Assembly: GCA_964035545.1 (NCBI GenBank)
Contig: OZ037766.1
Location: forward strand, 113,501-177,500
Direction of reading: 5' to 3'
Length of the DNA stretch: 64,000 nt
DNA from: Bugula neritina
Lineage: Eukaryota; Bryozoa; Gymnolaemata; Cheilostomatida; Bugulidae
Part shown: positions 1-64,000 of the stretch, in pieces
Layout: the number at the start of each line of letters is the position of its first letter
Position numbering within the stretch: position 1 is the first letter of the stretch
Position numbers and translations under genes: made by a program
The notes under the pieces: generated by a model
Databases searched by the model: none
What the model saw: the letters and a program-made list of their open reading frames with translations, nothing else
Told to the model about the DNA's origin: nothing

Positions 1-325
1 CTTACACTTCTATAGTCTTAAGTCAATGAGAACTACAATTGAATTCAGCAACAAAATCAAAAATATCCCCATGACAGTGACTTTGAACATTACTACTGCA
101 ATTACAACTACAAAACCTTATGATTATCTCATTGTGACTAGGACTAACTTAATGCTAAAGTGCATCTGTCATCTAAGAGTAATTATTTACCAAAAAGAAA
201 ACAATTATGACATCTACAAAATAATTATATTATTATTTTTTAGTCTTCATCGGCATTATTAGATTAATTCAATACATGTGTTGGTTAGTAATAACTATAA
301 GTAGCTGTAATAACTAATACCTTTA
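1..325. other. AT-rich flank, no gene seen
   Basis: Low-complexity AT-rich sequence with no convincing coding frame, RNA gene or element boundary. The 5' neighbour of the MITE at 326. Confidence 0.5.
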
Positions 326-669
326 GCCTAGGGCCACACGGTGCGTATTTTTGCATGCGAAAATTGAAATCACAAGTAGCAAAGGTGTCCACTGTACGCG
401 TTGAGAAAACATTCTCACTTGTCGCTCTGCATTCTGAACACAAGTGCGAATCGTCTTTGTCGTCGTCACCTAATTGGCTGGTAGTTATTCAGCGAGCCGA
501 ATTTCTTTATTTTAGTGCTACATTCCAGTAAATTGCATTTTATTCAAAGCGAGTGTGATTTAAAAATGAAAGCTTCATTTATCACGCATCACTGACGCTA
601 CAGTGGACACCTTTGCTACTTGTGATTTCAATTTTCGCGTGCGAAAATACGCACAATGTGGCCCTAGGC
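326..669. mobile_element. MITE with 70-bp terminal inverted repeats, PIF/Harbinger-like by TSD
   Basis: The first about 70 bases (starting GCCTAGGGCCACA) reappear as a near-perfect reverse complement at the right end (ending TGTGGCCCTAGGC), with only a few mismatches. The 344-bp element is flanked by the trinucleotide TTA on both sides (323-325 and 670-672). A 3-bp TTA/TAA target duplication is characteristic of PIF/Harbinger elements, so this class is inferred. The 200-bp interior has no coding capacity, so it would be a non-autonomous element mobilised in trans. Confidence 0.8.
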
Positions 670-2198
670 TTACCCAAATCATTTACTAACTAACTCAGTA
701 AGTGCATGAGTGGAAGTAAATTTAATCATAACCCAATGATCATGAAGATTATAATAATTGTAGGCTTAATTCTATTACTTATAGTTAGGGTAAACAAACT
801 GCTATCCATTTCATACACAAAATGAATAATAAATTAATGCACTAGATAACCACATGAATGATACTAGTTTACATATTTATTCATAATGCATCCCAGCTCT
901 CTTTTCTCCCAACATGTTTTTAAAACAAAAAATATATTCATCAACTGTGTGCTGCCATCTAACAATAACAATGTCAATATGAATATCAGAATATGAAAAC
1001 CTAAACCAAAAGAGCAGTTTCCCTCTCAACACCTACATATCATAATTTAATAAATAAGCATATGATGAAATGAGATGTGCAAGTTACTAATACTTGTGAT
1101 ACTTATTATAACTATACGTATAAATATTACCATTAGCAATATTAATAACGATACTATTAGTATAACTATAAGTATTACTAATAATTAATACCAGCAAGTG
1201 CAACCTAAAATGTTATACTAATACGAATACTAATAGTGATAGTAATAGTAATACGAATACTAATAGTGATAGTAATAGTAATACGAATACTAATGGCTGT
1301 CGAAATGAGTTAGAAAAAGAATAACGACTCCAAGACAACAGAAAATGAGGAATAACTAACAAAAATAAGTGTAACATTGTGACATTATGGTTATGATTAG
1401 GTTTAACTAATGCCTTAGCCCTTATGCCAATGGTAAATGTAAATTAAAATTGTAATACTAAATCTAACAGTAATTAGTAATACTAATAGCAATACTATTA
1501 GTATTAGTGAGTATTAGTATCACTGTTAGTGTTACCAGTAATAGTATTACTATTAGTATTTATATTACATTAGTATAACTATAAGTATAAGACTTTATAA
1601 CTAATAGTAATACTATAAGTATAAGTATTAGTATAACTATAACATTAATATTAATAATATTAAATTTAATAAAATAATTATATTATACTTTAAAACTATT
1701 CTAACTTTAGTGAAAACTTTAACTTCAACTTCAAGTTAATATCCCTATTACATTTACTGTAATACAAATACATAGATTGTGCTTAGTGGTGTGACTTCAA
1801 AATAAACCTCTAAAAATAATAGAAATCGCACGCTTCACAGTAAGTCTAATTCTTAGTTGCTCTGGATGGGGCTTATGATTACTATTAGATTCGGTACCAC
1901 TGAAGATGACTAGTGCGTCACTATGACCGAGTGATCAGTTTAAAGTTTCTCTTCTCAAAGTTCGCCAATGAGCATGCGTTTGTATTCATTTCCGTGTAAC
2001 TGCAGTCTCAACATGATTATAACAAGGTCAGAATATTAATTTTCAGTTATTGAAAATTTAAAAAAAAAATAAAACAAATGTTTTATTTTACATATTCCAA
2101 TTATTTTCAAAATTACAAAGAAAACAATAATAGACGCTGCGTAGTCCGACAGAGACAACAACTCCAATGTCATACGAAGACTATAACCGCTCACTTAA
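670..2198. other. Intergenic, degenerate trinucleotide-like repeats
   Basis: No gene recognised. From about 1120 to 1660 the sequence is a degenerate mosaic of TAGTAATAC / ACTAATAGT words, including a 30-bp unit repeated about 2.6 times near 1210-1295. The rest is AT-rich unique DNA. Confidence 0.5.
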
Positions 2199-2385
2199 AG
2201 AATCCCTGACCCACTTTACTTATATAGCATGAAAATATTCATCTATATCTTAGCTATCAATTAAGCATCCCTTTAAGGGTGGATGGCTATACTATTTCAT
2301 TTTATAACAACTTTAGTGCATGCATGTCCAAAAAACTTTCGGATTTCTAAGCTCTCAGTGCACACGTATTACGCCGGTTTCCGGT
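2199..2385 (+). repeat. Left terminal inverted repeat
   Basis: Reverse-complementary to 6857-7043. The outer 100 bases are the best conserved, and similarity decays toward the inner end (…CACGTATTACGCCG… against …GACGTATTACACCG…). Confidence 0.75.
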
Positions 2386-2965
2386 CTGCTTCGAGTCCTA
2401 GTTACTGTATAACTAATAGTAATAATTGCATACTTTCGCAGCGTGTTATTTTTAGCCACTGCAACACACAGATAAATCACTATACTGACATAAATTTTAA
2501 AACACAGAGTACAACTAATGCTCAATGAAAAAAACAAATGATACCATATTATTATTGATATTAGAAGCTAAAGTTACTTCCGTTAGAAATTTTGAGCATC
2601 GGAAAAATGAAATAGCCTCACCCTCACGATGTAATTAGAACGGGTGGCTAAGTACGGTGATAACACGATATTGTTAAAAGAAATTAGCTAAATCCAACGA
2701 GTGGCAAACTTTTCTATAAAACGTTACAAATAATTGCATATTCAATTATGTAACTTATTACGCTTCCAAATAGATTATCATTACCGTAACCGGATATTAC
2801 CAATATAACCTGTGCCTAGTAGTACTACTACTAGTAGTAGTCGCTCGCTATCTATATAAATTCGATTTCATATTCATATTGCTATTGGACTCTAATGAAC
2901 AAACTTATTACCTATATAGTATATTACTAGTTACACTTGCACTTACTGTCGACATGACTACACGA

Positions 2966-4194
2966 ATGGCTTCAAGTTCAAAAGGCAAATGCAAAAGAAG
3001 AGTGTGTGAAGCTGCAATGTGTTCGTACAAGGAAAAACACATGTTTAAATGGCCTGCTGATACTCACTGATACTCATACTGTGTGTGGTGAAAAATGGAC
3101 CAAGTTTGTCAATACGAAAAGAAAAAACTTTCTGCCTGATAACAACTCTCGTTTGTGTTTTCGGCATTTTGGTGATGAACAATTTACAAATATGGGCATG
3201 TATAAAGCAAAACTCATTAACATGTAAGTGAATAACTCACTCAAACTCATAGTGATACTGACTTAGTGATTGTGATAGAATTAGACGATAATGATAGTTT
3301 TTTAATGTTGATTTTCAACAATAAGTATAACTATAACTATTAAGTATTACTACAAGTTGGTATAAGTCAATAGGATTGTCATGACCGTGTTGATTCAATT
3401 TCATGTGACTATGACATAAACTTGCAAGTACAAGTTTGCATTTATGATTTACACGATAACCATTATTGTAAAGAAATTCATTTATAATGGCGATAATATG
3501 AAAGACTTATGATTATCAGAATGTGTCATAGTCACTTGGATACATACCATTAATATTATGATTCATACGCACTGATACTCATGCTATGAGTATGATACTG
3601 GTAATGGTGCCCATCATCAATACCAGTAAAAATTAATGGTAAATATTGTTCACTTAGCTTATTGAAAGAATAAAAATTCATTGTCTTTGATTTACTCTTT
3701 AGATTGCATTTAGAGAAAACAGCAGTCCCAACTATTCATTTAGTGGAAACTGAGGGTGCAACTGGATGCACTCCATTAACTCCTCGGAAACAAAGTCAGC
3801 AGGCGGCCACTATCACACCTAAAGAAGCTCGCTGGTTAAAAAGATCAGACCCTGGTTTTCTGTAAGGATTATAATATTGAAAATGCGATCTTGAGCAATA
3901 AAATTGAAATATGATATAGACAGCAATTGAGATTTTCTGCAGCTGTTTCAATAATACTTTTCCATTTACCTTCATATATAATAATATTTTAGAGCTTTGC
4001 CAAGTCAAACTAAAAAACCAGCTCTCAATCTTAAGCCAGAAGAGAAGGGCCTACAGAAAGGAATAGGACACAATAAATATGTGCAAACACCTAAAAGGAT
4101 GCAGAAAAAGATTAGAAGCAAAGCTGTTCAATGCTGGTATATAGAAATATGGCGAAATAGTATTGATCACTTAGCTCAAAAACTGAATTCATAG
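2966..4194 (+). pseudogene. THAP zinc-finger protein gene of the transposon, disrupted by a 10-bp duplication
   Basis: Three exons: about 2966-3223, 3703-3861 and 3993-4194. The N-terminus is a THAP DNA-binding domain. It starts KRRVCEAAMC, has FKWPAD where the family has its FP motif, a Trp in EKWTKFV, and the closing Cys-x2-His in SRLCFRHF. The usual C…C…C-x2-H zinc ligands are therefore visible. Introns begin GTAAGT/GTAAGG and end TTTAG, and phases match across both junctions (2 then 2). Exon 1 is broken in the middle of the domain: a 10-bp tandem duplication at 3059-3078 (GATACTCACT/GATACTCATA) shifts the frame. Without it the frame would run from Met to stop for about 200 aa. An ATG at 2954 is an alternative start. 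The C-terminal half is basic and unrecognised, with no transposase domain. It lies convergent to the gene ending at 4866. Confidence 0.65.
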
Positions 4195-4865
4195 CTTTTC
4201 TCCATATTTATTTTTATTTAAAATGCATGTTCTAATGCAACAAAAAACAAATATTTTTGTGTAATGGAAATAATATTTTTAATTTTCCACCTCAAGGTGT
4301 GTCAAAAATAAATTTGGACAATATATCTACTTGTAGTCTCAGTTTCCATTGAAATGTAAATATTCGTTTTCACTGTAGAGCAGCTGTATGTTTGGTTTTG
4401 TTGGTACTTTATTAGAGCCATAAATAGCAATGTGAAAACAATAAATAGCAATAAATAAAACAATATATTGGTAAAAATATGTAAAAAGTTATACTATGTC
4501 ACAAAGTTTCATAAAAACAATATTGTTATATTATATTATATTACATTGCATAAGATATTCTAGTGTACTAGGAATATGGCAATACCTGATTGCTCTACAT
4601 AACTAAGTAGTGAAGTAAATTCTATTTGTTGAATCAAAATTCAAGCATTGTAGAATATGATCTTAGAGTCACTTGAAAAGTTCAGCGCAAAAATAGTCAC
4701 CATATTGAAGTATATTCACCATTATTGCAACTCAAACTCGACGGTAAATTAATTTCAAAGGTCAGGGAGATTGCAAATAATGAGGTTTATTCTCATAGTA
4801 AGCTGTACACACTACAAGAGGCAGTAGCAACTGACTGCTACTAAAAATCACCAGAGTGTTAATGT

Positions 4866-6579
4866 TCATAAATCTTCATTGCACACGAATTTGCTGAACA
4901 TCCATTCAGCAAATTCTTCCTCATCATCAGTTGGGGGGAATGTAGCTTGCACCCAATCATATAAGCAAGCTGGTAAAGGGCGTCTCTCACCTTTTTTAAT
5001 ATCTGGAAACAGCCAGAACACCAAAAACCGGTAGCTGCAGAACCTTTTTTAGTGTTGAGAGAATGGGCCTTCTCATCAAACAAATCATCTACCAAAATAT
5101 ATGATTGGCTAAATAATCAAGTAAGACTATCTAGAAAAACTAACAATGACAGTTACTGATATACAGTAGCAATTGACTAACCATGATATCTCAGGTAGCT
5201 GCTGTATGCAACTTCTAATACAGCTGGTTGCGTCAATTGCTGTACTCCCGGGTGCTGTGTTATACATTCCATGCTGCTATCTAATCGAAGGTTTGCAGCA
5301 TGATCACGGCAACAAACAGACTGTTCCACTGTAGGCTGATTTTGGCAGCGGTGGCAAGTGCACCACTCCGTGGCTGGCCTTATATTTTTCTACAAAACAA
5401 ACAAGCTTTTCTAAAAACGTTATTACCAGTATCATCCACATTAAGTCCATTAATTACTGTGTCTAAATTTGTTTCCTGTACTTTTCTTTGTATTGAAAAT
5501 TGAGTCCAATGAGGCTGAAGTTTGAAAATACTTTAAAATCATGGGTTTTAAAATATTCCAAGTTTGCATTACTGTTCAAACTATTTTTATATTTATAGTT
5601 AAAAATTAATTAGATTTTTTGTATTAAAACAAACTCATAATTTTTGCTATGAAATAAACTAATTTTCAGGAATTTTAAAATATTTTATTGTTGTTAGTAC
5701 TATATGTTATACTATAAAAGCAGAAATTCAGAGAAATAAGGGGCTTAGAAATAAAATACTAAATACTATCATCGTGAATGCAAGTTTGACATGATTATGT
5801 ATGTGATTAACTTATTTTGTTAAGGATCGGTATAACTACAATTACAATAAAAGTGAATAATAATTATCATTATTATGCATTTATAAAAATACAGTCTTTC
5901 CCTTGACTTAAATTATCAGGTAAATCTAACTACAAATAATTAATACTAATACCTGTATTGGTAGTAGTAATAACAAAATTAGTATTGATCAAATATTTAA
6001 TTACTTGACTGGAATTTGTAATCATTAAATTTAATGATTATCACTTTATTATTAATAATATTATATAAACTGATAGCAATCATCAAATATTTAGCTTGTA
6101 ATTTGATATCATGCTTGCTCTAAAGCTTTAGTAGCACAAAACTCAGCTATATTAACTAATTAAGCCAGGATCAATACGAGCCTTGGCATTGAGCATTGGC
6201 ATTACGATTACAAAATGAAAATTAAATATAATAATTATAATAATTTATAACTTATACTAGCTTATACTTATAACTTAAAGTATTACTATTACTATTAGTA
6301 TTACGGTATTAGTACTACTATTAGTAACACTATAGTTTATAAAATTAAATCTTACTGATACTGTAAAATTATAAATATTATCACCTGTTGCTCATCAGTA
6401 ACATTAAAATCCTTGTCATGACTATCATCTCCATTTTCATCTTGATACGTAAACGGCTCAAACTGATAGCCCATTACTTCAGAAATCTCAGTGACAGCGT
6501 GAGTGTGATTGTCATAGTCATACTCATTGCGATTCTCACTGTGCTCAAAGTATTCTTCGTCAGAGCCAGATATGTTCAT
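4866..6579 (-). CDS. P2RX7 C-terminal-domain-like Cys-rich protein, transposon-borne
   Basis: Three exons on the minus strand: 6385-6579, about 5182-5389, and about 4866-5034. Exon 1 encodes an acidic leader (MNISGSDEEYFEH… then VMGYQFEPF), typical of invertebrate 'P2X purinoceptor 7-like' proteins. Exon 2 holds the Cys cluster WCTCHRCQ…SVCCRD and then ECITQHPG. Exon 3 has RRPLPACLYDWVQATFPP, the conserved tail of the family, and stops after CNEDL. The domain resembles the cytoplasmic zinc-binding ballast of P2X7 but no channel part is present. Exon 1 to 2 is in phase (CAG|GTGATA to GTAG). Exon 2 to 3 is out of phase with the strong donor GTTAGT. A weak GTCAAT donor four bases on restores the frame (about 191 aa), so decay is possible. 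Confidence 0.65.
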
Positions 6580-6856
6580 ATTGATATCGTATTTATGTTA
6601 TTTCTGTATTAGATTTAACTTTATCACAATTACACTGCACAGACTCGGACACGGTAAGTTAAAGTTGGTAGCTATGTCTTTATTGCCGCGAAATTTGTTT
6701 ATGAAATAAAACCTAAACTCCACAAAAAAACACTAATTGGGGGGCTAGACAGACGTCCGATAAATTAAAAATGCTAAAACTAAGGTTACATGCAACGGAA
6801 AATATAGCCTATATTTATTTTCCGAATGTCTTACAGGCGGCATTTCAATCTATTTC

Positions 6857-7043
6857 TCGCAACTGCGGTGTAATACGTCACAGAAAGGCGAAAAAATTTC
6901 TGGAAGTTTTTTGGACATGCATGCACTAAAAATGTTATAAAACAAAATTGTTTAGACCTGGAACCCTAAAAGAGTGTTAAAATAATAGCCAAGACATAGA
7001 TGAATATTTTCATGCTATATAAGTAAAGTGTGTCAGGAATTCT
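6857..7043 (-). repeat. Right terminal inverted repeat
   Basis: Partner of the repeat at 2199-2385. It ends in GTCAGGAATTCT followed by TTAA. Confidence 0.75.
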
Positions 7044-7330
7044 TTAAATAAAATATTCCATTTCAGTGCTTTATTGATTCCCTTTAGCCAATAGATAAAA
7101 GCAGGCCGCTGTGATGTTTGCAACAAAATTGATATTATAATAATTTGCTTTATAATTTAAAGCCCTGCTAAGTATATTGCCTTGCAGCATTCAATCCCGG
7201 TCAAAGAAAAAAATTAGCATCTCACAATTAAAACAATTAGTATATTTATACATGCATTTCTATTTCCAAGTGCATGCTTTGCTGGTAAGGTAACGATTAT
7301 AAAGCTGACAGCATTTGACTCCTCATCTGA
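7044..7330. other. Intergenic AT-rich, no gene seen
   Basis: Unique DNA between the transposon and the 27-bp array. No coding signal was found. Confidence 0.45.
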
Positions 7331-7333
7331 GCA

Positions 7334-7555
7334 AAACAAGCACCTGCTAGAAGGAAAGCAGAGCAAGCACCTGCTAGAAGGAAAGCAAAGCAAGCACCTG
7401 CTAGAAGGAAAGCAGAGCAGACACCTGCTAGAAGGAAAGCAAAACAAGCACCTGCTAGAAGGAAAGCAAAGCAAGCACCTGCTAGAAGGAGAGAAACAAG
7501 CACCTGCTAGACTCTAGAAGAAGAGAAACAAGCACCTGCTAGACTCTAGAAGGAA
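7334..7555. repeat. 27-bp minisatellite, AAGCACCTGCTAGAAGGAAA
   Basis: About seven near-identical units of 27 bp (AAGCACCTGCTAGAAGGAAA plus GCAAAGC). The last copies are degenerate and carry CTAGACTCTAGAAG. The unit is a multiple of three and stop-free on the minus strand, but nothing else suggests coding. Confidence 0.85.
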
Positions 7556-8261
7556 AACTGCAGATAGACTACACCTACAATCCCTCTTAAATACGTTACA
7601 CCTCTCCAGCTGCCACTAAAGCATCAAATCTTAGTCAGATATATTTTCATATTATATACTATTATATATTATTATAGTATAATGTAATATACATATATTA
7701 TAGTATTATATATTTCTATATGATGTGAGGTTCATAAAATAGTATATACTGCATGAATAGCATGAATAACAGCCTTGTACTGTGTTATCTAGATTTATTA
7801 AAAGCTGTGCAGGCAATAACAAACAAGTTGAAGAGATATAAATGATGATAGAGACACAAAGAAAGTAATAACTGAGCAAACACACACACAACTGCATGCA
7901 TATTATAGAACTAACTCTATACAAGAAATACAATATAAGAAATATACACTAAAAACATTATGTACAGTAAAAGTGGCACTGCCTATAATAACAAATTGGC
8001 AGCACAAATGCTGACTTTGTAGTGAGCATTAAATAGTATTACTGCAGTTTCTATTTTTAGCAATGTCACCAACGGGGAGGGAAACTCTAAGATATACGCT
8101 TGCTATAGCTGTATTGTAGATGCTATTATATAGTAACTGCTATAGCTGTATTGTAACTGCTATTATATTATTGTAACTGCTATAGCTGTATTGTAGTTGT
8201 AGATGCTATTATATATATGCAGGTTTAACTGCCATAGCCATCTGAGAGCTTGATTTGCCTG
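7556..8261. other. Downstream flank of MMP gene, simple repeats
   Basis: Likely 3' UTR/intergenic sequence of the minus-strand MMP gene. It contains a TATTATAGTATA-rich stretch (7640-7715) and tandem AACTGCTATAGCTGTATTGT words (8110-8215). No canonical AATAAA was identified close to the stop. Confidence 0.45.
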
Positions 8262-11200
8262 TTACAACATATAAAGTACGCCAACTACAAGCAAGATGGC
8301 GGAAATACGTCGGCTTCGAAGGTTAGCAGAATTTCTCCCACCAGGTGGAACATGTTTGCTGCTGACCATCTCGTCTCTACAATTCAGCTGACTGTCAACT
8401 GTTTTCCGACTCTTTTCATCAATTGCCATTTTCTCATCATCAAATCTCCAATAGTGTTCCCCGTGATAGAAGTAGACAACTCCTGTATAAGAGAATGTTA
8501 AGTCACTTGTATATCTATATTACATATTATATAATATCAAGTTACTTGTATGTCTATATTACATATTATATAATATCAAGTCACTTGTATATCTATATTA
8601 CATATTATATAATATCAAATATTTGCTGTTTGCTGCCACAAACTGACCATTGATTGACTCGGCAGCATCCACAGGCAGCCTCACGCCTTTCCAAACTCTC
8701 ATATTCCGAGGGTAGTTGGCCATGACTTCAGCACATGCTAGTTTATTCCGTCTGTTCCCTAGTCTCCAGTACATGTCATCTGAAGGTACCAGAGATGGTA
8801 TGACAGAGTATGACAGAATGTGACAGAATATGACAGAGTGTGACAGAGTGTGACAGAGTGTAATAAAATAAAATATTATGTTTAGGACACAATAACATCA
8901 ATTCAATAGACTAACAGGCTATACAACTTTACCACTGATAATGTAGGTGTGGTTATTGTGGGGCCACACAAACGCAGCGTCCACCTTTTTCACGTAGTGT
9001 TGCAAGCAGAAGTCGGCTATGGGACGTCCCCATATCGGTGTGCTCGCCTCTACGAAGTTGGTGTTCAGTGTGTAGTAGGAACTGCCTGCAACACCAGCCA
9101 ACAGATAACGCCCACTCATAGTATGACATGGCATTTATACAGCACATGAGTGACGCCAGTCACTTGGTTAACATGTGTTTGGAGTTGCTTTACCTATGAA
9201 TATGACCAGCTCTGGCTTGCCCCGCCCCTTTCGTTCGTAGTAAACTGCATCAATTCTGGTAAGATTCTTGGGGAGACCGTACCACAGAGAGTGAGTGATG
9301 ACAGCTTGATCTCTAACGATATTCGCTCTATCCAAGGACCAGAACAACTGCCACAGGAAATGCAATATGAGAGGCAAATCAAGGGGCACAAACTGGGGTA
9401 GCGATGAGTGCTTGTACACAAGACCTAGACAGAGGGAGGAGAGATAAGCAAAATAATTACATGATCTTTATAGAAGACGGTGATGTCCCTCGCGTGCTGC
9501 ACAGCGTCAACTCTACCAGGACATTTATCGGACGCGTTGGCAGTTACAGACGTCGTGTTGAATTCAGAAGTTGCAGCAGATTCCCCTGTAAAGATGCACA
9601 CAACTGTAGAATATTATATTTCAACAGTTAGGATATAATACAACTGTAGAATATTATATTTCAACAGTTAGGATATAACACAACTGTAGAATATTATATT
9701 TCAACAGTTAGGATATAATACAACTGTAGAATATTATATTTCAACAGTTAGGATATAACACAACTGTAGAATATTATATTTCAACAGTTAGGATATAATA
9801 CAACTGTAGAATATTATATTTCAACAGTTAGGATATAATACAACTGTAGAATATTATATTTCAACAGTTAGGATACAATACAACTGTAGAATATTATATC
9901 TCAACAGTTAGGATACAATACAACTGTAGAATATTATATTTCAACAGTTAGGATATAATACAACTGTAGAGTATTATATTTCAACAGTTATGTTATATTA
10001 CCTCGTGTTTTCACCAGAGTCAGCATTTGCTTCTCATAGACGCTGAGAGAGAGGCCATCCGAGGAGTTGTCGTACCACGGGTACATGACGGAGGAGCTGT
10101 TGTTAGAGTGCTCTAGTCCAAGAACATGTCCTATTTGATGAACAGCCACTGCATACAAACTCACACCACTACCTGCAGGGTAACATGTTACAGCGTGGTT
10201 AGCCAGGTGGAACACTAGCCAATAGAAGATGAGGTGAGATAATACTAGCCAATAGGAGGTGTGGTAGGATAAAACTAGCCAATAGGAGATGAGGTGAGAT
10301 AATACTAGCCAATAGGAGGTGTGGTAGAATAAAACTAGCCAATAGGAGATGAGGTAGAATTAATATTAGCCAATAGGGAGTGTTGCAGTACAAACCTATG
10401 GGGAGTGACAAATTGAGATTCCAGTCTTCTGCATCATCAAAGTGAACTTCTCCTCTCTTAAACTGGTCAGGGTAGAAGGAGTGTCCCAGAATACCCCCTG
10501 AAAGGTTTATCAACTATTACTTTAGTTACTGCTCTATCTAATAGAACTATATACCTGCTCTATCTAATAGAACTATATACCTGCTCTATCTAATAGAACT
10601 ATATACCTGCTCTATCTAATAGAACTACATACCTACTCTATCTAATAGAACTATATACCTGCTCTATCTAATAGAACTACATACCTGCTCTATCTAATAG
10701 AACTATATACCTGCTCTATCTAATATAACTATATACCTACTCTATCTAATAGAACTATATACCTTCTCCATCTAATAGAACTATATACCTGCTCTATATA
10801 ATATAACTATATACCTACTCTATCTAATAGAACTATATACCTACTCTATCTAATATAACTATATACCTACTCTATCTAATAGAACTATATACCTACTCTA
10901 TCTAATAGAACTATATACCTGCTCTATCTAATAGAACTACATACCTGCTCTATCTAATAGAACTATATACCTGCTCTATCTAATATAACTATATACCTAC
11001 TCTATCTAATAGAACTATATACCTTCTCCATCTAATAGAACTATATACCTACTCTATCTAATAGAACTATATACCTACTCTATCTAATAGAACTATATAC
11101 CTGCTCTATCTAATAGAACTATATACCTGCTCTATCTAATAGAACTATACACCTACTCTATCTAATAGAACTATATACCTGCTCTATCTAATAGAACTAT

Positions 11201-14200
11201 ATACCTACTCTATCTAATAGAACTATATACCTGCTCTATCTAATAGAACTACATACCTGCTCTATCTAATAGAACTATATACCTGCTCTATCTAATATAA
11301 CTATATACCTGCTCTATCTAATAGAACTATATACCTACTCTATCTAATAGAACTATATACCTACTCTATTTAATAGAACTATATACCTACTCTATTTAAT
11401 AGAACTATATACCTGCTCTATATAATATAACTATATACCTACTCTATCTAATAGAACTATATACCTACTCTATCTAATAGAACTATATACCTGCTCTATC
11501 TAATAGAACTACATACCTGCTCTATCTAATAGAACTATATACCTGCTCTATCTAATATAACTATATACCTGCTCTATCTAATAGAACTATATACCTACTC
11601 TATCTAATAGAACTATATACCTACTCTATTTAATAGAACTATATACCTGCTCTATCTAATAGAACTATATACCTGCTCTATCTAATAGAACTATATACCT
11701 TCTCCATCTAATAGAACTATATACCTACTCTATTTAATAGAACTATATACCTGCTCTATATAATATAACTATATACCTACTCTATCTAATAGAACTATAT
11801 ACCTACTCTATCTAATAGAACTATATACCTGCTCTATCTAATAGAACTACATACCTGCTCTATCTAATAGAACTATATACCTGCTCTATCTAATATAACT
11901 ATATACCTACTCTATCTAATAGAACTATATACCTGCTCTATCTAATAGAACTATACACCTACTCTATCTAATAGAACTATATACCTACTCTATCTAATAG
12001 AACTATATACCTGCTCTATCTAATAGAACTATATACCTGCTCTATCTAATAGAACTACATACCTGCTCTATCTAATAGAACTACATACCTGCTCTATCTA
12101 ATAGAACTATATGCCTGCTCTATATAATATAACTATATACCTACTCTATCTAATAGAACTATATACCTACTCTATCTAATAGAACTATATACCTGCTCTA
12201 TCTAATAGAACTACATACCTGCTCTATCTAATAGAACTATATGCCTGCTCCATCTAATAGAACTACATACCTGCTCTATCTAATAGAACTACATACCTGC
12301 TCCATCTAATAGAACTACATACCTGCTCTATCTAATAGAACTACATACCTGCTCTATCTAATAGAACTACATACCTTCTCCATCGAATCTAGCTTCGTCG
12401 TCGTGATTTTCCCCGACATTGAATGAAAACCTGATGTCGGCCTGCAGCAGGACAGTGATGTCATCAATGAGTTCCGTAAACGTGTAGTCGCTGCCTCCTT
12501 CCCAGAATTCCAGAGCCTTTCGCAGAACTTCATGAACTTTGTTTCTCGTCTCCTCTGATGCGAAGTGGTTCTCGTCATATCGGACAACTCTGAAATCAAG
12601 AAGAGTGACATGGGAAGGTAACTCTTAGTTTTCTGCACCTCAAGAATCTAATGGTTTGACAAGAAAACACAACTACAACTTATTAATAATGGTCATCTGT
12701 CATTTAGCGACACTTCAATGCTATACGGAACAAAGCTGAGACTAGTTATCTCTCCGTGTCATGTCGGAGTTGTCTCTCCGTGTCATGTCGGAGTTGTCTC
12801 TCCGTGTCGCATTGAAGTTGTTTCTCATGTTGAAGCCCTGAGACTCAAGGTTCACTCCATTCATTAAGGTTGTGATGTCATGACTCAGCAACACACCATA
12901 ATGAAAGAGGTAACCTCAAGTCACTTCTCACAGTCCCAAACTTAACAGACTCTTTTCTTTCTCCTTTTTAGAGTAAAATTGTTTGCAATACGGCAAACAT
13001 CAAGTTATAGGAATAAATATTCACTTAAATATCAAAGTTTTGAGGTACTTCATTAGTAATACATAATCCATAGTTCAGGTTTTACTGAACAGGGCAACAC
13101 GTTGCTATTCCTAAGTCATATTTAATCTCAAAGCATAGTATTTTAAGGTCTGCGAACTTACGACCAAGTTAGCTGGGTTTTGGGAAACCCGATGTGTTTA
13201 TTCTGAGCGCCAGATCTCAGTTGCTCTATATCATCAAACACTCCACAACGTGGTGCCACTAGCTTAGCCTCAGTTTCCTCATCAAGTACCCCCGTCTCTG
13301 GTAAACCTGCCAGGAACTGGACGCCCTTGACACTTTGAGAGACTTCCTGGTTGGTGGGAAGTCTTCCATACTCATTTAGAGAACTGGGGAGATATTCATA
13401 TTTCTGTAGCAACTTCTGCAACTATAAGAACAAAGTTGAGCTGAAAATACTTTAATAGTTTCGGTGAAAATACCCTTTGAATAAGTTGTTTACTATAGAA
13501 ATTGAATGTCAACACTAATAGCTAAAGGAGTAACCATGCATGTTTACTCTACACTGATTTGCTTTGATTTGTTACTTTTCTAATGCGAGACAACTCACAA
13601 AAAAGTCTATCAGCCAAATTAAACTTCAGGCTGAAAATCTGGAAGGTATAGACGCACTAAAGACTTGAATCCAACCTACTAAAGCATATTGTGATTAATT
13701 AATCATATAAATATTGCAGTGCATAGTCTACTTACCATCCCATACCTGTAAAATACTTGAGACAAACGAAATAAAATACAAAATATATCTTCTAAAATCT
13801 AAACTATTGCTTTCAGCTAAATGAGTAGTAGCTACTGCATAAATTAATCCATTACAGCCACTCCACTTTGTTGATTCACAAAATACAATACCTTGTTTCA
13901 GGTTGTTATCGCAAGCGCTAAATCTTAATTTTCTATATTTTACAACAGTTTACTAAGTTTACAGATTGCTGTTTAATGACTTACATATAATGGGAATAAT
14001 TTTAAAACTCTTAAAACCTTTCTCTACCTTATTCAAAACATTGTTACCTAAAATTTTCTATTACTTTCTCCTTTTTGAAACACTACCAGCAGACTACCAA
14101 CAGTGTGGAAGGTTCTAGAACACTACCAGCAGACTACCAACAGTGTGGAAGGTTCTAGAACACTACCAGCAGAATACCAACAGTGTGGACCTACCAGGTA

Positions 14201-15842
14201 TCAGCGAGGAACACGACTACGACTACTACAGCAGAAAGTCTAGTAACAAATGACTGGAAGTCGTGAGATTATCTCAACAAATGATGAGCTACAGAGTCAT
14301 TGACATTTCGGATGTGTTCACATAGCCCGGATCTACACTCTATAGAAGATTGCTGGAAGGGGGGGGGCAGATATCTATTTCAATCGATTTGGTCTATGCA
14401 GGATTTAACAGCTGAGAGAGATTATATAATAATAGATGATTACATAAGACATCATTATACAGAGATATATTTAGACTGGCATTTTCACATCAAATCTCTG
14501 GAATATTACTAGAAAGAGTTTATAGCATCATACCACGTACTTACAGTGTACCTACAGTGTTTTACAGTGTAGGCTACTTACAGTGTCTTGCAGTGTCTTA
14601 CTGTGTACTTACAGTGTACTTACAGTGTACTTACAGTGTCTTACAGTGTACTTACAGTGTCTTACTGTGTACTTACTGTGTACTTACAGTGTACTTACAG
14701 TGTCTTGCAGTGTACTTACAGTGTACTTACAGTGTCTTGCAGTGTCTTACTGTGTACTTACAGTGTACTTACAGTGTACTTACAGTGTCTTACTACGTAC
14801 TTACAAGAGGATCTAATACACTATTATATAAGTAACAATTACACCTAATAGTTGGCCAATTTAAAGAGTTTGGTCTCCAGTTTTTATATAGCTGCCGAAA
14901 CTGCTGCCAATGCAAAACTAGCAGATGATTTGAACAAACACAAGATTTGCAGGCAAGTCTCACTCTCACAGCTGCCTGACATCTTACATATTCTCAAGTG
15001 ATGATCCCACTGTTAGAGTTATAGCTCTAACTCTAACTCTAACAATAGTTATAGCTCTAACTCTAACTCTAACAATAGTTATAGCTCTAGTTCTAACAAT
15101 AGTTATAGTTCTAACAATAGTTGCTATTCATGATAAGGTAACCTACTATACTCCCATATATACTATACACTAAATCTATGTATGGACCAAAGGCTATACC
15201 TAAGAGTGGTGTGAATCTATGGCTAGGGTGTTACGTAATCACCGGTATATCATGTCATGACAATAACCTCATCAATAATAGGATCAAGTAGCTCTAAAAG
15301 TCAAAATGCTAGCAGATTCTTCAGAGAGGAGGGTTTTGACCTTCATTATAGAGATAGCAAACAATAGGCACTGTGTTACAGCTGGTAAACCAACTGGGAC
15401 AGTCAACTAAACTCAGCCAACTTCTACAGCTCTCTGTTTAACCTCCCTGAGCTCCCTTATACCACAGCTCTCTGTTTAACCTCCCTGAACTCTATACTAA
15501 GACAAAGGAGATCCCCACTTATGTGATGAACTCTCATATATAATGTGTTTCTAAGCTTATATGCCAAGGAATATTTCATTGATGTTTGGAAAGAGTTGCA
15601 TTGAGTGAAAACAGAACCACAAGCTCACCAGCAACCACAAATTCCCATAATGCAAGCCATGGAAAACATTGAAAAACACTTTTCTATCAAAAATAGTATG
15701 AAATAAAGACATTCGAACTCTTTAGAGGGAAGCTTGCTGCGTGTACACTCACCTCTGTGGTGTTGGTGGAGAGGAGGCTGGCAGAGATTGTCAGTGGGGA
15801 CACTACTCCAAATATCAAGATGAGAAGTCCTTTAATCCGCAT
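8262..15842 (-). CDS. Matrix metalloproteinase (M10A) with hemopexin domain; catalytic Glu replaced by Gln
   Basis: Ten exons: 15753-15842, 13162-13421, 12375-12589, 10396-10497, 10002-10172, 9461-9585, about 9194-9410, 8933-9085, 8648-8779, 8262-8482; about 561 aa, probably secreted. Exon 1 is a signal peptide (MRIKGLLILIFGVVS). Exon 2 is the propeptide with cysteine switch PRCGVFD (canonical PRCGVPD). Exons 3-5 form the metzincin domain: ADIRFSF, VHFDDAEDW, zinc motif HQIGHVLGLEH, Met-turn VMYPWY. The family motif is HEXXHXXGXXH, so the general-base Glu is Gln here (codon 10135-10137). Exons 6-10 are a hemopexin propeller from DKCPGRVDAV to VDSQLNC. The last residues (AILLVVGVLYML) are hydrophobic and end at the stop, suggesting a GPI signal or short membrane tail. 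No furin RXKR site is seen. The exon 6/7 junction is uncertain: the acceptor at 9411 keeps frame, the one at 9425 does not. Confidence 0.9.
8501..8617. repeat. 39-bp tandem repeat, 3 copies, MMP intron 9
   Basis: Three adjacent copies starting AGTCACTTGTATATCTATAT at 8501, 8540 and 8579, filling most of the last intron. Confidence 0.9.
9602..9990. repeat. 40-bp minisatellite in MMP intron 5
   Basis: About 9.7 units of 40 bp (CAACTGTAGAATATTATATT, then TCAACAGTTAGGATATAATA). The last unit runs into the donor of exon 5: the first 17 intron bases match the unit at about 14 positions, so the array looks anchored at the donor. Confidence 0.9.
10214..10385. repeat. Roughly 30-bp repeat, MMP intron 4
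   Basis: About five alternating units built on ACTAGCCAATAGGAGATGAG and ACTAGCCAATAGGAGGTGTG, filling the intron between exons 4 and 5. Confidence 0.85.
10535..12374. repeat. 26-bp minisatellite derived from MMP exon 3 donor, about 70 copies
   Basis: The unit on the gene strand is ATTAGATAGAGCAG|GTATATAGTTCT. The real exon 3 end is ATTCGATGGAGAAG|GTATGTAGTTCT, so each unit contains a copy of 14 exonic bases plus the donor. Some units (near 10761, 11021 and 11699) read ATTAGATGGAGAAG, only one mismatch from the exon. The array begins directly at the true donor. Confidence 0.9.
12590..13161. other. MMP intron 2, mostly unique
   Basis: An ordinary intron with about three copies of TCTCTCCGTGTCATGTCGGA at 12750-12835. 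Nothing else was recognised. Confidence 0.55.
13422..15752. other. MMP intron 1, unique sequence with three small arrays
   Basis: 2.3 kb between the signal-peptide and propeptide exons. It holds a 40-bp repeat of three copies (about 14077-14190, GAACACTACCAGCAGACTAC…), an 11-bp ACTTACAGTGT array (14545-14800) and a CTCTAACTCTAACAATAGTT array (15015-15125). No gene was seen in the rest. Confidence 0.6.
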
Positions 15843-15936
15843 TGCTCCACTCGTAAATTGTTATACTCTATGGGTGCTGTCTAAAATGTTGATCACATAA
15901 CATAGAATACTATAACTATACAGTTTACAGTGAGTT

Positions 15937-16117
15937 GATACCCTTACTAGTAATATTACTATATAGTATTCAGTGTGTTGATACCCTTACTAATAATATA
16001 ACTATATAGTATACAGTGAGTTGATACCCTTACTAATAATATAACTATATAGTATTCAGTGAGTTGATACCCTTACTAATAATATAACTATATAGTATAC
16101 AGTGAGTTGATACCCTT
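15937..16117. repeat. 43-bp tandem repeat upstream of the MMP start
   Basis: About four copies starting GATACCCTTACTAATAATAT at a 43-bp spacing, in the 395-bp gap between two divergent starts (15842 minus and 16238 plus). Any shared promoter would contain it. Confidence 0.85.
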
Positions 16118-16189
16118 ACTAATACTAGTGAGACTTGCTATGAGGTCTACAGGCTCACACTGATGTCTAAGCCATAAGAAAGTAATGAA

Positions 16190-16197
16190 TATAAATA
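16190..16197 (+). promoter_or_regulatory. TATA box candidate
   Basis: TATAAATA lies 41 bases upstream of the ATG at 16238, the right spacing for a short 5' UTR. Confidence 0.45.
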
Positions 16198-16237
16198 AAT
16201 GCATAAGTGTCAGCGGTGTTCACTTCTCAGAGCAAAT

Positions 16238-16305
16238 ATGCTGAATATGCAGGGATTTCTCAGCCTTTTCATGTTTATACTGGAAATCATAGCTACACAG
16301 CAAGT
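16238..16305 (+). CDS. Signal-peptide first exon of an unresolved plus-strand gene (partial)
   Basis: ATG followed by 22 codons (MLNMQGFLSLFMFILEIIATQQ), a good signal peptide with a hydrophobic core, ending at a strong donor AAGT|GTAAGT (phase 2). A TATA box lies 41 bases upstream. The exon end and donor are tandemly duplicated in the following intron, as at several certain splice sites in this window, which supports this being a real junction. I could not connect it with confidence to a second exon. It is divergent from the MMP gene. Confidence 0.45.
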
Positions 16306-16575
16306 GTAAGTTACATAATATATAGTATATATACTACACAGCAAGTGTAAGTTACATAATATTATATAGTATATACTACACAGTAAGTGTAAGTTACATA
16401 ATATATACTACACAGCAAGTGTAAGTTACATAATATATACTACACAGCAAGTGTAAGTTACATAGTATATAGTATATACTACACAGTAAGTGTAAGTTAC
16501 ATAGTATATAGTATATACTACACAGTAAGTGTAAGTTACATAGTATATAGTATATACTACACAGTAAGTGTACGA
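16306..16575. repeat. Donor-junction repeat, about 8 copies
   Basis: Units of about 30-45 bp each contain CTACACAGCAAGT|GTAAGTTACATA. The first 13 bases are identical to the end of the exon at 16238-16305 and the rest to the start of its intron. Some units have CAGTAAGT instead of CAGCAAGT. Confidence 0.85.
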
Positions 16576-16899
16576 TATATACACTTTACAACCCCCAACA
16601 CTTCACCAATAGGAAAGAAATTGACCACACTCACTTTAGAGCAAGCTAACATAGCATTTGGTCAATGTAATAATATTATAAAAAATACTCTTTATTTGTA
16701 ATTAGCTATATCTTAGTTGACTCAGTCTGTTAAGCTTTCATATCAACAGAAAAACATTGACTTTCTTTGTTAAACAAAGCAAATTTATTTAGCTGCTGCA
16801 TTTCTTGTTAACTGGTGATTCATTTTGTAATTTCCTGATTAGATTCTTTTACATATAAACTCCACAGTCAGTCTTTTTTCTGCTTACTAACTTATCAGA

Positions 16900-17195
16900 G
16901 CAAGTGCCTGTCAACATTGTCAGTACACTGGTACATAGAACTGACACCTAGTCATCACACTACAGAGCAAGTACCTGCCAACATTGTCAGTACACTGGTA
17001 CATAGAACTGACACCTAGTCATCACACTACAGAGCAGGTACCTGTCAACATTGTCAGTACACTGGTACATAGAACTAACACCTAGTCATCACACTACAGA
17101 GCAGGTACCTGTCAACACTGTCAGTACACTGGTACATAGAACTGACACCTAGTCATCACACTACAGAGCAGGTACCTGTCAACATTGTCAGTATA
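16900..17195. repeat. 67-bp tandem repeat, about 4.4 copies
   Basis: Units start AGAGCAAGTACCTGCCAACA and are 67 bp apart. Each has an ACAG|AGCA acceptor-like start and an ACTG|GTACAT donor-like point, with a short Cys-containing frame between (CQHCQYT). Coding use is not established. Confidence 0.85.
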
Positions 17196-17344
17196 TGTGA
17201 GATATCTCCCACAAGCCTGCTATTCAGTTTCCAACAAGGAAAAATAGCTCAAAGTGTACAGATTTGATCGAAAGCTCTGAAGATTCTCATTGCTATTTAT
17301 TGAAGCTGACATCCTGTGTGTATCATTCAACAAGCTCCCATTAG

Positions 17345-17803
17345 TTTTATTTACTCTCTATTTACTCTCTATTTACTTTCTACTTACTCTCTACTTACTC
17401 TCTACTTACTCTCTGCTTACTCTCTACTTACTCTCTACTTACTCTCTACTTACTATATACTTACTATATACTTACTCTCTACTTACTCTCTACTTACTCT
17501 CTACTTGCTCTCTACTTACTCTCTACTTACTCTCTACTTACTCTATACATACTCTCTACTTACTTTCTACTTACTCTCTACTTACTCTATACATACTCTC
17601 TACTTACTTTCTACTTACTTTCTACTTACTCTCTACTTACTTTCTACTTACTTTCTACTTACTCTCTACGTACTCTCTACTTACTCTTTACTTACTCTCT
17701 ACCTACTCTCTACTTACTCTGTACTTACTCTCTACTTACTCTCTACTTACTCTTTACTTACTCTCTACTTACTCTCTACTTACTCTCTACTTACTCTCTA
17801 CTC
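17345..17803. repeat. 11-bp minisatellite TCTCTACTTAC
   Basis: About 40 units, with variants TTTCTACTTAC, TATATACTTAC and TATACATAC. It is stop-free in the plus direction, which produces spurious Leu/Tyr/Ser-rich frames. Confidence 0.9.
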
Positions 17804-17811
17804 ACAACTAA

Positions 17812-19160
17812 AGCAGCATAACCTCAACTACAGGAGCCTTTATTAGCAGTGATTTTAGTGAATTTAATTATGTTGTGGTTGTATCAATATAATAAATTAC
17901 TGCCCACAACTCAACAGTTCACACAGCAGTTTCCAGATGATATTATATTTCAGGAGCCTCATAACTGTAGAAGGGTCTGGAGTAGGCAGCAGAGTGGTTA
18001 GAGAGAATATATACTAGTATGGGTGGTACGGCATCACCACACTATAATAACTGGCAGAGGAAGTGCTGTAGCTGTATAAGGTAACTTTCCAGCTATGCGT
18101 AGACAGATAATAAGAGAGGGCAACTCTAAATACAATAGAAACTGTGGGGTTGATGCAAGGACAACTATTGTAACTTTGATACATCTTATATGCCAGTTTG
18201 CCAACAATCTACATGCACACAACATGTATTGAAGAGCGGTAAAGACCTCATCCATGTGTAAAATTAAGAAAAAGTAGGTTTATTGGAATAGCTACGATAT
18301 CTACAATAGCAAGTTAGCCACATTATAACAAAAGACCAATCATTACGCTAAACCTCGATAGTTCTTCTACATTGACACAGCCTGAGTCCTCCATTTGTTG
18401 TAGTTTCAAGTTTTGAACTTTAATTGCAGCCCAAACAGGGAAATATCTAGATTTTCAAGTGACTCGTAAACAGAGTTTGTTGATGTGAGAAACCATCCGG
18501 GAGAATATAAACTAATAGATTTACTTTCATAGGATACAGTATATCTGTTTACTGCTGATAATATTAATAAAACGAAAAATTCGAAATATAATATAAAAAT
18601 ATTAACAACATTGTACTGGCTTTAAGTTTATCTGATGCCCCAAGTGTGGGCAGGTGGAACGAAGTCAGCTGAGAAATAGTTCATACAATGTTGAGCAGAA
18701 GTTGACTCGACTTGAAGTATTCACAGTTATATAAGTTATAACACAAGTTCAACCAGCGCATGGTAATCAGTAATGGTTACTAATAAGAGTATATATAATA
18801 TATGCAACTAGAATAGTAGGGGTTTGTAGTATAATACTATAGTCACCGGAAATTGTCATAATAGAGTGAGTGAGTGACTACAGGTGTCAGTGACTTGAGT
18901 GACAGTCAATAGTACGAGTGAGTATCAACTAACCTGCTGAGTGAATATCTCTCTCAAGTACACACCTCTGCTGTCAGTAATAAGGCAGGTAATTTAGGCG
19001 CTGCTAAAGCAGCACTTTTGGGGTCAGAGGTCATTTTAGTTATTCACCTGATCGTGTTACTGGCACGCCCTGTGGGCCACCCGTGCTAGGTTTATTAAAT
19101 GTGTATTGAAGGCTAAAGATTTGAATAAACAAAAACAGATTTCCTGTTGCCATAATTCAA
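17812..19160. other. Unique sequence, no confident gene
   Basis: Moderately AT-rich unique DNA between two arrays. A short open frame after an acceptor-like CTACAG (from 17834) encodes a hydrophobic stretch, but its phase does not join the exon at 16238. Nothing else was recognised. Confidence 0.45.
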
Positions 19161-19164
19161 GTAA

Positions 19165-22100
19165 TTAGTATATATAGACAGTAGTATATAGACAGTAGTA
19201 TATAGAGAGTAGTATATAGAGAGTAGTATATAGACAGTAGTATATAGAGAGTAGTATATAGAGAGTAGTATATAGAGAGTAGTATATAGAGAGTAGTATA
19301 TAGAGAGTAGTATATAGAGAGTAGTATATAGAGAGTAGTATATAGAGAGTAGTATATAGAGAGTAGTATATAGAGAGTAGTATATAGAGAGTAGTATATA
19401 GACAGTAGTATATAGAGAGTAGTATATAGAGAGTAGTATATAGAGAGTAGTATATATGAGATAGTATATAGAGAGTAGTATATAGACAGTAGTATATAGA
19501 GAGTAGTATATAGACAGTAGTATATAGACAGTAGTATACAGAGAGTAGTATATAGAGAGTAGTATATAGACAGTAGTATATAGAGAGTAGTATATAGACA
19601 GTAGTATATAGAGAGTAGTATATAGACAGTAGTATATAGAGAGTAGTATATAGAGAGTAGTATATAGAGAGTAGTATATAGAGAGTAGTATATAGAGAGT
19701 AGTATATATAGAGTAGTATATAGAGAGTAGTATATAGAGAGTAGTATATAGACAGTAGAATATAGAGAGTAGTATATAGAGAGTAGTATATAGAGAGTAG
19801 TATATAGAGAGTAGTATATAGAGAGTAGTATATAGACAGTAGTATACAGAGAGTAGTATATAGAGAGTAGTATATAGAGAGTAGTATATAGACAGTAGTA
19901 TATAGAGAGTAGTATATAGACAGTAGTATATAGAGAGTAGTATATAGAGAGTAGTATATAGAGAGTAGTATATAGAGAGTAGTATATAGACAGTAGTATA
20001 TAGACAGTAGTATATAGAGAGTAGTATATAGAGAGTAGTATATAGACAGTAGTATATAGAGAGTAGTATATAGACAGTAGTATATAGACAGTAGTACATA
20101 GAGAGTAGTATATAGAGAGTAGTATATAGACAGTAGTATATAGAGAGTAGTACATAGAGAGTAGTATATAGAGAGTAGTATATAGACAGTAGTATATAGA
20201 GAGTAGTATATAGACAGTAGTATATAGAGAGTAGTACATAGAGAGTAGTATATAGAGAGTAGTATATAGACAGTAGTATATAGAGAGTAGTATATAGACA
20301 GTAGTATATAGAGAGTAGTATATAGAGAGTAGTATATAGAGAGTAGTATATAGAGAGTAGTATATAGACAGTAGTATATAGAGAGTAGTATATAGAGAGT
20401 AGTATATAGACAGTAGTATATATAGAGAGTAGTATATAGAGAGTAGTATATAGAGAGTAGTACATAGACAGTAGTACATAGACAGTAGTATATAGAGAGT
20501 AGTATATAGAGAGTAGTATATAGACAGTAGTATATAGAGAGTAGTATATAGAGAGTAGTATATAGACAGTAGTATATAGAGAGTAGTATATAGACAGTAG
20601 TATATAGAGAGTAGTATATAGAGAGTAGTATATAGAGAGTAGTATATAGACAGTAGTACATAGAGAGTAGTATATAGAGAGTAGTATATAGACAGTAGTA
20701 TATAGACAGTAGTATATAGAGAGTAGTATATAGAGAGTAGTATATAGACAGTAGTATACAGAGAGTAGTATATAGACAGTAGTATACAGAGAGTAGTATA
20801 TAGAGAGTAGTATATAGAGAGTAGTATATAGACAGTAGTATATAGAGAGTAGTACATAGAGAGTAGTATATAGAGAGTAGTATATAGAGAGTAGTATATA
20901 GAGAGTAGTATATAGAGAGTAGTATATAGAGAGAGTAGTATATAGAGAGTAGTATATAGAGAGTAGTATATAGACAGTAGTATATAGACAGTAGTATATA
21001 GAGAGTAGTATATAGAGAGTAGTATATAGACAGTAGTATATAGAGAGTAGTATATAGACAGTAGTATATAGACAGTAGTACATAGAGAGTAGTATATAGA
21101 GAGTAGTATATAGACAGTAGTATATAGAGAGTAGTACATAGAGAGTAGTATATAGAGAGTAGTATATAGACAGTAGTATATAGAGAGTAGTATATAGACA
21201 GTAGTATATAGAGAGTAGTACATAGAGAGTAGTATATAGAGAGTAGTATATAGACAGTAGTGTATAGAGAGTAGTATATAGAGAGTAGTATATAGACAGT
21301 AGTATATAGAGAGTAGTATATAGAGAGTAGTATATAGACAGTAGTATATATAGAGAGTAGTATATAGAGAGTAGTATATAGAGAGTAGTACATAGACAGT
21401 AGTACATAGACAGTAGTATATAGAGAGTAGTATATAGAGAGTAGTATATAGACAGTAGTATATAGAGAGTAGTATATAGAGAGTAGTATATAGAGAGTAG
21501 TATATAGAGAGTAGTATATAGAGAGTAGTATATAGAGAGTAGTATATAGACAGTAGTACATAGAGAGTAGTATATAGAGAGTAGTATATAGACAGTAGTA
21601 TATAGAGAGTAGTACATAGAGAGTAGTATATAGAGAGTAGTATATAGACAGTAGTATATAGAGAGTAGTATATAGACAGTAGTATATAGAGAGTAGTACA
21701 TAGAGAGTAGTATATAGAGAGTAGTATATAGACAGTAGTATATAGAGAGTAGTATATAGAGAGTAGTATATAGACAGTAGTATATAGAGAGTAGTATATA
21801 GAGAGTAGTATATAGACAGTAGTATATATAGAGAGTAGTATATAGAGAGTAGTATATAGAGAGTAGTACATAGACAGTAGTACATAGACAGTAGTATATA
21901 GAGAGTAGTATATAGAGAGTAGTATATAGACAGTAGTATATAGAGAGTAGTATATAGAGAGTAGTATATAGAGAGTAGTATATAGAGAGTAGTATATAGA
22001 GAGTAGTATATAGAGAGTAGTATATAGAGAGTAGTATATAGAGAGTAGTATATAGAGAGTAGTATATAGAGAGTAGTATATAGAGAGTAGTATATAGAGA

Positions 22101-25100
22101 GTAGTATATAGAGAGTAGTATATAGACAGTAGTATATAGAGAGTAGTATATAGAGAGTAGTATATAGAGAGTAGTATACAGAGAGTAGTATACAGAGAGT
22201 AGTATATATAGAGTAGTATATAGAGAGTAGTATATAGAGACTAGTATATAGAGAGTAGTATATAGACAGTAGTATATAGACAGTAGTATATAGACAGTAG
22301 TATATAGAGAGTAGTATATAGAGAGTAGTATATAGAGAGTAGTATATAGAGAGTAGTATATAGACAGTAGTATATAGAGAGTAGTATATAGACAGTAGTA
22401 TATAGACAGTAGAATATATAGAGTAGTATATAGACAGTAGTATATAGACAGTAGTATATAGAGAGTAGTATATAGAGAGTAGAATATAGACAGTAGTATA
22501 TAGAGAGTAGTATATAGACAGTAGTATATAGAGAGTAGTATATAGAGAGTAGTATATAGAGAGTAGTATACAGAGAGTAGTATATAGAGAGTAGTATATA
22601 GAGAGTAGTATATAGACAGTAGTATATAGAGAGTAGTATATAGACAGTAGTATATAGAGAGTAGTATATAGACAGTAGTATATAGAGAGTAGTATATAGA
22701 GAGTAGTATATAGACAGTAGTATATATAGAGTAGTATATAGAGAGTAGTATATAGAGAGTAGTATATAGAGAGTAGTATATAGACAGTAGTATCTAGACA
22801 GTAGTATATAGAGAGTAGTATATAGAGAGTAGTATATAGACAGTAGTATATAGAGAGTAGTATATAGACAGTGGTATATAGACAGTAGTATATAGACAGT
22901 AGTATATAGACAGTAGTATATAGAGAGTAGTATATAGACAGTAGTATATAGAGAGTAGTATATAGAGAGTAGTATATAGAGAGTAGTATATAGAGAGTAG
23001 TATATAGAGAGTAGTATATAGACAGTAGTATATAGAGAGTAGTATATAGAGAGTAGTATATAGACAGTAGAATATAGAGAGTAGTATATAGACAGTAGTA
23101 TATAGACAGTAGTATATAGAGAGTAGTATATAGACAGTAGTATATAGAGAGTGGTATATAGAGAGTGGTATATAGAGAGTAGAATATAGAGAGTAGTATA
23201 TAGAGAGTGGTATATAGAGAGTGGTATATAGAGAGTAGAATATAGAGAGTAGTATATAGAGAGTAGTATATAGACAGTAGTATATAGGCAGTAGTATATA
23301 GAGAGTAGTATATAGACAGTAGTATATAGAGAGTAGTATATAGACAGTAGTATATAGAGAGTAGTATATAGAGAGTAGTATATAGACAGTAGTATATAGA
23401 CAGTAGTATATAGAGAGTAGTATATAGACAGTAGTATATAGAGAGTGGTATATAGAGAGTGGTATATAGAGAGTAGTATATAGAGAGTAGTATATAGACA
23501 GTAGTATATAGACAGTAGTATATAGAGAGTAGTATATAGACAGTAGTATATAGAGAGTAGTATATAGACAGTAGTATATAGAGAGTAGTATATAGAGAGT
23601 AGTATATAGACAGTAGTATATAGACAGTAGTATATAGAGAGTAGTATATAGACAGTAGTATATAGAGAGTGGTATATAGAGAGTGGTATATAGAGAGTAG
23701 AATATAGAGAGTAGTATATAGAGAGTGGTATATAGAGAGTGGTATATAGAGAGTAGAATATAGAGAGTAGTATATAGAGAGTAGTATATAGAGAGTAGTA
23801 TATAGACAGTGGTATATAGACAGTAGTATATAGACAGTAGTATATAGACAGTAGTATATAGACAGTAGTATATAGAGAGTAGTATATAGAGAGTAGTATA
23901 TAGAGAGTAGTATATAGAGAGTAGTATATAGAGAGTAGTATATAGAGAGTAGTATATAGACAGTAGTATATAGACAGTAGTATATAGAGAGTAGTATATA
24001 GAGAGTAGTATATAGACAGTAGAATATAGAGAGTAGTATATAGAGAGTAGTATATATAGAGTAGTATATAGAGAGTAGTATATAGAGAGTAGTATATAGA
24101 GAGTAGTATATAGAGAGTAGTATATAGAGAGTAGTATATAGACAGTAGTATATAGAGAGTAGTATATAGACAGTAGTATATAGAGAGTAGTATATAGACA
24201 GTAGTATATAGAGAGTAGTATATAGAGAGTAGTATATAGACAGTAGTATATATAGAGTAGTATATAGAGAGTAGTATATAGACAGTAGTATATAGACAGT
24301 AGTATATAGAGAGTAGTATATAGACAGTAGTATATAGAGAGTAGTATATAGACAGTAGTATATAGAGAGTAGTATATAGAGAGTAGTATATATAGAGTAG
24401 TATATAGAGAGTAGTATATAGAGAGTAGTATATAGAGAGTAGTATATAGACAGTAGTATATAGAGAGTAGTATATAGACAGTAGTATATAGAGAGTAGTA
24501 TATAGACAGTAGTATATAGAGAGTAGTATATAGAGAGTAGTATATAGACAGTAGTATATATAGAGTAGTATATAGAGAGTAGTATATAGACAGTAGTATA
24601 TAGACAGTAGTATATAGAGAGTAGTATATAGACAGTAGTATATAGAGAGTAGTATATAGACAGTAGTATATAGAGAGTAGTATATAGAGAGTAGTATATA
24701 GACAGTAGTATATAGACAGTAGTATATAGAGAGTAGTATATAGACAGTAGTATATAGAGAGTGGTATATAGAGAGTGGTATATAGAGAGTAGAATATAGA
24801 GAGTAGTATATAGAGAGTGGTATATAGAGAGTGGTATATAGAGAGTAGAATATAGAGAGTAGTATATAGAGAGTAGTATATAGAGAGTAGTATATAGACA
24901 GTGGTATATAGACAGTAGTATATAGACAGTAGTATATAGACAGTAGTATATAGACAGTAGTATATAGAGAGTAGTATATAGAGAGTAGTATATAGAGAGT
25001 AGTATATAGACAGTAGTATATAGAGAGTAGTATATAGAGAGTAGTATATATAGAGTAGTATATAGAGAGTAGTATATAGAGAGTAGTATATAGAGAGTAG

Positions 25101-27587
25101 TATATAGACAGTAGTATATATAGAGTAGTATATAGAGAGTAGTATATAGACAGTAGTATATAGACAGTAGTATATAGAGAGTAGTATATAGACAGTAGTA
25201 TATAGAGAGTAGTATATAGAGAGTAGTATATAGAGAGTAGTATATAGAGAGTAGTATATAGAGAGTAGTATATAGAGAGTAGTATATAGAGAGTAGTATA
25301 TAGACAGTAGTATATAGAGAGTAGAATATAGAGAGTAGTATATAGACAGTAGTATATAGAGAGTAGTATATAGAGAGTAGTATATAGAGAGTAGTACATA
25401 GACAGTAGTATATAGACAGTAGTATATAGACAGTAGTATATAGAGAGTAGTATATAGAGAGTAGTATATAGAGAGTAGTATATAGAGAGTAGTATATAGA
25501 CAGTAGAATATAGAGAGTAGTATATAGAGAGTAGTATATAGACAGTAGTATATAGAGAGTAGTATATAGACAGTAGTATATAGAGAGTAGTATATAGAGA
25601 GTAGTATATAGAGAGTAGTATATAGAGAGTAGTATATAGAGAGTAGTATATAGAGAGTAGTATATAGACAGTAGTATATATAGAGTAGTATATAGAGAGT
25701 AGTATATAGACAGTAGTATATAGACAGTAGTATATAGAGAGTAGTATATAGACAGTAGTATATAGAGAGTAGTATATAGACAGTAGTATATAGAGAGTAG
25801 TATATAGAGAGTAGTATATAGACAGTAGTATATAGACAGTAGTATATAGAGAGTAGTATATAGACAGTAGTATATAGAGAGTGGTATATAGAGAGTGGTA
25901 TATAGAGAGTGGTATATAGAGAGTAGAATATAGAGAGTAGTATATAGAGAGTGGTATATAGAGAGTGGTATATAGAGAGTAGAATATAGAGAGTAGTATA
26001 TAGACAGTAGTATATAGACAGTAGTATATAGAGAGTAGTATATAGACAGTAGTATATAGAGATTAGTATATATAAAGTAGTATATAGAGAGTAGTATATA
26101 GAGAGTAGTATATAGAGAGTAGTATATAGACAGTAGAATATAGAGAGTAGTATATAGAGAGTAGTATATATAGAGTAGTATATAGAGAGTAGTATATAGA
26201 GAGTAGTATATAGAGAGTAGTATATAGAGAGTAGTATATAGAGAGTAGTATATAGACAGTAGTATATAGAGAGTAGTATATAGACAGTAGTATATAGAGA
26301 GTAGTATATAGACAGTAGTATATAGAGAGTAGTATATAGAGAGTAGTATATAGACAGTAGTATATATAGAGTAGTATATAGAGAGTAGTATATAGACAGT
26401 AGTATATAGACAGTAGTATATAGAGAGTAGTATATAGACAGTAGTATATAGAGAGTAGTATATAGAGAGTAGTATATAGACAGTAGTATATAGAGAGTAG
26501 TATATAGAGAGTAGTACATAGAGAGTAGTATATAGAGAGTAGTATATAGACAGTAGTATATAGAGAGTAGTATATAGACAGTAGTATATAGAGAGTAGTA
26601 TATAGACAGTAGTATATAGAGAGTAGTATATAGAGAGTAGTATATAGACAGTAGTATATAGACAGTAGTATATAGAGAGTAGTATATAGACAGTAGTATA
26701 TAGAGAGTGGTATATAGAGAGTGGTATATAGAGAGTAGAATATAGAGAGTAGTATATAGAGAGTGGTATATAGAGAGTGGTATATAGAGAGTAGAATATA
26801 GAGAGTAGTATATAGAGAGTAGTATATAGAGAGTAGTATATAGACAGTGGTATATAGACAGTAGTATATAGACAGTAGTATATAGACAGTAGTATATAGA
26901 CAGTAGTATATAGACAGTAGTATATAGAGAGTAGTATATAGAGAGTAGTATATAGACAGTAGTATATAGAGAGTAGTATATAGAGAGTAGTATATAGACA
27001 GTAGTATATAGAGAGTAGAATATAGACAGTAGTATATAGAGAGTAGTATATAGACAGTAGTATATAGAGAGTAGTATATAGACAGTAGTATATAGAGAGT
27101 AGTATATAGAGAGTAGTATATATAGAGTAGTATATAGACAGTAGTATATAGAGAGTAGTATATAGAGAGTAGTATATAGACAGTAGTATATAGAGAGTAG
27201 AATATAGACAGTAGTATATAGAGAGTAGTATATAGACAGTAGTATATAGAGAGTAGTATATAGACAGTAGTATATAGAGAGTAGTATATAGACAGTAGTA
27301 TATAGAGAGTAGTATATAGACAGTAGTATATAGAGAGTAGTATATAGAGAGTAGAATATAGAGAGTAGTATATAGAGAGTAGTATATAGAGAGTAGTATA
27401 TAGAGAGTAGTATATAGACAGTAGTATATAGAGAGTAGTATATAGAGAGTAGTATATAGAGAGTAGTATATAGAGAGTAGTATATAGAGAGTAGTATATA
27501 GAGAGTAGTATATAGACAGTAGTATATAGAGAGTAGTATATAGAGAGTAGTATATAGAGAGTAGTATATAGAAATAGTATATATAGA
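19165..27587. repeat. 8.4-kb satellite-like array of a 14-bp unit, AGAGAGTAGTATAT
   Basis: About 600 uninterrupted copies. The commonest variants are GACAGT for GAGAGT, TACATA for TATATA, AGTGGT and AGTAGA for AGTAGT, and single-unit indels. The unit has no stop codon on the minus strand and its length is not a multiple of three, so all three minus frames stay open through it. Those frames are repeat artefacts. The left part (20.1-21.9 kb) is rich in TACATA variants and the right part (23.1-26.8 kb) in GTGGTA/GTAGAA blocks. The array ends at a 17-base G run. Confidence 0.97.
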
Positions 27588-27588
27588 C

Positions 27589-27605
27589 GGGGGGGGGGGG
27601 GGGGG
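27589..27605 (+). repeat. Homopolymer of 17 G
   Basis: A run of 17 consecutive G at the right edge of the 14-bp array. Its length may be unreliable in any assembly. Confidence 0.9.
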
Positions 27606-28070
27606 AGTATAACATAGGTATTAATGAGTTGATGAGAGAGCTAGCTGTACCACACAGTTACAGTTACAGTTACATGTACGTTACCAGTGTGTAACACATG
27701 AAGATAAGTTCTGATAGCACAGGAATCCTTCCTACTTGGTAAATATCAAATGTGATAACTTTATTGACAATGCCTCCTAGAATTGCTGACTAAATTAGAT
27801 TATTATGTTCCCCAGTAGCGCCTTTTGTACAGGCCTGGTTACTCACCAAATACCTGCCAACAAATGTTACCTTAAGCATGTATACAGGTTGCTCTATTAT
27901 ATTGATGCCAACATGAGGTCGGTCTGTTTTATAAACACATATATGACAAGTCTGGTGAATAATACTATCACCACTTCCATAGATGCTAAATCACTTCCAT
28001 AGGTGTGGAACCAGTAGCAGGTGCTGTCGAATCTGTAACGGTGCTGTCCGAAGACAAGGTTGTACAGGAC
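27606..28070. other. 5' flank of the CUB/mucin gene
   Basis: Unique sequence up to the ATG at 28071, presumably promoter and 5' UTR. No TATA box was identified with confidence. Confidence 0.4.
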
Positions 28071-31000
28071 ATGGCCAAATGGCTGGTATTAGTTGTAGTG
28101 GCTCTGATCACCTTGGTTGAGTCTTACAATGTCTGTAAGTAGCTTATTTAATATTTACATATATAATACTAACTCTACTCTATTTATATCGTACTCTACT
28201 CTATTTATATCATACTCTACTCTATTTATATTATACTCTACTCTATTTATATCATACTCTACTCTATTTATATCATACTCTACTCTATTTATATCATACA
28301 CTACTCTATTTATATCATACTCTACTCTATTTATATCATACTCTACTCTATTTATATCATACTCTACTCTATTTATATCATACACTACTCTATTTATATC
28401 ATACACTACTCTATTTATATCATACTTTCAGATGACTACGAGGAAAACTGTGGACACAGTATTCTTGTCACCAAAACTCAGCCAAATGGAGTTGTTAGAT
28501 TGACCACTGGAAAGAGTGTACAGTCACCATGTGACCTTGAACTTACAGTGAACCAGGAAGGAGCTGCTTTGGAACTAGCATTTGTGGTACGTACTTGGGT
28601 GGTGTTATATACATTATGGTAAGTACTTGGGTGGCGTTATACATGTTGTGGTAAGTACTTGGGTGGTGTTATATATGTTGGTACTGTTCTTATGGCATGA
28701 GATCTGACCTTAAACGCAGTCAGTTTGAAACTTGAATTTTTGAGATATTCCATTCATATGAATAATTTAATTTATTCTGAAATAGAAATATTTTCTGTCT
28801 TTGGTTTATGCCGTTACTACATTTAGAAACTGAACATACAAGATTGTAAATCCACAAGATTGAAGATATATGGGTTTGAGAAAGCAAAAGCAAATGAAGA
28901 CGCTGATGAAAGTGATAACCTGGTGTTTGACACAGAACTGGGTTTCTGTGGTTTCAACATTGACTACGAACCGCCATTGGTCATCTCTCAGCCCCAACCA
29001 AGCGCTCGAATCAGATTCTCCCTTCAGCCACAGACCAACAACTCGACACTGGAGGAGATGTTTGAGTTCCACTACGCTTCATGTAAGTAGTAGGCCATTG
29101 ATAGCATGAAACATGGGTTAGCGATCTCACAAGATAACTGACTGCTTGTTTGTTGCATGCATGTCTTTACCTGCAACGCCAGCTGATGTCTATATTATTT
29201 TGTTTTTAAAATAATTGTTTAAACATTTTGCTTTTTTATATACCTAACCAGAAAATTGATTTTCTAAAATCTTCCTTCTCTAATATAAAGATCCCTAAAA
29301 ATAACAGTTAAATTATATTTTAGATGCAATAAAAGATGGAGACATTGCTTGGCCTGTCGTAACTGCACCTGATCCGAAGACTAGTTCATCAACAGAAGGT
29401 ACAACTACTGGAGGTCCTGTAAAGACCACACAAGATGACGTCAGTCCATCAACAGAAGGTAAAACTACTGGAGGTCCTGTAAAGACCACACAAGATGACG
29501 TCAGTCCATCAACAAAAGGTAAAACTACTGGAGGTCCTGTAAAGACCACACAAGATGTCGTCAGTCCATCAACAGAAGTTAAAACTACTGAAGGTCCTGT
29601 AAAGACCACACAAGGTGACGTCAGTCCATCAACAGAAGGTAAAACTACTGGAGGTCCTGTAAAGACCACACAAGATGACGTCAGTCCATCAACAAAAGGT
29701 AAAACTACTGGAGGTCCTGTAAAGACCACACAAGATGTCGTCAGTCCATCAACAGAAGTTAAAACTACTGAAGGTTCTGTAAAGACCACACAAGGTGACG
29801 TCAGTCCATCAACAGAAGGTAAAACTACTGGAGGTCCTGTAAAGACCACACAAGATGACGTCAGTCCATCAACAGAAGGTAAAACTACTGGAGGTCCTGT
29901 AAAGACCACACCAGATGACGTCAGTCCATCAACAGAAGGTAAAACTACTGGAGGTCCTGTAAAGACCACACAAGATGACGTCAGTTCATCAGCAGAAGGT
30001 AAAACTACTGGAGGTCCTGTAAAGACCACACAAGATGTCGTCAGTCCATCAACAGAAGGTAAAACTACTGGAGGTCCTGTAAAGACCACACAAGATGACG
30101 TCAGTCCATCAACAGAAGGTACAACTACTGGAGGCGCTGCAAAAACCACAGAAGCTGGTTCGATAACTTCTGATGACTCAAAAGTGGATTCAACTACAAA
30201 AAGGCTTCTCACACCAAAAATGTTTACTCTGGCACAAGATGTCACGGTCACAGTAGAAGATATTAAAACTATAAAACCTACAACTGTGATCTTTGAACCC
30301 ACCAAATCATCAACTGCACCAATCAGTAAAATTACCATGACTTTAAAACCAACGACAATTATAGAAAAAACTACAGATGCAGCTACCACAACACCAACTA
30401 CTACAGAAGCAGCTACCACAACATCAACTACTACAGAAGCAGTTACCACAACACCAACTACTACAGAAGCAGTTACTACAACACCAACTACTACAGTAAA
30501 AGTTACCACAACACCAACTACTACAGAAGCAGTTACTACAACACCAACTACCACAGAAGCAATTACCAAAACTTCGCTAAGCAAGGCATCAACTAATCCT
30601 ACAACCATAAAACCCAAGACAACTGAAGTAGTATCGTCAACGAAAGGCACAACAGCTAAAACCACTTATGCAATCAGAAGCCGGTCGTAAGTAGAATTCC
30701 TACAGCCAAGCTCTCTTATATCTCACCAGTGCTGTAGTCTTATTGATCAGTTACCCACTCTGCTTACGCTGGCATAGTCTATAATCAGTACAAATCGACA
30801 AAATTTCAAAGATGAATTTACTTCAAATTTACCAGCCAATAAGGTGACTGCAGGTTAGGGTTAAAGTTCATTGTAAATCTGAAGCTAGTGGTTCTGTACC
30901 CAGATGCTTGAATGTTGAGTCTATAGAAAGTATAGCCTATTTATAGAGAGTAGTATAATATATTTTATAGAGAGTGACCTATTTATAGAAAGTAGCCTAT

Positions 31001-34000
31001 TTATAGAACATGACCTATTTATAGAACGTGACCTATTTATAGAGAGTAGCATATATTTTATAGAGAGTGACCTATTTATAGAAAGTAGCTTACTTATAGA
31101 AAGTGCCCTATTTCTAGAACGTGACCTATTTATAGATGTAAATGTGAACTCTGGGTGAGAGAGTTTGCTAAGGAAACAGAAGAGAAGATAAACTTAAGTT
31201 ACGTGACGTACAACTATTTCAGAGGTTCGGCTGTGGATTCCAATTGTTACGATCACTACAAGTGTGGGCGGTTATGTCGGGAGTATGGTAAGTAGCAACG
31301 TACAGTACATATTATAGTATACATATATTATAGTATATACATTGTATAGTATACACATATTATAGTATGTACATTGTATAGTATACATATATTATAGTAT
31401 ATACATTGTATAGTATACACATATTATAGTATGTACATTGTATAGTATACACATATTATAGTATATACATTGTATAGTATACACATATTATAGTATATAC
31501 ATTGTATAGTATACACATATTATAGTATATACACTGTATAGTATACACATATTATAGTATGTACACTGTATAGTATACACATATTATAGTATGTACACTG
31601 TATAGTATACACATATTATAGTATGTACACTGTATAGTATACACATATTATAGTATGTACACTGTATAGTATACACATATTATAGTATGTACATTGTATA
31701 GTATACACATATTATAGTATGTACATTGTATAGTATACACATATTATAGTATGTACATTGTATAGTATACACATATTATAGTATGTACATTGTATAGTAT
31801 ACACATATTATAGTATGTACATTGTATAGTATACACATATTATAGTATGTACACTGTATAGTATACACATATTATAGTATGTACACTGTATAGTATACAC
31901 ATATTATAGTATGTACACTGTATAGTATACACATATTATAGTATATACACTGTATAGTATACACATATTATAGTATATACACTGTATAGTATACACATAT
32001 TATAGTATATACATTGTATAGTATACACGTATTATAGTATGTACATTGTATAGTATACACATATTATAGTATATACACTGTATAGTATACACGTATTATA
32101 GTATATACACTGTATAGTATACACATATTATAGTATATACATTGTATAGTATACACGTATTATAGTATGTACATTGTATAGTATACACATATTATAGTAT
32201 ATACACTGTATAGTATACACATATTATAGTATATACACTGTATAGTATACACATATTATAGTATATACACTGTATAGTATACACATATTATAGTATATAC
32301 ACTGTATAGTATACACATATTATAGTATGTACATTGTATAGTATACACATATTATAGTATGTACATTGTATAGTATACACGTATTATAGTATGTACATTG
32401 TATAGTATACACATATTATAGTATGTACACTGTATAGTATACACGTATTATAGTATGTACACTGTATAGTATACACATATTATAGTATATACACTGTATA
32501 GTATACACATATTATAGTATGTACACTGTATAGTATACATATATTATAGTATGTACACTGTATAGTATACATATATTATAGTATATACATTGTATAGTAT
32601 ACACATATTATAGTATGTACATTGTATAGTATACATATATTATAGTATATACATTGTATAGTATACACATATTATAGTATGTACATTGTATAGTATACAC
32701 ATATTATAGTATATACACTGTATAGTATACACATATTATAGTATATACACTGTATAGTATACACATATTATAGTATATACACTGTATAGTATACATATAT
32801 TATAGTATATACATTGTATAGTATACACATATTATAGTATGTACATTGTATAGTATACATATATTATAGTATATACATTGTATAGTATACACATATTATA
32901 GTATGTACATTGTATAGTATACACATATTATAGTATATACACTGTATAGTATACACATATTATAGTATATACACTGTATAGTATACACATATTATAGTAT
33001 GTACACTGTATAGTATACACATATTATAGTATATACACTGTATAGTATACACATATTATAGTATGTACACTGTATAGTATACACATATTATAGTATGTAC
33101 ACTGTATAGTATACACATATTATAGTATGTACATTGTATAGTATACACATATTATAGTATGTACACTGTATAGTATACACATATTATAGTATATACACTG
33201 TATAGTATACACGTATTATAGTATATACACTGTATAGTATACACATATTATAGTATGTACATTGTATAGTATACACATATTATAGTATGTACATTGTATA
33301 GTATACACATATTATAGTATGTACATTGTATAGTATACACATATTATAGTATGTACATTGTATAGTATACACATATTATAGTATGTACATATTATAGTAT
33401 ACACATATTATAGTATGTACACTGTATAGTATACACATATTATAGTATATACACTGTATAGTATACACATATTATAGTATGTACATTGTATAGTATACAC
33501 ATATTATAGTATGTACATTGTATAGTATACACATATTATAGTATGTACACTGTATAGTATACACATATTATAGTATGTACACTGTATAGTATACACGTAT
33601 TATAGTATATACACTGTATAGTATACACATATTATAGTATGTACATTGTATAGTATACACATATTATAGTATGTACATTGTATAGTATACACATATTATA
33701 GTATGTACACTGTATAGTATACACATATTATAGTATGTACACTGTATAGTATACACATATTATAGTATGTACATTGTATAGTATACACGTATTATAGTAT
33801 GTACATTGTATAGTATACACATATTATAGTATGTACACTGTATAGTATACACATATTATAGTATATACATTGTATAGTATACACATATTATAGTATGTAC
33901 ATTGTATAGTATACACATATTATAGTATGTACACTGTATAGTATACACATATTATAGTATATACATTGTATAGTATACACGTATTATAGTATGTACATTG

Positions 34001-34887
34001 TATAGTATACACATATTATAGTATGTACACTGTATAGTATACACATATTATAGTATGTACACTGTATAGTATACACATATTATAGTATGTACATTGTATA
34101 GTATACACGTATTATAGTATGTACATTGTATAGTATACACATATTATAGTATGTACACTGTATAGTATACACATATTATAGTATATACATTGTATAGTAT
34201 ACACGTATTATAGTATGTACACTGTATAGTATACACATATTATAGTATGTACACTGTATAGTATACACATATTATAGTATGTACATTGTATAGTATACAC
34301 GTATTATAGTATGTACATTGTATAGTATACACATATTATAGTATGTACACTGTATAGTATACACATATTATAGTATATACATTGTATAGTATACACGTAT
34401 TATAGTATGTACACTGTATAGTATACACATATTATAGTATGTACATTGTATAGTATACACATATTATAGCCCGTAGTCTAACGTCAAAGTTGTCTTCTCT
34501 TGTCTCTTAGCCAACGACCACTTGGGGGAGAATTTGGACACTCTACGTACGAAGTGGGGAACAGAAACTGCAGGTAAGAGTGTTAACTGCACTTAGCCAC
34601 AGTTCCTCTGTTAGTTGTAAGAGCAGTACGGGTGGTGATTAACACCTTTCTTCATGTGACCTATACTGTGAATAAACCTGGTGATTACAGGTGACTACGT
34701 CTGCACTAAGATAAATGAGCCGGTGTTGGCCAATCGGCCAGCCCGGGTGTCTCTGGTGGCGACTATAAGAGGTTGCCCAGGATCCTACAGACTCAGAACT
34801 CTGGACTATAGAATGTGTTGCACCGGCCGCACCCACTCATACAAGAGAGTGGACTGCAGTAGAGCCAGCTCTAACGTCATTGGCTGA
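28071..34887 (+). CDS. Secreted CUB-like / mucin-repeat protein with Cys-rich C-terminus
   Basis: Seven exons with consistent phases: 28071-28134, 28432-28586, 28827-29082, 29324-30686, 31223-31287, 34511-34573, 34691-34887; about 720 aa. Exon 1 is a signal peptide (MAKWLVLVVVALITLVES). Exons 2-3 carry a Cys-containing β-rich region that looks CUB-like (NCGHSILV…SPCDLELTV…LNIQDCKSTRLKIYGF…LGFCGFNIDY). This is an inference from pattern, not a firm family match. Exon 4 has about 13 copies of a 20-aa repeat (STEGKTTGGPVKTTQDDVSP), then a Thr-rich tract of TTTPTTTEAV repeats, both expected to be heavily O-glycosylated. Exons 5-7 encode a Cys-rich tail (NCYDHYKCGRLC; YVCTKINEP…RGCPGSYRL…RMCCTGRTHSY) ending at TGA 34885-34887. 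It is probably an extracellular matrix, mucus or surface-coat protein. Confidence 0.8.
28163..28425. repeat. 21-bp minisatellite next to exon 2 acceptor (CUB/mucin gene)
   Basis: About 12 units of TCTACTCTATTTATATCATAC. The final unit becomes the real acceptor (TATTTATATCATACTTTCAG), so the array is anchored at the 3' splice site. Confidence 0.9.
28582..28685. repeat. Donor repeat, 3 copies, after CUB/mucin exon 2
   Basis: The exon 2 donor TTTGTG|GTACGTACTTGGGTGG recurs as TTATG|GTAAGTACTTGGGTGG and TTGTG|GTAAGTACTTGGGTGG at about 32-37 bp spacing. Confidence 0.85.
29392..30150 (+). repeat. Coding 60-bp repeat, about 13 copies, in mucin exon
   Basis: An in-frame 60-nt unit with few substitutions (E/K, D/V, G/E, P/S changes), beginning with TCAACAGAAGGTAAAACTAC. 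It is the only array in the window clearly inside an exon, and the only one whose unit keeps frame in a supported gene. Confidence 0.9.
30687..31222. other. CUB/mucin intron 4
   Basis: Unique sequence plus a degenerate array of CCTATTTATAGAAAGTAG / CCTATTTATAGAACGTGA words at 30935-31135. Confidence 0.6.
31300..34468. repeat. 32-bp minisatellite, about 99 copies, CUB/mucin intron 5
   Basis: The unit starts ACATTGTATAGTATACACAT and continues ATTATAGTATGT. Polymorphic sites are ATT/ACT, ATGT/ATAT and CAT/CGT. It fills nearly the whole 3.2-kb intron. Confidence 0.95.
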
Positions 34888-35951
34888 AATGTTCAACTTC
34901 CTTAGTACTTGGTTGCCAAGCAACATAAACTAAACAACTCCGTATAAAGACTTTTCTGTAATCATATATTTTGCAGTTTATATTTCACTAATGAACTTAC
35001 AAAGTTCCCTTTTAGTTTCCTGTCAGAATTCTTGTTTCTTTATTGTCAGCAAATAATCAGTCTGCCTCCTCTTTTTAAAACCAAAGTGCAAGTCTCTTAG
35101 GGGTTAGATTGAAGGTGGTAGGGGTAGAGGAAGAAGGGGTAGGGGGGAGGAAGGGGTGGAGGAAAGCGTTGATTGAAGTGGGGGTAAGGGTAGGGGAAGA
35201 AGGGGGTAGGGGGTGGAGGAAGGGGGGTAAGGGTGGAGGAAGAAAGGGTAGGGGAAGAAGGGGGTAGGGGCGGAGGAAGGGGGTAGGGGTGGAGGAAGGG
35301 GGTAAGTGATTAATGACATACACTAGTTCCAGGTTCAAGGTCACATAGATAAAAGAATATTAAAGTTTCACACCCAACATGAAAATGGTGTCTCACTGCT
35401 AAGCAAGAGATAGTGGGATATTAGCTCTAGAAACGTGTGGAATAAACAAGGAACATAAAGTGGAAGAGACCAGAGCTATTAGGTAGAGTTATCTTTTCAT
35501 GAACTTCAGAAAACATTGAGGAGAAAACTACCAACATAACAGAAAATATTAAATTAGGATTTTATTTAATTCTCAGAATTTGTGACAATAAAATATAAAA
35601 TGACTGAACATATGGTTGATGATATGAAGATGACTACTGTTACATAACTCTAAAAATAGATTGATTTTATCCTGAATATTGATCTATGGATCAATCAATA
35701 AATAAATTATGCAAAGAAGGTTACATCATCAAAACAATATAAAATAAAATCACTGTATCGAGATATTAAAATATAATGTGACATAATATAATTTATTATA
35801 ACATAATATAATATAACATAACATATTATATTATAATATAATATAATATAATGTATTATAAGATATTATATTAAAACATAATAAAACATAATATATTATA
35901 ACATAATATAAATGAGATTAGCCCGAGATTGCAAGCAGAGAGTGTTATTAA
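34888..35951. other. Convergent intergenic region with purine-rich G array and AT tract
   Basis: Spacer between two convergent genes. At 35101-35310 it has GGGGTAGGGGTGGAGGAAGG-type repeats, strongly G-rich on the plus strand. At 35760-35920 it is an ATAATATAATATAACAT tract. No coding signal was seen. Confidence 0.6.
35792..35797 (-). terminator. Candidate AMPD poly(A) signal
   Basis: AATAAA on the minus strand, 155 bases beyond the AMPD stop codon at 35952. It lies in an AT tract, so it may be chance. Confidence 0.35.
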
Positions 35952-38900
35952 CTAATCAACGAGAACGGCGTCTATAATGCAGCCGATTTCTTCCCTAAAT
36001 GTCTCATGGCGATACGCAACCCGCACATCCGGCACATTTGTTCTTGTGATGTCATTTCCTGCTACACCATCCTCTTTGTATGTTGGTCCCAGCCAATGAG
36101 ATTTGATCTGACACAGTATAGTAATACACAGTATAGTAATACACAGTATAGTAATACACAGTATAGTATATACAGTATAGTAATACACAGTATAGTAATA
36201 CACAGTATAGTAATACACAGTATAGTAATACACAGCATAGTAATACACAGTATAGTAATACACAGTATAGTAATACACAGTATAGTATATACAGTATAGT
36301 ATACACAGTATAGTAATACACAGTATAGTAGAGTATAATACAGAGTATAGTAGAGTATAATACAGAGTATAGTAGAGTATAATACAGAGTATAGTAGAGT
36401 ATAATACAGAGTATAGTAGAGTATAATACAGAGTATAGTAGAGTATAATACAGAGTATAGTAGAGTATAATACAGAGTAGAGTAGAGTATAATACAGAGT
36501 ATAGTAGAGTATAATACAGAGTATAGTAGAGTATAATACAGAGTATAGTAGAGTATAATACAGAGTAGAGAGAGTATAATACAGAGTAAGAGCAGAGTAT
36601 AATACAGAGTAGAGAGAGTATAATACAGAGTAGAGAGAGTATAATACAGAGTATAGTAGAGTATAATACAGAGTATAGTAGAGTATAATACAGAGTAGAG
36701 AGAGTATAATACAGAGTATAGTAGAGTATAATACAGAGTATAGTAGAGTATAATACAGAGTATAGTAGAGTAATACCTCGTGAGAAAAGCCACTCTGAGT
36801 GACGCTGTTCCGGGCCAACTCGCACATGTCGGAAGAGCTGAGTTTAAAGACTTGGGCCGCAATGCTGTACTCCTCCATGAGGGGTTCCTTCGTGTAGTGG
36901 AACTGGAGGGGGTCGTCAGTAGACAGGGACACGTTGAGCCCTCTGCCGAAGTACTCGGGGAGGGGGTTCTTCTGGTAGTTGAGAAAGAGGCTGTTGTTGC
37001 TGAGAGGGGAGATTGCGATGCCGATCTGAGCCAGGTAAAACAGGTACTGCAGCACCGGTACCTTGCGCAGCAGCAGGCCGTGGGAGATGCTCTCGGAGAG
37101 GAGAAACCCGGAGACGAGGTGATGGGCAGCTCCGGCCTCCCCGCAATGAGGTCTGAAGATCAGCTTAGGGAGTCCGCGATCACTAAATACAGAGTATACT
37201 AGTAGTAGTAGTCACAGTGATCACTAAGTAGAGAGTATACTAGTAGTAGTAGTAGTATTAGTAATAGTACTAGTAGTAATAGTACTAGTAGTAATAGTAC
37301 TATTACTGCTAGTACTAGTACTAGTAGTACTATTACTAGTACTAGTACTAGTAGTAAGCACACACCTCCTGAAGTGGTTGAGGACGGCAATGTTGGCGTA
37401 CATGTACCAGGCGTAGTAGGAGTAAGGCGGGTTGTCTGGGCCAGTCCAGTCCTTAGGCAGAGGAGAGTCTTTGTCGAATATTGAGTTCTCGGGTTTAGAC
37501 TCGTCATCCACTGAGTCAATCCCAGACACCTACAGTAGTACTTACTATTACTACATCTACTTACTATTACTATACAGTACTTACTATTACTATACAGTAC
37601 TATTACTATACAGTACTTACTATTACTATACAGTACTTACTATTACTATACAGTATTTACTATTACTATACAGTACTTACTATTACTATACAGTACTTAC
37701 TATTACTATACAGTACTTACTATTACTATACAGTACTTACTATTACTATACAGTACTTACTATTACTATACAATACTTACTATTACTATACAGTACTTAC
37801 TATTACTACATCTACTTACTATTACTATACAGTACTTACTATTACTATACAGTACTTACTATTACTATACAGTACTTACTATTACTATACAATACTTACT
37901 ATTACTATACAGTACTTACTATTACTACATCTACTTACTATTACTATACAGTACTTACTATTACTATACAGTACTTACTATTACTATACAGTACTTACTA
38001 TTACTATACAGTACTTACTATTACTATACAGGACTTACTATTACTATACAATACTTACTATTACTATACAGTACTTACTATTACTATACAGTACTTACTA
38101 TTACTATACAGTACCTACTATTACTATACAGTACTTACTATTACTATACAATACTTACTATTACTATACAGTACTTACTATTACTACACAGTACTTACTA
38201 TTACTATACAGTACTTACTATTACTATACAGTACTTACTATTACAATACAGTACTTACTATTACTATACAGTACTATTACTATACAGTACTATTACTATA
38301 CAGTACTTACTATTACTATACAGTACTTACTATTACTATACAGTATTTACTATTACTATACAGTACTTACTATTACTATACAGTACTTACTATTACTATA
38401 CAGTACTTACTATTACTATACAGTACTATTACTATACAGTACTTACTATTACTATACAGTACTTACTATTACTATACAGTACTTACTATTACTATACAGT
38501 ACTTACTATTACTATACAGTACTTACTATTACTATACAGTATTTACTATTACTATACAGTACTTACTATTACTATACAGTACTTACTATTACTATACAGT
38601 ACTTACTATTACTATACAGTACTTACTATTACTATACAGTACTATTACTATACAGTACTATTACTATACAGTACTATTACTATACAGTACTTACTATTAC
38701 TATACAGTGCTTACTATTACTATACAGTACTATTACTATACAGTACTTACTATTACTATACAGTACTTACTATTCCAACATCTATTTACTATTTACACAT
38801 CTATGATATTTTACTATGATAACTTACTATGATAACTTACTATAATAACTTACTATAATAACTTACTATGATAACTTACCATAATAACTTACTATAATAA

Positions 38901-40749
38901 CTTACTATAATAACTTACTATAATAACTTACTATGATAACTTACTATAATAACTTACTATAATAACTTACTATGATAACTTACTATAATAACTTACTATA
39001 ATAACTTACTATGATAACTTACTATAATAACTTACTATAATAACTTACTATGATAACTTACTATAATAACTTACTATAATAACTTACTATACTAACTTAC
39101 TATAATAACTTACTATAATAACTTACTATAATAACTTACATGGTGGAGGAAGGCGTGTAGCTCAGGGTGACTACTAGGATTGCCAGTCACCTCAAAAAGA
39201 GGCAAGAAAATGTTTTCTAGAAGCTCTCCAAAGTTATCCAGCTGTTTGTTAGCCTTGTAGATGTCACTGTAACAGAAGAGCTCAATGGTTGCTGAATATA
39301 TAGTTTACTTGTGAGCAAAACTTTGATTTATTCTAGAAATACGACTAGAATAGCCTCAAAAACTGGACCACTTACTATAGCCTGGGAATCTGCACCATCC
39401 ACACGACGTTGGGGGAGTGAACTTTGTGTCTGATTGCCCACTTGGCAAGGTCGTCCCACTCGTTGCGAGATCTACCGTAGATGGAGAGTCTGAACTCGGC
39501 ATTCTGGTACTTACTCTCTTCCAGATCACTCATCACTTCCTGTGTATACGTATGTAATATATATGACAGAGTGAGTAATATATATATGATATAGTGAGTA
39601 ATATATATGATATAGTGAGTAATATATTTGATATAGTGAGTAATATATATGATATAGTGAGTAATATATATATGATATAGTGAGTAATATATATGATATA
39701 GTGAGTAATATATTTGATATAGTGAGTAATATATTTGATATAGTGAGTAATATATATGATAGAGTGAGTAATATATATGATATAGTGAGTAATATACATG
39801 ATATAGTGAGTAATATATATGATAGAGTGAGTAATATATATGATATAGTGAGTAATATATATATGATATAGTGAGTAATATATATATGATATAGTGAGTA
39901 ATATATATGATATAGTGAGTAATATATATGATATAGTGAGTAATATATATGATAGAGTGAGTAATATATATGATATAGCGAGTAATATAAAAGATGACAC
40001 AGCGAGTAATATAAAAGATGACACACCTTCATCAACTCAGCAAAGTACCTGCCCTGCATGTCATTATTAGTCTTCATGAAAATGTCTCTTACGACAGAAG
40101 CACCAATAGGATTGTACTTGGAGTTGAACTTATCAAATCTGTGAAATGTGTTCTTCCCTCCCTAAAACAAAGAGTTATTCAACCAATAGGAAAATAATAT
40201 ACTTACACAGTGTACATACAGTATATATACTTACACAGTGTACGTACAGTATATATACTTGCACAGTGTACATACAGTATATATACTTACACAGTGTACG
40301 TACAGTATATATACTTACACAGTGTACGTACAGTATATACTTACACAGTGTACGTACAGTATATATACTTACACAGTGTATGTACAGCATATATACTTAC
40401 ACAGTGTACGTACAGTATATATACTTACACAGTGTAAATACAGTATATATACTTACACAGTGTACGTACAGTATATACTTACACAGTGTATGTACAGCAT
40501 ATATACTTACACAGTGTACGTACAGTATATATACTTACACAGTGTAAATACAGTATATATACTTACACAGTGTACGTACAGTATATATACTTACACAGTG
40601 TACGTATAGTATATACTTACACAGTGTACGTCCAGCACATCTACGGACAAGTCAAAGGCACCGACTCCAACACTCTTGAACACCTTACAAATATAATATA
40701 ATATACTATAATATAATATAATAATATAGTGCAATAATATTATTATAAA

Positions 40750-40788
<39 letters not shown>

Positions 40789-43700
40789 ATAATAATAATA
40801 ATAATAACTATAAATTAATATATGTACAAGGAATTTTCAATGCGTGTTACTAATACAGAATTACATTACTATAGTAATACAGATATTATATTACTACAGC
40901 TATACAGATATATTACTACAGCTATACAGATATATTACTATAGTAATACAGATATTATATTACTACAGCTATACAGATATATTACTGCAGCTATACAGAT
41001 ATTATATTACTACAGCTATACAGATATATTACTACAGCTATACAGATATATTACTACAGCTATACAGATATATTACTACAGCTATACAGATATATTACTA
41101 CAGCTATACAGATATATTACTACAGCTATACAGATATATTACTACAGCTATACAGATATATTACTGCAGCTATACAGATATATTACTACAGCTATACAGA
41201 TATATTACTACAGCTATACAGATATATCACTTTAGTAATACAGATATTATATTACTACAGCTATACAGATATATTACTGCAGCTATACAGATATATTACT
41301 GCAGCTATACAGATATATTACTACAGCTATACAGATATATTACTACAGCTATACAGATATATTACTACAGCTATACAGATATATTACTACAGCTATACAG
41401 ATATATTACTACAGCTATACAGATATATTACTACAGCTATACAGATATATTACTACAGCTATACAGATATATTACTATAGCTATACAGATATATTACTAC
41501 AGCTATACAGATATATTACTGCAGCTATACAGATATATTACTACAGCTATACAGATATATTACTATAGCTATACAGATATATTACTACAGCTATACAGAT
41601 ATATTACTGCAGCTATACAGATATATTACTACAGCTATACAGATATTATATTTCTACAGCTATACAGATATATTAGAGCAGGTTGTGTACACACAGCATA
41701 AAGTCATCAGTCACCCGGAGATATAGGCAGCACTAAGGCGCCTCACCCCTCAGCCCACTGACACACGCTGCACCATAATCTAATTATCTCCCCTCTTAAG
41801 TGCCCCAGGCTATGATTAGCTGGTCATAAATCAGATTCATTAACAAAACAATAACCAATAATCTAAACTAGTAGCAACGTGTGAGATGGCTTCAAGTGAG
41901 AGAACAGAATATTCCAGCAGTTAATGCAGAGAGATGAGGGAGGGAGAGAGTGGGAAGAGGAGACACTGAAAATGAACGTGTTTGAATCGGTGGGAATAGC
42001 CTATCTGTGTTTACTGGATGCTATCATTATTAGCGGCAACTTCTTTGTGTTTGGTTTAATTTGTTTCAATCCGAAACTGAGGAACGCTACAGGTGAGGGT
42101 TCAATGTCAGCATATTCTAGACACAGGTTAACATATACATCCGGCTGTGACTAACCATTAGTAACTGACTGAGTGACGGACTGTGAGTGACGGACCGTGA
42201 GTGACGGATTGTGAGTGACGGACTGTGAGTGACGGACTGTGAGTGACGGACTGTGAGTAACTGACTGTGAGTAACGGACTGTGAGTAACTGATTTTATGG
42301 CAGAAACGAGTGATAACCTTTACAGTTCCTTGCATAATACAAGTATAACGCCTGGTTCTGAGAAGTTGCGAGTCAGGGAAGGGGGGGTCACAGGACACCC
42401 GTAATGAGTCCCCAATTCACTGGGACAACAGCAGACAATTATTCTGTTATTTAAATTTTAAGCTCTAAACAGAAATTAGAGAAATTTAGAAGTTGTGTTT
42501 TCCTTTCACTGCTCAGAGTTTATATTATAATGTGCATATATATTATATATTATATTACAATGTCCACAATATATTATATATTATATATTATATAAGGTGA
42601 CTATGCTATTATTCTCACAGGTTTCATCATTGGCAACCTGATGCTGTGTGACCTGATGCTAGGAGCCTTAGTTCCACTGTCTATCAGCACACTGGTGGCG
42701 GGGGAGTGGAGGTTCGGTACCACAGCCTGCACTATAAGTGGATTCAGTGTGACTGTAGCTAACTGCGCTGCCAACTGGGCTCTGTGTCTAGTCAGCGTGG
42801 AGCGTTACTTTGCAATACTACACCCATTCAACCACAGTCTGTACGTGCAGTACATCAAGTACATAAGTTTAGTATTGTGGCTGTTCGTATTGGCTCACAA
42901 CTCGGTAATGTTGCAGTACGCAGACGCATTCATCGTGATAGAAGACATGTACATGTGCGGCCCCAACATGCGAGACTACCCCATGTACATCGTCCTACTC
43001 AACGTCTTTGATCTCCTGCTACCCAACATCATCATAGTCTACACCTACATCAAGATACACCAGGAGGTGCAGAGACACAACAAAGAGATCGCTGTCAACA
43101 CGCTGCGGAGTACGTCTACTCGAGGAGACGAGTTGGATACGCAGCAGACAGCCGAGTGGAAGGCAGCGCTAGTCATCATAGCCATAGTGGGCGTGTTCAA
43201 CGTGTGCTGGGTGCCATTCGGCATAGGTATGCTCGCATACGCCCTCAAGGCGCCCATGCCCTACGGCATAGCGGCGTCTCTATTCTGGATAGCCATGACC
43301 CAGGCGGGGGTCAACCCCCTAGTCTACACAATTCTTAACAGAACTTACCGGAAGGAAATGGTGAGAATGATAAAGTGTCAGCTGCCAATACAAAGAGAGT
43401 TGTCGGCTGTGTCATTGTAACACTAAACCTACCAGCAGCTACGTGTTACTAGTCCACACTAAACCTACCACCAGCTACGTGTTACTACACAACACTAAAC
43501 TTACCACCAGCTACACAGCCGTCTAAGACTGCCAGAGTAAAAGATACTGGAAGCTGTTAGAGCAGACGGCTAACTAATGCCTGCTGCTAGACATACGAGG
43601 AGAAAACTCCAAATAAACCTGCAGCTAAGAGTAGAGTGACTAGACCAACGCGACCTTGAACTAGCAGACTCAGCAAGTAGCAGCTACAAACTGCTCTCTA

Positions 43701-46700
43701 TGCAATCAACTACTTCAGAATGTCTACAGATAAACTTGTTCACAATACTTGCGATGTCTTCAAACAAAGCCAAGACAGAAATTGTTATGTTATCGTATTT
43801 CTGCCAGTTTCTACAAAGGTGTGCATATTATATAATTTATAATCTATAGAATGTCTAATAAATTTGTTTCATGAATATACAAATACAAACTTTTGCTAAG
43901 AGAAGTGAAGATATATGACTGAAATATGATAGTGATATATACCTATATAGCATATGATTGAGACCAACAACTACCAGAAAATACCTTAATGACAAATAGT
44001 GGGTGACAGAGTGAGAGAGTGAGAGAGTGACAGAGTGAGAGAGTGACAGAGTGAGAGAGTAACAGAGTGACAGAGTGACAGAGTGAGAGAGTGAGAGAGT
44101 AACAGAGTGAGAGAGTAACAGAGTAGCAGAGTGACAGAGTGATAGTGAGACAGAGTAACAGAGTGACAGAGTAACAGAGTGACAGAGTGAGAGAGTAACA
44201 GAGTAACAGAGTGACAGAGTGAGAGAGTGAGAGAGTGACAGAGTGTCAGCTGAACTCTGACCTCCCCAAGAGTCATCATCTCGCCGGTAGACTTGTTCCT
44301 CGTCGCGGGAACGTCTGCTTCTGTCTTCATCTTCTTCTTCATGAACCGCAGCAGATGTTTCTGGTTCATACAGGAGGAGGCGTGGATGTGAGTGTCAACC
44401 TGTAATATACTGTGTAATATACTGTGTAATATACTGTGTAATATACTGTGTAATATACTGTGTAATATACTGTGTAATATACTCTGTAATATACTCTGTA
44501 ATATACTGTGTAATATACTCTGTAATATACTCTGTAATATACTGTGTAATATACTGTGTAATATACTCTGTAATATACTGTGTAATATACTCTGTAATAT
44601 ACTGTGTAATATACTGTGTAATATACTCTGTAATATACTGTGTAATATACTGTGTAATATACTGTGTAATATACTCTGTAATATACTCTGTAATATACTG
44701 TGTAATATACTGTGTAATATACTCTGTAATATACTGTGTAATATACTGTGTAATATACTGTGTAATATACTGTGTAATATACTGTGTAATATACTCCGTA
44801 ATATACTGTGTAATATACTCCGTAATATACTGTGTAATATACTCTGTAATATACTGTGTAATATACTGTGTAATATACTCTGTAATATACTGTGTAATAT
44901 ACTCTGTAATATACTGTGTAATATACTGTGTAATATACTCTGTAATATACTCTGTAATATACACTGTAATATACTCTGTAATATACTCTGTAATATACTG
45001 TGTAATATACTCTGTAATATACTGTGTAATATACTGTGTAATATACTGTGTAATATACTGTGTAATATACTGTGTAATATACTCTGTAATATACTGTGTA
45101 ATATACTGTGTAATATACTCTGTAATATACTCTGTAATATACTCTGTAATATACACTGTAATATACTCTGTAATATACTGTGTAATATACTCTGTAATAT
45201 ACACTGTAATATACTCTGTAATATACTCTGTAATATACTGTGTAATATACAGTGATACTCTGTCACTCACTTTACGGATGTTATAGAAATCTCTATGAGG
45301 CACTCTCTTCTGGGCCACAGACTCCAGGTTTTCATTCAACAAGCAGTGAAGGTGGAACTTGGAGCTGAGATACTGGAGTCTTCTGTAGGCAAACGACTTC
45401 CTGTCAAGTAGACAGAGAGAGCACAACTCTGACAACACATTTACACTTACATATAGCAATGTTAGTATTGACTGCTGTTAGCTAGACACGCTGTCAGCTA
45501 GACACGCTGTTAGCTAGACACGCTGTCAGCTAGACACGCTGTCGGCTAGACACGCTGTCAGCTAGACACGCTGTCAGCTAGACACGCCGTTAGCTAGACA
45601 CGCCGTTAGCTAGACACGCTGTCAGCTAGACACGCTGTCGGCTAGACACGCTGTCGGCTAGACACGCTGTCAGCTAGACACGCTGTCAGCTAGACACGCT
45701 GTCAGCTAGACACGCTGTCAGCTAGACACGCTGACTCAACTCACAGAGGGCCGTCGCTGATGAGAGACAGCATGATGTTGAGTTCTGCCAGGTACGACTG
45801 TCTGTCCGGATACGGCCATTCTATTGGCCGACCCTCGGCAGCGCTGCCCTCGTCCTCGTATACGTGCAGCACTCCCTCCACCATGCGGTACGTGAACTTC
45901 AGGTTGCCTAGCAACGGCACGTCAAACGGATCTCCTTCCTTTCTCGGAGGGTGGATGGGGAAATCTGCAGCAGAAGTATACTGTAGTAGAGTGTAATATA
46001 CTGCAGTATAGTGTAATATACTGTAGTATAGTGTAATATACTGTAGTAGTGTAATATACTGTAGTATTTTGTAATATACTGTAGTATAGTGTAATATACT
46101 GTAGTATAGTGTAATATACTGTAGTAGTGTAATATACTGTAGTATAGTGTAATATACTGTAGTATAGTGTAATATACTGTAGTATAGTGTAATATACTGT
46201 AGTAGAGTGTAATATACTGTAGTAGAGTGCAATATACTGTAGTATAGTGTAATATACTGTAGTATAGTGTAATATACTGTAGTATAGTGTAATATACAGC
46301 AAGTATAGTGTAATATACTGTAGTAAAGTGTAATATACTGTAGTAGAGTGTAATATACTGTAGTATAGTGTAATATACTGTAGTAGTGTAGTGTAATATA
46401 CTGTAGTATAGTGTAATATACTGTAGTATAGTGTAATATACTGTAGTAGTGTGTAATATACTGTAGTAGTGTAGTGTAATATACTGTAGTATAGTGTAAT
46501 ATACTGTAGTATAGTGTAATATACTGTAGTAGTGTGTAATATACTGTAGTAGTATAGTGTAATATACTGTAATATAGTGTAATATACTGTAGTATAGTGT
46601 AATATACTGTAGTATTGTGTAATATACTGTAGTATAATGTAATATACTGTAGTATAGTGTAATATACTGTAGTATAGTGTAATATACTGTAGTAGTGTAA

Positions 46701-49700
46701 TATACTGTAGTATTGTGTAATATACTGTAGTATAATGTAATATACTGTAGTATAGTGTAATATACTGTAGTATAGTGTAATATACTGTAGTATAGTGTAA
46801 TATACTGTAGTATAGTGTAATATACTGTAGTATAGTGTAATATACTGTAGTATAGTGTAATATACTGTAGTATAGTGTAATATACTGTAGTAGAGTGTAA
46901 TATACTGTAGTATAGTGTAATATACTGTAGTATAGTGTAATATACTGTAGTATAGTGTAATATACTGTAGTATAGTGTAATATACTGTAGTATAGTGTAA
47001 TATACAGTAGTATAGTGTAATATACTGTAGTATAGTGTAATATACTGTAGTATAGTGTAATATACTGTAGTATAGTGTAATATACCGTAGTATAGTGTAA
47101 TATACTGTAGTATAGTGTAATATACTGTAGTATAGTGTAATATACTGTAGTAGTGTAATATACTGTAGTATAGTGTAATATACTGTAGTATAGTGTAATA
47201 TACTGTAGTATAGTGTAATATACTGTAGTAATGTAAAGCAGCAGAACAGACGGCAGCAGTTGTTAGGTATGAAGCAGCACACAGGAAGTGATCAAATCAA
47301 ACGGCCAATCACACATGGGTATAGAAAATGTTAGCCTATTAGAATAGGCATCACATGAGGTGCTGGCCCACCTTTCCATATTCATGTATAACTTGTTCTT
47401 CACTGTTAAATTTGTGAACAATACTGCACCAATATGTATCATGAGAAGGAAAACCACGCACGAAAGAAGACAATTCCAAGTTGATCTTAGCAAAGAGAAA
47501 GACAACTCCGAGAAAAGCAAAATTAACCATGTAGAATTTAATTGTTAGTGTAACTCTATTTCTCCCCTTCTACATAAGAGAGTATATAATACTACTCTAT
47601 TTCTCTCCTTCTACATACGAGAGTATATAATACTACTCTATTTCTCTCCTTCTACATACGAGAGTATATAATACCAGAGTATATAATACGAGAGTATATA
47701 ATACGAGAGTAGAAAGGTAGCAAGGTATCACTGTGTCTACTGAGTATAAACTAACAGATAAAAAGATAAAAGAACAAAACAGAAACAGAAAACCAAAACT
47801 CAAAGTATATCATTATTTCACCTGCCGTGGAGTTTGTTCTGGGAGGAGTGGAAGTTGGCCCTGTGACGAAACGAAATGAGACAGTTACCTGCGCTATTAC
47901 ACATAGTTACCTGCGCTATTACACAAAGTCACCTGCGCTATTACACACAGCTACCTGCGCTATTACACATAGTTACCTGCGCTATTACACATAGTTACCT
48001 GCGCTATTACACATAGTTACCTGCGCTATTACACATAGTTACCTGCGCTATTACACACAGTTACCTGCGCTATTACACATAGTTACCTGCGCTATTACAC
48101 ATAGTTACCTGCGCTATTACACATAGTTACCTGCGCTATTACACATAGTTACCTGCGCTATTACACACAGTTACCTGCGTTATTACACATAGTTACCTGC
48201 GCTATTACACATAGTTACCTGCGCTATTACACACACCAAACACATGTTTGTTTGTTTGTTTTTATTTTGTCGTAGTCGGGGAAAAAATTAATTGAGAAAA
48301 AATAAACAAAATGACAGGGCCTATGGCGCAATAGCACTGTAGCTAGTCGAGGCACCGAGCCACGAATGGTTGACAGTTATATAATATTTTTGCTTAGGTT
48401 TTTGGAAGTTTTAGCAACTCAAAAAGTATTATTTTTTTATCTGGAAATTTGCCATTAGATGGTCTCTCAGGGCAAGTTTGAAACCAGCCTCCCTCCCCAC
48501 AGCACGAATAGAACTAGGCAATTCATTCCATAGCGTCGAACATTGGAATTCCACTCTTCGTTGACCTGCAGCAGTTGATGATAGAGGAGTTTGTAGGCTG
48601 AACTCTGAAAATCTTGTGGGATAGTTATGTGTGAGATGTGTTAGTTGAGAATAGTAAAGTTTATGTGAGAGCAGTATTAGTTTGAATTTGTGTAGAGTGT
48701 GAATAGGCATGATTGAAGAACTAAGAAACAGTGGTTTAGATGGGGAAAGGTGATGCTTTTTATATATAATTCTCAGTATTTTCTTTTGTAGTAAAAGTAA
48801 TGGTTCAAGATAAATGTTTGCTGCATTACCCCACGATTCTAGGCAATATGTTAATTTAGAATTTACAAAAGAGTTATATATTTGTATTAGAATTTTTCTA
48901 GGTAGGTGATTGGAACATTTACTTATCAAGCCTACTAAGGGCCTTAGGTTTTGACAAAGTTTGCTGCAATGTTGTTGCCAAGAAAGATGTGAATCTATTA
49001 TAATACCTAAGAAGGTAGTTGATTTTACCTCCACTAATTTTTTGTTAAACATTTCTAAGGCAAAGCCATTTAAATCTTGTTTATTTTGCGCTGTTTTGAT
49101 TATCATATAGTTTGTTTTACTCATGTTTACAGTTAATTTATTTTTATTGCACCAATTTTCTATTTTCTTTAATTCACAGTTTATGATGTCCATATTTCAA
49201 TGTCAACACTGACTGCTAATCAATGCACATAGAGAATTTAATATATGGTCTCTCTCTAAGACGTGTAGCCTGAGGGACATGCATGTACCTTTACACGTAA
49301 TGCAGGAGGGATAACCTCTATATAAAGATACTAATGTACCAATCAGCTAGCAGTAAACACAAACTCTGCATACTGAATAAAGTGGCAAATCAGAGCAAGG
49401 GTTATATAGTTGAAGGCGTTAGCTGCACCAATCACACTCAACATCTGTGTCTATAAACATTCAGGTGTCACTCAGTCTTACCGTCTTCATCCTCCATTGC
49501 TACGTCGTATAAGTCTGAGAGAAAGAGACAGACAAAGTAGAGACTACAGAATATTCAATGTAGCATACCCCGGCTACTTCCACCCCTGCTACTTCCACCC
49601 CTGCTACCTCCACCCCTGCTACCTGTACCTTTACTACCTCCACCCCTGCTACCTGTACCCCTGCTACTTCCACCCCTGCTACCTCCACCCCTGCTACTTC

Positions 49701-52700
49701 CACCCCTGCTACCTCCACCCCTGCTACTTCCACCCCTGCTACTTCCACCCCTGCTACTTCCACCCCTGCTACTTCCACCCCTGCTACTTCCACCCCTGCT
49801 ACCTCCACCCCTGCTACTTCCACCCCTGCTACTTCCACCCATACTACACACACACTCAAAGCTCTTAACTCACCAGCAATAGACCTCTTCCTCAGCATGT
49901 TCCCCTCCCCCTCCAACAGTTTCTCATCTTCAAAGATGTTACACACACCGGCATCGCTGACTTTGGCCAACATCTTAGCCACCGGCCGGTAGAACTCCTG
50001 GAGGGAAGCTTTCATGTACCGCTGTCGGAGCAGCAGCGCCTTCACGATCTGCTCGGAGCATCTTTTCAGCTCTTCAGTGGGAACCTGCAAGACATTAGGA
50101 GTTGTCTGTCCACTGTATACTCGCACACACATATATATATATAATACACCAATTATATGACATTCAGTATCTCACCCCGCTGTGGTCCTCCCCGCTAATA
50201 GCCACCCTCTGGAAGTCCAGCTCCAGGTCTCTCGTGTTTTTCATATGGCGAGACGACTCCTGGTCCAGTTGACTGGACGTTGAGGAGCTGGAGTGGAGCG
50301 ACTCAGACATGTCTGGGTCCATAGCAACACTGTAAACAAGTAACCATAGCAACACTGTAAACAAGTAACCATAGCAACACTGTAAACAAGTAACCATAGC
50401 AACACTGTAAACAAGTAACCATAGCAACACTGTAAACAAGTAACCATAGCAACACTGTAAACAAGTAACCATAGCAACACTGTAAACAAGTAACCATAGC
50501 AACACTGTAAACAAGTAACCATAGCAACACTGTAAACAAGTAACCATAGCAACACTAAACAAGTAACCATAGCAACACTGTAAACAAGTAACCATAGCAA
50601 CACTGTAAACAAGTAACCATAGCAACACTTCAAGTATGTAACTACCTGGCAAGAATATCCACATTCTGGAGCAAACTGAGGCGTCATGCAACTGAGAAAC
50701 AGCCAGTGGTAGCGGCAGACACACAGACAGACACACAGACAGACACAAGACTGGCTAGCACATGCTATGATATAACAGAGAGAGGAGACCGTACCTTCTA
50801 ACATGGGATGTGTCGGGGATAGAAGAGGTGTTCTGGGTGGAGTCATGGGCTAGGTCAAGGCTAGTTTGTGCCAGGGTACCAGTTCTACAGACAAACATGG
50901 GCTATGCAGGTAAATCAGTACTCAGGTATGTCAGTATATCAGTACTCAGGGGTCAGGGGTCATGGCAAGGCGAACATTCACACTAAATGCAATTTCACTG
51001 ATGAGATTGCTGTAGAAAATCTGTTAATGTTTCCATAATTATATTATATTCAGAGTCAACAACTACCAATACACTAGCAGCTAAATGTTATTATACTCAC
51101 TATAACATACTAACTATATACTATATACTCACTGTATACTAACTATATACTAACTATATACTAACTATATACTAACTATATACTATATACTCATAGAAAT
51201 ATGTCACATGACCAGTGAAGAGAGAAACAACAAGGAATAACTATCCATCATTAGTAATAACAATACAACAATAATAATATTATAATTACTCAGCAGGTTA
51301 AACAATAGACAGGTCATTATATGCGAGTAGTAGAAATTCTGTCAGTAAATATTGTTTGTTAATTTCATATACAGTAATATACATTATATAATATACAGTA
51401 ATATACATTATATAATATACAGTAATATACATTATATAATATACAGTAATATACATTATATACTATACAGTAATATACATTATATAATATACAGTAATAT
51501 ACATTATATAATATACAGTAATATACATTATATACTATACAGTAATATACATTATATAATATACAGTAATATACATTATATAATATACAGTAATATACAT
51601 TATATAATATACAGTAATATACATTATATACTATACAGTAATATACATTATATAATATACAGTAATATACATTATATAATATACAGTAATATACATTATA
51701 TACTATACAGTAATATACATTATATAATATACAGTAATATACATTATATAATATACAGTAATATACATTATATAATATACAGTAATATACATTATATAAT
51801 ATACAGTAATATACATTATATAATATACAGTAATATACATTATATACTATACAGTAATATACATTATATAATATACAGTAATATACATTATATAATATAC
51901 AGTAATATACATTATATAATATACAGTAATATACATTATATACTATACAGTAATATACATTATATAATATACAGTAATATACATTATATAATATACAGTA
52001 ATATACATTATATAATATACAGTAATATACATTATATAATATACAGTAATATACATTATATACTATACAGTAATATAACATATACTATATACAATAATAT
52101 ATCATATACTATACAGTAATATAACATATACTATACAGTAATATAACATATACTATACAGTAATATAACATATACTTTATATATTGTAGTAAAAATTCTC
52201 ACTTTCGGGATATTTTATCCTCCAGCAACTCACGGTGACGCTTCTTGTCAATGGGGAAATGTGGCATCTCAAAAGGAGTGCAAAGTTCAAACCTACTTGA
52301 GTCCATATCTTCGTTCACCGAGCACAAAGCGCTGCCACTAGTCGAGAACTGCTTCAGTAGATGCTTAGCTTTCTATAAAATATAATTCTAGAACTGAAGA
52401 TGAAATGTGCAGAATATTATACACTGAAGATGAAATGTGCAGAATACACACTGAAGATGAAATGTGCAGAATATACACTGAAGGTGAAATGTGCAGAATA
52501 TATACTGAAGATGAAATGTGCAGAATATATACTGAAGGTGAAATGTGCAGAATATACACTGAAGGTGAAATGTGCAGGATACACACTGAAGACACTAGTT
52601 ACTTCTACAAGTACATCCGACCAGTAAGTATCTCAATACAAGTCAGATGAACACTTTACTAGTAGCCGACAGAAAACTGTGGACATAAGATGCAAAAACT

Positions 52701-55700
52701 TGGTAATTCCGTTTCCTAATATGCAGCAACAGCTGGAAATCCCCACCCAGCTCAACAAACTCTATTCTACCCCCTAGTTTTACCTTATCTTACTCCTAAC
52801 CTACTCTATTCTACCCCCTAGCTTTACCTTATCTTACTCCTAACCTACTCTATTCTACCCCCTAGCTTTACCTTACCTTACTCCTTACCTACTCTATTCT
52901 ACCCCCTAGCTTTACCTTATCTTACTCCTAACCTACTCTACTCTACCCCCTAGCTTTACCTTACCTTACTCCTAACCTACTCTACTCTACCCCCTAGTTT
53001 TCAACTACCCTATTTCACCCTGACATATAACACACTGACCCCTACTATCCCACAAGCACCAGCCAGTCTTGTGTCCCCCTCAGCAATGAACTGGTGAGGC
53101 CAACTGCTTTGTTTAAGTAACAACCTAATCAGCCAATCAGAAGCTTGTTTACAATCTAGTGAGTTGCGTGATTCAATAGTACATCTGTACTTGTACAGTG
53201 TCACAGTACTACAGTGTAACAGTACTACAGTGTCACAGTACTACAGTGTCACAGTACTACAGTGTCACAGTACTACAGTGTAACAGTACTACAGTGTCAC
53301 AGTACTACAGTGTAACAGTACTACAGTGTCACAGTACTACAGTGTCACAGTACTACAGTGTAACAGTACTACAGTGTCACAGTACTACAGTGTCACAGTA
53401 CTACAGTGTAACAGTACTACAGTGTAACAGTACTACAGTATCACAGTACTACAGTGTCACAGTACTACAGTGTAACAGTACTACAGGGTAACAGTACTAC
53501 AGTGTCACAGTACTACAGTGTGACAGTACTACAGTGTCACAGTACTACAGTGTAACAGTACTACAGTGTCACAGTACTACAGTGTAACAGTACTACAGGG
53601 TAACAGTACTACAGTATCACAGTACTACAGTGTCACAGTACTACAGTGTAACAGTACTACAGGGTAACAGTACTACAGTATCACAGTACTACAGTGTCAC
53701 AGTACTACAGTGTCACAGTACTACAGGGTAACAGTAATACAGTGTCACAGTACTACAGTGTCACAGGACTACAGTGTCACAGTACTACAGGGTAACAGTA
53801 ATACAGTGTCACAGTACTACAGTGTAACAGTACTACAGGGTAACAGTACTACAGTATCACAGTACTACAGTGTCACAGTACTACAGTGTCACAGTACTAC
53901 AGTGTCACAGTACTACAGGGTAACAGTACTACAGTATCACAGTACTACAGTGTCACAGTACTACAGTGTCACAGTACTACAGTGTCACAGTACTACAGTG
54001 TCACAGTACTACAGTGTGACAATGTGATATATATTATAACAAGGGGAGGTAACACACAGGTTGTAACATAGCTGAGTACATAGTTCTGTCTCCATATAAT
54101 AATCACGTGGATTGAATGAAATTAAAATCTCTTGACGAATAATAAAATCATATACCAGAAAATAAGGAATATTTATGGAAAGAAATACTGATAGACCAAA
54201 AGACAACAGAGCCAATATTTATCCAATAGAATTGACCTGAGTGAATGATAAACTTATCCCAGCAAAAGGAAGGGAAATCTAAATAAATGCAATATGTGCA
54301 TTACAGAGCAAAAAATCTTAGTAAAACACAGGTTAGCTAGAAGTCTGGAAACACAAACAGCTTTGTGATGGTAGAATCTAGCAAAATAAATGTAAATGAG
54401 GCTAAAAATAGCGAAACATTACATCACTTTCCTTTCACTTTGCATTAATATCGTATTATGACTAACAGCTCCTAGCTTCAACTATATATTATACTCTCTC
54501 ACCTTATCATACTCTATACTCTCTCACCTTATCATACTCTATACTCTCTCACCTTATCATACTGTATACTCTCTCACCTTATCATACTGTATACTCTCTC
54601 ACCTTATCATACTGTATACTCTCTCACCTTATCATACTGTATACTCTCTCACCTTATCATACTGTATACTCTCTCACCTTATCATACTGTATACTCTCTC
54701 ACCTTATCATACTGTATACTCTCTCACCTTATCATACTCTATACTCTCTCACCTTATCATACTGTATACTCTCTCACCTTATCATACTCTATACTCTCTC
54801 ACCTTATCATACTCTATACTCTCTCACCTTATCATACTCTATACTCTCTCACCTTATCATACTCTATACTCTCTCACCTTATCATACTGTATACTCTCTC
54901 ACCTTATCATACTGTATACTCTCTCACCTTATCATACTGTATACTCTCTCACCTTATCATACTCTATACTCTCTCACCTTATCATACTGTATACTCTCTC
55001 ACCTTATCATACTGTATACTCTCTCACCTTATCATACTCTATACTCTCTCACCTTATCATACTCTATACTCTCTCACCTTATCATACTGTATACTCTCTC
55101 ACCTTATCATACTCTATACTCTCTCACCTTATCATACTGTATACTCTCTCACCTTATCATACTGTATACTCTCTCACCTTATCATACTGTATACTCTCTC
55201 ACCTTATCATACTGTATACTCTCTCACCTTATCATACTGTATACTCTCTCACCTTATCATACTGTATACTCTCTCACCTTATCATACTCTATACTCTCTC
55301 ACCTTATCATACTGTATACTCTCTCACCTTATCATACTCTATACTCTCTCACCTTATCATACTCTATACTCTCTCACCTTATCATACTCTATACTCTCTC
55401 ACCTTATCATACTGTATACTCTCTCACCTTATCATACTCTATACTCTCTCACCTTATCATACTGTATACTCTCTCACCTTATCATACTGTATACTCTCTC
55501 ACCTTATCATACTCTATACTCTCTCACCTTATCATACTCTATACTCTCTCACCTTATCATACTGTATACTCTCTCACCTTGTCATACTGTATACTCTCTC
55601 ACCTTATCATACTGTATACTCTCTCACCTTATCATACTGTATACTCTCTCACCTTGTCATACTGTATACTCTCTCACCTTATCATACTGTATACTCTCTC

Positions 55701-58700
55701 ACCTTATCATACTGTATACTCTCTCACCTTATCATACTGTATACTCTCTCACCTTATCATACTGTATACTCTCTCACCTTATCATACTGTATACTCTCTC
55801 ACCTTATCATACTGTATACTCTCTCACCTTATCATACTGTATACTCTCTCACCTTATCATACTGTATACTCTCTCACCTTATCATACTCTATACTCTCTC
55901 ACCTTATCATACTCTATACTCTCTCACCTTATCATACTCTATACTCTCTCACCTTATCATACTGTATACTCTCTCACCTTATCATACTGTATACTCTCTC
56001 ACCTTATCATACTGTATACTCTCTCACCTTATCATACTCTATACTCTCTCACCTTATCATACTCTCTCACCTTATCATACTGTATACTCTCTCACCTTAT
56101 CATACTGTATACTCTCTCACCTTATCATACTGTATACTCTCTCACCTTATCATACTGTATACTCTCTCACCTTATCATACTCTATACTCTCTCACCTTAT
56201 CATACTGTATACTCTCTCACCTTATCATACTCTATACTCTCTCACCTTATCATACTCTATACTCTCTCACCTTATCATACTGTATACTCTCTCACCTTAT
56301 CATACTCTATACTCTCTCACCTTATCATACTGTATACTCTCTCACCTTATCATACTCTATACTCTCTCACCTTATCATACTGTATACTCTCTCACCTTAT
56401 CATACTGTATACTCTCTCACCTTATCATACTGTATACTCTCTCACCTTATCATACTGTATACTCTCTCACCTTGTCATACTGTATACTCTCTCACCTTAT
56501 CATACTCTACACTCTCTCACCTTATCATACTCTATACTCTCTCACCTTATCATACTCTCTCACCTTATCATACTGTATACTCTCTCACCTTGTCATACTG
56601 TATACTCTCTCACCTTATCATACTGTATACTCTCTCACCTTATCATACTCTATACTCTCTCACCTTATCATACTGTATACTCTCTCACCTTATCATACTC
56701 TATACTCTCTCACCTTATCATACTGTATACTCTCTCACCTTATCATACTGTATACTCTCTCACCTTATCATACTGTATACTCTCTCACCTTATCATACTG
56801 TATACTCTCTCACCTTGTCATACTGTATACTCTCTCACCTTATCATACTCTACACTCTCTCACCTTATCATACTCTATACTCTCTCACCTTATCATACTC
56901 TCTCACCTTATCATACTGTATACTCTCTCACCTTATCATACTGTATACTCTCTCACCTTATCATACTCTATACTCTCTCACCTTATCATACTGTATACTC
57001 TCTCACCTTATCATACTGTATACTCTCTCACCTTATCATACTGTATACTCTCTCACCTTATCATACTGTATACTCTCTCACCTTGTCATACTGTATACTC
57101 TCTCACCTTATCATACTCTACACTCTCTCACCTTATCATACTGTATACTCTCTCACCTTATCATACTCTATACTCTCTCACCTTATCATACTGTATACTC
57201 TCTCACCTTATCATACTCTATACTCTCTCACCTTATCATACTGTATACTCTCTCACCTTATCATACTGTATACTCTCTCACCTTATCATACTGTATACTC
57301 TCTCACCTTATCATACTGTATACTCTCTCACCTTGTCATACTGTATACTCTCTCACCTTATCATACTCTACACTCTCTCACCTTATCATACTCTATACTC
57401 TCTCACCTTATCATACTCTCTCACCTTATCATACTGTATACTCTCTCACCTTATCATACTGTATACTCTCTCACCTTATCATACTCTATACTCTCTCACC
57501 TTATCATACTGTATACTCTCTCACCTTATCATACTGTATACTCTCTCACCTTATCATACTGTATACTCTCTCACCTTATCATACTGTATACTCTCTCACC
57601 TTGTCATACTGTATACTCTCTCACCTTATCATACTCTACACTCTCTCACCTTATCATACTGTATACTCTCTCACCTTATCATACTCTCTCACCTTATCAT
57701 ACTGTATACTCTCTCACCTTATCATACTGTATACTCTCTCACCTTATCATACTGTATACTCTCTCACCTTATCATACTGTATACTCTCTCACCTTATCAT
57801 ACTCTATACTCTCTCACCTTATCATACTGTATACTCTCTCACCTTATCATACTCTATACTCTCTCACCTTATCATACTCTATACTCTCTCACCTTATCAT
57901 ACTGTATACTCTCTCACCTTATCATACTCTATACTCTCTCACCTTATCATACTCTATACTCTCTCACCTTATCATACTGTATACTCTCTCACCTTATCAT
58001 ACTCTATACTCTCTCACCTTATCATACTCTATACTCTCTCACCTTATCATACTGTATACTCTCTCACCTTATCATACTGTATACTCTCTCACCTTATCAT
58101 ACTGTATACTCTCTCACCTTATCATACTGTATACTCTCTCACCTTATCATACTCTATACTCTCTCACCTTATCATACTGTATACTCTCTCACCTTATCAT
58201 ACTATATACTCTCTCACCTTATCATACTATATACTCTCTCACCTTATCATACTCTATACTCTCTCACCTTATCATACTGTATACTCTCTCACCTTATCAT
58301 ACTGTATACTCTCTCACCTTATCATACTCTATACTCTCTCACCTTATCATACTGTATACTCTCTCACCTTATCATACTGTATACTCTCTCACCTTATCAT
58401 ACTGTATACTCTCTCACCTTATCATACTCTATACTCTCTCACCTTATCATACTGTATACTCTCTCACCTTATCATACTCTATACTCTCTCACCTTATCAT
58501 ACTGTATACTCTCTCACCTTATCATACTGTATACTCTCTCACCTTATCATACTGTATACTCTCTCACCTTATCATACTCTATACTCTTTCACCTTATCAT
58601 ACTGTATACTCTCTCACCTTATCATACTGTATACTCTCTCACCTTATCATACTCTATACTCTCTCACCTTATCATACTGTATACTCTCTCACCTTATCAT

Positions 58701-61700
58701 ACTCTATACTCTCTCACCTTATCATACTCTATACTCTCTCACCTTATCATACTGTATACTCTCTCACCTTATCATACTGTATACTCTCTCACCTTGTCAT
58801 ACTGTATACTCTCTCACCTTATCATACTGTATACTCTCTCACCTTATCATACTGTATACTCTCTCACCTTATCATACTGTATACTCTCTCACCTTATCAT
58901 ACTGTATACTCTCTCACCTTATCATACTGTATACTCTCTCACCTTATCATACTGTATACTCTCTCACCTTATCATACTGTATACTCTCTCACCTTATCAT
59001 ACTGTATACTCTCTCACCTTATCATACTCTATACTCTCTCACCTTATCATACTCTATACTCTCTCACCTTATCATACTCTATACTCTCTCACCTTATCAT
59101 ACTGTATACTCTCTCACCTTATCATACTGTATACTCTCTCACCTTATCATACTGTATACTCTCTCACCTTATCATACTCTATACTCTCTCACCTTATCAT
59201 ACTGTATACTCTCTCACCTTATCATACTCTATACTCTCTCACCTTATCATACTCTATACTCTCTCACCTTATCATACTCTATACTCTCTCACCTTATCAT
59301 ACTGTATACTCTCTCACCTTATCATACTGTATACTCTCTCACCTTATCATACTCTATACTCTCTCACCTTATCATACTCTATACTCTCTCACCTTATCAT
59401 ACTGTATACTCTCTCACCTTATCATACTGTATACTCTCTCACCTTATCATACTGTATACTCTCTCACCTTATCATACTGTATACTCTCTCACCTTATCAT
59501 ACTGTATACTCTCTCACCTTATCATACTGTATACTCTCTCACCTTGTCATACTGTATACTCTCTCACCTTGTCATATTCCTCGTCCTCGGGGTTGGACAC
59601 GTGTCTCGGGAACTTCTTTCTACTCGGAGAGAAAGGCGTTTTGTTGACGGAGGTGGTGGAAGAGCCGTTGTTCCAGTTAACTGTGCTGTTACTTCCTACC
59701 TCCTCTACAAGAGAATATTATATAATACAGCCACTGTTAGTGCGCATATTGTACCTGAATTACTTCTACAATACTCTACTTCACTGCAACACTAAACCCC
59801 TGATCTTGGAAAGATGCCAGCATCATTCCTGTGATACAAAATATCCTGCAAACAATTTATTTAAACCTTAAAAATTTATCAGAAAAGTATTCAAATAGTT
59901 TGGCAGCCCCTTGTACGCTGAAAAAATAACCAACAGTAATTAAATGCACATCCCTGCTGTTAGCAATAAGACAGCTGGGTGAGATTAGGCAGTTGTGGGA
60001 GAGAGTGAGCAGGAAATGAAACTACCACACTGCATGCTTCCAGGAGAGTAGAGGCAGTGCAATGACAGTGCAGGCAGCGTCAGGGCAGTGCAGGCAGCGT
60101 CAGGGGAGTGTAGACAGTGTCAGGGCAGTGCAGGCAGCGTCAGGGCAGTGGTAAATTAGCAACACAACTTAAACAATGTTTAAATAAATGTGAGTTGTAT
60201 CTTTTCTCTGACTCATATAAAACTGTTTGCCTTACATTTCATTCCATTATGTTACAGACATCTATTACTAGTAATATCTATTTTTAGTAACATATATTCT
60301 TCGAAATTAGCAACATCTGTTATTAGTAAAAAAACAATTGAAAGCTAGCAGTGAGAGTTACTGTTAGTCAGTAGTGACAAAGTGAGAGTTACTGTTAGTC
60401 AGTAGTGACAGAGTGAGAGTTACTGTTAGTCAGTAGTGACAGAGTGAGAGTTACTGTTAGTCAGTAGTGACAGAGTGAGAGTTACTGTTAGTCAGTAGTG
60501 ACAGAGTGAGAGTTACTGTTAGTCAGTAGTGACAGAGTGAGAGTTACTGTTAGTCAGTAGTGACAGAGTGAGAGTTACTGTTAGTCAGTAGTGACAGAGT
60601 GAGAGTTACTGTTAGTCAGTAGTGACAGAGTGAGAGTTACTGTTAGTCAGTAGTGACAGAGTGAGAGTTACTGTTAGTCAGTAGTGACAGAGTGAGAGTT
60701 ACTGTTAGTCAGTAGTGACAGAGTGAGAGTTACTGTTAGTCAGTAGTGACAGAGTGAGAGTTACTGTTAGTCAGTAGTGACAGAGTGAGAGTTACTGTTA
60801 GTCAGTAGTGACAGAGTGAGAGTTACTGTTAGTCAGTAGTGACAGAGTGAGAGTTACTGTTAGTCAGTAGTGACAAAGTGGGAGTTACTGTTAGTCAGTA
60901 GTGACAGAGTGGGAGTATTGTTCTCAGTCAACAAGAGGAGATAATTACTAAATCTGATTACTTGTTTCACAACAAAATAGAATGTAATATGTTAACAGCA
61001 AGCAAGTGGTTCAGGGTCAAAGTTCATAGATAGAAGGGGAGAAAACCCCAACATATCCTGACACTCACCAAAAAACATGTCAATTAAAGCCATTAGAAAC
61101 AGAAATGCGACAATACTTGAAGACGGGTGAGTGTGTGACTGTATAGTAACACACTTTGACTGCAATAAGCTAGAGTCAGTGAACATAACATAACTCTACA
61201 CTGTGTACAGGAAGTATATAAACTCTACACTGTGTACAGGAAGTATATAAACTCTACACTGTGTACAGGAAGTATATAAACTCTACACTGTGTACAGGAA
61301 GTATATAAACTCTACACTGTGTGCAGGAAGTATATAAACTCTACACTGTGTACAGGAAGTATATAAACTCTACACTGTGTACAGGAAGTATATAAACTCT
61401 ACACTGTGTGCAGGAAGTATATAAACTCTACACTGTCTACAGGAAGTATATAAACTCTACACTGTGTACAGGAAGTATATAAACTCTACACTGTGTACAG
61501 GAAGTATATAAACTCTACACTGTGTGCAGGAAGTATATAAACTCTACACTGTCTACAGGAAGTATATAAACTCTACACTGTGTGCAGGAAGTATATAAAC
61601 TCTACACTGTCTACAGGAAGTATATAAACTCTACACTGTGTGCAGGAAGTATATAAACTCTACACTGTGTACAGGAAGTATATAAACTCTACACTGTGTG

Positions 61701-62024
61701 CAGGAAGTATATAAACTCTACACTGTGTGCAGGAAGTATATAAACTCTACACTGTCTACAGGAAGTATATAAACTCTACACTGTGTACAGGAAGTATATA
61801 AACTCTACACTGTGTACAGGAAGTATATAAACTCTACACTGTGTGCAGGAAGTATATAAACTCCACACTGTGTACAGGAAGTATATAAACTCTACACTGT
61901 GTACAGGAAGTATATAAACTCTACACTGTGTACAGGAAGTGATGTAAGCTGAGCGAACTCTCTAACCTGCAGGTGACTTTGAGCTGTTACTTATATCCGA
62001 TAGTCTAATCTTCTTAGAGCTCAT
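35952..62024 (-). CDS. AMPD2: AMP deaminase (AMPD2-like), 18 exons over 26 kb
   Basis: Hydrolyses AMP to IMP and ammonia in the purine nucleotide cycle; cytosolic. Exons: 61967-62024, 59568-59704, 52203-52372, 50795-50884, 50176-50329, 49874-50084, 49482-49514, 47822-47860, 45745-45964, 45271-45400, 44262-44399, 40621-40683, 40027-40161, 39376-39539, 39140-39266, 37366-37529, 36777-37182, 35952-36107. All phases agree and sum to 864 aa, in the vertebrate AMPD2 range. The N-terminus includes [12 protein letters not shown] and [13 protein letters not shown]; then [14 protein letters not shown], zinc ligands in [42 protein letters not shown], and the active-site loop [20 protein letters not shown], ending KSHWLGPTY…RTNVPD. 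The first ATG (62024) is in an exon open 5 codons upstream to an AG at 62040, so an earlier start is possible. An in-frame ATG in exon 5 could serve an alternative N-terminus. Confidence 0.95.
36112..36330. repeat. 15-bp minisatellite at acceptor of last AMPD exon
   Basis: Units of AGTATAGTAATACAC abutting the acceptor (gene strand …TACTATACTGTGTCAG). Confidence 0.9.
36325..36775. repeat. 22-bp minisatellite starting at AMPD exon 17 donor
   Basis: About 20 units. On the gene strand the unit starts GTATTATACTCTACTATACT, matching the donor start GTATTACTCTACTATACT. It shares its intron with the 15-bp acceptor-side array. Confidence 0.9.
37183..37362. repeat. ACTAGTAGTA-rich array with duplicated acceptor
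   Basis: Microsatellite-like ACTAGTAGTAATAGT sequence in intron 16. Next to exon 17 the acceptor plus the first five exon bases (CTTAG|TGATC) occurs a second time 54 bp upstream. Confidence 0.8.
37534..38780. repeat. 20-bp minisatellite ACTTACTATTACTATACAGT
   Basis: About 60 units with deletions to 12-bp ATTACTATACAGT forms, on the acceptor side of AMPD exon 16. Confidence 0.93.
38800..39139. repeat. 13-bp donor repeat GTAAGTTATTATA, about 25 copies
   Basis: The exon 15 donor reads CCACCAT|GTAAGTTATTATA on the gene strand, and this 13-mer, with a perfect GTAAGT hexamer, repeats across the next 330 bp (variant GTAAGTTATCATA). Confidence 0.93.
39545..40026. repeat. 21-24-bp minisatellite, AMPD intron 13
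   Basis: Units of GATATAGTGAGTAATATATAT. At the exon 13 donor the first two units (GTGTCATCTTTTATATTACT on the gene strand) start right at the GT. Confidence 0.9.
40195..40620. repeat. 28-bp repeat of AMPD exon 12 donor junction, about 15 copies
   Basis: The gene-strand unit contains ACGTACACTGT|GTAAGTATATA. The true exon end is GGACGTACACTGT|GTAAGTATATA, so 11 exonic bases and a perfect donor are repeated. Confidence 0.93.
40850..41680. repeat. 22-bp minisatellite TATTACTACAGCTATACAGA
   Basis: About 37 units (TATTACTACAGCTATACAGA + TA) in AMPD intron 11, between exon 12 and the nested GPCR gene. Variants are CTGCAG, CTATAG and an AGTAATACAGATATTA block. An AT microsatellite (40750-40805) precedes it. 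Confidence 0.92.
41924..43420 (+). CDS. Rhodopsin-class (class A) GPCR nested in AMPD intron 11
   Basis: Two exons, 41924-42092 and 42621-43420 (phase 1 junction, CAG|GTGAGG…CACAG|GTTT); 322 aa from the first ATG, or 306 aa from the second (41972). It is a seven-helix receptor. TM1 has [10 protein letters not shown]2 has [14 protein letters not shown] (conserved Asp), the TM3 start has the disulphide Cys (TTACTISG), and TM3 ends VERY in place of DRY. TM6 has VCWVPFG (CWxPF), TM7 has NPLVYTIL (NPxxY), followed by a short basic tail. There is no TM7 Lys at the opsin position in what I can read ([14 protein letters not shown]), so it is not an opsin. The ligand is unknown. It is transcribed opposite to the host gene and wholly inside one intron (40684-44261). 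Confidence 0.9.
42093..42620. other. GPCR intron
   Basis: 528 bp with a GTGAGTGACGGACT array (42165-42295) resembling its own donor GTGAGG, and an AT-rich TATATTATATA stretch (42530-42600). Confidence 0.6.
43421..43990. other. GPCR 3' region
   Basis: Three copies of an ACACTAAACCTACCACCAGC-type repeat just after the stop, then unique sequence. Probably 3' UTR of the GPCR within the AMPD intron. Confidence 0.5.
43857..43862 (+). terminator. Candidate GPCR poly(A) signal AATAAA
   Basis: AATAAA 437 bases after the GPCR stop. Another AATAAA lies near 43610. Confidence 0.45.
43995..44250. repeat. GAGTGACAGA / GAGAGTAACA microsatellite, AMPD intron 11
   Basis: Eight- to ten-base words near the exon 11 donor. 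Degenerate. Confidence 0.85.
44401..45252. repeat. 12-bp minisatellite TGTAATATACTG, about 70 copies
   Basis: It starts exactly at the acceptor of AMPD exon 11 (gene strand …CAGTATATTACAG|GTTGAC). Main variants are TGTAATATACTC and CCGTAATATACTG. It fills intron 10 and stays open in several frames. Confidence 0.95.
45470..45737. repeat. 16-bp minisatellite GCTAGACACGCTGTCA
   Basis: About 16 units in AMPD intron 9, with variants GTTA and GTCG. Confidence 0.93.
45980..47235. repeat. 20-bp minisatellite GTATAGTGTAATATACTGTA
   Basis: About 62 units in AMPD intron 8, on the acceptor side of exon 9, with shortened forms GTAGTGTAATATACTGTA. Confidence 0.94.
47236..47821. other. AMPD intron 8, remaining part
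   Basis: Unique sequence with a roughly 44-bp repeat at 47560-47705 (TACTCTATTTCTCTCCTTCT…). No gene was seen. Confidence 0.55.
47885..48240. repeat. 22-bp minisatellite AGTTACCTGCGCTATTACAC
   Basis: About 16 units in AMPD intron 7. The gene strand of each unit contains GCGCAG|GTAACT, a donor-like AG|GTAA word, although no exon borders it. Confidence 0.93.
48244..49195 (-). mobile_element. 5'-truncated Jockey/CR1-type LINE in AMPD intron 7
   Basis: A continuous 254-aa frame (48429-49193, minus) matches the part of LINE polyproteins just after the reverse-transcriptase YADD box: [19 protein letters not shown], then TTFLGIIID and [19 protein letters not shown], ending in the usual ELPSSIRAV…FKLALRDHL. 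The YADD region and everything upstream are missing. The 3' end has a CAAA-type microsatellite tail (48244-48262, TTTG on plus). It lies in the same orientation as the host gene. Confidence 0.8.
49565..49850. repeat. 15-bp minisatellite CTACTTCCACCCCTG
   Basis: About 19 units in AMPD intron 6 (CTACCTCCACCCCTG variant). The length is a multiple of three, so it gives long open frames (GGSSR, VAGVE) that are repeat artefacts. Confidence 0.93.
50330..50640. repeat. 25-bp repeat of AMPD exon 5 acceptor junction, about 12 copies
   Basis: The gene-strand unit is GTTACTTG + TTTACAG|TGTTGCTATG. The true exon begins TTTACAG|TGTTGCTATGGACCC. Ten exonic bases plus a complete acceptor are repeated. Confidence 0.94.
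51360..52180. repeat. 24-bp minisatellite ACAGTAATATACATTATATA
   Basis: About 33 units, with a TATACTATAC variant, next to the exon 3 donor of AMPD (intron 3). Stop-free on both strands in some frames. Confidence 0.93.
52390..52600. repeat. 27-bp minisatellite CTGAAGATGAAATGTGCAGA
   Basis: About seven units in AMPD intron 2, on the acceptor side of exon 3. Confidence 0.9.
52765..53005. repeat. 44-bp tandem repeat CTACTCTATTCTACCCCCTA
   Basis: About five units in AMPD intron 2 (…GCTTTACCTTATCTTACTCC…). Confidence 0.9.
53195..54025. repeat. 16-bp minisatellite AGTACTACAGTGTCAC
   Basis: About 52 units in AMPD intron 2, with GTAAC, GGTAAC and ATCAC variants. Confidence 0.94.
54026..54480. other. 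AMPD intron 2, unique AT-rich segment
   Basis: No gene or repeat was recognised. Confidence 0.5.
54490..59567. repeat. 25-bp repeat of AMPD exon 2 donor junction, about 200 copies
   Basis: The gene-strand unit is CAG + TATGATAAG|GTGAGAGAGTATA. Exon 2 ends AATATGACAAG|GTGAGAGAGTATA. Units next to the exon and about ten scattered ones keep the exonic TATGACAAG; the majority have TATGATAAG. Some units lose TATACTG (18-bp form CTCTCACCTTATCATACT on plus). It fills 5.1 kb of intron 2. Confidence 0.96.
59705..60345. other. AMPD intron 1, unique segment
   Basis: Unique DNA with a small GGCAGTGCAGGCAGCGTCAG repeat (60055-60150). No gene was seen. Confidence 0.5.
60350..60920. repeat. 31-bp minisatellite TAGTGACAGAGTGAGAGTTA
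   Basis: About 18 highly uniform units (…CTGTTAGTCAG) in AMPD intron 1. Confidence 0.95.
61190..61938. repeat. 28-bp minisatellite AACTCTACACTGTGTACAGG
   Basis: About 26 units (…AAGTATAT) in AMPD intron 1, beside the first coding exon. Variants are GTGTGC and GTCTAC. Confidence 0.95.
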
Positions 62025-62044
62025 TGCGATACCATAAACCTGCA

Positions 62045-62495
62045 AAGTATATATTACATGACTACACTGCCACATATGCTACACTCTACAGGAACCCAAC
62101 AATTATGCAATAATATCATACATGAGTGTTAAGTGAGAGATAAATATCATCTTCAAAGTATTTCGATAAGCATAACACTCTCACTCACCGATAAGTGAGA
62201 TGCAATTCTCATATGAAAATTTAATTACTTATTACTAGAATAGAAATTACTAACTAAGAGCAAACATTAATTGAGTGCATACATCAATTTCACTAGACCC
62301 AAATCCTGAAAGTCATTGCAAACCGTTATAACAACAATAACTACAATGAGTAGTAGTATACTATATTTATCCTGATACTCATAGTATATTGATGGTGACT
62401 TTACCCTGGTCCTACGTTATCATTCACATTTAGCATCTTTATCTCAAATACATATCTAGTAAATACTCAAATAGGTTTCACTTTAAAATTGAACC
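62045..62495. other. Upstream of AMPD first modelled exon
   Basis: An AG acceptor-like site at 62040 suggests an intron here, with the AMPD promoter or further 5' exon beyond. Unique AT-rich sequence otherwise. Confidence 0.4.
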
Positions 62496-62499
62496 GCAA

Positions 62500-64000
62500 G
62501 GCTTAAACTTAAAGTTAATAGCCAGATGTCTTGCTCTGATCTACAAAAGTTCCTTAGACACAGGTAAACTGCAAAAACAGTGGAAACTTGCAAATGTCAC
62601 ACCAATACATAAAGGCGGGGACAGTGAATCTCCAAACAACTTTAGGCCCGTATCCCTGACAAGTATTCCCTGTAAAATGATGGAGCACATCGTGCTTCAT
62701 CACCTCAATAAAAAGCTTGACAGTGTGCTTCACCATCGACAGCATGGTTTTAGGAAAGGACTGTCCTGCCAAACTCAACTGTGTGTTACCTACCATGACC
62801 TAGTAAAAGCAGCCGATGAAGGACATACTACCCATGCAGTAGTTATGGATTTCAAAAAGGCTTTTGACAAGGTACCTCACTTTATGTTGCTCCAAAAATT
62901 ACAAGAGATACCGGGTATAAATGGATACCTCCTTAACTGGATACTCGATTTTCTTTCCGACCGACAGCAGTCTGTTGTACTTAGAGGGGCAAGCTCTCAA
63001 AAGTGCCGAGTAACCTCAGGAGTGCCGCAGGGATCTGTGCTAGGCCCAATCCTGTTTTTGTGCTATATAAATGATCTTCCGGATTTGTTGTCATGTAAAG
63101 TCAGCCTCTATGCTGATGACACTCTACTTTACCAAACTGTGAACACCACTAAGGATGCAGAACTATTCCAAACTAACATTAACGCTGTATATGCGTGGTC
63201 TTTAAAATGGAAAATGCCCTTCAATGAACAGAAGTGCCAAGCAATTAATTTTGGTAAGGTAACCCCTATATCACACTACAAACTCGGTACCACATGCCTT
63301 GCGTGGGTACAAAGCACTAAATACCTTGGGGTAACCATCCAGTCAAACCTAAAGTTTGATCAACACATAAATAACAAGTGTACCAAGTCCCGGAAAATTC
63401 TTGGCGGCATCAAGCATTTAATGTATGATGCCCCAAAAGATGCTAAGCTATTGGCTTATACAAGTCTATGTAGGCCTATACTCGATTATGCGGATGTGGT
63501 TTGGGATCCTGCGGCTAGGAGTAAATTGCATGATATAGAGCTGGTCCAGAACAGTGCCATACGATTTATAAGCAATATGAAGGGACGTGCTGACAGTGTT
63601 TCTGAGGCGAGGGATGAGTTAGGACTCCAGTCGCTGGAAGACAGACGAAAAAATCATCGACTGTGTTTGCTGACCCGAATTCTTCAAAATGAGGATCAAC
63701 ACCAGTCTCTATCCAGAGCCTATGACGAAATAATTGAAGGCAGGGAACTTGTAACTGTAACCACTCGAGCGGCTGCCAGAGGAGAGCTTATCTCTATATC
63801 ATCTAGGAAAAACTTATTCCACACTAGTTTTCTACCACGAACAATTCGTGAAATGCGCGGAGAATATAATAACTAATTACAAAACAGCAAATGCTGTAAC
63901 TAGTGCTAACCCTGGTCCAATGTAAGTTTTCACTAGAGGCTTCCCTATAGACTTTCCAGTTGCTGCGGAAGTCCTACCTCAACTGAGGTAATAAACTGAG
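62500..64000 (+). mobile_element. Jockey/CR1-type LINE fragment with intact reverse transcriptase core
   Basis: Open frame from about 62500 to 63876 (stop TAA). The reverse transcriptase reads from the RT finger (WKLANVTPIHKGGD, NNFRPVSLTSIPCK) through HGFRKGLSCQTQL, MDFKKAFDKVPH (catalytic Asp), TSGVPQGSVLGPILF, YADDTLLY (catalytic Asp pair) and STKYLGVTI, to the C-terminal RPILDYADVVWDPA…NSAIRFI region. It has no internal stops. The same frame has a stop at 62431 and no endonuclease is seen, so it is 5' truncated. Sequence after the stop is 3' UTR running to the window edge. Confidence 0.85.

Follow-up and report, generated by a model that had tools for sequence, protein, structure and literature searches.

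How does an intron come to hold tens to hundreds of copies of its own splice site, exonic bases included? The question is raised by a window of 64,000 nucleotides of Bugula neritina DNA, in which the initial annotation had described arrays of this kind in at least five introns of three genes, with 9-14 exonic bases per unit. The observation itself is real: introns here do contain copies of their own donor together with the exon tail. Direct base comparison of donors with their next copies gives four cases in the window, the fifth (MMP 10396) being weak. The copied exon bases are contiguous in three of them (9 at 59568, 11 at AMPD 40621, 13 at 16305), but the 14 exon bases at MMP 12375, a diverged case, align with 3 mismatches. 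Two of the four exons, at AMPD 40621 and MMP 12375, are backed by homology.

Copies of the donor and exon tail within introns

The array behind donor 59568 extends over 54490-59576 on the minus strand, with about 205 copies (x204.9) of a 25-nt unit, TATGA(C/T)AAG/GTGAGAGAGTATACAG (slash, exon-intron boundary), made of 9 exon and 16 intron bases. The second copy lies 25 nt on and repeats the exon bases TATGACAAG, as well as 12/12 intron bases. The exon was predicted from its splice sites and from an open frame that can be joined with that of the following predicted exon, and has no homology match in Pfam, PDB or NCBIfam; its annotated place in AMPD is putative. At its 3' side the intron holds some 2.1 kb of different sequence, including more arrays, before the next predicted exon.

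The AMPD gene was used to fix junctions, since the in-frame join of its 13 coding exons (35978-50084, minus strand) matches AMP deaminase 2 (PDB 26xc, 8hu6) with E = 1.9e-262. Its donor 40621, whose exon falls within this alignment, is followed by 15.9 copies of a ~28-nt unit containing ACGTACACTGT/GTAAGTATAT (40197-40635, minus). Other AMPD arrays, all on the minus strand, stop at the junction or close to it. The intron 39139-37530 is occupied by arrays over 37537-39139, first of 13-nt units (GTAAGTTATTATA) that begin exactly at the GT, then of 20-nt units (..GTAAGTACTGTATAGTAATA) that end at most 7 nt from the acceptor, leaving 13 unique bases in 1610. These two arrays look alike. The 22-nt array of donor 36777 (36314-36772) starts at the GT or at most 4 nt from it and has no exon bases; that of donor 40027 (39970-40025; 24-nt unit, 2.3 copies from the donor) includes at most 1 exon base and continues into a 21-nt array at 39554-39989. 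On the acceptor side, a 12-nt array (CAGTATATTACA, 44401-45254) stops at the intron AG, a single base short of exon 44399, with no exon bases.

In the MMP gene (peptidase M10), donor 12375 precedes 71.5 copies of the 26-nt unit GATAGAGCAG/GTATATAGTTCTATTA (10529-12388, minus), where the exon reads GATGGAGAAG. The Peptidase_M10 match runs up to the exon's last residue, exon bases occur at both diagnostic positions in copies 27, 53 and 63 of 71, and the last 31 nt of the intron are unique. Together with 59568, this array bears out the annotated tens to hundreds of copies per intron. When the 215.8-Mb genome was searched with these two units, the matches listed were all in the unit's own intron: every one of the 22 exact matches for MMP 12375 and, among the 131 occurrences of the 59568 unit, all of the 100 matches listed. 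At MMP donor 10396 (10214-10377, minus; 30/60-nt units), the first part of the unit resembles the exon end CACTCCCCATAG, a diverged likeness of 12 bases judged by eye, and the in-register test failed (intron 9/14, exon 4/12). At MMP donor 10002, a 40-nt array (9600-10001, minus) begins at the GT and ends 14 nt short of the acceptor, with a diverged first copy and no exon bases. Array starts at the GT without exon bases, also part of the annotation, are therefore clear at 39140 and diverged at 10002; another such start lies at 109322, outside the window.

On the plus strand, donor 16305 (16293-16568) has 7.3 copies of a ~39-41-nt unit with CTACACAGCAAGT/GTAAGTTAC, the exon and the gene starting at 16.24 kb both being putative. 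The array of donor 28586 in the gene at 28-35 kb (28582-28680, plus; roughly three 32-nt copies containing ..TG/GTAMGTACTTGGGTGG) shares 2 contiguous exon bases with copy 2 and is a young or weak case. Outside the window, contiguous exon bases in the units number 17, 18, 8, 6 and 6. The best of these cases is an ORP8-like gene (103182; 17 exon bases, within the homologous alignment), and exons of the ORP8-like, MFS and first AK8-like cases are backed by homology. The AK8-like exon at 72160 looks P-loop-like by eye, but searched alone it reached no significance (ADK E = 0.083), and an NCBIfam search with the first of two SOD-gene exon ends gave no match.

The exon bases in the units descend from the junctions at independent loci and are not chance likenesses, as the initial annotation had held. 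Exon ends of unrelated predicted junctions score at least 9 in 0.015% of 20000 pairs. In the comparison with shuffled intron-array pairs, run over 167 filtered donors and 169 acceptors, an edge at most 30 bp from a donor is present in 45 arrays, of which 22 share the register of their own donor, while among shuffled pairs 18 of 2687 do so; strong exon matches occur in 7 of the 22, one duplicated MFS gene pair being counted twice. Copying is rare on the acceptor side, where 5/47 arrays are in register with their own acceptor (Fisher p = 7e-5 against the donors). About 300 kb of the genome stands behind these counts and the edge counts below.

Array edges around donors and acceptors

The exon models were for the most part produced by a small gene finder built for the purpose, whose set of 340 exons contains 75 that pass a strict filter and 223 that pass a relaxed one. 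The relaxed set, filtered further, underlies the later counts, and hand-set window junctions were added for the set of 178 donors and 178 acceptors. A gene-finder run with a low intron penalty returned 17 'genes' with 7314 introns and was discarded as runaway.

At the donors, 13 array edges fall on the exon side (-20 to -3), 5 at the junction (-2 to 2) and 29 on the intron side (3 to 20); the corresponding acceptor counts are 1, 2 and 31, with 1 more edge at exon positions -60 to -21. These counts contain some false exons, and donor 50177 and acceptor 36106, both hand-set, are each one base off. The 13 exon-side edges at donors include three whose AT-rich or GA-rich exon ends are doubtful (C2:67206, 99657, 239428) and two that are both copies of one duplicated MFS gene, and exclude the 16305 array, whose donor was entered as 16316. 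The donor/acceptor asymmetry has a Fisher p of 0.0024, or 0.031 with a stricter exon-side count of 8, which left out five edges, including ORP8-like 103182 (real by later alignment) and AK8-like 72160.

Edges do not pile up at the donor itself, where the 5 found at -2 to +2 compare with 8.1 expected if flat. Likewise, 11 arrays start at intron positions 0 to 6, where spreading the starts evenly over the unique bases of the intron would give 10.0. Acceptor edges at -2 to 2 are below flat (2 vs 8.6), a deficit that may simply arise because an acceptor signal has to be unique. Array starts also bunch at +15 to +19 (15/91), which lies outside what filtering by splicing explains.

Probable tandem duplication and its alternatives

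The arrays are probably minisatellites of the 'mirage' type, arising from general tandem duplication that is filtered by splicing. The chromosome end would be very prone to tandem duplication, with short segments duplicated at essentially any position. A duplicated segment across the 5' splice site would be tolerated, because the first copy leaves the exon and its donor intact and the extra copies are intronic. Slippage or unequal exchange may afterwards lengthen and homogenise the arrays, and the intron would fill with copies of its own donor and exon tail. Segments straddling the acceptor would be removed, probably by selection, because an extra AG and intron bases would precede the true exon. 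The exon-proximal donor would be the one used, by exon definition. The distribution of edges between exon and intron sides (13 vs 29 at donors, 1 vs 31 at acceptors) therefore fits general duplication filtered by splicing, although tolerance of donor-straddling arrays is incomplete, edges at donors being about 0.45 times as frequent on the exon side as on the intron side. Strong donors occur in 10/20 anchored arrays in sense and 1/20 in antisense. In other intronic arrays, sense donor scores are below antisense ones (Wilcoxon p = 0.012; strong donors in 14/149 vs 21/149), a pattern to be expected were free decoy donors at a disadvantage. Exon-identical variants that survive in internal array copies, the listed matches of both searched units, all in their own introns, and the repeat-rich location fit this reading too.

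A mutational process targeted to the junction, in which R-loops, co-transcriptional breakage or AGGT slippage duplicate exon-intron boundaries, would account for the many arrays in register with their own donor and for those that begin exactly at the GT; spared acceptors would also be expected if the process were tied to donors. It is nevertheless unlikely, since edges are not in excess at the junction by either count and 120/289 arrays lie outside accepted introns, though some introns were surely missed. The boundary-specific duplication proposed in the initial annotation is thus not supported by the placement of edges, and the stepwise origin that it envisaged from an AGGT duplication is unneeded, the 39140 array starting at the GT with a 13-nt unit that lacks AGGT.

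A different origin, quite improbable in our judgement, is that the introns were born from arrays, duplication of an AGGT-containing exon segment having provided both splice sites (Rogers-type gain). In its favor, 22 of the 91 predicted introns with arrays have at most 40 unique bases, an intron at C1:5.02 Mb is a single 21-nt array from the GT to 4 nt before its end (4 unique bases in 862), and two MMP paralogs are intronless at the site of the 12375 intron, which they read straight through. However, the 3' end is not unit-derived in the two longest junction-seeded introns (MMP 12375 and 59568), whose splice sites do not both come from a duplicated segment, the C1 intron being a possible exception, and the acceptors in register with an array are few. 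Selection for donor arrays, for example as U1-binding sites against premature polyadenylation in long introns or for splicing tuning, could be read from the intact GT of the 59568 copies, but most other unit positions are conserved about as well, so that recent homogenisation explains the GT; with sense donors weaker, not stronger, in non-anchored intronic arrays, such selection is highly improbable. Long arrays are hard to assemble, but an assembly artefact is scarcely credible when copies differ among themselves, many independent loci are involved and cases of two or three copies exist.

General duplication filtered by splicing could have a further, more tentative consequence. Whole introns at repeat-prone chromosome ends might be overwritten by tandem-duplication turnover until they consist almost wholly of array plus splice signals, the 5' splice site acting as a one-way permeable border that leaks exon tails into the intron and the 3' splice site not. 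Some introns might owe both of their splice sites to the array, effectively reborn as minisatellites, and the spliceosome would have to single out a donor from as many as 200 nearly identical copies.

Known systems and the repeat-rich setting

Mirages, of which the founding paper is reportedly that of Canestro in 2002, are spliced normally despite the copies and are unstable in length, also somatically. Boundary-spanning minisatellites were given this name in lancelet (amphioxus, a cephalochordate), with Adh3, globin, TnC and PGBD5 described (PMC3087553, PMC3902484) and an Adh3 unit of 10-72 bp, as cited in PMC3087553. The Bugula arrays resemble these descriptions in being minisatellite-like repeats across an exon-intron boundary with splice-site copies (PMC3087553): the unit spans the boundary and includes exon bases, sizes in the analysed DNA are 13-69 nt, close to those cited for Adh3, and intronic copies keep the splice signal (GT in 200/200 counted copies at 59568 and 69/71 at MMP 12375). 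Unlike the lancelet mirages as described there, they reach about 205 copies and affect several genes of one region, and almost donors alone are copied, whereas both boundary sides are copied in lancelet globins.

Intron gain by tandem duplication (Rogers) has been described for potato RdRp, with ATP2A1 as cited (PMC4974935), and for human segmental duplications, in a study that notes exon-intron boundaries with tandem repeats as well (PMC2812944). These systems similarly have splice signals inside a tandem duplication (PMC4974935, PMC2812944), but the outcome they describe is a new intron or alternative splicing, whereas here only the donor is copied and the acceptor is unrelated to the unit in the examined cases. 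Human VNTRs are described as enriched subtelomerically and GC-rich (PMC7608644). Minisatellites are likewise concentrated near chromosome ends here, though not all ends, but the window is AT-rich (GC 0.22-0.43 per 2 kb). Tandem repeats make up a fraction of 0.42 of C2:1-257500, a chromosome end, vs 0.047 of an interior stretch of 50 kb (C1:5.00-5.05 Mb) and 0-0.13 of the sequence at five loci of MMP paralogs; 3/5 further chromosome ends sampled are repeat-rich. A genome search for TTAGGG x4 gave no match.

What appears to be new is how far the copying goes (~205 copies), how unequally donors and acceptors are affected, and that some predicted introns consist of array from one end to the other. 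A true donor followed by as many as about 200 near-identical donors that resemble the consensus makes a natural experiment on splice-site choice: under exon definition the first copy should be used, and under models that favour the intron-proximal donor kilobases of repeat should be included. The asymmetry offers a simple way of testing which duplicated splice sites natural selection lets stand, the arrays suggest how far introns at chromosome ends can be rewritten, and the little-studied 'mirage' repeats gain a larger case set.

As for other properties of the arrays, derivation of the arrays of one intron from each other is unsupported (score at least 12 in 5/222 same-intron pairs and in 7/222 antisense controls), with a weak shift in likeness relative to other introns (p = 0.022). 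In-frame arrays inside exons have periods divisible by three in 6/6 rows; this was given no weight, as the gene finder accepts open frames alone, one array is entered twice, once per strand, and one row is intronic.

Junction assignment and the copying of exon bases

The genome searched comprised 215.8 Mb in 295 contigs, and sequence was read over C2:1-257500 (C2 being the contig that includes the window, at C2:113501-177500), 50 kb of another contig, C1, seven 2-kb samples and the five MMP-paralog loci, with N in a small portion of one stretch. Junctions were set from reading frame, and from homology where possible. The 13 AMPD exons can be joined without a frame break and give a match to AMP deaminase 2 (PDB 26xc, E = 1.9e-262), and M10 matches lie in two window exons of the MMP gene, one running up to the final residue ahead of donor 12375. 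Outside the window, one gene model matches Oxysterol_BP (E = 1.2e-79) and an ORP8 chain (E = 2.8e-131), and others match adenylate kinase (ADK), Sod_Cu, MFS_1, a calponin-homology domain and a nuclear receptor. Labels of the kind AK8-like or EB1-like are our presumptive designations. The exon at 59568 (- strand), whose donor has the largest of the junction arrays, found no match in Pfam, PDB or NCBIfam. It is supported by splice sites and by an open frame that runs on into the next predicted exon, so that its naming as AMPD in the initial annotation is putative. Among the cases with copied exon bases, homology backs the exons at 40621, MMP 12375, the ORP8-like and MFS genes and C2:184651 (AK8-like); the remaining exons come from the gene finder or open frames.

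At 18 junctions, the donor was compared with the next repeat copy and contiguous exon bases were counted. Hand-picked from gene-model junctions and by eye, these cases demonstrate the phenomenon, not its rate. The initial annotation held that intron arrays copy their own splice junction together with exon bases, and this was borne out at 59568 (9 bases), AMPD 40621 (11) and the gene at 16.24 kb (13). Donor 28586 gave a negative or weak result (2). Elsewhere, copying reached 17 bases at the ORP8-like C2:216682, 18 at the AK8-like C2:185660, 8 at SOD C2:80604, and 6 at both MFS C2:48472 and the AK8-like C2:184651 (10 in the latter, allowing one mismatch). Unrelated exon ends, used as a control, scored at least 9 in 0.015% of 20000 pairs. 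MMP 12375 is diverged, with 14 exon bases matched at three mismatches and 2 contiguous; SOD C2:86041 shares 3, equal to the consensus AAG and no more, and AMPD 40027 is negative or weak with 1. No exon base is copied at the EB1-like junction, where an inserted base shifts the register, at the nuclear receptor and third AK8-like junctions, or at AMPD 39140, AMPD 36777 and MMP 10002; of these, AMPD 39140 and, with a diverged first copy, MMP 10002 agree with the earlier description of arrays that abut the GT without exon bases.

Register, edge positions and the mode of duplication

In the filtered set, an array edge lies within 30 bp of 45 of 167 donors, and 22 of these 45 arrays are in register with their own donor (18/2687 shuffled pairs). 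At least 6 of exon bases 4-12 are matched in 7 of the 22, two of the seven being copies of one duplicated gene, against 1.5% in controls. Acceptors have an edge within 30 bp in 47 of 169 cases, with 5 of the 47 arrays in own-acceptor register (12/2802 shuffled pairs).

A mechanism that targets exon-intron boundaries, as formerly proposed, is not favored by the edge positions. Nearest edges at 178 donors number 13 at -20 to -3, 5 at -2 to 2, 13 at 3 to 10 and 16 at 11 to 20, and those at 178 acceptors 1, 2, 16 and 15, respectively; thus edges show no peak at the donor and drop by roughly half on its exon side, and they all but cease on the exon side of the acceptor. Under uniform placement in the intron's unique bases, 10.0 array starts would be expected at 0 to 6 (11 observed) and 16.3 at 7 to 20 (23 observed). 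This pattern, which is independent of the 59568 exon and hence unaffected by its lack of homology, is consistent with duplication at any position, survivors being set by splicing. Tandem duplication might hit anywhere and splicing filter the copies that survive: an extra donor copy behind the true donor would be neutral if the exon-proximal donor is used, while an acceptor copy would place a usable AG ahead of the exon. In 149 other intronic arrays, donor scores are lower in sense than in antisense (uncorrected p = 0.012; strong sites 14 vs. 21), and free decoy donors seem mildly disfavored; anchored arrays reverse the trend (strong donors 10 sense vs. 1 antisense, of 20). Separately, array starts are bunched at +15 to +19 from predicted donors in 15 of 91 introns (C2:1-257500 and C1:5.00-5.05 Mb).

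Origin of the units and relation to known mirages

The 59568 unit has 131 genome matches, and the 100 places listed all lie within the 59568 intron (the other 31 fall outside that list); the 22 matches of the MMP unit are all in its own intron. Exon-identical variants occur at 59568 in copies 1, 2, 32 and eight others, of 200, and MMP copies 1, 27, 53 and 63 of 71 carry exon bases at both diagnostic positions. Together, these sequence matches suggest that the coding exon was the source of the units.

Minisatellites that span an exon-intron boundary received the name mirages in lancelet Adh3. Cases in globin, TnC and PGBD5 genes are also reported, splicing is described as undisturbed, and length instability is noted for Adh3 and a globin (PMC3087553, PMC3902484). 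The present arrays are a further, strong set of mirage cases, of a type already described. They share with those of lancelets a minisatellite across the boundary, whereas the array size and the donor/acceptor asymmetry were found here; no earlier report of either came to light in the open-licence library searched.

Unique sequence totals at most 40 bases in 22 of the 91 array-bearing introns predicted, including 4 of 862 in a C1 intron, 13 of 1610 at AMPD 39139 and 19 of 4989 at C2:36808. Since one expansion within a normal intron should spare more of the unique sequence, prolonged turnover is possible, as is the birth of introns from arrays. The best candidate for an array-born intron is the predicted 862-nt intron at C1:5017706-5018567 (-) (L023), in which some 41 repeats of a 21-nt unit extend from the GT and stop 4 nt short of the exon. 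Rogers-type gain, in which a tandem duplication supplies both splice sites, does not fit the window's two longest junction-seeded introns, as they keep a 3' end unrelated to the unit.

Genomic setting

Tandem repeats make up 42% of C2:1-257500 (277 arrays), 4.7% of the C1 interior block and 0-13% of the five MMP loci. In 2-kb samples, the repeat fraction was 0.39, 0.68, 0.86, 0 and 0 about 100 kb from other ends, and 0 and 0.03 mid-chromosome, so that repeat-rich chromosome ends are a tendency, not universal. Base 1 of C2 is a contig end and, given the C2 size of 33.6 Mb, probably a chromosome end; TTAGGG repeats were found neither at the C2 start nor in the genome.

An 8.4-kb array at 19167-27587 (14-nt unit, about 601 copies) gives way to a G run. 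The gene at 28-35 kb (+) encodes Thr-rich repeats from in-frame 60-nt and 30-nt units (29383-30154 and 30370-30572). An MFS-type exon end with a 69-nt two-copy donor repeat is present twice, at C2:48472 and C2:57767 (window -65028 and -55733); the two lie on opposite strands, some 9 kb from each other, and form an inverted duplication. By eye, a GPCR-like single-exon frame lies at 42596-43420 (+), between AMPD exons 44262 and 40683 and on the strand opposite AMPD, and reverse-transcriptase-like frames lie at 62434-63876 (+) and 48429-49196 (-), the latter flanked by two AMPD exons. The final copy of a 25-nt array at 50319-50629 (-) continues into ..ACAG TGTTGCTATGGACCC; this array may be a mirage on the acceptor side or, alternatively, a repeat that precedes a start codon close to AMPD.
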